Of a stretch of DNA of 64,000 nt, positions 1 through 64,000 are shown in pieces. The DNA is taken from assembly GCA_963576785.1 (NCBI GenBank), contig OY756139.1, forward strand, positions 3,658,001 to 3,722,000, given 5' to 3'. Every line of letters begins with the position of its first letter. Positions within the stretch are counted from its first letter, which is position 1. This DNA is from Chlorophyllum brunneum. Its lineage: Eukaryota > Basidiomycota > Agaricomycetes > Agaricales > Agaricaceae. Made by a program: the position numbers and the translations under genes. Under the pieces are notes generated by a model, which was not told where the DNA came from, made no database searches, and saw only the letters and a program-made list of their open reading frames with translations.

Positions 1-1002
1 ATTCCATTTATCTTGTAGCTCTGAATGATGAGGGCAAGTAGAGAATAAGCAGTTAAGCAATCTTCTATTGATTGACAGCAACTGTTAATGGAAACTCTTC
101 TTGGGTAATCAAGAAGGCTATCGCTGTAGAAGATCAAAGCTTAAGCTTTGACTTCCTAATATAGTTAGCTATTTATACTAACTACTTCTTTTCTATAAAT
201 ACTATGGAGTATAAATAATGAGACTGAAACAAGTTTCACAATGTGAAACTGATAGATATGAAACTCAAGACAAAACACTACTAAAGATAGACATGAAGCT
301 GATAAAGGTGAAACAACTAAATATAGAGCAAAGTGAAACTGATGAAGGTGAAACAGATGAGTGCTTACTCATTCTCAGAGATCTTGGATGACAATGATAG
401 AGATTTATTGGAACAGCTACAGTTACAAGATATACAGGACAAGGTGGTAGAGAGTGATAATAATGATGGTGGTAATGGAAGAACTACATCTATAGGATGA
501 TCAGAGTTGGATGATAAGGATGACATTGATGCAATTGGTTCTTCAGAGAGTTAAGACTTGGGCAACTTAACAAAGGCTCAAGTAGATTACAATAGCGGAT
601 AGGGAGAGTTGTTGCTGTCACTACTGGGTACAGCAGGTTCATTGTTTGGTGATAAGTCCCTAGGTCACATCTCTATACAATAGATTTCATTGGTGACTTG
701 TTGGTGAATGAGCACTTCAAGTGTTGGACCATGAGTGTACATGTAGGGGTGGATATACTGCATAGTTTCTTTGGTAGTAGGTCATGCTTTCCAACCGTTA
801 TTTCAAGTGCCGTAGAGGTTGTTCTTGATGGTACATAAGTAGAGTCCATTGGCATTGCATACATGTAAGTATGGTGCATATTTCCAAGCTAGTCAAAGTA
901 GAGAGTCAATGACAGTGTCATTGGATTGTGGTGGTGGGACAAGTGGTATTGCTTCTGGGAACTTGTTATAACCTCTGACATGGGTTCAGGGTTCAGTCAT
1001 AA
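1..1002. other. Unassigned AT-rich DNA without a supported gene
   Basis: I see no gene I can support here. A loose run of short motifs resembling GTGAAACTGAT recurs at about 215-355 (for example at 243 and 333), but the spacing is irregular. A short open frame on the minus strand at 673-879 continues upstream through stop codons and resembles nothing I recognise. The stretch is CpG-poor like the transposons around it, so it is probably old repeat or decayed gene DNA. Confidence 0.4.
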
Positions 1003-1115
1003 CACTAGTGGTAAGTACTAAGAATAAGGGAGCAAGGTAAAGGAGTTATAGGTACAAGTCATAGAGAGTACAGCATCTAGGGATGAAACAGGAGACAGAA
1101 ACAAAGATATAGTGA
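1003..1115 (-). repeat. Decayed solo LTR fragment of the gypsy family
   Basis: The plus-strand order of short blocks (ACTAGTGGTAAGTACTAAGA, then AAGGAGTTATAGG, then a GTACAGC block, then GGGATGAAACA) follows the minus-oriented LTR of element Z at 13850-13930, with many substitutions and gaps. The match stops near 1115. It is much more diverged than the other LTRs here, so it marks an older insertion. It could also be the far-displaced 3' LTR of Z, but 1.2 kb of unrelated sequence including a gene separates it from Z's last homologous base at about 2233. Confidence 0.5.
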
Positions 1116-1536
1116 AGTAGACTATATATAATGTATTAGGCATAAGATTGGAATGTAATCAAATAAAGATAGTTCATAATATACACCACCATCTCCTGGA
1201 TCTTAGACTAGATCATCTGAGTTCTCCACATCTCCTGGATCTCCAACTTGATCATCCAAGTCCTCAATATTTGATGAAGATTGAAAGCTTAAAGAGAGAT
1301 ATTCATTATGGTTTTAGATCTCCTGATTTTGTACTAGTATTCATGTCTTGGGACTCAAGCAGAGAAGAGAGGCTTTGTGAGATTGCAAGCATAAAAAGGA
1401 ATTTCACCTCATTTTGATACATATGAGCCTATAGGAAAACCTTGAAGTGAACCTTCTTAAAATGAGTTGCTTTCCAAATGAATGTGGTGGTAACAAGGTC
1501 CATTATGGCAGGATATCAAATGGAAAATACCGAGAC

Positions 1537-2123
1537 ATGTTCTTGATGTACTTGCAATCACTGCTATCTTCTTGGCTCATTGTTACTATCCACATATATA
1601 GATATTTTCAGTACCCAGAGGGGGGCTCAACAAAACCTGCAAAATCTGTAATGCAGTCACCAAGGGATGATCTTGCCACTCCCAAAGATGACTTGCTCAC
1701 TGCAAAGAAACTTAAACAGTTCAACAGAAGTGACACACTCAAACCAATCTATGTTATGATAAAGGGTGAGTATATCCTCTTAAACCTGAATGATGTGCTG
1801 CTGAATGTACTTTTGTCCTCACACAGGAGACATTTTTGATGTTACTTGTAAAATGGACACATATGGGAAGGGAAAGTCATATAACATCTTTGCAGGAAAG
1901 AATGGTTTGTGTGAATTTGGCATGTGTAGTTTGAAACCAGAGGATGTAGTTGCAGATTATAGTATGTTAAGCAAGAAGCAATGGAAGGTCTTGGATGATT
2001 GGCATTTGTTTTTTATGTACATCTTCATTTTGTCATCTCTATCTGGTTTTTTTAATTATTCTTGTTTGCAGTAAATACTACAATATTGTGGGATATATGA
2101 CTGGTCCAAAATTTAACACATAG
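1537..2123 (+). CDS. MAPR/Dap1-like cytochrome b5-type heme-binding membrane protein (3 exons)
   Basis: I read exons 1537-1765, 1827-2016 and 2072-2123, joined by GT-AG introns of 61 and 55 nt. They give 157 codons including the stop with no internal stop, which fits the roughly 150-170 aa of the membrane-associated progesterone receptor (Dap1) family. The start chosen is the ATG directly before a hydrophobic anchor (residues about 1-25); an upstream in-frame ATG at 1462 is possible. The cytochrome b5-like core is clear: YVMIKG, IFDVT, YGKGKSYNIFAGK, SLKPEDVVADYS, WKVLDDWH and KYYNIVGY. Family members bind heme and activate cytochrome P450 enzymes, often in sterol synthesis, at the ER. Cys replaces residues that are often Arg or Ser in the family (VTCK, GLCEFGMC), and CpG is almost absent. 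It may therefore be a deamination-damaged duplicate rather than the working gene. Confidence 0.72.
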
Positions 2124-2258
2124 TATAATAGATCTGTCTCTTGGATAACATATTATCTAATGTGCATTCACTTCAGCACAACAGATTACATTCTCAGGAA
2201 GTGCTTTCTAGCTACTAGGATGTTGTTCAAAATTGGTGATTAAGGCACTTTGGATGCA

Positions 2259-2663
2259 TCACTTTGCATTAGAGTGTACCAATACATTGAGATTGGTGGC
2301 TGCTTTGTCCAATAATTCCTTCATGAGTTTGTGTTTTCCAGTTGACATGGTGGCTGGGAGGGCTCTGGTAGTAGTGACAAGTAGGATACAACTCAGAGCT
2401 TTGGCTTGGATTTGGAGGTTGTTGATGGCATGGGCAATGTACATGAGTCTTTTGGTTGTGGTGGTATAGTGTTCAATCTGGTCTTTGGTAGATTGGACAT
2501 CGAGGAGGTTGTTAAGTTCTTGTTCGAACTCTGTATTATTGTCTGGGAAGGGGGTGGGTTTGTGTTTGGTATGCATGGTATGTTGTGGAGATAATTGGCA
2601 AAATCTAGGGTATAGTGAATACAGCGTGAGGTGTGTTGGATATAGTGGTCTTTTGTAATGCAA
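2259..2663 (-). pseudogene. Truncated copy of the gypsy ORF3 (element Z)
   Basis: The minus-strand frame matches the first about 105 residues of the intact ORF3 of element X (10931-11809), from MHTKHKPTPFPDN to NLNVLVHSNAK, with about 20 substitutions. It then runs into unrelated DNA at about 2233. Its function is unknown. The overlapping 94-aa frame at 2393-2677 is also open in X but differs there at roughly a third of residues, so the ORF3 frame looks like the constrained one. Confidence 0.7.
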
Positions 2664-2699
2664 GGTTTGTTGTTCATAATTGTTACTTTTTACCTCCCC

Positions 2700-3738
2700 T
2701 TTTTATAGGTTTTGTCCTCGAAATCTTGTCTAAAAATTCTTAAACTGCCTCCTTAGCATTTTCCAGTTCTGACTTATCCTCCCATATGTCTTTCTTGGAG
2801 GTATAGCCTTTCCAGTATACTAGGAATTGATTTCGCCATCCTCTTGTGCAGTGTCCTCAGATCCCTTCTACTTTGTATTGTTCTTCATTGTTGATAATCT
2901 CAGGCATCAGTGGTGGTGGAGTGCGTTGGCTGTCAAACTCGGGTTTCTGATAGGGGGAGAGGAGTCTGCTGTTAAACACATCATGTATTGCCCATGTTTT
3001 AGGTAATTCCAGTTGGTAACTTGTTTTGCCTATTTTTGCTTTTATTTGGAATGGTCCATAGTATTTGTGATCTAGCTTCTTGGTTGGTCTCATTGTCTTG
3101 ATGTTACTTGCTTTGAGCCACACTTGTTCTCCTGGAATATACTCATGTTCTGGCTTGGTGCTATTGCATTTCTCCATTTGCATCTGGTTGTGTTGTAGCA
3201 TCTTCATCGCCTCTTGTCACATGTTTTGTAACTCCTGTATTCATTCTGTGATTGCAAGTGCTTTGGTAATATTTGTTATATCTCCTTTCCAGGGGTATCT
3301 TCCATAAACTATTTCAAATAGCAAATATCCAGTGGTAGTATGGATTTTGTCATTGTATTGGAATTCCACTATAGCTAACCATTTTTTCCAGTTGTTCTGC
3401 ACATGGTTTATTATGTTTCTGAAATATGTCTCAACCTCCTGGTTGATGCACTCTGTTTGACCATTGCTTTGTGAATAGTATGCTGTGAATAAGTTTTGTT
3501 GGGTACCTGTTGCTTGGCATAGTTCTGTTATGAATTTTGATGCAAATTGTGGACCTCTGTCACTGATGATTCTGTGGGGTATTCCATGTGTTCTCCATAT
3601 ATCATTTTGGTAGATATCTCCTAGCTCCTTGGATGTTAAGGTTGTGTTAACTGCATGCAGCCTGATTATTTTGCTGAAACAATCAACTATGACAAGTATT
3701 GTGTCATATCCTTCTGACTCTGGTAATGGTCTTATCAT
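2700..3738 (-). pseudogene. Gypsy integrase core, GPY/F module and chromodomain (element Z)
   Basis: In minus-strand order the integrase core runs from 3738 to 3241. It includes the ISDRGPQFAS motif and a downstream NQEVETYFRN glutamate motif. A C-terminal module follows at 3207-2857 with YYGPFQIKAKIGKTSYQLEL (GPY/F-type), and then a chromodomain with FLVYWKGYTSKKDIWE near 2850-2760. The integrase would insert cDNA and the chromodomain would bind histone tails. Stops separate the blocks, so no full-length protein can be made. At 2833-2835 Z keeps an Arg CGA codon where X has TGA. Confidence 0.85.
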
Positions 3739-4104
3739 GTCGATTGATATTTCTTCCCAAGGTTCTGCTGGTGTTGGTAGTGGGTGAAGATGTGTTGTCG
3801 GTCTTGTTCATAGTATTTTGTTTTGTTGGCATGCCTCACACCCCTTGATGTATCATTTGATATCATTGCACATTTGAGGCTACCAATAACTCTGTTTAAG
3901 GAGTTTGATCATTTGGTGTTGTCCTGGGTGCCCTACATCTGTCTGGTCATGGTATTGTCAGAGTATTTCTTGTCATATTTGGTTGTTGGGTGGGATGTAT
4001 ATTCTCCCTTCGAACATTGGTACTCCATCTGTTTCCCATATCTCCTCTGGTTGTTTCTCCTTTTCCTTTAGCCACTGTGTTTCCCTTTTTGTTTTCTTTT
4101 GTAG

Positions 4105-5826
4105 TCAGTGTTTCAGATCTTCTTCTCCTGAGACTTCCCAAATTTGTCGGATCACAGTAATTGTATTGTCCTCAAATAAGTGGTCTGGTAGTAAGATGAT
4201 ATTGGTGTTGTCTTGTATAGTGTCAGTTTTTGTTAATCCCAATAAAACATTGGCTTTTATGTTGGTCTTTCCAGGAATGTGTTTCAGCATATAATGGTAT
4301 TCTTGTAGCTCTATCTGCCACCTCACTTGTTGTCCTGTGAGTTGTTGTGGTTTTGGAAGTATTCCAGGTTTTTGTGATTGGTCCAGATTTCGAGTGGTTC
4401 ATCAGCATTAAGTAGGTATTATCTCCAGGTTTTGATTGCTTCTCAGATGGCTAGTAGTTCTTTGTCATAGATCTGATAGTTTCATTTTGCTGGTGTCATT
4501 GTTCTTGAGTAGAATGCAATTGGGTGCCAGTGTTCTTCCTGTTTCTGTGATAGTACTACCCCTACTCCATATCCTAATGCATCCACTTCTACTCTGTATT
4601 GTCCCTTGTCTTGTGGCATTGCTAGTACTGGCTTGCTTGTGACCTTTTCCTTGATTTTTGCGAAGGCTTGTTGCTGTTGTTCTGTTCATACCCATTGTGT
4701 GTCCTTTTTCTTCAACTCGTGTAATGGGGCTGCTATGTTGCTGAAGTCATGTATGAATTGTCAGTAGAAGTTTGCGAATCCTAGGAATTTCTTAATATCT
4801 TTCAGGGATTTGGGTGTTGGCCATTCTTTCACCACTTTCACCTTCTCCTTCTCTATTTTAATACTGCCTTGTCCAACCACAAATCCTAATATTGGTATCT
4901 CTTTTGTGTCGAACAAGCACTTTGATCTTTTGAAATACAGTTGGTGTTTTGCTGCAATGTCAAAAAATTGTTTCATTCTGTCTTCAAGTTCCTATTGTGT
5001 GGTTCCAGGGAGGACAAAGTCATTGATGTAGTTGATGACTGTTCCTTCATGTAGCATCTCTTGGAAGACCATATTCATCATCCTTTGGAATGTTGTTGGC
5101 AAGTTACTCATTCCAAAAAACATGACTATTGGTTCAAATAGTCCATTGTTTGTTACAAACGCTGCTTTCCATTCATTGCCTTCTCTGATCCGAATGTTGT
5201 TGTATCCCCAAATAATGTCAAGTTTGTTGAAAACTTTTGCATCCTTGAGTCTATCAATAACTTTGCTTATCAATGGAAGTAGTGTTTTGTCCTTAATTGT
5301 GTGTTCATTTAGTTTTTTGTAGTCTTGTACTAGTTGCTTAATTCCATCTTTCTTGGGTATGAAGAAGCATGGGGTTGCATAAGAGGATTGTGATAGCTGA
5401 ATTTGTCCTGAGGTAATATTCTTGTTGAGAAATTTCTGTAGTTCTTTTATTGTTATCAGGTAGACTTTGGACTGTAATACCAGTGGTACACTTTCTGACA
5501 GGTTTATTTTGTGGTCCCATATCATGTGCTTGGGTAGTTTGTTGACATTCTTCTTGTTGAACAGGTGCGTGTATTGTTGTAGGTATGTTGGTAGGTCTTC
5601 TGGGTTGGTTTGGTCCATTTTCTTTTCCTTTATGTGTTCCTTGATTGTGCATATTCTCTCATTGAATTGTATGTCATTGTGGTGTGTGGTGCAATCCTTC
5701 GGACATCTGTTGAAGCATATTATGTTGTTTGTCCAGTTGATTTCCAGGTTGTGTTTGACTAGCCAGTTGTGTCCAAGATATAGGTCTGCACTCTTCAGTT
5801 GTGTTATTCAATTTCTTCCATATGTT
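4105..5826 (-). pseudogene. Gypsy reverse transcriptase and RNase H (element Z)
   Basis: RT sequence runs on the minus strand from about 5618. It includes FFIPKKDG, the FNKLDIIWGYNNIRIREG palm block, FGMSNLPTTFQRMMN, and the catalytic box as YINDF, where X has YMDDF. The first catalytic Asp is therefore replaced by Asn. RT continues at 4976-4761 (ILGFVVGQ, FLGFANFY). An RNase H remnant with RWQIELQEYHYMLKHIPGK lies at 4330-4240. Several frameshifts and stops interrupt it. It reads antisense to X. Confidence 0.85.
5822..5826. repeat. Target-site duplication ATGTT, left of element X
   Basis: Five bases directly before the TG of the X 5' LTR. They are identical to 12146-12150 directly after the X 3' LTR. 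Deleting X plus one copy restores continuous Z sequence collinear with X at about 7672-7695. Confidence 0.95.
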
Positions 5827-6119
5827 TGTTATGAACTATAGATAGACAGTACATTCCTATTATGCACCCGTCACATTTATCATTCCTATGTATCTGTTTC
5901 ATCCCTTATGGCTGTACTCTTACTGACTCAGTCTACTCGTTTCCTATGACTCCCTTACTCTGTTCCTTTATTATTAGCACTCACCACTAGTATATAGAGT
6001 GTAGTAATACTTGATGTATTCCTTACACTTTACCAATCATATCATCCCTTTCTCTTTTCTCTACTTCCTTGTCTTTATCCAAAGACTTGCAACCTGAGTC
6101 CTAGACTAAGGTTGTAACA
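5827..6119 (+). repeat. 5' LTR of X (293 bp)
   Basis: It starts TGTTATGAAC and ends GTTGTAACA, with TGTTA/TAACA inverted termini. The first 116 bases differ from the 5' LTR of Y (42389-42681) at nine positions. The remaining 177 are identical, which marks a conversion or crossover edge at 5942/5943. Confidence 0.95.
5991..6036 (+). promoter_or_regulatory. Putative LTR promoter: TATA box and predicted transcript start
   Basis: TATATA at 5991-5996 is followed about 30 nt later by ACACTTTACCAA (6025-6036). This second block is complementary to the primer-binding segment at 6121-6132, so a transcript starting near 6025 could prime on itself. The same arrangement is kept in all the full LTRs here, with TATATAA in the 3' LTR of X. 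The start site is inferred from spacing and complementarity. Confidence 0.6.
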
Positions 6120-6120
6120 T

Positions 6121-6132
6121 TTGGTAAAGTGT
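6121..6132 (+). promoter_or_regulatory. Primer-binding site complementary to the element's own LTR
   Basis: TTGGTAAAGTGT lies one base after the LTR end, where the minus-strand primer site is expected. It is the perfect 12-nt reverse complement of 6025-6036 in the LTR. The Tf1/sushi group of gypsy elements is known to prime from the folded-back 5' end of its own RNA in this way. I did not recognise complementarity to a tRNA 3' end. Confidence 0.65.
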
Positions 6133-6212
6133 CATTTGACTCACCTTGCAAGAGAGGTGCCACTATTCATAGCTAGGCTTGGAATAATAGCCTCCGACCA
6201 GGACAACAGTAT

Positions 6213-7397
6213 ATGAGCAGCAGTAGCTCATTGAGAACACCAAGAAGACCAAGAGCTCCGAGACCAACAGATATCCAGGGATCACCAGTAACTACCGGAT
6301 CCAAGCGACAAACAGAACCAGAAATCCCTGAAGGCCTTAAATGGTAGAAATCTGACCACAGTATAGAAGAAGATACAGCGCTTTTCAAGACCCTATTCAA
6401 TACAGAAGTTGCTGAGACCACATTCGACATAGAAGTTGCCGAGACCCCATTTGATACAGAAATCGCCAAAACCACATCCGACATAGAAGTTGCCAAGACC
6501 TACGAAAATGAACATAGTGAACCAGAGACAAAATCAGAGATGGCTGATAAAATCAATTTCCCAAAGAATCTAGCCCCAGAACCAGGATATTTCAATGGAG
6601 ATAGAACCAAGTTTGACGATTGGTGGAGAGCAATGTCCTTATGGACACTCTTCAACAAAATCAACAATAACGAGCAAAAGATATTTGGAATATTAGCATG
6701 AATGAAAGGAGGACTTGCAGGTCCCTATGCTAATGCCAAGTTACAAATGATTCAAGATAAGAAAACACCAGCATTCGATGACTTCGCAAAGGAGATGGTA
6801 GCTACCTTCTCCTTGGGAAATAGGAAAGCAATAGCAGAAGGGGAAATTGAGTTGTTCAAACAGGGAAAGAGGAACACCGCGGACTTCTTAATAGAGTTCG
6901 AAGCATTAAAAACCCAAGCAGGGACCGATGACATGCACGCCATATTCCTCCTCAAACAACATACCAGAGCAGACATTATCCAAACCATTGTAGGCTATCC
7001 AGCAGCCTCAATCCCAGATATATACAGCAAATGGAGAAACACCATCCTTGCAGTAGGACAGGGGTACGAAACAACAGACATCACACAAGGAGATGTCAGA
7101 ACAAGCACAGGAGTCACCTATGGAGGTAGAGGACAACCAATGGAAATTGGTAGACAAAGGGCAGACACCGATCAGAATGGCAAACCAAGGTGTTTTAACT
7201 GTAACCTCTATGGGCATATTGCCAAATACTGCTGCAAGAAGACGAAGATAGCATACACCAAAATAACGTGCTATAACTGTGGCAAACAGGGCCACATCTC
7301 AAAGAACTGTAAAGCACCGAAGAAAGCACACATCAGAGAGGTTACCAAGGAGATAGAAGAAGAGACAAAAGAGGATTTTGTCAAAGGCTCCAAGTAG
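6213..7397 (+). pseudogene. Gag polyprotein of element X, two in-frame stops
   Basis: The frame from ATG 6213 covers 394 codons and is interrupted by TAG at 6345 and TGA at 6699; Z has CAG at the first site and TGA at the second. The order is a Ser/Pro-rich N-terminus, an acidic repeat-like stretch (VAETTFDIEVAETPFDTE), a capsid-like region after 6533, then two nucleic-acid-binding zinc knuckles, CFNCNLYGHIAKYC and CYNCGKQGHISKNC, both C-X2-C-X4-H-X4-C. After TGA 6699 an ATG follows at once and opens 231 residues including both knuckles. Gag would form the cytoplasmic particle around the RNA. Confidence 0.9.
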
Positions 7398-10300
7398 GCA
7401 CAAATCCGTGAGCCAATAAACCTAGAGTTTCTGTTTTATGTCACAATAGACGATATGTGATCCCACAAAAACAAAACTCGACATGCAAACTTCTCCTCGA
7501 TTCAATGATTAGAACAAAGAAAGGACCCAAGCAAATCACCACACTGGTGGATTCCGGATGTACGCGCATGTGCATAGCACAGAGGATAGTAGAAGAAGAA
7601 CAGATCACAACCGAGTAATCAATGCTGACGGAACCAAAAACAAGAAGGGGGAAATAACAGACAACTGGTATTAAGCAATGGTAAACACATGGAAGAAATT
7701 GAAGCAATGGTAACACAACTGGAAAGTGTGGACCTATATCTCGGACATGATTGGCTAGTCAAGCACAACCCAGAAATTGACTGGACAAACAACATAGTAT
7801 GCTTCAATAGATGCCCGAACGACTGCACCACACACCACAACGATATATGGTTCAACGAAAGAATATGCACAGTAAAAGAACATATAGAGGAGAAGAAAAC
7901 TGACCAAACAAACCCAGAGGACCTACTGACATACCTGCAGCCATATATGCACCTGTTCAACAAAAAGAACTTTGACAAACTACCAGAACATACTATATGG
8001 GACCACGAAATAAACCTGACAGAAGATGCACCACTGGTATTACAGTCCAAGGTCTATCCAATGACATTAACGGAGAAGCAAGAACTGCAAACATTCCTCG
8101 ACAAAAATATTGCCTCAGGACAAATTCGACCATCACAATCCCCCTATGCTACACCATGCTTCTTCATACCCAAGAAAGATGGAACCAAATGACTCGTACA
8201 AGACTACAAGAAGCTAAATGAACACACGATCAAAGACAAAATGCCACTTCCACTCATAAGTGAAGTTATCAATAAGCTCAAGAACGCGAAAGTCTTTAAC
8301 AAACTCGACATCATATGGGGATACAATAACGTCAGGATAAGAGAAGGTGATGAATGGAAAGCAGCATTCGTAATGAACAATGGACTATTCGAACCAATGG
8401 TCATGTTTTTTGGAATGAGTAACTCGCCAGCAATGTTCCAAAGGATGATGAACACTGTTTTTCGGGAAATGCTACATGAAGGAGCAGTTGTCAACTACAT
8501 GGACGATTTCGTCATACCGGGAACCACACAACAGGAACTTGAAGACAGAACAAAACAATTTCTTGACATTGCAGCGAAGCACCAACTATATTTCAAAAGA
8601 TCGAAATGCCTATTTGATACAAAAGAAATACCTATACTAGGATTTGTGGTTGGACAAGACAGTGTTAAAATGGAGGAGGAGAAAGTGAAAGCAGTGAAAG
8701 AATGGCCCATACCCAAATCCCTAAAAGATGTCGAAAAATTCCTAGGATTTGCAAACTTCTACCGACGATTCATTCACGACTTCAGCAACATAGCAGCCCC
8801 ACTACACGAGTTGAAGAAAAAAGACATGCAATGAGCATGGAAGGAACAACAACAACAAGCCTTTGAAAGGATCAAGGAAAAGATCACAAGCAAACTGGTA
8901 TTAACAATGCCACAGGACAAGGGTCAATATAGGGTAGAAGTGGATGCATCAGGATATGGAGTAGGAGCAGTATTATTGCAAAAACAAGAAGAACACTGGT
9001 GCCCAATTGCATTCCACTTAAGAACGATGACACCCACAGAATGAAACTATCAGATCTACAACAAAGAGTTACTCACCATTCGAGAAGCAATCAAGACCTG
9101 GAGACAATATCTACTCGATGCAGACAAACCATTCAAAATATGGACCAATCACAAAAACCTGGAATATTTCCGAAAACCACAACAACTCACAGGATGACAA
9201 GCGAGGTGGCAGATGGAGTTACAAGAATACCATTACACGTTGAAACATATCCCTGGAAAAACCAACACGAAAGCTGACATCTTGTCAAGACTAACAAAAA
9301 CGGACACTACTCGGGACAACACTGACATCACCCTACTACTTATTCAATGACAGTATGATCACCACAATCTGACAAATTTGGGAAATCTCAGGGGAAGAAG
9401 ATCTGAAACACCAAATATGAAAGGAGACAAGAAGAGAAACACAATGGCTAAAAGAAAAAGAGAAGCGACCAAAGGAGATATGGGAAACAGATGGGGTACC
9501 GATGTTTGAAGGAAGGATATATGTTCCACCCAACAACCAAATACGACAAGAAATACTATGACAACACCACAACAAAACAGATGTAGGACACCCAGAACAA
9601 TATTGAATGATCGAACTCCTTAAACAGAGTTATTGGTGGCCCGACGTCAAACAATACATCTGAGGATGTGAAGCATGCCAACAAAATAAAATACTCCGAA
9701 CAAGACCAACAACACATCTCCATCCATTACCAACACTAGCGGAACCTTGGGAAGAAATATCAATCGACATGATAGGACTGCTACCAGAATCAGAAGGATA
9801 TGACACAATACTTGTCATAGTTGATTGTTTCAGTAAAATGATCAGATTACAGGCAGTCAACACCACCTTAACGTCCGAGGAGCTAGGAGATATCTATCAA
9901 GATGACATATGGAGAACACATGGAATACCCCGAAGAATTATCAGTGACAGAGGCCCACAATTCGTGTCCAGATTCATGGCAGAATTATGCCGAGCAACAG
10001 GAACCCAGCGAAACTTATCCACAGCATACCACCCACAAACCGATGGTCAAACAGAGCACATTAACCAGGAGGTTGAAACATACCTCAGAAATGTAATAAA
10101 ACATGCTCAAGACAATTGGAAAAAATGGCTAGTCACAGTGGAATTCCAATACAACGACAAAACCCACACAGCCACCGGATATTCACCATTCGAAATAGTT
10201 TATGGATGACATCCTTGGAAAGGAGATATAACGGGTATTACCAAAGCACCTGCAATCACAGAACAAATACAGGAGTTACAAAAAATATGATGAGAAGTGA

Positions 10301-10833
10301 CAAAGATGTTACAACATAGTCAGGAACAAATGGAGAAACACAACAGCATTAAGCTGGAACATGAGTACACCCCAGGAGAACAAGTTTGGCTCGAAGCAAG
10401 TAATATCAGGACAACGAGACCAACCAAAAAGCTGGATCACAAATGATATGGACCATTCAGGATAAAAACAAAAATAGGCAAAACAAGCTACCAATTGGAA
10501 CTACCTGAAACATGGGCAATACACAATGTATTTAACAGCAGACTCCTCTCCCTCTATCAAAAACCCAAGTTTGACAGCCAGCGCACCCCACTACCACCAA
10601 TGCCCAAGATCATCAACAATGAAGAGCAATATAAGGTAGATGAAATCCGAGGACATCGCAAAAGAGGACGATGAAATCAATTCCTGGTATACTGGAAAGG
10701 ATATACCTCCGAAGAAGACACATGGGAGAATGAGTCAGAGTTAGGAAATGCTAAGGAGGCAGCTCAAGAATTTTTAGACAAGATTTTGAGGATGAAACCT
10801 ATAAAAAGGGGGGATAAAAAGCAACAATTATGA
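7398..10833 (+). pseudogene. Pol of element X: protease, RT, RNase H, integrase, chromodomain
   Basis: The protease shows LVDSGCTRMCIA near 7550 and is then broken by two deletions. RT (about 7900-8830) has FFIPKKDG, FGMSNSPAMFQRMMN and an intact YMDD box. RNase H has VEVDASGYGVGAVL and the TNHKNLEYFRKPQQLTG block. Integrase has an HH-CC knuckle (GCEACQQNK), the DDE residues in SIDMIG, ISDRGPQF and NQEVETYLRN, and a GPY/F module. The chromodomain has FLVYWKGYTSEEDTWE. At least ten TGA codons interrupt it, including 8190, 8832, 9042, 9195, 9370, 10207 and 10672. Most fall where Z or the family has Arg. The final stop TGA (10831-10833) overlaps an ATG. Confidence 0.92.
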
Positions 10834-10930
10834 ACAACAAACCCTGTGTCACAAGAGATCATTACACTCAACGCACCTCACGCTGTATCCATTGCACCAT
10901 AAACTTTGCCAATTACCTTCATAACACACC

Positions 10931-11809
10931 ATGCACACTGAACGCAAGCCCACTCCCTTCCCAGCCAATGATGAAGAATTCAAACAAGAACTTAACAACC
11001 TCCTCAATACTCAGTCCACTGAAGATCAAATCGAGCACTATACTGCCACAACCAAAGGACTCACATACATTGCACATGCCATCAACAACCTCCAAATCCA
11101 AGCCAAAGCCCTGAGCCACATTCTACTCATCACCACTACTAGAGCCCTTCCCACTGCCATGTCAACCAGGAAACATGAACTCATGAAGGAGTTATTAGAC
11201 AAAGCAGCCACCAACCTCAATGTACTAGTGCACTCTAATGCAAAGAAATGCATCCAAAGTGCCTTAATCATGACAGGCAAAAGACTCAATCACCTCACTG
11301 ACTCGAGTAACAATCCCACCTACAAACTTGCATGGAGACTAATGAATTTCGACTCATACACCCCCACTACCTTACCCGACAAGCTGCCCTACCACAAAGA
11401 CAATAAACAGGACTGGTTAGATGAAGGAATGGAGGGAATCAACAAGTCTGTTCCAGACCATCTAATGGAACCAGACATGCAAGACGAAGTAGACCACCTC
11501 CTTATACAACTGCCTGATATGGATCCGCCACCCAAACCAATGATATTTAATCCGCCCCCATCCTATCTTACACTCAAAGATGGAGGACAGTTCAGAGAAA
11601 ACTACTGGGAGGAGATAATACACAACCTCGTTGCAGCCAAAACAAACGATACTGCTATGTTCAAAGGATGCACCATAGCCCTCTTCAGAGGAGGCCAAGA
11701 CCATGCCCCCTTTTGGATTGGATGTCGATGCAAATCAGGAACCCCAATGATTGGTCCTACCAAACGTCAACTTGTCAACGCCTTACACAAAGAACAAGAC
11801 GACAAGTAA
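10931..11809 (+). CDS. Gypsy ORF3 of X, 292-aa protein of unknown function
   Basis: This is an uninterrupted 292-codon frame between the pol chromodomain and the polypurine tract, in an element whose gag and pol are full of stops. I do not recognise the family. The sequence is hydrophilic, with no signal peptide or membrane segment, so it does not look like an envelope protein. The N-terminal half appears helical (KELLDKAATNLNVLVHSNAK). The middle is Pro-rich (PDMDPPPKPMIFNPPPSYL). The C-terminal part has Cys/Gly motifs (FKGCTIALFRGG, WIGCRCKSGTPM). Z and Y carry the same ORF. In Y it is open except for one TGA. It may be an accessory structural protein or captured host sequence. Confidence 0.7.
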   Translation: MHTERKPTPFPANDEEFKQELNNLLNTQSTEDQIEHYTATTKGLTYIAHAINNLQIQAKALSHILLITTTRALPTAMSTRKHELMKELLDKAATNLNVLVHSNAKKCIQSALIMTGKRLNHLTDSSNNPTYKLAWRLMNFDSYTPTTLPDKLPYHKDNKQDWLDEGMEGINKSVPDHLMEPDMQDEVDHLLIQLPDMDPPPKPMIFNPPPSYLTLKDGGQFRENYWEEIIHNLVAAKTNDTAMFKGCTIALFRGGQDHAPFWIGCRCKSGTPMIGPTKRQLVNALHKEQDDK

Positions 11810-11838
11810 ACTACGGTATTTCATGGGGTCATGAAAGT

Positions 11839-11849
11839 AAAAAGGGAGG
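11839..11849 (+). promoter_or_regulatory. Polypurine tract of X
   Basis: A purine run AAAAAGGGAGG lies three bases before the TG of the 3' LTR, the expected plus-strand primer of a gypsy element. A second purine-rich run near 10803-10820, at the end of pol, could serve as a central tract, but I have no further support for that. Confidence 0.75.
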
Positions 11850-11852
11850 TAT

Positions 11853-12145
11853 TGTTATGAACTATAGATAGACAGTACATTCCTATCATGTGCCCATCAC
11901 ATTTATCATTCCTACGTATCTGTTTCATCCCTTATGGCTGTACTCTTACTGACTCAGTCTACTCATTTCCTATGACTCCTTTACTCTGATCCTTTATTCT
12001 TAGCTCGTACCACTAGTATATAAAGTGTAGTAATACTTGATGTATTCCTTACACTTTACCAATCATATCATCCCTTACTCTCTTCTCTACTTCCTTGTCT
12101 TTATCCAAAGACTTGCAACCTGAGTCCTAGACTAAGGTCGTAACA
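11853..12145 (+). repeat. 3' LTR of X (293 bp)
   Basis: It starts TGTTATGAAC and ends GTCGTAACA. It keeps the TATATAA box and the ACACTTTACCAA block. It differs from the 5' LTR of the same element at 16 positions by my count and is of the same subtype as the 3' LTR of Y. Confidence 0.95.
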
Positions 12146-12150
12146 ATGTT
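12146..12150. repeat. Target-site duplication ATGTT, right of element X
   Basis: Identical to 5822-5826. The following base continues Z in the minus orientation. Confidence 0.95.
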
Positions 12151-12462
12151 GACCATTGCTTAATACCAGTTGTGCCATGTCTGTTATTTCTCCCTTCTTG
12201 TTTTTGGTTCCATTGGCATTAATTACTCATATTGGAGTTTCAAGGGGTCTAGTTGTGATTCATTCTTCTTCTACTATTTTCTGTGCTATGCACATATGGG
12301 TGCATCCAGAGTCTACCAGTGTGGTGATTCATTTAGGTCCTTGTGTTGTTCTGATTGTTGAATTGAGAAGTTTGCATATCAAGTTTCTTTTCTGTGGAAT
12401 CATATATTGTCTATTGTGAAGTAAAACAGAGACTCTAGGTTTATTGGCTGGTGGGTTTGTGC

Positions 12463-13611
12463 CTACTCAGAGCCTTTGGCAAAATCCTCCTTTGTCTCTT
12501 CTTCTTGCTCAGTTTCCTTGGTAACCTCTCTAATGTGTGCTTTCTTTGGTACTTTGCAATTCTTCAAGATGTGGCCTTGCTTGCCACAATTATAGCACAT
12601 TATTTTGGTGTATGTGACCTTCATCTTCTTGTGGCAATATTTGGCAATATGTCCATATAGGTTGCAGTTGAAACATCTTGGTTTGCTATTCTGATTGGTG
12701 TCTGCCCTCTGTCTACCAATCTCCATTGGTTGTCCTCCACCTCCATATGTGACTCCTGTGCTTGTCCTGATGTCTCCTTGGGTGATGTCTGCTGTTTCAT
12801 ATTCTTGTCCTACTGCAAGGATTGTGTTCCTGCATTTGCTATATGTGTCTGGGATTGAGGCTGACAGATAGCCTACTATGGTTCAAATGATATCTGCTCT
12901 AGTGTGTCATTTGAGGAGGAATATGACATGTCTGTCATCTGTTCCTGCTTGGGTTTTCAATACTTCGAACTCTATTAAGAAGTCCATGGTGTTCCTCTTT
13001 CTCTGTTTGAACAACTCGATTTCTTCTTCTACTATAGCTTTTCTATTCCCCAAGGAGAAGGTAGCTACCATCTCCTTTGCAAAGTCATCAAATCTGGCAT
13101 TTTCTTGTCTTGAATCATTTGTAACTTGGCATTGGCATAAGGACCTGCCAGTCCTCCTTTTATTCATACTAATACTCTGATTATCTTTTGTTTATTATCA
13201 TTGATCTTGTTGAAGAGTGTCCATAAGGACATTGCTCTCCTTGGTTCTATCTCTATTGAGGTATCCTGGTTTTGGGGCTAGGTTCTTTGGGAAGTTGATT
13301 TTATTGGCCATTTCTGATTCTGTCTCTGGTTCACTATATTTGTTCTCATGTGTCCTGGCAATTTCTATATTGGATAGTACTTTGGCAACTTCTATGTTGG
13401 ATGTGGCTTCGGTGATTTCTGTGTCAAATAGGGTCTCAAAAAGAGCTGTGTCTTCATCTATGCTGTGATCAGATTTCTGCCACTTAAGACCTTCAGGGAT
13501 TTCTGGTTCTGTTTGTTGTTTGGATCTGGTGGTTACTGGTGATCCTTGGATGTCTGTTGGTCTTGGAGCTCTCGGTCTTCTTAGTGTTCTTGATGAGCTA
13601 CTGCTACTCAT
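12463..13611 (-). pseudogene. Gag of element Z
   Basis: The minus-strand frame begins MSSSSSSRTLRRPRAPRPTD at 13611 and stays open for 137 residues. It resumes at 13167 and ends with two CCHC knuckles (CFNCNLYGHIAKYC, CYNCGKQGHILKNC) at 12726-12463. The TGA at 13164-13166 lies at the same codon as TGA 6699 in X, while X's TAG 6345 is CAG here. Further decay is mainly loss of CpG. Confidence 0.85.
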
Positions 13612-13704
13612 ATACTGTTGTCCTGGTTGGAGGCTATTATTCCAAGCCTAGCTACAAATAGTGACACCTCTCTTGCAAGGTGAGTCAAATGACACTTTAC
13701 CAAA

Positions 13705-14009
13705 TGTTACAACCTTAGTCTAGGACTCAGGTTGCAAGTCTTTGGATAAAGACAGGGAAGTAGAGAAAAGATAAAGGGATGATATGATTGGTAAAGTGTA
13801 AGGAATACATCAAGTATTACTACACTCTATATACTAGTGGTGAGTGCTAATAATAAAGGAACAGAGTAAGGGAGTCATAGGGGATGAGTAGAATGAGTCA
13901 GTAAGAGTACAGCCATAAGGGATGAAACAAGGAATGAAACAGATACATAGGAATGATGAGTATGATGGGCATATGATAGGAATGTACTGTCTATCTATGG
14001 TTCATAACA
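13705..14009 (-). repeat. 5' LTR of Z (about 305 bp)
   Basis: On the plus strand it runs from TGTTACAACC to CATAACA. It is longer than the X LTRs because of a short internal duplication around the GGGATGAAACA block. Its internal subtype (CCCTTACTCTG, TATATAGAG) matches the 5' LTRs of X and Y rather than their 3' LTRs. Confidence 0.9.
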
Positions 14010-14061
14010 GTCACACTCAGTATCACTATAGGTAGGGTGACAGGGCTGAAGGGAACCTATG

Positions 14062-14310
14062 CTCACTCACCTTCCTTTTATCCATGAAATCTGCATTTTT
14101 GTTCTCAACAACAAAATTGAAGATCAGACATTAAAGCAGTTCATGAATGTATTCTGGTTTTTGCTGATTTGTGTCCTGAGCCCAGTGGTAGTCTGGGGTG
14201 ATTGCCCTTGCTATTTCCCTGAACAGTGTCCCAAGTTATCTATATCCAGAATATAAAACCTGTATGCAATGTAAAAACATAGTGAGAAGCAACTGGGGTT
14301 GGCAGGACAT
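14062..14310 (-). pseudogene. Small fragment of a FunK1 kinase gene
   Basis: The minus-strand sequence matches part of exon 5 of the intact kinase (about 18177-18420), including the stretch translated there as YVHELLQRLILNFVIENKDADF. Nearly every CpG of the intact gene is TpG or CpA here. It is too short to encode a product and abuts the Z LTR, so it is probably the remains of a third kinase paralogue. Confidence 0.75.
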
Positions 14311-15617
14311 CCACAGTAGAACTGAAATATCAGTGTACTCACATGTCACACTACCAAATGTGATGTACCAAAGGTACCATGTTATGCCATCCAAGAGCTC
14401 ATATTAACATACTTATCATATGTATATACTTCTTCAAATCTGGGTGTCACTTTTGCTTTGTTCAGTTGCTGGGAGGATATTAGTGGATCATCTGAACCTC
14501 ATAGCTGTGGTTTGCCAGTTGTATAATTGGGTATCTCTATGAAATCAGTTCTACCTGCCATGATAGCCTCAACTGGTAGCCAACTCCAGTCTGTTTTATC
14601 CTACAAATAAGTAGGTATGGGCCAGAAGACCTGTCCAGCCTTACCATACTTGAAGTAACTATACCTGAATCACAACACTTCTCCTATGATATACAGCTAT
14701 CACTTAGTAATCAGCCATCAACAGTACTGACTCTCTCACTTTCTTACATCACCAAGGCCACATTGGCCTCTCCTTACTGCACAAACCTGCAACAACTGCT
14801 TTACCAAGCACATAGGACACCTCAACAATGACAGGGTCCTCATTTACCAACACTGCTTACCTCTACCAGCATGTAACAATCACCACCCAATCCCCCATGT
14901 CTGTTGCCCCACCCTTGCATAGGATGTTCACTGCTTCCATAGAATGAGCAGGCACATTGTTGCTCTCCAGTTGCTGAGTAGACCCACAGTCTCTCACTCA
15001 TGCAATGTAAGCCACAAAGGCCCTGACATAGGTTTGCCCCTGTGTACCCAGTCAGAAAAGATGTGTCTTGGTTTACTCTCTGCAGCACTTCCCCTGCAAT
15101 ATTTGGTCTACCCTCTATGGCACTTCTCCCATGATATGTTCTTTGTTCTACCTTTGTGGCACTTCTTCTGCAATATTTGGTCTACTCTCTGTAGTACTTT
15201 TCCTGTGATATTTGGTCTGCTCTTAAACTCTTATTCCACATGTACTACCTTCTCCTATGAAAGAATAACTCCATGATGAGTTAATGTTGGATCCTATTGT
15301 AAAGCTATGGTGTAAAAGGTCATATCTGGCCAAAGAATACATGCTACAGTGACTATATATGCTGAAGATAGATTGGAACATATTCTAGAGCCAAAATATG
15401 AGAGGAAATTACATACAAGATATTATTTGCTTTGGAGTTGTGCATTGATTGGAGATGAAGTGGGAGTATGGTGAAGTATATAAAAGGTACTCAACATAGA
15501 ATTGACCAGGACTCATTGCAATACCAATAAATGTGCTCCCTTTCCTCTCTCCCCTACATTATTCCTCTTTTCTATCATCATTCTCAGTGTTACTGTCACT
15601 GTCTTTCTGCTAATCTC
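14311..15617. other. CpG-poor intergenic DNA
   Basis: I see no gene I can support. The stretch has many short open frames without recognisable domains. The only clear structure is the short tandem repeat at 15082-15215. Part may belong to the promoter of the small gene that starts near 15618. Confidence 0.4.
15082..15215. repeat. Degenerate 35-39 bp tandem repeat, about four copies
   Basis: A CACTTC block followed by GATATTTGGTCTAC-like sequence recurs starting near 15086, 15121, 15160 and 15195. The copies are imperfect. It sits in a non-coding stretch and is repeated in unit 2. Confidence 0.5.
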
Positions 15618-16016
15618 ATGGAATTATGTGCCAGAACCTCTGAATCATTGTCTGGTAATGGATGTGGTAGACTTTTCCCATACAAATCATTAGAGAGACT
15701 CTATGCTAAATTCCAGAAGCTAAATGGTATGCCTGAGGACAGTCAAGAATACAAAGTTTGGAAGGTATGATTTATGTTTGTTTTTTATTGCCTAGTAGTT
15801 ATTCTAAGTAATGATTACATACAACAGAATATACCACAGTGCACTGGCTGTGGAATCAGTTACAAGCTCCTCAAAGCTACTTACTGTGGAAAATGCAAGC
15901 AATACTGCAGTAGTATCATGTCTGACTTGCTGGCTACTACTTTGACTAGTGAATCAGCTTCTGGAGTCAACCCTGGTACCATCTTTCCTCTCCAGACTGA
16001 AGGAGAGAATACTTGA
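15618..16016 (+). CDS. Small zinc-ribbon-like protein of unknown function (2 exons)
   Basis: Exons 15618-15764 and 15828-16016 join across a 63-nt GT-AG intron to give 111 residues. Exon 1 encodes a charged segment (SLERLYAKFQKLNGMPEDSQ). Exon 2 opens with C-X2-C-X11-C-X2-C (CTGC, then CGKC after LLKATY), a zinc-ribbon-type spacing. The stop TGA at 16014 is followed in the same frame by about 80 more open codons (to about 16260) of similar composition. It may therefore be a damaged Arg CGA codon and the true product longer. I do not recognise the family. The start is uncertain; an upstream ATG at 15531 is also in frame. Confidence 0.45.
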
Positions 16017-16439
16017 TCACAAGCAATGACAGCACACTTAACTTGCCAGCCCCTTATCTTTGTTCCACTGACCAGCTCCTCAGATCCTCACCATATGACA
16101 GCAGGTTTAATGGCTGCAAAAGCTGTAGTAATACCCAATAACAATAAGATTATTGTAGAAGTTACAAAATGTCAGGTAAAGGCTGCAACTACTAGAGATG
16201 CAAATTCTACAAGTCTTGACTGTGAAGTTTGGGAAAAACCTTGGAAGCAAAGTGACTACCTCTCTGGTATATGTTCTTTATATTCTTTTTGGAGTAATTT
16301 CTCATATATAGTATTATTGGCAGAGGTACTTGATGATGCATTAGGAATGGTGAACCCTAACTGGTCAAAGGTGTATGGTATGTTGCTTGCAATGTGAGTC
16401 TATATTGACTTTCATCATTCATATCTCACTTACAAATAT

Positions 16440-17735
16440 AATAGAGATGAAATTGAATTTTACTACTTTGGGAACAGAATATTTCCCCCTGGTACAAGAG
16501 GAAGGACAGTTGGAGAGGTGACTCTCAGTTATCTTGCATTGGCAATCCCTGTCCATTATAGCTGGAAAGTAATGACTCCCAGTATATGCATATAATATGC
16601 TCTTCTGGCACATCCTCTGGTGCAGCTAGAATAGTCCAACAGAAGCAGGTCCAGACAGCAGACTCTGCATTGGCACCAGGTAGGTGTAGTGGGAAGACTA
16701 TTTGTCTGCACAAACATATCCTCATATGGGCCATCAAACTCCTTCATACATTGCAGGTGAATTGAACAATACACATTACAAATGCCATTAGCAAGCTCTG
16801 GTAATGCAATGAAAGCTACATTGGGAGGCAGTAATGATTTCCCCATGTGAACAGTATGGGCAATGAAGATCAGTATGCCCTATTAATACCTTAGCCTCAA
16901 ATACCTACAATGTCAGATGGAATTTACAACACTTCCAGGAGGATCAGAATAATCAGGGAGTTTGCTACAACCAGAGTCAATAAGGAGGACAGAAGACCTG
17001 TGTTTGGGTTTCCTACATCCAACCATAAGCAACCATGACTTGTGAAATGAGTTATAACATACTGAGTATCAAGCAAATGCTCAATAAAGATGGGGGTTGC
17101 CAGCAAGGACATCTCAGTGTGATCCTCCAGCAATTCAGGTTGGATTAGTATGTTCCACAGATTAATATCACGGTGAAGGATTTGGTGATCAATGTAGAGA
17201 GCTCAAGTGACTGTGGAAACTGTAAGAGATTATAGGGATTAATCCAAGAACAGAATAGTACACCCTCCAAGAGATCATATGTCACATGAAGGACCTTTCT
17301 GGGAGTATCTAAGGCCATGAAATTGGTCCTATAATCTTGTAAGCCACTACAGAGCTTGATACAGTTATTGCCTTTGACTGCCCCCATGGCACCAAGATAA
17401 GGCTTGGCTGGATATGTCATGTCGAGGATTTGCCTTTTGCTGGATGGATGCATAGTCCTGGTATACCTGTCTTTGATGACGACGTGAGGCACCACCTTTT
17501 CTGTGGGTTTGTAGGAAAAGAACATTGGATCGGCGACCAAAAAGGTCGCTTGGGTAATGACTATAGCAAACCGAATATGTCTTTCTGGCCCTGCGTGCGG
17601 GTATAAGGCGTACCACGTGTGTATCTGCATTAGGAGACTGGCTTTCTGGGCATAGTAACCTAAGGCGTGGCATCCTGAATGTTCAAGGGTGCTTTGTCGT
17701 GGGCCTTGTTCCAGTATTATTAAGATCACAACCAA
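16440..17735 (-). pseudogene. FunK1 kinase pseudogene A
   Basis: It is collinear on the minus strand with the intact kinase from roughly residue 250 onward. It has PERHIRFAIVITQATFLVADP, VVIKDRYTR, NFMALDTPRKVLHVTYDLLEG, an HRD-type loop as ILHRDINLWNILI, and the activation-segment and C-lobe remnants down to about 16440. There is no N-terminal third, and the acidic tail is missing. CpG is frequent above about 17440 and nearly absent below it. Stops and lost splice sites prevent expression of a kinase. Confidence 0.85.
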
Positions 17736-17785
17736 TGGTACATCCTGTACATATTTAAAGATGTACGAGGCAGACAGACATTTGA

Positions 17786-20365
17786 CTATATCCGTATTAT
17801 TACTCCGTACGAGCTTTCTTCGTCTAGCAAGAAGTGCGTGAGGTCATAGATGGATGTGATAGGTTGCAGAATACGTACCGGGTGACCCTCCCCATCGTCC
17901 TTCTCCTGCTCTTCCTCATCATCATGCTTATCATCCTCCCCCGCCTCTTCATTATAATTCTCATCATCCTGATTCTCGTCATTGTCGGCTCCTTGATCCT
18001 CCTTGTCCTCTTCCCTATTGGTGTACTCGGACGGCGGCGCGGAGCCGACTTCAGGAGCTTTCCGCTTCGTGCCCTGGCTGGATCGCGACGAACGGAATGT
18101 TGCACTACGACGAGATTCACTCTCGGATGGTGATAAGAAAGTGGCACTGGGTCCAGACTTGACGGACCTATGCTTGCTCGCTTTCTCCTTGTCCATAAAA
18201 TCCGCATCTTTATTTTCGATAACAAAATTGAGGATCAGACGTTGAAGGAGTTCATGAACGTATTCCGATTTTTGCCGATTGGAGTTTTGAGCCCAGTGGT
18301 AGTCCGGGGTGATCCCGTCTGCCATTTCTCTGAACAGTTCCCTAAGGGCTCCATATCCAGAATGTAAAACTTTTTGGCGACGTGAAAACGTAGTGAGAAG
18401 CGACTCCCGCGAATCCTGCGTTGGCAAACCCTGTCGAGGTCCATCATAGTTGGGAAGTAATAACTCCCAGTGTGCACGTATGATAGGCTCTTTTGGCGCA
18501 CCCTCTGGCGCAGCTTGGATACCCCAGCAGAAACAAGTCCAGAGGGCAGATTCTGCGTCGTGACGGAGTTCATGTCGCCACGTAGTTGTAGAGGGAGGAG
18601 CATTCTTCCGCGCAGACTCATCTTCATACGGGCCATCAAACTCCTTCATACGTTGCGGGTGAATTGAACAGTAGGCATCACGGATGCCATCAGTGAGCTT
18701 TGGCAAGGGGGTAAAAGGTAATCTAGAAGGCGGTAATGGTTCTCCCGCCTGAACAGCCCGGGCAATGAACATCGGTGTGCCCTACTTACGTTTTTAGCGC
18801 GACATTATGATAAAGTAAGATGAGGCCTACCGTACGCCCGTCCCCGGAAGGGTGGGGGTGGTCGAGCATTTTACTATAACCAAAGTCGATAAGAAGGATC
18901 GAAGTCTTGTGTTTCGGTTCGCTACGCGCAGCTGAAGTCAACTGCATGTCGTGAAATCTGTTACGACATACTCATTATTGAGCAAATGCTCAATGAAGAC
19001 GGGAGATGCTGTTGCGGAGGTCTGTATCTCGTTTCCCGGAAATTCAGGACGGATCACGACGTTCCATGGGCTAATGTCACGGTGAAGAATGTTGAGATCA
19101 GTGTAGAGACCCCGAGTGACTATAGAAAACGTGAGAATAGGTATCGATCCATAACTAAACCCTGACCCTCTAAAAGATCGTATATCGCATAAAGAAGCTT
19201 TCGCGGGGTATCCAAACCCATAAATTCGGTACCGTAATCTTGTTGGGGAATACGGGTCTTGACGCGATTGCCGCAGAGCGTCCCTTGAACCTCGGAACAG
19301 AACAGGGCTCTGACCACGCCAGGATATGGTCCACCTGAGTGTATCTTTGCAAGTATTTCCCCCTCGGTCAATCGACGCGCAAGCCTGGCGTACTGGTCTT
19401 TAATTACGAGCTCAACCACGACCGTGCCGGGGGGACTGTACACAAAGATATTGGACCGACGACCAAAGGGATCACTCGAGTAATGAAGACGACACGCCCG
19501 GTATTGCGTTCCGGCCACATCTACATCGAAGGCAATGTGTTCCGCGGGGCCTTTGTTGCTCAGTGTCCTCGATAAGGTTTTATCACGATTGGCGCCTTGG
19601 CCATCGTTAAGGTACTTCACAACAGCGGTTAGCAGTGGGACATAATCCTCCTGCTTCGAAAGCTCGAGCTTCCTGATCTCGTACGCATTGCATACGAGGA
19701 AGACGAGGTCATTATCGTTGACGAGAAGGCCAAGTGCTGAAATGAGGTCCGGTCGAGCCTCGAGGAGGTATGCGGCGTAGGTAATAGCTTGGTCAATGCG
19801 CTGCTGGCGGGTGCGGCCAGCGGAGCGGTATTCGATCGCCATTTCAACGGAACCCCAATGAAACTTCCCATTAGCTTCAACTAGGGGGAAATTTTTGTGG
19901 CAAGCCACGATATCTGGCCTGGAGAGCGTGGTGGTAGGGTGGTCGGCTAAGGAATTGTTACCACGGGCATGGAACTCAATATCTACAGCACAGTAAGAAT
20001 AAATTCACCTTTCACATCGGTCAACAGAGATGTGACGTACCTTTCACCTCGAACTCGTCCAAGATACCGTTCACGACACTCATAAACGCCGTCACTGATC
20101 CAAACGCTGCAGGCTTCTTTGTTGTCTGCTCTTCGTCTTTCTTCTCCGTCCTTGGTTTTTGGCCTTCTGATTGCCCGTCCGTTTCCCCTTGCTTGTGCAA
20201 AGACGTTGGCGGCTCACTTCCAATAAGGCGATAGAATGCATCGAGCGCGATACTGCGAATGGGAGGTAGATTAGCAGCAACCGTTTCGCGATCGTGCCAT
20301 GGATACATTGCCGCAAGTGTGTCAACAGGTGAGCTTTCAGCAGGTGCAGTAGCGTTTGTAGACAT
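17786..20365 (-). CDS. FunK1-type fungal protein kinase, intact (5 exons, 791 aa)
   Basis: Exons on the minus strand are 20365-20041, 19982-19167, 19119-18972, 18921-18831 and 18781-17786, with GT-AG introns of 58, 47, 50 and 49 nt. They sum to 2,376 nt, exactly 792 codons, and all phases agree. Kinase features are a likely ATP-anchoring Lys303 (ELVIKDQ), Glu317 nearby, the catalytic loop LHRDISPWN (D395, N400), the metal-binding DFG as LLIDFGYSK (D442) and GTPMFIARA at 461. The combination fits the expanded fungal FunK1 family, whose substrates are largely unknown. The tail is strongly acidic and low-complexity (EDDKHDDEEEQEKDD). All key residues are present and the gene is CpG-rich, so it is probably functional. 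Exon 3's donor (GTCAGG) is weak. Confidence 0.9.
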
Positions 20366-20785
20366 CGTGGCCACAGGCGACAACAGCAATTCAGTGCAGA
20401 ACATATACTGGCACTGCACGTGACGGACTAGCATCACATGATCGATGTTACTATACACAGCCTGAAAAATACACACTGCTCTCCGCCCCCACGATCATAA
20501 TCAACAAAAGATTAAAGAGACAATTAAAAATGAAATTTATTGCAGCCGGTATTTCAACGAAAATGAACAATTGAACTAGCAAACAACTGTATGTAAGGAA
20601 AATGTAAGACCAGAGCGCCAGCACATAAATACTGTATTCGAGAACCATGATACAGATGTCGGCCTCGTGCAGGTACCCCTACTCCTCATTGATCTCCTCA
20701 CATGATATTACAGGCCAACTAATACAGTGGCACATTACAGTGAGATACTGGTGCAAAACAAACAGAGAATACAGGTTGAATCACC

Positions 20786-22110
20786 CTATGCTTGCTCGCT
20801 TTCTCCTTGTCCATGAAATCCGCATCTTTATTCTCGATAACAAAATTGAGGATCAGATGTTGAAGCAGTTCATGAACATATTCTGGTTTTTGCTGATTGA
20901 TGTCCTGTGCCCAGTGGTAGTCCATGATTATTGCTTCTGCCATCTCTCCAAACAGTTCCCCAAGGGCTCTATACTCTAAATGTAAAACTTTGTCATGAGA
21001 TGAAAACCTGGTGAGAAGCAACCCCTGCAAATCCTGCATTGGCAAACCCTGTCAAGGTCCATCATAGTTGGGAAGTAATGACTCCCAGTCTGCACATATA
21101 ATAGGCCCTTTTGGTGTACCCTCTAGTGCAGCTTGGATACCCTAGCAGAAGCAAGTCCAGATGGCAGATTCTGCATCATGACAAAGATCATGTTGCCATG
21201 TAGTTGTAGTGGGAGGAACTTTCTTCTGCACAAACACATCCTCATATAGGCCATCAAACTCCTTCATACATTGTGGGTAAATTGAACAATACATATCACA
21301 GATGTCATCAGTGAGTTCTGGTAATGCAATGAAAGCTATGCTGGGAGGCAGCAGTGGTTTCCCTGCCTGAACAGCATGGGCAATAAAGATTGGTGTGCCC
21401 TATTGATACCTTAGCCTCAAACACCTATGACGTCAGATGGAACTTACAACAAATTCACTTCCAGGAGGATCAGAAGAACCAGGGAGTTTGCTACAACCAG
21501 AGTCAATAAGGAGGATGGAAGACCTGTGTTTGGGTTTCCTACATCCAACCATAAGCAATCACGACTTGTGAAATGAGTTGTAACATACCGAGTATCAAGA
21601 AAATGCTCAATAAAGACAGAGGTTGTTGACAAGAGCATCTTACTGTGATCCTCCAGCAATTCAGGTTGGATTAGGATGTTCCATGGATTAATATCACAGT
21701 GAAGGATTTGGTGATCAACATATAGAGCTCAAGTGACTATGGAAACTGTAAGGAATCATAGCAAGAATAGAACAGCTTACTCTCTAAGAGATTATATATC
21801 ATATGAAGAACCTTTCAGGGAGTATCCAAAGCCATGAAATTGGCCCTATAATCTTGTAGGACACAGAGCTTGATACGGTTATCACCTTTGACCTCTCTGG
21901 GGAAAGCTGCCCCCACAGCGCCAAGATGAGGCTTGGTTGAATGTGTCATGTCGAAGATTTGCTTTTTACTGGATGGACACATGGTTCTGGCATACTGGTC
22001 TTTGATTATGAGCTGAGACACGATATTTCTTGTGGGTTTGTAGAAACAGAACATTAGATTGGCGACCAAAAGAATTGCTTGATCATGAGTACTGCACTAG
22101 ACATGCCTTC
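20786..22110 (-). pseudogene. FunK1 kinase pseudogene B
   Basis: It is collinear on the minus strand with the middle and C-lobe of the intact kinase, from FCFYKPTRNIVSQLIIKDQYAR near 22050, through NFMALDTP and the catalytic-loop region, to FVIENKDADFMDKEKASKHR near 20790. Introns and coding frames are broken by stops. Compared with the intact gene, CG pairs are mostly TG or CA. It shares several derived changes with pseudogene A (for example CLWLDVGNPNTG), so A and B may be sister copies. Confidence 0.85.
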
Positions 22111-22401
22111 CGGACATGCCTTTCCAGGGATAGTCAGATTTGTGATTGCTTGAGCATGTTCTTGCCCCAGCAATTACTAAGATATGGGCAAGAAGTCACA
22201 GAAGTATTTCTATGATTGGATTGATATTTGTACATGTGCTTTACTCTTTTAAGCTCTGTCTGTAGTAATTACTTGGGTATATGGTATTGTAGGATATGAA
22301 AACAATACTAATATCCCTGGGTCATCTCAATCATCCCACTATCCAACCTAAATCCTGTCCAAAGATTCCAACAATTTACCTCATCCTTTATGGCAGCTCT
22401 A
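22111..22401. other. Intergenic DNA between kinase pseudogene B and the oxidase pseudogene
   Basis: No gene or repeat recognised. It is AT-rich and CpG-poor. Confidence 0.4.
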
Positions 22402-23850
22402 TCAAAGTTGGGAATTAGAACACATATTCAGGTCCACGGCTCCCTTCAATTGTTGAAGATACTGATAGTACTGACCAAAGTACAAATTTTGCCCTAGTGC
22501 CAGAGTTAGTCTACAATGCTTTTGTCCACATAGTATGACTTACAGTTATTCAATCTAGTGTCAAGGTAGGCATTATCCAGGGGATTAATAAGAAGATACT
22601 TAACTGGAGTATTGGTTGCTCACCTATAACTCCAGCCGGTTGGGTTATTGTTCATAATACTGTTGACTATCCCTAAAAAGATACAGTTGGCTCCTTTTGT
22701 CTCGACAATGCATAACAGGCCTGACTCACCATTGAGGAGAGAAAATCCAGATTATAGGAACGGATCACCAGTATTATCCACATAAGTATAAAACTGGATC
22801 AAGAACAGTGCATTCCTGTTCCCAAATGACGTGTTGTCTTGGGCACAGCATTAACTATAATCCAGGTCCTCCTAGCTCTTCAACTTCAACAAACCAGTCC
22901 TATACATGGAGGTCAGTGATTATTCCTAAAAGTCAAGTTGTATTTACATACTGCTTGAGACAAGAAGCCCTGATTTGCTAGATATGCCATAAAAGCTTGT
23001 TGACTCTCTGGCATCATTGGCTGGCTCTCCGGTATCATAATTGACTTGACATAAAATGTATTGGATCTGTTGGGAATGCCAGTTATGTTAAGCCTGCCAT
23101 TGTTTCCATCTAAGTACGTAATGCTATTGATATAACTTCCAGGCTTTATAGTCTGACTCTGTGGTTTCTGACCAATTATCTGCAAGAGCGGATTGATGGC
23201 ATTGTTAAATTGATTTGCAGAATTGTACCAGCCACCTTGGAGGGTGATACCAATGCAACCTTTTCTGCTACCTTTGAATAGAATTAATTCCAAACTGAAC
23301 TCAACTGGAACCTGGCCAAGCAAGAATTCTTGGTATACATTAAGGAGGAAGAAAGCTGCTGCTGCGGTCAAATCCCAATTGTATTCGAACACGGTGATGG
23401 ATGAAGGTACGGAATATGTTTTGAATGTGATTGAGGTGGTGATTCCAAATGAAGGACCCGCACCCCACAGTTTCTCTCAGTTGAGTCTTATCAGAGGATG
23501 TGGATTCTAATACTCATCCAAAACAGTTCCAAATTCTGATCCCTCGAAGCTGTAGCAATTGTTCCATTGGCGAGTACAACATTCATTGATTCAATTGCAT
23601 CCAACGACATACCTCATGACCTCGACGAGAATGCAAATCCCCCAAAGGCTGAATACCCACTGATACCAATGTACAGACACATTCTATGCCTGAAGCCTCA
23701 CCCATAGGAATTGAGTACCAGAGCAATATCACTGAGTCAATTCCCAGATTCAACATGGGCCTCGAGATGAATCGGAGGGTTTAGTTTAGGGAACTTATCA
23801 TTGAACCCTGTCAACTCATCTTAATCCAACATGCATCCCCCATTCAAGAA
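22402..23850 (-). pseudogene. FAD-linked (berberine-bridge/glucooligosaccharide-oxidase type) oxidase pseudogene
   Basis: On the minus strand I can follow a secreted-type FAD oxidase from about 23850. HVESGN is followed by a stop, then SDIALVLNSYG. The flavin-attachment region reads as MCLYIGISGYSAFGGFAF, then NVVLANGTIATAS and a long open piece (23392-22913) with VFEYNWDLTAAAA, GGWYNSANQFN, GSYINSITYLDG and FYVKSIMIPESQP. C-terminal pieces are NSIMNNNPTGW and QNLYFGQYYQYLQQLKG, with the stop near 22404. The family oxidises sugars or alkaloids with covalent FAD. Here the usual His after GxGG is Tyr, several Arg are stops and frames shift, so it is dead. Confidence 0.8.
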
Positions 23851-24107
23851 CCATTACTCATCATACTCAATGGACTGGACAAATGTAAAAGCAAGGTAGG
23901 ACAGTGTGAGTTCATTGAACTCATCAGCAACCACGTTTGATCTGTTCCCAAATTCCCTCTACAATCATTTGATTTGTCAGTGATGCCAGTACTGGTGACC
24001 CATGCAGTCAGTTGCAAATCTGTATCTGATTCATAGGAGGTTTTGGTCTACCAGGAGTCATGAGTTGTAGATAGGCTAATTTGACTGGTCCTGTAAAGTA
24101 TGGTCTT
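23851..24107. other. Unassigned flank left of the second gypsy copy
   Basis: It may hold the decayed N-terminal exons of the oxidase pseudogene, but I could not align it convincingly. It ends with GTCTT, the left target duplication of element Y. Confidence 0.35.
24103..24107. repeat. GTCTT flank, left of the chimeric gypsy copy
   Basis: This five-base flank equals both flanks of Y (42384-42388 and 48708-48712). The right flank of this copy is ATGTT (30427-30431), the flank of X. The mismatch shows that this copy is a recombinant. Confidence 0.95.
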
Positions 24108-24493
24108 TGTTATGAACTATAAATAGACAGTACATTCCTATCATGTGCCCATCACATTTATCATTCCTATGTATCTGTTTCATCCCTTATGGCTGTACTC
24201 TTACTGACTCATTCTACTCATCCCCTATGACTCCCTTACTCTGTTCCTTTATTATTAGCACTCACCACTAGTATATAGAGTGTAGTAATACTTGATGTAT
24301 TCCTTACACTTTACCAATCATATCATCCCTTTCTCTTTTCTCTACTTCCTTGTCTTTATCCAAAGACTTGCAACCTGAGTCCTAGACTAAGGTTGTAACA
24401 TTTGGTAAAGTGTCATTTGACTCACCTTGCAAGAGAGGTGCCACTATTCATAGCTAGGCTTGGAATAATAGCCTCCGACCAGGACAACAGTAT

Positions 24494-25678
24494 ATGAGCA
24501 GCAGTAGCTCATTGAGAACACCAAGAAGACCAAGAGCTCCGAGACCAACAGATATCCAGGGATCACCAGTAACTACCAGATCCAAGCGACAAACAGAACC
24601 AGAAATCCCTGAAGGCCTTAAATGGTAGAAATCTGACCACAGTATAGAAGAAGATACAGCGCTTTTCAAGACCCTATTCAATACAGAAGTTGCTGAGACC
24701 ACATTCGACATAGAAGTTGCCGAGACCCCATTTGATACAGAAATCGCCAAAACCACATCCGACATAGAAGTTGCCAAGACCTACGAAAATGAACATAGTG
24801 AACCAGAGACAAAATCAGAGATGGCTGATAAAATCAATTTCCCAAAGAATCTAGCCCCAGAACCAGGATATTTCAATGGAGATAGAACCAAGTTTGACGA
24901 TTGGTGGAGAGCAATGTCCTTATGGACACTCTTCAACAAAATCAACAATAACGAGCAAAAGATATTTGGAATATTAGCATGAATGAAAGGAGGACTTGCA
25001 GGTCCCTATGCTAATGCCAAGTTACAAATGATTCAAGATAAGAAAACACCAGCATTCGATGACTTCGCAAAGGAGATGGTAGCTACCTTCTCCTTGGGAA
25101 ATAGGAAAGCAATAGCAGAAGGGGAAATTGAGTTGTTCAAACAGGGAAAGAGGAACACCGCGGACTTCTTAATAGAGTTCGAAGCATTAAAAACCCAAGC
25201 AGGGACCGATGACATGCACGCCATATTCCTCCTCAAACAACATACCAGAGCAGACATTATCCAAACCATTGTAGGCTATCCAGCAGCCTCAATCCCAGAT
25301 ATATACAGCAAATGGAGAAACACCATCCTTGCAGTAGGACAGGGGTACGAAACAACAGACATCACACAAGGAGATGTCAGAACAAGCACAGGAGTCACCT
25401 ATGGAGGTGGAGGACAACCAATGGAAATTGGTAGACAAAGGGCAGACACCGATCAGAATGGCAAACCAAGGTGTTTTAACTGTAACCTCTATGGGCATAT
25501 TGCCAAATACTGCTGCAAGAAGACGAAGATAGCATACACCAAAATAACGTGCTATAACTGTGGCAAACAGGGCCACATCTCAAAGAACTGTAAAGCACCG
25601 AAGAAAGCACACATCAGAGAGGTTACCAAGGAGATAGAAGAAGAGACAAAAGAGGATTTTGTCAAAGGCTCCAAGTAG
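24494..25678 (+). pseudogene. Gag of the chimeric gypsy element
   Basis: Same two in-frame stops as in X (TAG 24626, TGA 24980) and both zinc knuckles. It differs from X by Arg to Lys near the N-terminus region (G to A at 24578 changes GGATCC to AGATCC) and by GGGG for GGRG before the first knuckle (25409). Confidence 0.88.
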
Positions 25679-28600
25679 GCACAAATCCGTGAGCCAATAA
25701 ACCTAGAGTTTCTGTTTTATGTCACAATAGACGATATGTGATCCCACAAAAACAAAACTCGACATGCAAACTTCTCCTCGATTCAATGATTAGAACAAAG
25801 AAAGGACCCAAGCAAATCACCACACTGGTGGATTCCGGATGTACGCGCATGTGCATAGCACAGAGGATAGTAGAAGAAGAACAGATCACAACCGAGTAAT
25901 CAATGCTGACGGAACCAAAAACAAGAAGGGGGAAATAACAGACAACTGGTATTAAGCAATGGTAAACACATGGAAGAAATTGAAGCAATGGTAACACAAC
26001 TGGAAAGTGTGGACCTATATCTCGGACATGATTGGCTAGTCAAGCACAACCCAGAAATTGACTGGACAAACAACATAGTATGCTTCAATAGATGCCCGAA
26101 CGACTGCACCACACACCACAACGATATATGGTTCAACGAAAGAATATGCACAGTAAAAGAACATATAGAGGAGAAGAAAACTGACCAAACAAACCCAGAG
26201 GACCTACTGACATACCTGCAGCCATATATGCACCTGTTCAACAAAAAGAACTTTGACAAACTACCAGAACATACTATATGGGACCACGAAATAAACCTGA
26301 CAGAAGATGCACCACTGGTATTACAGTCCAAGGTCTATCCAATGACATTAACGGAGAAGCAAGAACTGCAAACATTCCTCGACAAAAATATTGCCTCAGG
26401 ACAAATTCGACCATCACAATCCCCCTATGCTACACCATGCTTCTTCATACCCAAGAAAGATGGAACCAAATGACTCGTACAAGACTACAAGAAGCTAAAT
26501 GAACACACGATCAAAGACAAAATGCCACTTCCACTCATAAGTGAAGTTATCAATAAGCTCAAGAACGCGAAAGTCTTTAACAAACTCGACATCATATGGG
26601 GATACAATAACGTCAGGATAAGAGAAGGTGATGAATGGAAAGCAGCATTCGTAATGAACAATGGACTATTCGAACCAATGGTCATGTTTTTTGGAATGAG
26701 TAACTCGCCAGCAATGTTCCAAAGGATGATGAACACTGTTTTTCGGGAAATGCTACATGAAGGAGCAGTTGTCAACTACATGGACGATTTCGTCATACCG
26801 GGAACCACACAACAGGAACTTGAAGACAGAACAAAACAATTTCTTGACATTGCAGCGAAGCACCAACTATATTTCAAAAGATCGAAATGCCTATTTGATA
26901 CAAAAGAAATACCTATACTAGGATTTGTGGTTGGACAAGACAGTGTTAAAATGGAGGAGGAGAAAGTGAAAGCAGTGAAAGAATGGCCCATACCCAAATC
27001 CCTAAAAGATGTCGAAAAATTCCTAGGATTTGCAAACTTCTACCGACGATTCATTCACGACTTCAGCAACATAGCAGCCCCACTACACGAGTTGAAGAAA
27101 AAAGACATGCAATGAGCATGGAAGGAACAACAACAACAAGCCTTTGAAAGGATCAAGGAAAAGATCACAAGCAAACTGGTATTAACAATGCCACAGGACA
27201 AGGGTCAATATAGGGTAGAAGTGGATGCATCAGGATATGGAGTAGGAGCAGTATTATTGCAAAAACAAGAAGAACACTGGTGCCCAATTGCATTCCACTT
27301 AAGAACGATGACACCCACAGAATGAAACTATCAGATCTACAACAAAGAGTTACTCACCATTCGAGAAGCAATCAAGACCTGGAGACAATATCTACTCGAT
27401 GCAGACAAACCATTCAAAATATGGACCAATCACAAAAACCTGGAATATTTCCGAAAACCACAACAACTCACAGGATGACAAGCGAGGTGGCAGATGGAGT
27501 TACAAGAATACCATTACACGTTGAAACATATCCCTGGAAAAACCAACACGAAAGCTGACGTCTTGTCAAGACTAACAAAAACGGACACTACTCGGGACAA
27601 CACTGACATCACCCTACTACTTATTCAATGACAGTATGATCACCACAATCTGACAAATTTGGGAAATCTCAGGGGAAGAAGATCTGAAACACCAAATATG
27701 AAAGGAGACAAGAAGAGAAACACAATGGCTAAAAGAAAAAGAGAAGCGACCAAAGGAGATATGGGAAACAGATGGGGTACCGATGTTTGAAGGAAGGATA
27801 TATGTTCCACCCAACAACCAAATACGACAAGAAATACTATGACAACACCACAACAAAACAGATGTAGGACACCCAGAACAATATTGAATGATCGAACTCC
27901 TTAAACAGAGTTATTGGTGGCCCGACGTCAAACAATACATCTGAGGATGTGAAGCATGCCAACAAAATAAAATACTCCGAACAAGACCAACAACACATCT
28001 CCATCCATTACCAACACTAGCGGAACCTTGGGAAGAAATATCAATCGACATGATAGGACTGCTACCAGAATCAGAAGGATATGACACAATACTTGTCATA
28101 GTTGATTGTTTCAGTAAAATGATCAGATTACAGGCAGTCAACACCACCTTAACGTCCGAGGAGCTAGGAGATATCTATCAAGATGACATATGGAGAACAC
28201 ATGGAATACCCCGAAGAATTATCAGTGACAGAGGCCCACAATTCGTGTCCAGATTCATGGCAGAATTATGCCGAGCAACAGGAACCCAGCGAAACTTATC
28301 CACAGCATACCACCCACAAACCGATGGTCAAACAGAGCACATTAACCAGGAGGTTGAAACATACCTCAGAAATGTAATAAAACATGCTCAAGACAATTGG
28401 AAAAAATGGCTAGTCACAGTGGAATTCCAATACAACGACAAAACCCACACAGCCACCGGATATTCACCATTCGAAATAGTTTATGGATGACATCCTTGGA
28501 AAGGAGATATAACGGGTATTACCAAAGCACCTGCAATCACAGAACAAATACAGGAGTTACAAAAAATATGATGAGAAGTGACAAAGATGTTACAACATAG

Positions 28601-29114
28601 TCAGGAACAAATGGAGAAACACAACAGCATTAAGCTGGAACATGAGTACACCCCAGGAGAACAAGTTTGGCTCGAAGCAAGTAATATCAGGACAACGAGA
28701 CCAACCAAAAAGCTGGATCACAAATGATATGGACCATTCAGGATAAAAACAAAAATAGGCAAAACAAGCTACCAATTGGAACTACCTGAAACATGGGCAA
28801 TACACAATGTATTTAACAGCAGACTCCTCTCCCTCTATCAAAAACCCAAGTTTGACAGCCAGCGCACCCCACTACCACCAATGCCCAAGATCATCAACAA
28901 TGAAGAGCAATATAAGGTAGATGAAATCCGAGGACATCGCAAAAGAGGACGATGAAATCAATTCCTGGTATACTGGAAAGGATATACCTCCGAAGAAGAC
29001 ACATGGGAGAATGAGTCAGAGTTAGGAAATGCTAAGGAGGCAGCTCAAGAATTTTTAGACAAGATTTTGAGGATGAAACCTATAAAAAGGGGGGATAAAA
29101 AGCAACAATTATGA
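25679..29114 (+). pseudogene. Pol of the chimeric gypsy element
   Basis: Protease, RT (intact YMDD), RNase H, integrase and chromodomain as in X, with the same set of TGA codons and the same protease deletions. At 27560 it has the Y base, giving KADV rather than KADI in the RNase H C-terminus. Confidence 0.9.
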
Positions 29115-29211
29115 ACAACAAACCCTGTGTCACAAGAGATCATTACACTCAACGCACCTCACGCTGTATCCATTGCACCATAAACTTTGCCAATTACCTT
29201 CATAACACACC

Positions 29212-30090
29212 ATGCACACTGAACGCAAGCCCACTCCCTTCCCAGCCAATGATGAAGAATTCAAACAAGAACTTAACAACCTCCTCAATACTCAGTCCAC
29301 TGAAGATCAAATCGAGCACTATACTGCCACAACCAAAGGACTCACATACATTGCACATGCCATCAACAACCTCCAAATCCAAGCCAAAGCCCTGAGCCAC
29401 ATTCTACTCATCACCACTACTAGAGCCCTTCCCACTGCCATGTCAACCAGGAAACATGAACTCATGAAGGAGTTATTAGACAAAGCAGCCACCAACCTCA
29501 ATGTACTAGTGCACTCTAATGCAAAGAAATGCATCCAAAGTGCCTTAATCATGACAGGCAAAAGACTCAATCACCTCACTGACTCGAGTAACAATCCCAC
29601 CTACAAACTTGCATGGAGACTAATGAATTTCGACTCATACACCCCCACTACCTTACCCGACAAGCTGCCCTACCACAAAGACAATAAACAGGACTGGTTA
29701 GATGAAGGAATGGAGGGAATCAACAAGTCTGTTCCAGACCATCTAATGGAACCAGACATGCAAGACGAAGTAGACCACCTCCTTATACAACTGCCTGATA
29801 TGGATCCGCCACCCAAACCAATGATATTTAATCCGCCCCCATCCTATCTTACACTCAAAGATGGAGGACAGTTCAGAGAAAACTACTGGGAGGAGATAAT
29901 ACACAACCTCGTTGCAGCCAAAACAAACGATACTGCTATGTTCAAAGGATGCACCATAGCCCTCTTCAGAGGAGGCCAAGACCATGCCCCCTTTTGGATT
30001 GGATGTCGATGCAAATCAGGAACCCCAATGATTGGTCCTACCAAACGTCAACTTGTCAACGCCTTACACAAAGAACAAGACGACAAGTAA
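29212..30090 (+). CDS. ORF3 of the chimeric gypsy element (292 aa)
   Basis: Open over its full length and identical to ORF3 of X, including the X-type bases after 29589. The crossover junction ends at or before this point, within or upstream of ORF3. Confidence 0.68.
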   Translation: MHTERKPTPFPANDEEFKQELNNLLNTQSTEDQIEHYTATTKGLTYIAHAINNLQIQAKALSHILLITTTRALPTAMSTRKHELMKELLDKAATNLNVLVHSNAKKCIQSALIMTGKRLNHLTDSSNNPTYKLAWRLMNFDSYTPTTLPDKLPYHKDNKQDWLDEGMEGINKSVPDHLMEPDMQDEVDHLLIQLPDMDPPPKPMIFNPPPSYLTLKDGGQFRENYWEEIIHNLVAAKTNDTAMFKGCTIALFRGGQDHAPFWIGCRCKSGTPMIGPTKRQLVNALHKEQDDK

Positions 30091-30431
30091 ACTACGGTAT
30101 TTCATGGGGTCATGAAAGTAAAAAGGGAGGTATTGTTATGAACTATAGATAGACAGTACATTCCTATCATGTGCCCATCACATTTATCATTCCTACGTAT
30201 CTGTTTCATCCCTTATGGCTGTACTCTAACTGACTCAGTCTACTCATTTCCTATGACTCCTTTACTCTGATCCTTTATTCTTAGCTCGTACCACTAGTAT
30301 ATAAAGTGTAGTAATACTTGATGTATTCCTTACACTTTACCAATCATATCATCCCTTACTCTCTTCTCTACTTCCTTGTCTTTATCCAAAGACTTGCAAC
30401 CTGAGTCCTAGACTAAGGTCGTAACAATGTT

Positions 30432-32290
30432 GACCATTGCTTAATACCAGTTGTGCCATGTCTGTTATTTCTCCCTTCTTGTTTTTGGTTCCATTGGCAT
30501 TAATTACTCATATTGGAGTTTCAAGGGGTCTAGTTGTGATTCATTCTTCTTCTACTATTTTCTGTGCTATGCACATATGGGTGCATCCAGAGTCTACCAG
30601 TGTGGTGATTCATTTAGGTCCTTGTGTTGTTCTGATTGTTGAATTGAGAAGTTTGCATATCAAGTTTCTTTTCTGTGGAATCATATATTGTCTATTGTGA
30701 AGTAAAACAGAGACTCTAGGTTTATTGGCTGGTGGGTTTGTGCCTACTCAGAGCCTTTGGCAAAATCCTCCTTTGTCTCTTCTTCTTGCTCAGTTTCCTT
30801 GGTAACCTCTCTAATGTGTGCTTTCTTTGGTACTTTGCAATTCTTCAAGATGTGGCCTTGCTTGCCACAATTATAGCACATTATTTTGGTGTATGTGACC
30901 TTCATCTTCTTGTGGCAATATTTGGCAATATGTCCATATAGGTTGCAGTTGAAACATCTTGGTTTGCTATTCTGATTGGTGTCTGCCCTCTGTCTACCAA
31001 TCTCCATTGGTTGTCCTCCACCTCCATATGTGACTCCTGTGCTTGTCCTGATGTCTCCTTGGGTGATGTCTGCTGTTTCATATTCTTGTCCTACTGCAAG
31101 GATTGTGTTCCTGCATTTGCTATATGTGTCTGGGATTGAGGCTGACAGATAGCCTACTATGGTTCAAATGATATCTGCTCTAGTGTGTCATTTGAGGAGG
31201 AATATGACATGTCTGTCATCTGTTCCTGCTTGGGTTTTCAATACTTCGAACTCTATTAAGAAGTCCATGGTGTTCCTCTTTCTCTGTTTGAACAACTCGA
31301 TTTCTTCTTCTACTATAGCTTTTCTATTCCCCAAGGAGAAGGTAGCTACCATCTCCTTTGCAAAGTCATCAAATCTGGCATTTTCTTGTCTTGAATCATT
31401 TGTAACTTGGCATTGGCATAAGGACCTGCCAGTCCTCCTTTTATTCATACTAATACTCTGATTATCTTTTGTTTATTATCATTGATCTTGTTGAAGAGTG
31501 TCCATAAGGACATTGCTCTCCTTGGTTCTATCTCTATTGAGGTATCCTGGTTTTGGGGCTAGGTTCTTTGGGAAGTTGATTTTATTGGCCATTTCTGATT
31601 CTGTCTCTGGTTCACTATATTTGTTCTCATGTGTCCTGGCAATTTCTATATTGGATAGTACTTTGGCAACTTCTATGTTGGATGTGGCTTCGGTGATTTC
31701 TGTGTCAAATAGGGTCTCAAAAAGAGCTGTGTCTTCATCTATGCTGTGATCAGATTTCTGCCACTTAAGACCTTCAGGGATTTCTGGTTCTGTTTGTTGT
31801 TTGGATCTGGTGGTTACTGGTGATCCTTGGATGTCTGTTGGTCTTGGAGCTCTCGGTCTTCTTAGTGTTCTTGATGAGCTACTGCTACTCATATACTGTT
31901 GTCCTGGTTGGAGGCTATTATTCCAAGCCTAGCTACAAATAGTGACACCTCTCTTGCAAGGTGAGTCAAATGACACTTTACCAAATGTTACAACCTTAGT
32001 CTAGGACTCAGGTTGCAAGTCTTTGGATAAAGACAGGGAAGTAGAGAAAAGATAAAGGGATGATATGATTGGTAAAGTGTAAGGAATACATCAAGTATTA
32101 CTACACTCTATATACTAGTGGTGAGTGCTAATAATAAAGGAACAGAGTAAGGGAGTCATAGGGGATGAGTAGAATGAGTCAGTAAGAGTACAGCCATAAG
32201 GGATGAAACAAGGAATGAAACAGATACATAGGAATGATGAGTATGATGGGCATATGATAGGAATGTACTGTCTATCTATGGTTCATAACA
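30432..32290 (-). mobile_element. Second copy of the 5' part of element Z
   Basis: Duplicate of 12151-14009: protease end, gag (30744-31892) and 5' LTR (31986-32290). Its other half is absent on this side, because the left flank of the neighbouring gypsy copy comes from the Y site. It is therefore an orphan fragment, as expected from unequal crossover. Confidence 0.9.
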
Positions 32291-32342
32291 GTCACACTCA
32301 GTATCACTATAGGTAGGGTGACAGGGCTGAAGGGAACCTATG

Positions 32343-32591
32343 CTCACTCACCTTCCTTTTATCCATGAAATCTGCATTTTTGTTCTCAACAACAAAATTG
32401 AAGATCAGACATTAAAGCAGTTCATGAATGTATTCTGGTTTTTGCTGATTTGTGTCCTGAGCCCAGTGGTAGTCTGGGGTGATTGCCCTTGCTATTTCCC
32501 TGAACAGTGTCCCAAGTTATCTATATCCAGAATATAAAACCTGTATGCAATGTAAAAACATAGTGAGAAGCAACTGGGGTTGGCAGGACAT
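32343..32591 (-). pseudogene. Second copy of the small FunK1 fragment
   Basis: Duplicate of 14062-14310; no difference noticed. Confidence 0.73.
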
Positions 32592-33362
32592 CCACAGTAG
32601 AACTGAAATATCAGTGTACTCACATGTCACACTACCAAATGTGATGTACCAAAGGTACCATGTTATGCCATCCAAGAGCTCATATTAACATACTTATCAT
32701 ATGTATATACTTCTTCAAATCTGGGTGTCACTTTTGCTTTGTTCAGTTGCTGGGAGGATATTAGTGGATCATCTGAACCTCATAGCTGTGGTTTGCCAGT
32801 TGTATAATTGGGTATCTCTATGAAATCAGTTCTACCTGCCATGATAGCCTCAACTGGTAGCCAACTCCAGTCTGTTTTATCCTACAAATAAGTAGGTATG
32901 GGCCAGAAGACCTGTCCAGCCTTACCATACTTGAAGTAACTATACCTGAATCACAACACTTCTCCTATGATATACAGCTATCACTTAGTAATCAGCCATC
33001 AACAGTACTGACTCTCTCACTTTCTTACATCACCAAGGCCACATTGGCCTCTCCTTACTGCACAAACCTGCAACAACTGCTTTACCAAGCACATAGGACA
33101 CCTCAACAATGACAGGGTCCTCATTTACCAACACTGCTTACCTCTACCAGCATGTAACAATCACCACCCAATCCCCCATGTCTGTTGCCCCACCCTTGCA
33201 TAGGATGTTCACTGCTTCCATAGAATGAGCAGGCACATTGTTGCTCTCCAGTTGCTGAGTAGACCCACAGTCTCTCACTCATGCAATGTAAGCCACAAAG
33301 GCCCTGACATAGGTTTGCCCCTGTGTACCCAGTCAGAAAAGATGTGTCTTGGTTTACTCTCT

Positions 33363-33496
33363 GCAGCACTTCCCCTGCAATATTTGGTCTACCCTCTATG
33401 GCACTTCTCCCATGATATGTTCTTTGTTCTACCTTTGTGGCACTTCTTCTGCAATATTTGGTCTACTCTCTGTAGTACTTTTCCTGTGATATTTGG
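33363..33496. repeat. Second copy of the degenerate 35-39 bp tandem repeat
   Basis: Duplicate of 15082-15215 with the same copy number. The surrounding 32592-33898 holds no gene I can support. Confidence 0.48.
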
Positions 33497-33898
33497 TCTG
33501 CTCTTAAACTCTTATTCCACATGTACTACCTTCTCCTATGAAAGAATAACTCCATGATGAGTTAATGTTGGATCCTATTGTAAAGCTATGGTGTAAAAGG
33601 TCATATCTGGCCAAAGAATACATGCTACAGTGACTATATATGCTGAAGATAGATTGGAACATATTCTAGAGCCAAAATATGAGAGGAAATTACATACAAG
33701 ATATTATTTGCTTTGGAGTTGTGCATTGATTGGAGATGAAGTGGGAGTATGGTGAAGTATATAAAAGGTACTCAACATAGAATTGACCAGGACTCATTGC
33801 AATACCAATAAATGTGCTCCCTTTCCTCTCTCCCCTACATTATTCCTCTTTTCTATCATCATTCTCAGTGTTACTGTCACTGTCTTTCTGCTAATCTC

Positions 33899-34297
33899 AT
33901 GGAATTATGTGCCAGAACCTCTGAATCATTGTCTGGTAATGGATGTGGTAGACTTTTCCCATACAAATCATTAGAGAGACTCTATGCTAAATTCCAGAAG
34001 CTAAATGGTATGCCTGAGGACAGTCAAGAATACAAAGTTTGGAAGGTATGATTTATGTTTGTTTTTTATTGCCTAGTAGTTATTCTAAGTAATGATTACA
34101 TACAACAGAATATACCACAGTGCACTGGCTGTGGAATCAGTTACAAGCTCCTCAAAGCTACTTACTGTGGAAAATGCAAGCAATACTGCAGTAGTATCAT
34201 GTCTGACTTGCTGGCTACTACTTTGACTAGTGAATCAGCTTCTGGAGTCAACCCTGGTACCATCTTTCCTCTCCAGACTGAAGGAGAGAATACTTGA
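33899..34297 (+). CDS. Second copy of the small zinc-ribbon-like gene
   Basis: Exons 33899-34045 and 34109-34297, with the same C-X2-C-X11-C-X2-C motif and the same TGA at 34295 followed by open frame. No difference from the first copy noticed. Confidence 0.44.
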
Positions 34298-34720
34298 TCA
34301 CAAGCAATGACAGCACACTTAACTTGCCAGCCCCTTATCTTTGTTCCACTGACCAGCTCCTCAGATCCTCACCATATGACAGCAGGTTTAATGGCTGCAA
34401 AAGCTGTAGTAATACCCAATAACAATAAGATTATTGTAGAAGTTACAAAATGTCAGGTAAAGGCTGCAACTACTAGAGATGCAAATTCTACAAGTCTTGA
34501 CTGTGAAGTTTGGGAAAAACCTTGGAAGCAAAGTGACTACCTCTCTGGTATATGTTCTTTATATTCTTTTTGGAGTAATTTCTCATATATAGTATTATTG
34601 GCAGAGGTACTTGATGATGCATTAGGAATGGTGAACCCTAACTGGTCAAAGGTGTATGGTATGTTGCTTGCAATGTGAGTCTATATTGACTTTCATCATT
34701 CATATCTCACTTACAAATAT

Positions 34721-36016
34721 AATAGAGATGAAATTGAATTTTACTACTTTGGGAACAGAATATTTCCCCCTGGTACAAGAGGAAGGACAGTTGGAGAGGT
34801 GACTCTCAGTTATCTTGCATTGGCAATCCCTGTCCATTATAGCTGGAAAGTAATGACTCCCAGTATATGCATATAATATGCTCTTCTGGCACATCCTCTG
34901 GTGCAGCTAGAATAGTCCAACAGAAGCAGGTCCAGACAGCAGACTCTGCATTGGCACCAGGTAGGTGTAGTGGGAAGACTATTTGTCTGCACAAACATAT
35001 CCTCATATGGGCCATCAAACTCCTTCATACATTGCAGGTGAATTGAACAATACACATTACAAATGCCATTAGCAAGCTCTGGTAATGCAATGAAAGCTAC
35101 ATTGGGAGGCAGTAATGATTTCCCCATGTGAACAGTATGGGCAATGAAGATCAGTATGCCCTATTAATACCTTAGCCTCAAATACCTACAATGTCAGATG
35201 GAATTTACAACACTTCCAGGAGGATCAGAATAATCAGGGAGTTTGCTACAACCAGAGTCAATAAGGAGGACAGAAGACCTGTGTTTGGGTTTCCTACATC
35301 CAACCATAAGCAACCATGACTTGTGAAATGAGTTATAACATACTGAGTATCAAGCAAATGCTCAATAAAGATGGGGGTTGCCAGCAAGGACATCTCAGTG
35401 TGATCCTCCAGCAATTCAGGTTGGATTAGTATGTTCCACAGATTAATATCACGGTGAAGGATTTGGTGATCAATGTAGAGAGCTCAAGTGACTGTGGAAA
35501 CTGTAAGAGATTATAGGGATTAATCCAAGAACAGAATAGTACACCCTCCAAGAGATCATATGTCACATGAAGGACCTTTCTGGGAGTATCTAAGGCCATG
35601 AAATTGGTCCTATAATCTTGTAAGCCACTACAGAGCTTGATACAGTTATTGCCTTTGACTGCCCCCATGGCACCAAGATAAGGCTTGGCTGGATATGTCA
35701 TGTCGAGGATTTGCCTTTTGCTGGATGGATGCATAGTCCTGGTATACCTGTCTTTGATGACGACGTGAGGCACCACCTTTTCTGTGGGTTTGTAGGAAAA
35801 GAACATTGGATCGGCGACCAAAAAGGTCGCTTGGGTAATGACTATAGCAAACCGAATATGTCTTTCTGGCCCTGCGTGCGGGTATAAGGCGTACCACGTG
35901 TGTATCTGCATTAGGAGACTGGCTTTCTGGGCATAGTAACCTAAGGTGTGGCATCCTGAATGTTCAAGGGTGCTTTGTCGTGGGCCTTGTTCCAGTATTA
36001 TTAAGATCACAACCAA
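34721..36016 (-). pseudogene. Second copy of FunK1 pseudogene A
   Basis: Duplicate of 16440-17735. It carries one new C to T change at a CpG (35947), altering Ala to Thr in a translated piece. This shows that deamination continued after the duplication, or that the two copies are alleles. Confidence 0.84.
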
Positions 36017-36066
36017 TGGTACATCCTGTACATATTTAAAGATGTACGAGGCAGACAGACATTTGA

Positions 36067-38646
36067 CTATATCCGTATTATTACTCCGTACGAGCTTTCT
36101 TCGTCTAGCAAGAAGTGCGTGAGGTCATAGATGGATGTGATAGGTTGCAGAATACGTACCGGGTGACCCTCCCCATCGTCCTTCTCCTGCTCTTCCTCAT
36201 CATCATGCTTATCATCCTCCCCCGCCTCTTCATTATAATTCTCATCATCCTGATTCTCGTCATTGTCGGCTCCTTGATCCTCCTTGTCCTCTTCCCTATT
36301 GGTGTACTCGGACGGCGGCGCGGAGCCGACTTCAGGAGCTTTCCGCTTCGTGCCCTGGCTGGATCGCGACGAACGGAATGTTGCACTACGACGAGATTCA
36401 CTCTCGGATGGTGATAAGAAAGTGGCACTGGGTCCAGACTTGACAGACCTATGCTTGCTCGCTTTCTCCTTGTCCATAAAATCCGCATCTTTATTTTCGA
36501 TAACAAAATTGAGGATCAGACGTTGAAGGAGTTCATGAACGTATTCCGATTTTTGCCGATTGGAGTTTTGAGCCCAGTGGTAGTCCGGGGTGATCCCGTC
36601 TGCCATTTCTCTGAACAGTTCCCTAAGGGCTCCATATCCAGAATGTAAAACTTTTTGGCGACGTGAAAACGTAGTGAGAAGCGACTCCCGCGAATCCTGC
36701 GTTGGCAAACCCTGTCGAGGTCCATCATAGTTGGGAAGTAATAACTCCCAGTGTGCACGTATGATAGGCTCTTTTGGCGCACCCTCTGGCGCAGCTTGGA
36801 TACCCCAGCAGAAACAAGTCCAGAGGGCAGATTCTGCGTCGTGACGGAGTTCATGTCGCCACGTAGTTGTAGAGGGAGGAGCATTCTTCCGCGCAGACTC
36901 ATCTTCATACGGGCCATCAAACTCCTTCATACGTTGCGGGTGAATTGAACAGTAGGCATCACGGATGCCATCAGTGAGCTTTGGCAAGGGGGTAAAAGGT
37001 AATCTAGAAGGCGGTAATGGTTCTCCCGCCTGAACAGCCCGGGCAATGAACATCGGTGTGCCCTACTTACGTTTTTAGCGCGACATTATGATAAAGTAAG
37101 ATGAGGCCTACCGTACGCCCGTCCCCGGAAGGGTGGGGGTGGTCGAGCATTTTACTATAACCAAAGTCGATAAGAAGGATCGAAGTCTTGTGTTTCGGTT
37201 CGCTACGCGCAGCTGAAGTCAACTGCATGTCGTGAAATCTGTTACGACATACTCATTATTGAGCAAATGCTCAATGAAGACGGGAGATGCTGTTGCGGAG
37301 GTCTGTATCTCGTTTCCCGGAAATTCAGGACGGATCACGACGTTCCATGGGCTAATGTCACGGTGAAGAATGTTGAGATCAGTGTAGAGACCCCGAGTGA
37401 CTATAGAAAACGTGAGAATAGGTATCGATCCATAACTAAACCCTGACCCTCTAAAAGATCGTATATCGCATAAAGAAGCTTTCGCGGGGTATCCAAACCC
37501 ATAAATTCGGTACCGTAATCTTGTTGGGGAATACGGGTCTTGACGCGATTGCCGCAGAGCGTCCCTTGAACCTCGGAACAGAACAGGGCTCTGACCACGC
37601 CAGGATATGGTCCACCTGAGTGTATCTTTGCAAGTATTTCCCCCTCGGTCAATCGACGCGCAAGCCTGGCGTACTGGTCTTTAATTACGAGCTCAACCAC
37701 GACCGTGCCGGGGGGACTGTACACAAAGATATTGGACCGACGACCAAAGGGATCACTCGAGTAATGAAGACGACACGCCCGGTATTGCGTTCCGGCCACA
37801 TCTACATCGAAGGCAATGTGTTCCGCGGGGCCTTTGTTGCTCAGTGTCCTCGATAAGGTTTTATCACGATTGGCGCCTTGGCCATCGTTAAGGTACTTCA
37901 CAACAGCGGTTAGCAGTGGGACATAATCCTCCTGCTTCGAAAGCTCGAGCTTCCTGATCTCGTACGCATTGCATACGAGGAAGACGAGGTCATTATCGTT
38001 GACGAGAAGGCCAAGTGCTGAAATGAGGTCCGGTCGAGCCTCGAGGAGGTATGCGGCGTAGGTAATAGCTTGGTCAATGCGCTGCTGGCGGGTGCGGCCA
38101 GCGGAGCGGTATTCGATCGCCATTTCAACGGAACCCCAATGAAACTTCCCATTAGCTTCAACTAGGGGGAAATTTTTGTGGCAAGCCACGATATCTGGCC
38201 TGGAGAGCGTGGTGGTAGGGTGGTCGGCTAAGGAATTGTTACCACGGGCATGGAACTCAATATCTACAGCACAGTAAGAATAAATTCACCTTTCACATCG
38301 GTCAACAGAGATGTGACGTACCTTTCACCTCGAACTCGTCCAAGATACCGTTCACGACACTCATAAACGCCGTCACTGATCCAAACGCTGCAGGCTTCTT
38401 TGTTGTCTGCTCTTCGTCTTTCTTCTCCGTCCTTGGTTTTTGGCCTTCTGATTGCCCGTCCGTTTCCCCTTGCTTGTGCAAAGACGTTGGCGGCTCACTT
38501 CCAATAAGGCGATAGAATGCATCGAGCGCGATACTGCGAATGGGAGGTAGATTAGCAGCAACCGTTTCGCGATCGTGCCATGGATACATTGCCGCAAGTG
38601 TGTCAACAGGTGAGCTTTCAGCAGGTGCAGTAGCGTTTGTAGACAT
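36067..38646 (-). CDS. Second intact FunK1-type protein kinase (5 exons, 791 aa)
   Basis: Exons on the minus strand are 38646-38322, 38263-37448, 37400-37253, 37202-37112 and 37062-36067, with the same motifs and intron phases as the first copy. The one difference I noticed, G to A at 36445, is a CpG transition and is synonymous in the kinase frame (Ser). The locus therefore has two functional-looking copies predicted to give the same protein. Its 5' flank, including the region upstream of the start, is duplicated with it, so regulation should be the same. Confidence 0.9.
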
Positions 38647-39066
38647 CGTGGCCACAGGCGACAACAGCAATTCAGTGCAGAACATATACTGGCACTGCAC
38701 GTGACGGACTAGCATCACATGATCGATGTTACTATACACAGCCTGAAAAATACACACTGCTCTCCGCCCCCACGATCATAATCAACAAAAGATTAAAGAG
38801 ACAATTAAAAATGAAATTTATTGCAGCCGGTATTTCAACGAAAATGAACAATTGAACTAGCAAACAACTGTATGTAAGGAAAATGTAAGACCAGAGCGCC
38901 AGCACATAAATACTGTATTCGAGAACCATGATACAGATGTCGGCCTCGTGCAGGTACCCCTACTCCTCATTGATCTCCTCACATGATATTACAGGCCAAC
39001 TAATACAGTGGCACATTACAGTGAGATACTGGTGCAAAACAAACAGAGAATACAGGTTGAATCACC

Positions 39067-40391
39067 CTATGCTTGCTCGCTTTCTCCTTGTCCATGAAAT
39101 CCGCATCTTTATTCTCGATAACAAAATTGAGGATCAGATGTTGAAGCAGTTCATGAACATATTCTGGTTTTTGCTGATTGATGTCCTGTGCCCAGTGGTA
39201 GTCCATGATTATTGCTTCTGCCATCTCTCCAAACAGTTCCCCAAGGGCTCTATACTCTAAATGTAAAACTTTGTCATGAGATGAAAACCTGGTGAGAAGC
39301 AACCCCTGCAAATCCTGCATTGGCAAACCCTGTCAAGGTCCATCATAGTTGGGAAGTAATGACTCCCAGTCTGCACATATAATAGGCCCTTTTGGTGTAC
39401 CCTCTAGTGCAGCTTGGATACCCTAGCAGAAGCAAGTCCAGATGGCAGATTCTGCATCATGACAAAGATCATGTTGCCATGTAGTTGTAGTGGGAGGAAC
39501 TTTCTTCTGCACAAACACATCCTCATATAGGCCATCAAACTCCTTCATACATTGTGGGTAAATTGAACAATACATATCACAGATGTCATCAGTGAGTTCT
39601 GGTAATGCAATGAAAGCTATGCTGGGAGGCAGCAGTGGTTTCCCTGCCTGAACAGCATGGGCAATAAAGATTGGTGTGCCCTATTGATACCTTAGCCTCA
39701 AACACCTATGACGTCAGATGGAACTTACAACAAATTCACTTCCAGGAGGATCAGAAGAACCAGGGAGTTTGCTACAACCAGAGTCAATAAGGAGGATGGA
39801 AGACCTGTGTTTGGGTTTCCTACATCCAACCATAAGCAATCACGACTTGTGAAATGAGTTGTAACATACCGAGTATCAAGAAAATGCTCAATAAAGACAG
39901 AGGTTGTTGACAAGAGCATCTTACTGTGATCCTCCAGCAATTCAGGTTGGATTAGGATGTTCCATGGATTAATATCACAGTGAAGGATTTGGTGATCAAC
40001 ATATAGAGCTCAAGTGACTATGGAAACTGTAAGGAATCATAGCAAGAATAGAACAGCTTACTCTCTAAGAGATTATATATCATATGAAGAACCTTTCAGG
40101 GAGTATCCAAAGCCATGAAATTGGCCCTATAATCTTGTAGGACACAGAGCTTGATACGGTTATCACCTTTGACCTCTCTGGGGAAAGCTGCCCCCACAGC
40201 GCCAAGATGAGGCTTGGTTGAATGTGTCATGTCGAAGATTTGCTTTTTACTGGATGGACACATGGTTCTGGCATACTGGTCTTTGATTATGAGCTGAGAC
40301 ACGATATTTCTTGTGGGTTTGTAGAAACAGAACATTAGATTGGCGACCAAAAGAATTGCTTGATCATGAGTACTGCACTAGACATGCCTTC
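39067..40391 (-). pseudogene. Second copy of FunK1 pseudogene B
   Basis: Duplicate of 20786-22110; no difference noticed. Confidence 0.84.
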
Positions 40392-40682
40392 CGGACATGC
40401 CTTTCCAGGGATAGTCAGATTTGTGATTGCTTGAGCATGTTCTTGCCCCAGCAATTACTAAGATATGGGCAAGAAGTCACAGAAGTATTTCTATGATTGG
40501 ATTGATATTTGTACATGTGCTTTACTCTTTTAAGCTCTGTCTGTAGTAATTACTTGGGTATATGGTATTGTAGGATATGAAAACAATACTAATATCCCTG
40601 GGTCATCTCAATCATCCCACTATCCAACCTAAATCCTGTCCAAAGATTCCAACAATTTACCTCATCCTTTATGGCAGCTCTA

Positions 40683-42131
40683 TCAAAGTTGGGAATTAGA
40701 ACACATATTCAGGTCCACGGCTCCCTTCAATTGTTGAAGATACTGATAGTACTGACCAAAGTACAAATTTTGCCCTAGTGCCAGAGTTAGTCTACAATGC
40801 TTTTGTCCACATAGTATGACTTACAGTTATTCAATCTAGTGTCAAGGTAGGCATTATCCAGGGGATTAATAAGAAGATACTTAACTGGAGTATTGGTTGC
40901 TCACCTATAACTCCAGCCGGTTGGGTTATTGTTCATAATACTGTTGACTATCCCTAAAAAGATACAGTTGGCTCCTTTTGTCTCGACAATGCATAACAGG
41001 CCTGACTCACCATTGAGGAGAGAAAATCCAGATTATAGGAACGGATCACCAGTATTATCCACATAAGTATAAAACTGGATCAAGAACAGTGCATTCCTGT
41101 TCCCAAATGACGTGTTGTCTTGGGCACAGCATTAACTATAATCCAGGTCCTCCTAGCTCTTCAACTTCAACAAACCAGTCCTATACATGGAGGTCAGTGA
41201 TTATTCCTAAAAGTCAAGTTGTATTTACATACTGCTTGAGACAAGAAGCCCTGATTTGCTAGATATGCCATAAAAGCTTGTTGACTCTCTGGCATCATTG
41301 GCTGGCTCTCCGGTATCATAATTGACTTGACATAAAATGTATTGGATCTGTTGGGAATGCCAGTTATGTTAAGCCTGCCATTGTTTCCATCTAAGTACGT
41401 AATGCTATTGATATAACTTCCAGGCTTTATAGTCTGACTCTGTGGTTTCTGACCAATTATCTGCAAGAGCGGATTGATGGCATTGTTAAATTGATTTGCA
41501 GAATTGTACCAGCCACCTTGGAGGGTGATACCAATGCAACCTTTTCTGCTACCTTTGAATAGAATTAATTCCAAACTGAACTCAACTGGAACCTGGCCAA
41601 GCAAGAATTCTTGGTATACATTAAGGAGGAAGAAAGCTGCTGCTGCGGTCAAATCCCAATTGTATTCGAACACGGTGATGGATGAAGGTACGGAATATGT
41701 TTTGAATGTGATTGAGGTGGTGATTCCAAATGAAGGACCCGCACCCCACAGTTTCTCTCAGTTGAGTCTTATCAGAGGATGTGGATTCTAATACTCATCC
41801 AAAACAGTTCCAAATTCTGATCCCTCGAAGCTGTAGCAATTGTTCCATTGGCGAGTACAACATTCATTGATTCAATTGCATCCAACGACATACCTCATGA
41901 CCTCGACGAGAATGCAAATCCCCCAAAGGCTGAATACCCACTGATACCAATGTACAGACACATTCTATGCCTGAAGCCTCACCCATAGGAATTGAGTACC
42001 AGAGCAATATCACTGAGTCAATTCCCAGATTCAACATGGGCCTCGAGATGAATCGGAGGGTTTAGTTTAGGGAACTTATCATTGAACCCTGTCAACTCAT
42101 CTTAATCCAACATGCATCCCCCATTCAAGAA
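40683..42131 (-). pseudogene. Second copy of the FAD-linked oxidase pseudogene
   Basis: Duplicate of 22402-23850 with the same stops and the same Tyr at the usual FAD-attachment His. Its longest open piece is 41194-41673. Confidence 0.79.
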
Positions 42132-42383
42132 CCATTACTCATCATACTCAATGGACTGGACAAATGTAAAAGCAAGGTAGGACAGTGTGAGTTCATTGAA
42201 CTCATCAGCAACCACGTTTGATCTGTTCCCAAATTCCCTCTACAATCATTTGATTTGTCAGTGATGCCAGTACTGGTGACCCATGCAGTCAGTTGCAAAT
42301 CTGTATCTGATTCATAGGAGGTTTTGGTCTACCAGGAGTCATGAGTTGTAGATAGGCTAATTTGACTGGTCCTGTAAAGTATG

Positions 42384-42388
42384 GTCTT
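42384..42388. repeat. Target-site duplication GTCTT, left of element Y
   Basis: Matches 48708-48712 on the other side of Y. Confidence 0.95.
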
Positions 42389-42774
42389 TGTTATGAACTA
42401 TAAATAGACAGTACATTCCTATCATGTGCCCATCACATTTATCATTCCTATGTATCTGTTTCATCCCTTATGGCTGTACTCTTACTGACTCATTCTACTC
42501 ATCCCCTATGACTCCCTTACTCTGTTCCTTTATTATTAGCACTCACCACTAGTATATAGAGTGTAGTAATACTTGATGTATTCCTTACACTTTACCAATC
42601 ATATCATCCCTTTCTCTTTTCTCTACTTCCTTGTCTTTATCCAAAGACTTGCAACCTGAGTCCTAGACTAAGGTTGTAACATTTGGTAAAGTGTCATTTG
42701 ACTCACCTTGCAAGAGAGGTGCCACTATTCATAGCTAGGCTTGGAATAATAGCCTCCGACCAGGACAACAGTAT

Positions 42775-43959
42775 ATGAGCAGCAGTAGCTCATTGAGAAC
42801 ACCAAGAAGACCAAGAGCTCCGAGACCAACAGATATCCAGGGATCACCAGTAACTACCAGATCCAAGCGACAAACAGAACCAGAAATCCCTGAAGGCCTT
42901 AAATGGTAGAAATCTGACCACAGTATAGAAGAAGATACAGCGCTTTTCAAGACCCTATTCAATACAGAAGTTGCTGAGACCACATTCGACATAGAAGTTG
43001 CCGAGACCCCATTTGATACAGAAATCGCCAAAACCACATCCGACATAGAAGTTGCCAAGACCTACGAAAATGAACATAGTGAACCAGAGACAAAATCAGA
43101 GATGGCTGATAAAATCAATTTCCCAAAGAATCTAGCCCCAGAACCAGGATATTTCAATGGAGATAGAACCAAGTTTGACGATTGGTGGAGAGCAATGTCC
43201 TTATGGACACTCTTCAACAAAATCAACAATAACGAGCAAAAGATATTTGGAATATTAGCATGAATGAAAGGAGGACTTGCAGGTCCCTATGCTAATGCCA
43301 AGTTACAAATGATTCAAGATAAGAAAACACCAGCATTCGATGACTTCGCAAAGGAGATGGTAGCTACCTTCTCCTTGGGAAATAGGAAAGCAATAGCAGA
43401 AGGGGAAATTGAGTTGTTCAAACAGGGAAAGAGGAACACCGCGGACTTCTTAATAGAGTTCGAAGCATTAAAAACCCAAGCAGGGACCGATGACATGCAC
43501 GCCATATTCCTCCTCAAACAACATACCAGAGCAGACATTATCCAAACCATTGTAGGCTATCCAGCAGCCTCAATCCCAGATATATACAGCAAATGGAGAA
43601 ACACCATCCTTGCAGTAGGACAGGGGTACGAAACAACAGACATCACACAAGGAGATGTCAGAACAAGCACAGGAGTCACCTATGGAGGTGGAGGACAACC
43701 AATGGAAATTGGTAGACAAAGGGCAGACACCGATCAGAATGGCAAACCAAGGTGTTTTAACTGTAACCTCTATGGGCATATTGCCAAATACTGCTGCAAG
43801 AAGACGAAGATAGCATACACCAAAATAACGTGCTATAACTGTGGCAAACAGGGCCACATCTCAAAGAACTGTAAAGCACCGAAGAAAGCACACATCAGAG
43901 AGGTTACCAAGGAGATAGAAGAAGAGACAAAAGAGGATTTTGTCAAAGGCTCCAAGTAG
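42775..43959 (+). pseudogene. Gag of element Y
   Basis: Same two stops (TAG 42907, TGA 43261) and zinc knuckles as in the other copies. It carries the Y-type residues seen in the chimeric copy. Confidence 0.88.
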
Positions 43960-46900
43960 GCACAAATCCGTGAGCCAATAAACCTAGAGTTTCTGTTTTA
44001 TGTCACAATAGACGATATGTGATCCCACAAAAACAAAACTCGACATGCAAACTTCTCCTCGATTCAATGATTAGAACAAAGAAAGGACCCAAGCAAATCA
44101 CCACACTGGTGGATTCCGGATGTACGCGCATGTGCATAGCACAGAGGATAGTAGAAGAAGAACAGATCACAACCGAGTAATCAATGCTGACGGAACCAAA
44201 AACAAGAAGGGGGAAATAACAGACAACTGGTATTAAGCAATGGTAAACACATGGAAGAAATTGAAGCAATGGTAACACAACTGGAAAGTGTGGACCTATA
44301 TCTCGGACATGATTGGCTAGTCAAGCACAACCCAGAAATTGACTGGACAAACAACATAGTATGCTTCAATAGATGCCCGAACGACTGCACCACACACCAC
44401 AACGATATATGGTTCAACGAAAGAATATGCACAGTAAAAGAACATATAGAGGAGAAGAAAACTGACCAAACAAACCCAGAGGACCTACTGACATACCTGC
44501 AGCCATATATGCACCTGTTCAACAAAAAGAACTTTGACAAACTACCAGAACATACTATATGGGACCACGAAATAAACCTGACAGAAGATGCACCACTGGT
44601 ATTACAGTCCAAGGTCTATCCAATGACATTAACGGAGAAGCAAGAACTGCAAACATTCCTCGACAAAAATATTGCCTCAGGACAAATTCGACCATCACAA
44701 TCCCCCTATGCTACACCATGCTTCTTCATACCCAAGAAAGATGGAACCAAATGACTCGTACAAGACTACAAGAAGCTAAATGAACACACGATCAAAGACA
44801 AAATGCCACTTCCACTCATAAGTGAAGTTATCAATAAGCTCAAGAACGCGAAAGTCTTTAACAAACTCGACATCATATGGGGATACAATAACGTCAGGAT
44901 AAGAGAAGGTGATGAATGGAAAGCAGCATTCGTAATGAACAATGGACTATTCGAACCAATGGTCATGTTTTTTGGAATGAGTAACTCGCCAGCAATGTTC
45001 CAAAGGATGATGAACACTGTTTTTCGGGAAATGCTACATGAAGGAGCAGTTGTCAACTACATGGACGATTTCGTCATACCGGGAACCACACAACAGGAAC
45101 TTGAAGACAGAACAAAACAATTTCTTGACATTGCAGCGAAGCACCAACTATATTTCAAAAGATCGAAATGCCTATTTGATACAAAAGAAATACCTATACT
45201 AGGATTTGTGGTTGGACAAGACAGTGTTAAAATGGAGGAGGAGAAAGTGAAAGCAGTGAAAGAATGGCCCATACCCAAATCCCTAAAAGATGTCGAAAAA
45301 TTCCTAGGATTTGCAAACTTCTACCGACGATTCATTCACGACTTCAGCAACATAGCAGCCCCACTACACGAGTTGAAGAAAAAAGACATGCAATGAGCAT
45401 GGAAGGAACAACAACAACAAGCCTTTGAAAGGATCAAGGAAAAGATCACAAGCAAACTGGTATTAACAATGCCACAGGACAAGGGTCAATATAGGGTAGA
45501 AGTGGATGCATCAGGATATGGAGTAGGAGCAGTATTATTGCAAAAACAAGAAGAACACTGGTGCCCAATTGCATTCCACTTAAGAACGATGACACCCACA
45601 GAATGAAACTATCAGATCTACAACAAAGAGTTACTCACCATTCGAGAAGCAATCAAGACCTGGAGACAATATCTACTCGATGCAGACAAACCATTCAAAA
45701 TATGGACCAATCACAAAAACCTGGAATATTTCCGAAAACCACAACAACTCACAGGATGACAAGCGAGGTGGCAGATGGAGTTACAAGAATACCATTACAC
45801 GTTGAAACATATCCCTGGAAAAACCAACACGAAAGCTGACGTCTTGTCAAGACTAACAAAAACGGACACTACTCGGGACAACACTGACATCACCCTACTA
45901 CTTATTCAATGACAGTATGATCACCACAATCTGACAAATTTGGGAAATCTCAGGGGAAGAAGATCTGAAACACCAAATATGAAAGGAGACAAGAAGAGAA
46001 ACACAATGGCTAAAAGAAAAAGAGAAGCGACCAAAGGAGATATGGGAAACAGATGGGGTACCGATGTTTGAAGGAAGGATATATGTTCCACCCAACAACC
46101 AAATACGACAAGAAATACTATGACAACACCACAACAAAACAGATGTAGGACACCCAGAACAATATTGAATGATCGAACTCCTTAAACAGAGTTATTGGTG
46201 GCCCGACGTCAAACAATACATCTGAGGATGTGAAGCATGCCAACAAAATAAAATACTCCGAACAAGACCAACAACACATCTCCATCCATTACCAACACTA
46301 GCGGAACCTTGGGAAGAAATATCAATCGACATGATAGGACTGCTACCAGAATCAGAAGGATATGACACAATACTTGTCATAGTTGATTGTTTCAGTAAAA
46401 TGATCAGATTACAGGCAGTCAACACCACCTTAACGTCCGAGGAGCTAGGAGATATCTATCAAGATGACATATGGAGAACACATGGAATACCCCGAAGAAT
46501 TATCAGTGACAGAGGCCCACAATTCGTGTCCAGATTCATGGCAGAATTATGCCGAGCAACAGGAACCCAGCGAAACTTATCCACAGCATACCACCCACAA
46601 ACCGATGGTCAAACAGAGCACATTAACCAGGAGGTTGAAACATACCTCAGAAATGTAATAAAACATGCTCAAGACAATTGGAAAAAATGGCTAGTCACAG
46701 TGGAATTCCAATACAACGACAAAACCCACACAGCCACCGGATATTCACCATTCGAAATAGTTTATGGATGACATCCTTGGAAAGGAGATATAACGGGTAT
46801 TACCAAAGCACCTGCAATCACAGAACAAATACAGGAGTTACAAAAAATATGATGAGAAGTGACAAAGATGTTACAACATAGTCAGGAACAAATGGAGAAA

Positions 46901-47395
46901 CACAACAGCATTAAGCTGGAACATGAGTACACCCCAGGAGAACAAGTTTGGCTCGAAGCAAGTAATATCAGGACAACGAGACCAACCAAAAAGCTGGATC
47001 ACAAATGATATGGACCATTCAGGATAAAAACAAAAATAGGCAAAACAAGCTACCAATTGGAACTACCTGAAACATGGGCAATACACAATGTATTTAACAG
47101 CAGACTCCTCTCCCTCTATCAAAAACCCAAGTTTGACAGCCAGCGCACCCCACTACCACCAATGCCCAAGATCATCAACAATGAAGAGCAATATAAGGTA
47201 GATGAAATCCGAGGACATCGCAAAAGAGGACGATGAAATCAATTCCTGGTATACTGGAAAGGATATACCTCCGAAGAAGACACATGGGAGAATGAGTCAG
47301 AGTTAGGAAATGCTAAGGAGGCAGCTCAAGAATTTTTAGACAAGATTTTGAGGATGAAACCTATAAAAAGGGGGGATAAAAAGCAACAATTATGA
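43960..47395 (+). pseudogene. Pol of element Y
   Basis: Protease remnant, RT with YMDD, RNase H, integrase and chromodomain, with the same TGA codons and protease deletions as X. Two independent insertions sharing this many private defects points to conversion between them, or to a shared defective parent mobilised in trans. Confidence 0.9.
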
Positions 47396-47492
47396 ACAAC
47401 AAACCCTGTGTCACAAGAGATCATTACACTCAACGCACCTCACGCTGTATCCATTGCACCATAAACTTTGCCAATTACCTTCATAACACACC

Positions 47493-48371
47493 ATGCACAC
47501 TGAACGCAAGCCCACTCCCTTCCCAGCCAATGATGAAGAATTCAAACAAGAACTTAACAACCTCCTCAATACTCAGTCCACTGAAGATCAAATCGAGCAC
47601 TATACTGCCACAACCAAAGGACTCACATACATTGCACATGCCATCAACAACCTCCAAATCCAAGCCAAAGCCCTGAGCCACATTCTACTCATCACCACTA
47701 CTAGAGCCCTTCCCACTGCCATGTCAACCAGGAAACATGAACTCATGAAGGAGTTATTAGACAAAGCAGCCACCAACCTCAATGTACTAGTGCACTCTAA
47801 TGCAAAGAAATGCATCCAAAGTGCCTTAATCATGACAGGCAAAAGACTCAATCACCTCACTGACTCGAGCAACAATCCCACCTACAGACTTGCATGGAGA
47901 CTAATGGATCTCAACTCATACACCCCCACTACCTTACCCAACAAGCTGCCCTACCACAAAGATGATGAACAGGACTGGTTAGATAAAGGAATGGAGGGAA
48001 TTGACAAATCTGTCCCAGACCATCTAATGGAACCAGACATGTGAGATGAAGTACACCACCTCCTTATACAACTGCCTGATAGGGACCCGCCACCCAAACC
48101 AATGATATTTAATCCACCCCCATCTTATCTTACACTCAAAGATGGAGGACAGTTCGAAGAAAACTACTGGGAGGAGATAATACACAACCTCGTCGCAGCC
48201 AAAACAAACGATACTGCTATGTTCAAAGGATGCACCATAGCCCTCTTCAGAGGAGGACAAGATCATGCCCCCTTTTGGATTGGATGTCGATGCAAATCAG
48301 GAACCCCGATGATTGGTCCTACCAAATGTCAACTTGTCAACGCCTTACACAAAGAACAAGACAACAAATAG
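47493..48371 (+). pseudogene. ORF3 of element Y, one premature stop
   Basis: The frame is the same length as in X (879 nt) but has TGA at 48042-48044 where X has CAA. Both can come from an ancestral CGA by deamination of opposite strands. The rest differs from X by scattered, often conservative changes (FDS/LNS, DNKQ/DDEQ). This fits a protein that was under constraint until recently. Confidence 0.7.
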
Positions 48372-48707
48372 ACTACGGTATTTCATGGGGTCATGAAAGT
48401 AAAAAGGGAGGTATTGTTATGAACTATAGATAGACAGTACATTCCTATCATGTGCCCGTCACATTTATCATTCCTATGTATCTGTTTCATCCCTTATGGC
48501 TGTACTCTTACTGACTCATTCTACTTGTCCCCTATGACTCCTTTACTCTGCTCCTTTATTCTTAGCTCATACCACTAGTATATAAAGTGTAGTAATACTT
48601 GATGTATTTCTTACACTTTACCAATCGTATCATCCCTTACTCTCTTCTCTACTTCCTAGTCTTTATCCAAAGACTTGCAACCTGAGTCTCAGACTAAGGT
48701 CATAACA

Positions 48708-48712
48708 GTCTT
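48708..48712. repeat. Target-site duplication GTCTT, right of element Y
   Basis: Matches 42384-42388. Confidence 0.95.
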
Positions 48713-48854
48713 TCTAGCCCATCCCTCTAACATGACTCGATCATTTCATGCTCTATTAAAGGCTTCCTCATTTGGGTTCATAGCTTGAACAGTGCAGTGG
48801 TGCAGATTTGATTGCCCACAAATCTGATCACTAACTCTATCCATTTATAGAACA

Positions 48855-49934
48855 ATGTCTTCTGCTATGAATATCCTCATGTCTTTTGTTCCAACTCTCA
48901 ATAGTGCTGGGAACTATACTGAGTGGTCATCCTGCCTTGATGATGTACTCTCTTTGATGACTCAGGATGGTACTACTATCCTTGGCTCAGAAATGCTAAC
49001 ATACTCGATGGATCTGATATATACCCTCTTATCCAAGTACTCCACCTATGAGAATCTGGTTGATGCTGATGGAAATATCACTGGCCTGAACCCTGCTCAC
49101 AACATTAATGAGTACACTACCTGCATGCAACTAGCCAAAATAGCTTACACACTTATGAAGTCTAAACTACTGGCTGATATAATCAACCAGTCCTTCACTG
49201 ATGCTGCAGAGATCTGGACCACAATGTGCTCCACCTATGGAACCATCTCTGTGTCAGGGCTTTATAGCTCATATGTTGAGACAATCCCTCCTGACCAGGA
49301 TCTGTCCGGTCCTATCACCTGATTGGAATTGCTGTACTAACAGCTGAATTCAACTGGTGACTGTGATGTTCTGGAGGTAATCCAACTGATAACCCTTCTT
49401 GCTGGTATCCCAAACTAGTGGAATATCACAGTCAATACGACCATCTGAAATGTTACATTTAACAAAGTTTGAAACATTATCCAGAAATGACACTGGGCAA
49501 CCAGCCTATATGATGGATTCTGTCAACTTTGGCTTGCCAAGGTGATAACTGAACCAAAGAAGAGTACCTGCAGCCTTGTTACCAAGGCACAGTCCTCTGC
49601 TCCTCTCCCTCCTTCCCTCCTCTTGCAGATGACAAATCCTGCCAAGAAAAAGACTCAAGATCCCTGGTGCTGCCTGTCTCCATATGTGACTGCCAAGGCA
49701 AAAGCCTTGGATCTTTATGAGAAATACATAGGAAACACTTCCCTCCCCCAACTGGCCTCTCCTCTAATGACTGCCTCTATTATAGAGGTTGATGAATTAT
49801 TTGGTGCCACTCCAGCAGCCAAACTGGTTGTGAGCATTCTAGCTCCAACCGCCGTCAAGATGGATGAGGATGCAGTGTCAATGGGATCTGAGGATAAGAA
49901 CTACTCAGATAAAGATTTGGCCAAATCTTGCTAG
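48855..49934 (+). pseudogene. Copia gag
   Basis: A 155-codon open piece (48855-49322) has copia-gag-like features (NYTEWSSCLDDVLSLM, WTTMCSTYGT). Broken sequence follows, with a second open piece at 49542-49934. I did not see a clear zinc knuckle. The product would coat the element's RNA. Confidence 0.65.
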
Positions 49935-50195
49935 CTCTTCACACAAATTCGAAGATTGCCACAGGAGTATCATATGCATTGCTGATGTCCAAGGAGACTC
50001 TTGACTGGGTGCATGGAGTGTAACCTCAGCCAATGTAGATTCTTGGATAAATAGCTGGACTACCTATGTATACAATTATGTAAAGCTTCAGAAATAAAAA
50101 TTTCTCCTCTGTTTTCAAGAGTGAAGAATACATGTGAAATAACACATAGCTACAATAGCACATGTGGATGTGCAATGAATAGGTGACCTCATAAA

Positions 50196-51760
50196 ATGAG
50201 CAATGAATGGCTTTTGGGCTCCAGTGCCTCCCTCAACATTACTTCAAACAAGAGGGATCTTGTTGATATTGTTGAAGGTTTTTTTGGATCAGTATCAATT
50301 ACAGATGGATCCACACTTTCTATTGGATCTTATAGCACTGTCTATCTAGAGACAGAAGTAAAACTTGAGTCCAACAAAGTTCAGTGGCAGACTCTGTACC
50401 TTCATCCAGTATATCACATACTAAAGTTAGATATGAGACTTCTCTCAACTGGATCCATCACAGATAAAACTGGTCTGATTGCAGAAATGTCCAATGGAAA
50501 GACTATTATTCATGATGTTTGTGGTAAGCCATTCCTGAGTGGACAATATTACTAGAGTACTTCTTTGAACCAAGTTCACTTTGTGGACATATGTATCTTG
50601 TATGATAGAGATCTTCAATTTTCCTTGGCATCAATTAACAAAAATACCACATCCTATGATATTTGGCATCGAAGATTCGCACACCCATCTGATCAGGCTC
50701 TAGGTTATGTGCTAAAACACATGGAATCTGTCCCAGTACTTCCACTAAAAGAACAGAAGGTTTTCCCTGGTTGTATGCTTGGAAAGCTGCTGAACAAGGC
50801 CTACCATGAGAACATATCTTGCACATCCAAGGTCCTTGAATTGATCCATTTGGATCTTCAGGAACTCTCCATTGTTTCTTATCACAAGTTCAAATGGGTT
50901 ATGATATTCCTTGATAACTACTCTTTCTCTGTGCATATTTCCTTTTTGCACAATAAATCAGATACTACATATACCTTCAAGGCATATGCTGAATTGGTGG
51001 CAAACTAAATAGGCAAACACATCAAGTGGGTGTGCTCTGATAATAGAGAAGAATATATGTCTCAGAAACTCAAGGACTACTTCACTGAGAAAGGAATTCT
51101 TCACAAAACAAGTGTGCCACACATTCATCAACAGAATGGGTGCACTGAATGTCTTAATCAAACACTTCTAGAAAAGGTACAATTTATGTGACTTGAAGCA
51201 TGCCTTCTGGCTAGCTACTGGGAGTTTTCATTTGATATGGCCACTCATGTCTATAGTAGGACACCTATAAAGTGCCTGAAATAGGTCACCCCCTATGAGA
51301 CATGGTTTGGAAGGAAACCTAATATTTCTCATCTCTGAGTGTTCAGTTGTGGGACCTACATATACCTTCCTGATGAGGTGTGGCAAGACAAACTTGCATC
51401 CAAATCAGAATTGATGATCTTCATTGGTTATGCAGGTGATGGCAGCAACTTCAAGTTTATGTGCCATCAGTGGAACAATTCTATTTTCATCTCCCCCCAT
51501 ACTGTCTTCAATGAACTCTATTTTCCCAGATGTCCATCACAGTCCAAACAACAAGGTGTATTGCCACCTACAGAAAGCAATTCAAATGAGAGATTAAATC
51601 CTCCTCTTTCTGAAGATGGATTTGTTCCAAGACTGTTCAGTCTGAGTGTACTGTACACTGGACCACTGCTAGCACCTCCTTGTCCATGAACTCCTACTCC
51701 TAGTCCCAGAGAGTGGACTTAGTTGTCTCTGCCTTCTTCCTCTTCTAGAGGATCTTCTTT
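50196..51760 (+). pseudogene. Copia protease and integrase
   Basis: The protease site reads WLLGSSAS where copia elements normally have a DSG-type motif, so the catalytic Asp is lost. The pre-integrase and integrase parts follow. They include WHRRFAHPS, IHLDLQELS (first acidic residue), VCSDNREEY (second) and HQQNGCTECLNQTL (Glu region), then TPYETWFGRKPNISHL. Stops occur at 50553, 51006, 51189, 51282 and 51336, among others. Confidence 0.82.
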
Positions 51761-52148
51761 AGGATTATTCTACAAGGATCCAATTCCAACTCCCTCTCTA
51801 CCTATGCCATCTCAGTCTCCAGGAGGAGTTAAGGTTGAGGATAATGTTGAGGAGGTTGCACCTGCACCTAATCCATGTGCTGATAACTGGGCTCCCATAC
51901 CCATTCTGGAAGAGACCTTCATTCCTTATCTGGACATTGAAGTACTGAGAAAACTTCATGATCAAACCACTCTCCAGGTTCCATGAAGAGAAGGAAATGT
52001 CTATGGCAACTGCCAACACCTGAAGGATATTCTTAGGGACTATGAAAGGTATAAACCTTTTGGTCAGCCAAGACAAGGACAATGGAATCCTAGCTGACCT
52101 AATGTCCCTCCAGGGCTTGGTGATTGCATTCCAGAAGAAAATGAGTAT

Positions 52149-52835
52149 GTGCCTGATAGGCTGCAACCTCCCCTGCCAGCACATAAGCAGAACATTGACA
52201 TTGATTTGCCCATGCTTGAACCAAGTGAGGAAGAGCTTTGCCGATTAATTTGCAAAGGTAGTATGGAGTTAATCCATTATTGCCTCTCTAAGGCCAGTAC
52301 AACTTCTCTATTACCACAGCTGGTCCAATTTTGGAACCTTGCCAAGTTGCCATCTGCTGAGCATGACCAATGGCTTAAGACATGCCTTGAAGAGCTTGAT
52401 ACACTCAGAAAATGTAATGTATATGAGTTAGTTGACTGCCCTACCAAGGGTGTTAATGTTGTCAAAAACAGATAGGTCTTCAATACTAAGTTGGACAGAC
52501 ACTGCCATGCTTGACTAGTAGCAAAAGGTTTCTCACAGAAGGAAGGCCTTGATTACAACAAGCTTTTCTCTCTAGTTGTCTGCTACAAAACTTCTCATCT
52601 CCTGTTCTTCTTAACAGTAGTTGAAGATTGGGAGATTGAAAGCATTGATGTAAAAACCACCTATTTATATGGCAATCTGGATGAAGAGATCTTCATGGAG
52701 CAACTGGAAGGATTCATACTTGGATATAATAAAGTGTGGAGGTTACAAAAAGCATTGTATGGCCTTAAGCAAGCTGGCTTGGCTTGGTAGTGTGTGATGA
52801 AATTACTGCTTGCCATGGGTTTCAAGCAATGTCTA
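52149..52835 (+). pseudogene. Copia reverse transcriptase, N-terminal part
   Basis: The sequence includes LEELDTLRKCNVYELVD, then LVAKGFSQKEGLDYNKLFS preceded by TGA at 52512 where copia has a conserved Arg. SIDVKTTYLYGNLDEEIFMEQ follows with the first catalytic Asp, then LQKALYGLKQAGLAW. It is cut before the YxDD box by the LINE insertion at 52836. Confidence 0.82.
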
Positions 52836-53413
52836 TTTTTTTTTTTTTTTAAATCATCAATTTATATAGTGGTGCTTGATTGCAGTCCGCATGTACATAC
52901 ATACAAAAGCAGAACATACAGAATGTTTGGAGTAAGGAAAGTAAACTACAAGTAAACTAACCCTACAAGACTCGGTGCTATTTAGCACATACACTAGAGA
53001 GATGTTTGGTACTTAAGTTGATCAGCAGAAAAAGGAGAGAGAAAGGAGATCAGAAAAGAGAGAGTGAGAGAGAGAAATTGATAGAGGAAAAACTATTGAC
53101 TTACAACCACAAGGGGGAACAACAAACGGTACTAGCATATGGAGGGACATTGCCCAGACACCATGGGAATGATGGACTTTTGAATGAAAACTATCATAAA
53201 ATAGTAGACAAGTAGGAATGGGAGAGATAGAAAAATGAATTATGAAGTCCATAACTAGGAGAGTATAAGAAAAATTTAGAGAAAGGAAAGGACTCATGCA
53301 GGTGTGGACCCGAACCTCTGATGGACTTGACAATGATGCAATGGGGGTATTGAACCAGTGCAGATACGAGGGTGATCAGGTTCTAGAGGGAAGCTGAACA
53401 TAGTGGGATTACA
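52836..53413 (-). mobile_element. 3' end of a twin-primed LINE (poly(A), 3' UTR, end of RNase H region)
   Basis: A poly(T) run at 52836-52850 on the plus strand is the LINE poly(A) tail inserted into copia. Upward from it come the about 400-bp 3' UTR (with a GA-rich block near 53040-53075) and the last about 40 codons of ORF2. Its inner edge at about 53410 corresponds to the LINE base directly after the outer edge of the inverted segment at 60783. This is what twin priming predicts. Confidence 0.8.
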
Positions 53414-53418
53414 TTTCT

Positions 53419-53806
53419 CCATCTCTCCCTTCCTCGCTTATCTACTATTTTATATATAGTTTTCATTCATAACCCATCTCTCCTGTGGTGTCTGGGCAAA
53501 TGCCCTCTCACATACTAGTACCATTTGTTGTTCCCCCTTGTGATTGCGAGTAAATAGTTTCTTTCTATCAATTTCTCTCTCTCACTCTCTCTCTTTCCAA
53601 ATTCCTCTCTTCCTCTTTCTCGCTGATCAACGTAGGTACCAAACATCTCTCTAGTGTACGTGCTAGATGGCGTCGAGTCTCGTGGGGTTAATTTATGTAT
53701 AGTTTACTTTCCCTTTTCTGAACATTCTGTACATTCTGCCTTTGTATGTATGTACATGTGGACTGTGTTCGAGCACTGCTATATAAATTGTTGATTTTAA
53801 AAATAA
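53419..53806 (+). mobile_element. LINE 3' UTR in opposite orientation, with A-rich end
   Basis: About 390 bp of the same LINE 3' UTR, read on the plus strand and ending in TTTTAAAAATAAA. It forms an inverted repeat with 52846-53235. It separates the two parts of the twin-primed copy. A template jump of the reverse transcriptase onto a second LINE RNA is a possible source. Confidence 0.75.
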
Positions 53807-54130
53807 AGAGGGCTGTGGCAGAATTGGGAGTTTTATTTGATAGGTTCTGAAATCGCAATATGAAGAAGGTCAAGATCACCTCCAGGTCCAAGTCCTGGTG
53901 GAATGAAGACTGCTCCAAGGCTCTGGTGGATCACCATGTGGACTGGAGGAACAAACAAAAGTGGAACACCTTTTGCAAGATAATGCAGATTACAAAACAA
54001 AAGTATTTCGACAAGAAGATACAAGAAATCTTGGTTGATAACCATTGCCCCTGGGACCTCATGCCTTGGACTAAGGGCAGGGCTCTCCCAGCCACTGAGG
54101 CCATTCATCACAATGGATGGCCCTACCTCA
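53807..54130 (+). pseudogene. Inverted LINE segment, part 1 (end of endonuclease and linker of ORF2)
   Basis: The plus-strand frame reads AVAELGVLFDRF, a stop, then KKVKITSRSKSWWNEDCS and PWDLMPWTKGRALPA. It corresponds to the linker between endonuclease and RT in the LINE at 63386-63988. It is interrupted at 54130 by the insertion of the 54131-60306 LINE and resumes at 60307. Confidence 0.85.
54118..54130. repeat. 13-bp target-site duplication of the full-length LINE, left
   Basis: TGGCCCTACCTCA here against TGGCCCTGCCTCA at 60307-60319, one mismatch. The interrupted plus-strand LINE reads on across the joined site. Confidence 0.85.
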
Positions 54131-54559
54131 TTTTTTTTTTAATTTTTTTTTTTTAATCATCAGTTTATATAGCAGTGCTTGATTATAGTCCACATGTACA
54201 TACATACAAAAGTAGAATGTACAGAATGTTCGGAGCAAGGTACACTAAAAGTACACTAACCCTATGAGACTCGATACCATCTAGCGTGTACACTAGAGAG
54301 AGATTTGGTACCTAAATCAAACAGCAGGAAAAAGAGGAAGAAGGAATTTGGGAGTGAGAGAGAGTGAGAGAGAGAGATTGATAGAAAAGAAACTATTGAC
54401 TTGCAAAGGGGAACAATGAATGGTACTAGCATGTGGAGGGGTATTTACCCAGATACCATGGGAAAAATGGATGTTGAATGAAAACTATATTAAAATAGTA
54501 GATGAGTGGGGATAGGAGAGATAGAGAAATGAAATTGAAGTCCATAACTGGGGAAGTAC

Positions 54560-55520
54560 AAGAAAAATATAAGAGAAGAAAAAACTCATGCGGGCGCGGA
54601 CCCAAACCTCTGATGGGCTTGACGATGATGTTATTGAACCAGTGTGAATACAAGGGCAATCAGGTTCTGGAGGGAAGCTGAAAGCAGCAAGATTGTGACA
54701 TAGGAAGTTAACAAACTTCTTGATATTGTCAACACTATGGTGGTGATCAAAGTGTTGACATCTATGGAGGATATGCAACCTGTTCTGAACCAGTTGATTG
54801 CCGCAGTGGTGGCAAGATAAGTCCTTAGTGGGGAAGAACCTAAGGCAGTATTCTCCAATTGGGGCATGACATAGTATGGCGCGACAAGCTCTCGCAAAGA
54901 GCTGGGGCTGGTATCCGCATTCTCGTATCCAAGGACCGGAGTTGATGTGCAATGGTAAAGCAGAGGCCCCATTCACTCGCACTAGAAGGTGGAGGAAGGA
55001 GCTACCACTGTATTTCTTGAACCCAAACATGGTCTACCATGTGTGAATGGCATGTTTGGTGGACCTTTTGCATAAGTAGGCAATGGAGTTTGGTACACGG
55101 TAGTTCTGACCCCGGTTGGTCCAGGCAACTGTTTGGATCCAGTCATGCATGGCTTGTTAAATCCCATATTTGCACTTAGATGGAGTGTGGTAGAACAAGA
55201 GGCAATGTTGGTCAGATTTGTTGAACCAAGCCAGAAGTGCCTTTGAGGTGAGGATGGACTGTCTCTGGCAGGAGTGTGTCGAGCAGTCAAGTAATAGCTT
55301 AGAGGCTGCGAGGGAGTCGGTGAACACATGGATGTGCTCAATCTGGTCATAGTTGTCGGTGGCAAGTACCTTGGTAATTCCTAGGTATTGTGCCACTAGT
55401 TTGGTATTGGTGGATGTTGTTCCTCCGAGTCTCTTCATGATAGAGCTACCTCCATCTAAGTGTCAAATAGTAGCTGCCGCCGTGAACTGGCCAGCAAGTG
55501 GGTTGGGATTGGGGTGGACT
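54560..55520 (-). pseudogene. LINE RNase H and C-terminal region
   Basis: The RNase H part has IIGTDGSVHPNPNPLAGQF (first acidic residue), MKRLGGTTSTNTKLVAQYLGI and HIHVFTDSLAASKLLL. The family Glu appears as Lys (TKLVAQ, where the third LINE has TELVAQ), so catalysis is probably lost. A C-terminal Cys/His region (CHHCGNQLVQNRLHILHRC) follows, as in other fungal LINEs. Confidence 0.82.
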
Positions 55521-56830
55521 GAGCCATCTGTGCCTATGATAATGGACTTGGGGTCTGTTGTTGCTTTCATTGTTACATCATCCCAAAGCATCTTTGAGAG
55601 GTGGGGATAGTCCCAGTTGAATCCTATAAAAGATACATTGTTAGAGAAGCAGTCAAGTAACCTACGTCCAGGCCAAAGAGTTTTGGAAACAGAGTTGAAA
55701 GATTCTACATAATGAGTCTTGGGGGTGGAGTGCAAAACATCCATCACAGCTCCAAGCATCTTCTTCTTCTGAATCTCCATGAAATTCTTGATGTGAAGTT
55801 GGTGGAGGGAAGAATGATACTCTCTCGTCAATCTTGCCAGTACATGTTCATTGTCCAATGTATGAAGCCTCAATGTTTGTCATTCTGCCAACTTTTGGAG
55901 ATGGAGTTTGATGGGCATGAGTCCTGCAAGGGACTCAACACTGCCAGTGGGAGAAGTCCAAAAAGCCCCTGTTATCCAGAGGGCTGCCCTTTGTTGCATT
56001 TTGTTGAGGCCTTCACAGGTCCCCTTCATACGGGATTTATCATGAAACCACAGTTGATATCCATATGTCGCAATTGGTACAACACACAAATGGTATAAGA
56101 GCCTCTTGTTACAGGAGGACAGACCACGTACAGAATTTCCCAGCATCTTCATCGCCTTAATTGTTGATATGGCTTTGGCAGAGTAGTAATGGACATGCTC
56201 CTTGAAGGATAGTATCTTGTCAAAATAGAACCCCAGGAATTGCCAATGGGTTTTTGGCTTGAGAGGAGTGCAGCCCATGAAGGGGGGGAACCCAGATTGA
56301 TAGAGGGATTGGAGTTTTGCCTTGCACGTGTGAAATGGAATACCTTGGATTTATCATGTTCAATTACAAGGCTGAATTTGTTCATGAGCTGCTCTATTTC
56401 GTGGTACATGTGTTGGAGGATCTTGACATTCTTTTCGAGGGAGGGGGATTGTGTAATGAGGGTACCATCATCTATGAATGACAGGACATCAAAGTCCCAC
56501 TTGTCTCGTTTTTCTTCCATGCAAACATCAAATATTCGAAGGAGGGGGGCAAGGTATAGGGTGGAAAGAATGGGGCTGAGGGCTGAGTCTTGGCCAACAC
56601 CAACTGCAGCATCAAATTCTGGGGAACTTTCATTATTCCACAGATATGTAGTGTGTCATTCTTTGAGGTAATTGTTGAAGAACATTGCAATTTGTCAAGT
56701 CCGATTGGCAGAGGAAGTTCATCCAGGACAGCTGCATTGACTGGTCTATCCTGAGCCGAGTTATAGTGGAGGTCAAGGGCAGACCATAGGTTATCCATAG
56801 TGAGACATGGTCGACCATTGTGGCAAATGG
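55521..56830 (-). pseudogene. LINE reverse transcriptase, internally deleted
   Basis: The C-terminal half of RT is present, with GVGQDSALSPILSTLYLAP, the catalytic box as FIDDGTLI and VFHFTRARQNSNPS. The part holding the first catalytic Asp, seen in the third LINE as AFDVAQFFPSLNH, is missing. The sequence jumps from VLDELPLP directly to the YLKE block (about 56690). It cannot polymerise. Confidence 0.85.
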
Positions 56831-57062
56831 CTTTGGTGGCTGGTAGAGCTCAGCCCTTGACCCAGGGCATGAGGTCCCAAGGGTATCAATTGTCAACCAA
56901 AATTTCCTGAATCTTTTTGTTAAAGTAGGTCCTTTTTGCAATCCTTGTAAACTTGTGAAAGATGTTCCATTTTTGTTTGTTCCTTTGGTCCGTGCAGTGT
57001 TCTGCCAGTGCCTTGGAGTATTCTTCGTTCCACCAGGTTTTGGACCTAGTGGTGATCTTGAT

Positions 57063-58109
57063 CTACTTTGCATTGCAATTCCAGGACCTGTTAAACAAAA
57101 CTCCCAATTCAGCTACAGCTCTCTCCAGCTCTTCCATACTGTTCATCGGCCAGTTTGTATTGTTTATTCCCTCCATGATGTCCATAAGGAATTTGGTTTC
57201 CTCCTCCAAGCCTTTAGGAACCGTCATCCTTTCTATAACAATGTCCATTTGCAGAATAGGAACTTTAATGAAAAGGGGGGCATAGTCAGAATTGTATCGA
57301 TTGCCATCCTGTATACTATGAGTGGGGATATGCGGAAGCATTCCCGAGAGAAAAATTAGGTCAATGACCATGTCAGGAAGATTGGGGTCTGATGTGTAAT
57401 GTGTAGGTTTGGTGTCAGACGGAATTGATCTCTCTAAGTTGAGAGCTTCGGTAACCATGAGGAGACAGTCCGCACTCACTGGATGTTGGTCCGTTGAAGG
57501 GTCCCATCTCTCAGATTGGATGTTGATGTCACCGCCCATAAGAAGGAATGGTGGGAGGTCAAATAGGTGCTCCTCGAGGAAGTGAAGCGTGGTGTTGCAG
57601 CTGTCATTATATATGTTCAACAGTAGCAGCTCTTCTCCTCCAGCAAATAATGATATACACAGGAGGTCTTGATGATTGATGATGTCTTTTCTGATGGAGG
57701 GTTGGAGATGTTTGAGTCTTTTGTGAGCAAAGGTGAGGACTCGGGGGATAGATTGATGATTCTCAATGACTATCCTGCTAGGCCCTTCAGGCCAAGGTCT
57801 AAGTCTTTGAGGAATACACTGGCATCCAACTTGAAGGACTTCATCGGTGATAATTGGGTAGGAAAGAAGGGTCCAATCTGGATGAATTGGGCCTCCTACC
57901 AGGGGTGAACCATTACTAGTGGTGGGAGAGGGGATATTGTGGAGGTATCTCCATGGGGGTTCTTGTATGAGGAGAAGGTCAACGTCACCTCTGCATGCAA
58001 GGACTGTCTCCATCACTCCATACAATCTTCCAATGTTATGAGAGCAGACTTTCAGTTCACTCAATATTGAGTGAGAGAGCCTGTCTTGGTCGTTGGGTGT
58101 ATTATTCAT
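57063..58109 (-). CDS. LINE ORF2 N-terminus: APE-type endonuclease domain (348-codon open frame)
   Basis: An uninterrupted frame starts at MNNTPNDQDRLSHS. Endonuclease motifs are CSHNIGR, LLLIQEPPW (metal-binding Glu), LLMGGDINIQSERWDPS (GDxN type) and the C-terminal box as NSDYAPL. Members of the superfamily normally have His in that last box (SDH), so the catalytic His is replaced by Tyr here. The enzyme nicks target DNA to start reverse transcription. The frame stops at 57063, where RT should continue in the same protein. Confidence 0.82.
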   Translation of the reverse strand: MNNTPNDQDRLSHSILSELKVCSHNIGRLYGVMETVLACRGDVDLLLIQEPPWRYLHNIPSPTTSNGSPLVGGPIHPDWTLLSYPIITDEVLQVGCQCIPQRLRPWPEGPSRIVIENHQSIPRVLTFAHKRLKHLQPSIRKDIINHQDLLCISLFAGGEELLLLNIYNDSCNTTLHFLEEHLFDLPPFLLMGGDINIQSERWDPSTDQHPVSADCLLMVTEALNLERSIPSDTKPTHYTSDPNLPDMVIDLIFLSGMLPHIPTHSIQDGNRYNSDYAPLFIKVPILQMDIVIERMTVPKGLEEETKFLMDIMEGINNTNWPMNSMEELERAVAELGVLFNRSWNCNAK

Positions 58110-58225
58110 TGAGGGGGGTTAGTCTGGCTTCGACCAGCTGGGAATGAGGAGGAGGGGGGAAGGGGCACTCCTTTGTTGGCTCTTAGTTTGAGTGTTTTGT
58201 TGGCATGCCAGTCGTGGTTGAAGCA

Positions 58226-59275
58226 TTATTTCCAGAACTGATATTTTTGGTCTGTGGCAAGGTGGTCTTTACCACAGTTGGAGCAGGTTGCCTTGTAGGG
58301 GCATGGTTCTCCAGCGGGGGTAGCAGCAATGGGTGGGTTTGCTTTGTCATTGCCCTTGCAGCAATAGGCGAAGGCATAGTGGTTAGTGGTGGAGTGAGGA
58401 CCTTTGCAGTGAGTGCAAGTGAACAGTCTTGCATGGCATTGGATTAGCAGGTGGCCCCATCTGCAGTATTTGGTGCAGAATGGGACACACAGGTTAGCAT
58501 TAGCCTTCCTGATGCAGAAGAGGCCTCTGTAGATGTTGAGGAACTTGTCCTTGATCTTTGCAATGTTAGAACCCACTTTGGAGTCCCATATTTCGAACCA
58601 CACCATGTGTGTGTCGGAGTGTTTGGAGTTGCATTGAACCCTTGGTTGTGTCACAAATTGGATAGCATCCGAGTGGATAGAATTTCGAATGCTAGAGACC
58701 ACATTGGCCTCAGTGAGGATAGATCCTCGTGGGGTAACGTAGTTTACGTCCGTGATCTTCACAAATGACTTGGATTTAGGGAGGGATGCTTTGTCCATGG
58801 TGATCCCTCTGAACTTTTCCTTGAGCCATGCCTTGACGACATCGAGCTCAGTGGTGGTCAGAACCTCCAAAGTGTGGACCATAAGGCCCAGCTTACCCTG
58901 CAAGGCAGCAATGACTCTCGTCTTAGACTTCTCCACTATGAGGCAAGCATTGAGAGAGTCAATGATGGACCCAAAGTTGGTAACATTGGGTCCAGAGAGA
59001 AGAGAGATGATGATCTTTTTGTGAGATGGACTATTAAGAGTGGAGTGCATAATCCCAGCCTTCTTGGCTAGTTCCTTGTTTGTAGAGGAAGGGGTAGAGA
59101 AAGCAGCATCGTACATTGCTACTACCTTCTCGAATTCCAACAGCTTGAGAGGATCATGTCCAGTGGGAGCAGGAGCAGGGGCGGAGGTCTTACCACCTTT
59201 GGCTGTAGCCACAGCATAGGAGGTTTTTATGCCTTCCTTGGGGTTTTTGGTATCTTTAGGGATGGATACTGGCAT
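58226..59275 (-). pseudogene. LINE ORF1, C-terminal part with zinc knuckles
   Basis: This 349-codon open piece is the RNA-binding ORF1 product of a Tad1-like LINE. The middle is a mixed alpha/beta region (IIISLLSGPNVTNFGSIID through FVKITDVNYVTPRGS). The C-terminus has Cys/His knuckles: CTKYCRWGHLLIQC (C-X3-C-X4-H-X4-C), CTHCKGPHSTTNH and CSNCGKDHLA. It ends 116 bp before ORF2. It is not the whole protein; the N-terminal half lies in other frames at 59227-60220. Confidence 0.75.
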
Positions 59276-60220
59276 TTTTGGGCCTTGTCAGGCACTGGTG
59301 CAGGAGTGGGTTTTGTTACCTTTGGCCTGGTGGTATTGGTCCTCAGTTTTCGGGCCCTACACTTCTTATTGTGGGTGACGGTCTTAAACTCCGCCTCAGT
59401 GATCATTTGAACATTATCATCGGAGATACCCAAATGAGTGACATCATTGTCATCGGAGATACTTGGAGTGACAACGTGTTCAATGACATCCATGCGGACA
59501 TTGTCAGGTTTCTAGGTGGAGTCTTTGGAGGCTGCATGTCAGAGAGGAGAGGAGTCTGGCTGAGGTGTTTCCTCAGCTCGGACAATAATCTTTCCAAAAT
59601 TGACCCCCATCCATCCATTGAGATCATTTTTCTACTCGTCAACAGTGACCTTGAGCCATCCCGCCTTCATCAAGGTCCCCATTAGTTCAGTAAAGGCTCG
59701 TCCAAATGCAAGCCCATCATCACCACTCATATTGAATGTGCTGCAGGCCTTGACCCACTCAGAGATCCTACTCACCTCTCTAACAGCATTGTCATAAAAC
59801 TCCTCCAGTCCACCCTCATATTCCAAAGCAGCTTCTTCTTCAACTTCAACTTTGGCCTCTATCTCCTCCTCAACCTGGTCAGCCCAGTCCTTGTTGTCTT
59901 TACCCGAGTAATAGTGGTCGCCATCACGTTCTGTGGATGGTCTTTTCCACATCGCTAAAAGAGGGGTCTGAGAACTGCAGGGGGGTAGTCGGTATTCTGC
60001 TGAGGACCGAGGGAGAAATGGTGTGGCTATAGGCCTGATTGGTTGGGATCACAGGCCTTGAGATGGAAGGCATCCTAGGAAACAGGATACCTGGTGGGGG
60101 CAGAGCTGGAGGGGCTGCAAAGATGGAGAGAGTAGGAACACTTGTTGTGTTCCCAAAGACATCCCCATCACCATCAGGCATAGGTTCTCTCGGAGAGAGA
60201 TCAGAATGTAATGCAGGCAT
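59276..60220 (-). pseudogene. LINE ORF1, N-terminal part, frameshifted
   Basis: The start is near 60220 (MPALHSDLSPREPMPDGD), followed by a Pro-rich segment (APPALPPPGILFPRMP). A frame change near 59940 leads to an acidic stretch (VEEEIEAKVEVEEEAALEYEGG), with stops near 59632 and 59490 and another frame change near 59230. I infer one ancestral ORF1. Confidence 0.65.
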
Positions 60221-60306
60221 AAAGTATAGCTTTTGTACTGTAGACTAGCACCATGTAATTGAGTTTTGCAAATCGATGGTAGTGGTACAAGTCAAAGAAG
60301 GGAATG

Positions 60307-60319
60307 TGGCCCTGCCTCA
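60307..60319. repeat. 13-bp target-site duplication of the full-length LINE, right
   Basis: Pairs with 54118-54130 with one mismatch. Confidence 0.85.
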
Positions 60320-60783
60320 TGATGGACAGTTTGTGGACTGCCCTTGACCACCACTACACCTCTGCTCAGGACCAACTGTTCAATGCAAATGTCCTAGAAG
60401 AACTGCCTCAACACATCTATGTATTCACTGACTCCCTCATGGCCTCCCGGCTTCTCCTTGATTGCTCACCACACTCTTGTCAGTGGCAGTCCATCCTCAT
60501 CTCGAAGGCACTCCTGACTTGGTTCAGTAAGTCAGACCAACACTGCCTTTCCTCCTATCACACTCTGTCCAAATGTAAATATAGGATTCAACGAGCCACT
60601 CATGACTGGATACAGATGGTTACCTAGCCTAACCGAGGTCAAAACCACTGAGTACCCAACATCTATCATGCCACCACTGTGACAACCAACTGTCCAAACT
60701 AGGTTGCACATTCTCTACCAGTGTCAGAACTTTGATCACCACTATGGCATTGACACCATCAAGAAGTTTGTTAACTTCTTACG
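60307..60783 (+). pseudogene. Inverted LINE segment, part 2 (ORF2 linker fused to RNase H by deletion)
   Basis: It continues 53807-54130 after the nested LINE. MMDSLWTALDHHYTSAQDQ ends with LEELPQ and then jumps without a gap to HIYVFTDSLMASRLLLD of RNase H. The whole RT is therefore missing. It ends near 60783 at the codons reading KKFVNFL. The next LINE base is found at about 53410, the inner edge of the 3' part. Confidence 0.82.
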
Positions 60784-60839
60784 TTGGATTTGAAGTCCAT
60801 AACTGGGAGAGCATAAGAAAAAAGGAAAAAAGGAAAAAG

Positions 60840-61880
60840 AAATTACGCAGGCACAGACCCAAACCTCCTTTGGACTTGACAACGATGTAACGGGGGTATT
60901 GACCCGGCATGGATATGAGGGCGGTCAGGTTCTGGAGGGAAGCTGAACATGGTAGGGTTGTGACGCAAGAAGTTGACAAAAGTCTTGATGGTGTCAATGC
61001 CAAAATGATGATCAAAGTTGTTGTAACGATAGAGGATGTACGACCTAGTCTGTATCATTTGACTGTCACAGTGGTGGCATGATAGGTCCTTGTTGGGGAA
61101 GAATCGAAGTCGATACTCCCCGATCGGGGTGTGACAAAGGATGGCGCAACACACTCTTGCAAAGAGCTGAGGCTTGTAACTGCATTCTCGTATCCAGGGA
61201 CTGGACTTGATGTGCAACAGTAAGGCAGAGGCCCCATTCACTCACACCGGGAGGTGGAGGAAGGAGCTACCACTGTATTTCTTGAATCCAAACATGGCTT
61301 GCCATGTATGGATCACTCATTCAGTGGACTTTTTTCATAAGTAGTCCACAGAGTTAGGGACTCGGTGATTTCTACCCCGGTTAGGCCAGGCAACTGTTTG
61401 AATCCAATCGTGAGTGGCTTTTTGAATACCATACTTGTACTTCGATGGCATGTGATAGAAGAAAAGGCGGTGTTGGTCTGACTTGTTGAACCAAACCAGG
61501 AGTGCCTTTGATGTGAGGATGGATTGTCGCTGGCAGGAGTGTGGCAAACAATTGAGTAGGAGCCAGGAGGCTGTGATGGAGTCAGTGGACATGTGAATGT
61601 GTTCAACCTGGTCATATTCTGTGGTTGCAAGTACCTTGGTGATTCCTAAGTACTGCGCAACTAGTTCCGTGTCTGTCGACGTAGTTCCTCCGAGCCTTTT
61701 CATGATAGAGCTCCTGCCGTCAAGGTGTCAAATAGTAGCTGCCACCGTAAACTGGCTGGCAAGCGGGTTGGGGTTGGGGTGGACCGAGCTGTCTGTGCCA
61801 ATAATGATGGATTTTTCGTCTGTCATCGCGTTAGTTGTAATATCGTCCCAAAGAGTCTTCGAGAGGTGAGGGCTGTCCCA
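60840..61880 (-). pseudogene. Third LINE: RNase H and C-terminal region
   Basis: It has MKRLGGTTSTDTELVAQYLGI with the expected Glu, HIHMSTDSITASWLLL, and a C-terminal Cys/His region (CHHCDSQMIQTRSYILYRY). Stops occur near 61333, 61315 and 61240. The frame ends near 60843. Confidence 0.8.
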
Positions 61881-61928
61881 GTTAAATCCTATAAAAGATA
61901 CATTAGTAGGGAAACAGTCAAGTAACCT

Positions 61929-63290
61929 TCATCCAGGCCAGACAGATTTAGAAACAGAGTTAAAATGTTCTATATAATGAGTCTCGGGGGTGGGGCGCGA
62001 AATATCCATCACAGCTCCAAGTGTCTTCTTCTTCTGAATCTCCGTGAAATTCTTGATGTGAAGTCGGTGTGGGGAAGAATGATACTCCTTCGTTAATCTT
62101 GCCAATGTGTGTTCATCATCCAATGTATGAAGCCTCGATGTTTGTTGTTCGGCCAACTTTTGGAGATGGAGTTTAATGGGCATGAGCCCTGCAAGGGACT
62201 CTACACCGCCTGTGGGAGAAGTCCGGAAGGCCCCAGTAATCCAGAGCACTGCACTTTGTTGCATTTTGTTGAGGATTTCACAGGTCCCTTTAGTTTGTGA
62301 CCTATTGTGAAACCATAGCCGATATCCATATGTCGCCACTGGTACAACACACAAATGGTATAGTAATCTTTTGTTACTGGAGGACAGACCTCTAACAGAG
62401 TTTTCATCACCTTAATCGTGGATATTGCTTTGGCGGAGTAGAATCGAACATGTTTCTTGAAAGTTAATGTTCGATCAAAGTAGAAGCCGAGATAGTGCCA
62501 ATGGGCTTTCGGTTTGAGGGGAGTGCAACCTGTGAATGGTGGTGATCCCAAATTGATAGAGGGATTCGAGTCCTGTCTTGCATGTGTAAAGTGGAAGACC
62601 TTGGACTTGCCATGTTCAATTTCTAGGCCAAATTCATTCATGAGCCGCTCCATTTCGTGGTACATGTGTTGAAGGATCTCGACGTTCCATTCCAGGGACG
62701 GAGATTGTGCGACTAAAGTGCCATCATCAACAAAAGAGAGAACATCAAAGTCCCATCTATCACGGTATTCCTCCATATGTGTGTCAAATATGTGAAGGAG
62801 GGGGGCGAGGTATAGGGCAGAAAGGATGGGGCTAAGGGCAGAACCTTGACCTACTCCTACTGCTGCATCGTATTCTGGGGAGGTTTCACTATTCTACCGG
62901 TAGGTAGTGCGACGCTCTTTAAGGTAGTTGTTGAAGAATGCTGCGACTTGTGGGGGGAATCCCTGCCAACCCAGTATGTCGATGAGTAGATTGTGGTTAA
63001 GGGAGGGGAAGAATTGGGCTACATCGAATGCGAGCACCGATGTCTTCTTCTTCTTTGTCCAGGCTCCCCGGATGATATGCATCAGAAAGAGACCTGCATC
63101 CTTAGTAGATCGTTGGTGGATGGCTCCCAGTTTGTGAGGGTGGAGAACTTTGAATTTCACCGCCTCGAATTGGAGTCGTTTGGCGAGCATTTTCTCTATT
63201 AGCTTGCCCAGCGTATTGAGGAGGACGATTGGTCTGAACGCCTTTGGAGTGGAGTAGTTGGGTTTGTTGGGTTTGGGGATGATCACCGAC
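61929..63290 (-). pseudogene. Third LINE: reverse transcriptase
   Basis: RT blocks in order are MIIPKPNKPNYSTPKAFRPI, LLNTLGKLIEKMLAKRL, AFDVAQFFPSLNHNLL (first catalytic Asp), a GVGQGSALSPILSALYLAP block, and FVDDGTLVAQSP (catalytic DD). All catalytic residues are present, unlike in the full-length LINE at 54131-60306. A stop near 62894 and a frameshift near 62400 interrupt it. Confidence 0.83.
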
Positions 63291-63385
63291 GTTGACTTTT
63301 TGAAGTGTGCAGGCCAATATCCAATACTTAGGCATGCACTGCTGATTTTGAGGAAGAGATCAGCGCAAGCTTCATTGGCGACAAT

Positions 63386-64000
63386 CTACTTAAGATAAGA
63401 CCAGGAAATATGGTTGGGCCTGGGGGAAGAAGAGTTTGAGGTATCCTTGAGCAAATCCATCATCTCCAGGAGAGAGAAATTCACCCAAGTCCTGTTCTCC
63501 ATTCTGTTCGGTGGAGGAAGTTCGTCCAAGACTACTGTGTTAGTTGGTCTGTCACGGGCAGCATTATAGTGTTGGTCGAGTGCTATCCACAGGTTGTCCA
63601 GAGTAAGACAAGGTCGGCCGTTATGACGCATAGCTTCCATAGCCAGGAGTGCACGATCTTTAACCCATGGCATTAGATCCCACGGGCGCTTTCGGTCGAC
63701 TGAGATTTCTTGGATCTTCCTGTCAAAATACGCTCTTTTCGTTTTCCTTGTGGTCTTGCGAAAGGTGTTCCATTTGCGCTTGTTCTTGTGGTCCATGTGG
63801 TGTGTAGCAAGTGCAGTGGAGCACTCCTCATTCCACCAGGTCTTGGATCTAGTGGTGATCTTGGTCTTTTTCACATTCCGGTTCCAGGATCTGTCAAATA
63901 GAACTTCCAATTCTGTGACTGCTCTTTCCAGCTCTTCCGCTTCGTTCATCGGCCAGGTCTTGTTCTTAATTCCTTCTACTATATCCATCAGGAACCTGGT
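63386..64000 (-). CDS. Third LINE: end of endonuclease domain and linker (partial)
   Basis: A 200-codon frame, open to the window edge, has LERAVTELEVLFDRSWNRN, TRSKTWWNEECSTAL, PWDLMPWVKDRALLAMEAM and NHISWSYLK, then a stop at 63386. This is the part of ORF2 between endonuclease and RT. The N-terminus lies outside the window. Confidence 0.78.
   Translation of the reverse strand, partial: TRFLMDIVEGIKNKTWPMNEAEELERAVTELEVLFDRSWNRNVKKTKITTRSKTWWNEECSTALATHHMDHKNKRKWNTFRKTTRKTKRAYFDRKIQEISVDRKRPWDLMPWVKDRALLAMEAMRHNGRPCLTLDNLWIALDQHYNAARDRPTNTVVLDELPPPNRMENRTWVNFSLLEMMDLLKDTSNSSSPRPNHISWSYLK

Follow-up and report, generated by a model that had tools for sequence, protein, structure and literature searches.

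The window, that is, the whole stretch of 64,000 nucleotides analysed, corresponds to positions 3,658,001–3,722,000 of contig 1 (4.71 Mb), in a genome of 38.9 Mb and 14 contigs. Its protein domains belong to a fungal kinase and to elements that, from their domain associations, we take to be of the gypsy, copia, and LINE types, a content consistent with a fungal origin. The most conspicuous feature is an ungapped self-match of 24,602 bp at 99.74% identity (positions 5825–30426 against 24106–48707, self BLAST of the window), which reflects a tandem array with three gypsy-type copies in the same orientation (Table 1). Self-comparison returned exactly what the sequence-only reading had claimed, namely, three copies of 6,319 bp each at a period of exactly 18,281 bp. 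The elements carry 293-bp LTRs, a 5-bp target duplication, a gag zinc knuckle (PF00098, within 6702–7397), and a reverse transcriptase (PF00078, 8193–8834) upstream of the integrase (PF00665, 9664–10209), which is the order of gypsy (Ty3) elements.

Table 1. Features of the array and its surroundings (window positions; X and Y, the two parental insertions; Z, an older element).
Feature	Position	Strand	Basis
Z, 3' part (older, reversed gypsy-type element into which X inserted)	2237..5821	-	self BLAST 82.9% to the 3' part of the gypsy element, in reverse; minus-strand integrase and RT domains
Left target duplication of X, ATGTT	5822..5826	.	flank comparison
Copy 1 = insertion X; 6,319 bp, LTRs of 293 bp, 16/293 LTR differences	5827..12145	+	self BLAST; domains; LTR comparison
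Core of X, homogenised tract; 3 differences from Y in 5,365 positions	5943..11307	+	self BLAST; divergence count
Right target duplication of X, ATGTT	12146..12150	.	flank comparison
Spacer unit 1, member of multicopy kinase repeat	12151..24102	.	base comparison; genome search
Z, 5' part, continuing from 5821	12151..14009	-	reverse match of 12252-14009 to the 5' part of the element, 85%
FunK1-like fungal protein kinase, unit 1 (putative, approximate)	17789..20427	-	weak PF17667; homologues; motifs; pN/pS 0.21 in main exon
Left target of copy 2, GTCTT (as in Y)	24103..24107	.	flank comparison
Copy 2 = hybrid element; left Y-type, right X-type	24108..30426	+	self BLAST
Y-to-X switch interval, identical in the three copies	27561..29588	+	self BLAST; base comparison
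Right target of copy 2, ATGTT (as in X)	30427..30431	.	flank comparison
Spacer unit 2	30432..42383	.	base comparison; genome search
Z, 5' part, second copy, without Z 3' part to its left	30432..32290	-	self BLAST
FunK1-like kinase, unit 2; differs from unit 1 by one synonymous change, in last ORF	36070..38708	-	base comparison
Left target duplication of Y, GTCTT	42384..42388	.	flank comparison
Copy 3 = insertion Y; 20/293 LTR differences	42389..48707	+	self BLAST; LTR comparison
Right target duplication of Y, GTCTT	48708..48712	.	flank comparison

The spacer between the copies is not unique in the genome, a point missed in the sequence-only reading. Positions 13900–23500 match at least 18 other genome segments, the main pieces being 88–95% identical; this count was made after joining neighbouring pieces and is a lower bound, scoring having covered 20 of the 485 initial candidates. 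Twelve of these segments lie on contig 1 (3.3–4.7 Mb), and two each on contigs 3, 9, and 13. In the same part of contig 1, the window is surrounded by elements of the gypsy, copia, and LINE types.

In each unit, a putative kinase gene, with splice sites judged by eye and approximate coordinates, lies between two degenerate copies that contain in-frame stops. The motifs HRDISPWN and IDFG, which we take to be kinase motifs, are present. Two ORFs, each scanned separately, scored 17.0 and 17.4 bits with PF17667, below its curated cut-off of 24.1 bits, and a protein search found 16 homologues with 40–54% identity, seven of them carrying PF17667; therefore, the gene is classed as FunK1-like only. 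Across the genome, PF17667 gave 107 exon-level matches. Most lie on contigs 3, 4, 5, 8, and 12, and contig 1 has none; the kinase repeats of the window are therefore too divergent for this profile. Among 14 control genomes, four also showed matches, two of them over the cut-off.

Coding constraint was analysed in 10 of the 18 segments (L011–L020), each paired with unit 1, so that the comparisons are not mutually independent. The main exon showed no indel in any of the ten, a new stop in one, and a pooled pN/pS of 0.21. Values were 0.49 for the adjoining degenerate kinase copy (indels in 9/10), 0.44 for exon C (without indels), and 0.47 for the C-terminal ORF (indels in 9/10, new stops in 3/10). 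The main exon of this member of a multicopy kinase family thus looks selectively maintained, and the C-terminal part does not. The earlier description of a duplicated "intact kinase gene" is borne out only in part: the main catalytic exon is open, and it looks constrained in the ten paralogues, whereas the C-terminal ORF looks unconstrained and both neighbouring kinase copies are degenerate.

Mean paralogue identity is also highest at the main exon, where the best 500-bp bin reaches 0.978; the degenerate neighbours lie at 0.89–0.91, and the part farther to the left, with 3 to 7 copies aligned, at 0.93–0.95. The main exon (19163–19980) is 94–99% identical to unit 1 in L011–L020, the degenerate neighbours averaging 89–91%, and synonymous divergence is also low in it (pS 0.06 against 0.16). 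Judging from these sequence comparisons, its identity could result from selection together with gene conversion among dispersed kinase genes.

Flank comparison confirmed the 5-bp target duplications proposed earlier, matched at both outer copies (ATGTT/ATGTT in copy 1 and GTCTT/GTCTT in copy 3) and mismatched at the middle one (GTCTT/ATGTT in copy 2). The older element Z, which X had split, is distributed in a corresponding way: its 3' part is found only to the left of copy 1, and its 5' part follows both copies 1 and 2. The X insertion site was found uninterrupted at 13 loci beyond the window, as well as in a paralogous segment (L031), and the Y site at four loci elsewhere in the genome. Among the loci examined for empty sites, none presented the flank joint of copy 2 without the element.

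Comparison of the three copies base by base revealed 60 variable columns within the element. In 12 of them copy 2 agrees with copy 3, all on the left (5841, 5861, 5865, 5866, 5870, 5931, 5939, 5941, 5942, 6297, 7128, and 9279 in copy-1 coordinates); in 47 it agrees with copy 1, all on the right (11308 to 12140); and at the remaining one (11947, corresponding to 30228 in copy 2) it has a private base, absent from the sites given in the sequence-only reading. The 59 informative columns thus describe one single switch, an arrangement that a random order of 12 and 47 columns would give with a probability of about 2e-12, and place the exchange between 27560 (column 9279) and 29589 (column 11308), precisely where the sequence-only reading had put it. 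That reading had listed copy-3 bases at 24578, 25409, and 27560, all of which are there, and nine further agreeing columns in the 5' LTR had gone unlisted, so the support for the switch is stronger than first stated.

X and Y are old insertions, as the LTRs of X differ at 16 of 293 positions (5.5%, K80 0.057) and those of Y at 20 of 293 (6.8%, K80 0.072). Differences between the two elements are unevenly distributed, with 9 in the first 116 bp, 3 in the next 5,365 bp, and 47 in the last 838 bp, a pattern that the sequence-only reading had also overlooked. That is, the ends differ at 56 of 954 positions (5.9%) and the core at 3 of 5,365 (99.94% identity; Fisher p ~5e-43). Twelve other copies of the family were 89.8–92.4% identical to this core, and, among them, the near-identical core is private to X and Y. 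A single crossover uses the inner part of Y and the inner part of X and leaves copies 1 and 3 unaltered; therefore, it is insufficient to explain the likeness of their cores, and another homogenising exchange is needed, whether gene conversion or an older expansion later undone by a contraction.

The alleles at the three core sites that distinguish X from Y are mixed in the other copies (7 to 3 at 6297, 7 to 3 at 7128, and 7 to 5 at 9279), and no part of X or Y has a standout nearest relative among these twelve, with identities from 0.89 to 0.96 throughout. The part of the 5' LTR within the core (177 bp, common to X and Y) shows 10 differences from the 3' LTR of X and 16 from that of Y, hinting at X as the donor; as the 116-bp LTR edge used as control does not discriminate (X5' differs from X3' at 6 and from Y3' at 7 positions, and Y5' from Y3' at 4 and from X3' at 5), no donor is claimed from these counts.

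Only two bases distinguish the two spacers (12146–24107 and 30427–42388), at 17666/35947 and 18164/36445, and both are CpG-type transitions. Together with the private base of copy 2, the divergence between units amounts to three positions in 18,281 (30228, 35947, and 36445), so the duplication is recent. At both spacer sites all ten paralogues have the unit-1 base, and at 30228, 11 of the 12 other copies agree with copies 1 and 3, the twelfth having a third base; thus, each of the three changes occurred in the second unit, a placement expected by chance one time in four that a local consensus problem could also give. Divergence of the core (3/5,365) is statistically indistinguishable from that of the units (3/18,281; p 0.13), so homogenisation and duplication may have been close in time.

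We consider it likely that X and Y underwent homologous exchange, by whatever route, and thereby generated the hybrid copy 2, since the target duplications, the single switch, the split of Z, and the presence of empty sites for X and Y, not for copy 2, all support it. The old same-family insertions X (nested in Z) and Y would have flanked a kinase segment in direct orientation, with about 12 kb between them, and their 5.4-kb core would have been homogenised by ectopic exchange, through gene conversion or a single cycle of expansion and contraction by crossover. Y of one chromatid would then have paired with X of another, and a crossover within the identical core would have produced the order X, spacer, Y/X hybrid, spacer, Y. 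The hybrid flanks, the single switch, the empty sites, and the relative divergences are the observed traces of the exchange; from them we infer which chromatids paired, that a crossover took place rather than break-induced replication or the reinsertion of a circle, and which of the two steps, homogenisation or crossover, came first. The unequal recombination between X and Y put forward in the sequence-only reading is supported by the target duplications, the 59-column switch, the split of Z, and the empty sites, but one crossover alone does not account for the 99.94% identity of the cores.

The same structure could have been written by the assembler had there been one true spacer, either by running from Y back into X or by joining two haplotypes within the 5.4-kb core. 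Such a misjoin predicts the mismatched flanks equally well, its joint would fall within 27561–29588, where the three copies are identical and the cores of X and Y 99.94% alike, and the restriction of all three unit-specific changes to the second unit also fits it. However, an assembler passing twice through one loop should yield spacers without differences, and two spacer differences (CpG-type) plus one base private to copy 2 were found. In addition, the next best match of the spacer in the assembly, among the best candidates, is only 95% identical, so a second haplotype was not seen, and a contig of 4.7 Mb in a 14-contig assembly suggests reads longer than 5.4 kb. Overall, an assembly artefact seems improbable.

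Homologous exchange might also have proceeded by excision and reinsertion of a circle containing the X–Y spacer, by break-induced replication, or by single-strand annealing after re-replication. All of these would be expected to leave the same product, and passages of a yeast study describe Ty-bounded head-to-tail duplications with hybrid junctions arising from re-replication (PMC3536649). Nothing in the sequence speaks against these routes, to which we assign a minor but appreciable share of the probability given to homologous exchange; simplicity is the only ground for preferring unequal crossover. By comparison, no observation was found in favour of insertion of the three copies independently of one another, or of a tandem duplication by end joining followed by later gypsy insertions; both have a negligible chance of being correct, as they are contradicted by the placement of the copies at the same base of an 18,281-bp period and by the 47 and 12 ordered variants common to neighbouring copies.

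Non-allelic homologous recombination mediated by retrotransposons is a known mechanism, and thus the significance of the crossover proposed here for the mechanism itself is small; the locus is a clear and unusually readable new instance of it, in which an old insertion, the homogenisation of the core, and a recent duplication are all legible. Gene duplication through out-of-register recombination is often ascribed to retrotransposons, but, to our knowledge, few natural examples still display both parents, the hybrid, the target duplications, and the empty sites. Passages on the mouse Abp region attribute its duplication to recombination between L1Md_T elements (PMC3669608). They describe, as here, three retrotransposon copies around two gene blocks, with a middle copy that matches a different neighbour on each side of the breakpoint; unlike here, the elements are L1 and the evidence consisted of divergent sites and a repeated 50-bp sequence, whereas the present case involves an LTR element and adds mismatched target duplications and relatives with empty sites. 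The yeast Ty duplications, in the passages cited above, share the head-to-tail arrangement, the bounding LTR retrotransposons, and the hybrid element at the junction, but were induced experimentally via re-replication, whereas the array described here is a natural state (PMC3536649).

Intact LTR elements without target duplications are treated, in passages of a plant study, as a recognised product of unequal recombination, and gene conversion among LTR elements is also considered (PMC7251063). That study deals with element removal, whereas here the product of the gain lies beside both parents. In fungi, passages on Colletotrichum higginsianum propose non-allelic homologous recombination between repeats for segmental duplications, although these repeats are subtelomeric and those passages do not contain a hybrid at the base level (PMC5576322). 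In Erysiphe necator, a duplication boundary was located at a Gypsy fragment, and, according to the passages concerned, a substrate for homologous recombination was not found (PMC4298948).

Of the 12 same-family copies examined elsewhere in the genome, nine retained both ends, and seven of these nine had matching 5-mers. One of the exceptions, L007 (contig 1, 3835495–3841822; ends at L007:1385 and 7712), is full-length and has ATTTC on the left and TCCAT on the right. Its left flank occurs in at least 39 other places among the matches listed, including the inside of Z, and its right flank in at least 39 other places among the matches listed, within kinase repeats and including both units of the window at 96%. 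Hence, L007 is a candidate for a second hybrid beside a kinase unit; no partner was recognised in the two flank searches. In the other exception, L006 (contig 9, 1085780–1092040), the flanks TCACT and TTGCT are two transitions apart, which corresponds either to a mutated target duplication or to another recombinant.

As a tentative and rather doubtful extension, the last 1.4 Mb of contig 1, which are rich in repeats, might be a working engine of kinase copy number via recurrent recombination among gypsy copies of the same family. If so, gypsy copies would homogenise their cores and expand, contract, and move kinase segments, the window being a fresh expansion from already homogenised parents and L007 a second scar, next to another kinase unit. 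Finally, positions 52839–54682 of the window contain direct and inverted repeats of about 400–560 bp with 80–83% identity, adjoining a LINE-like region with reverse transcriptase and endonuclease (54–64 kb).
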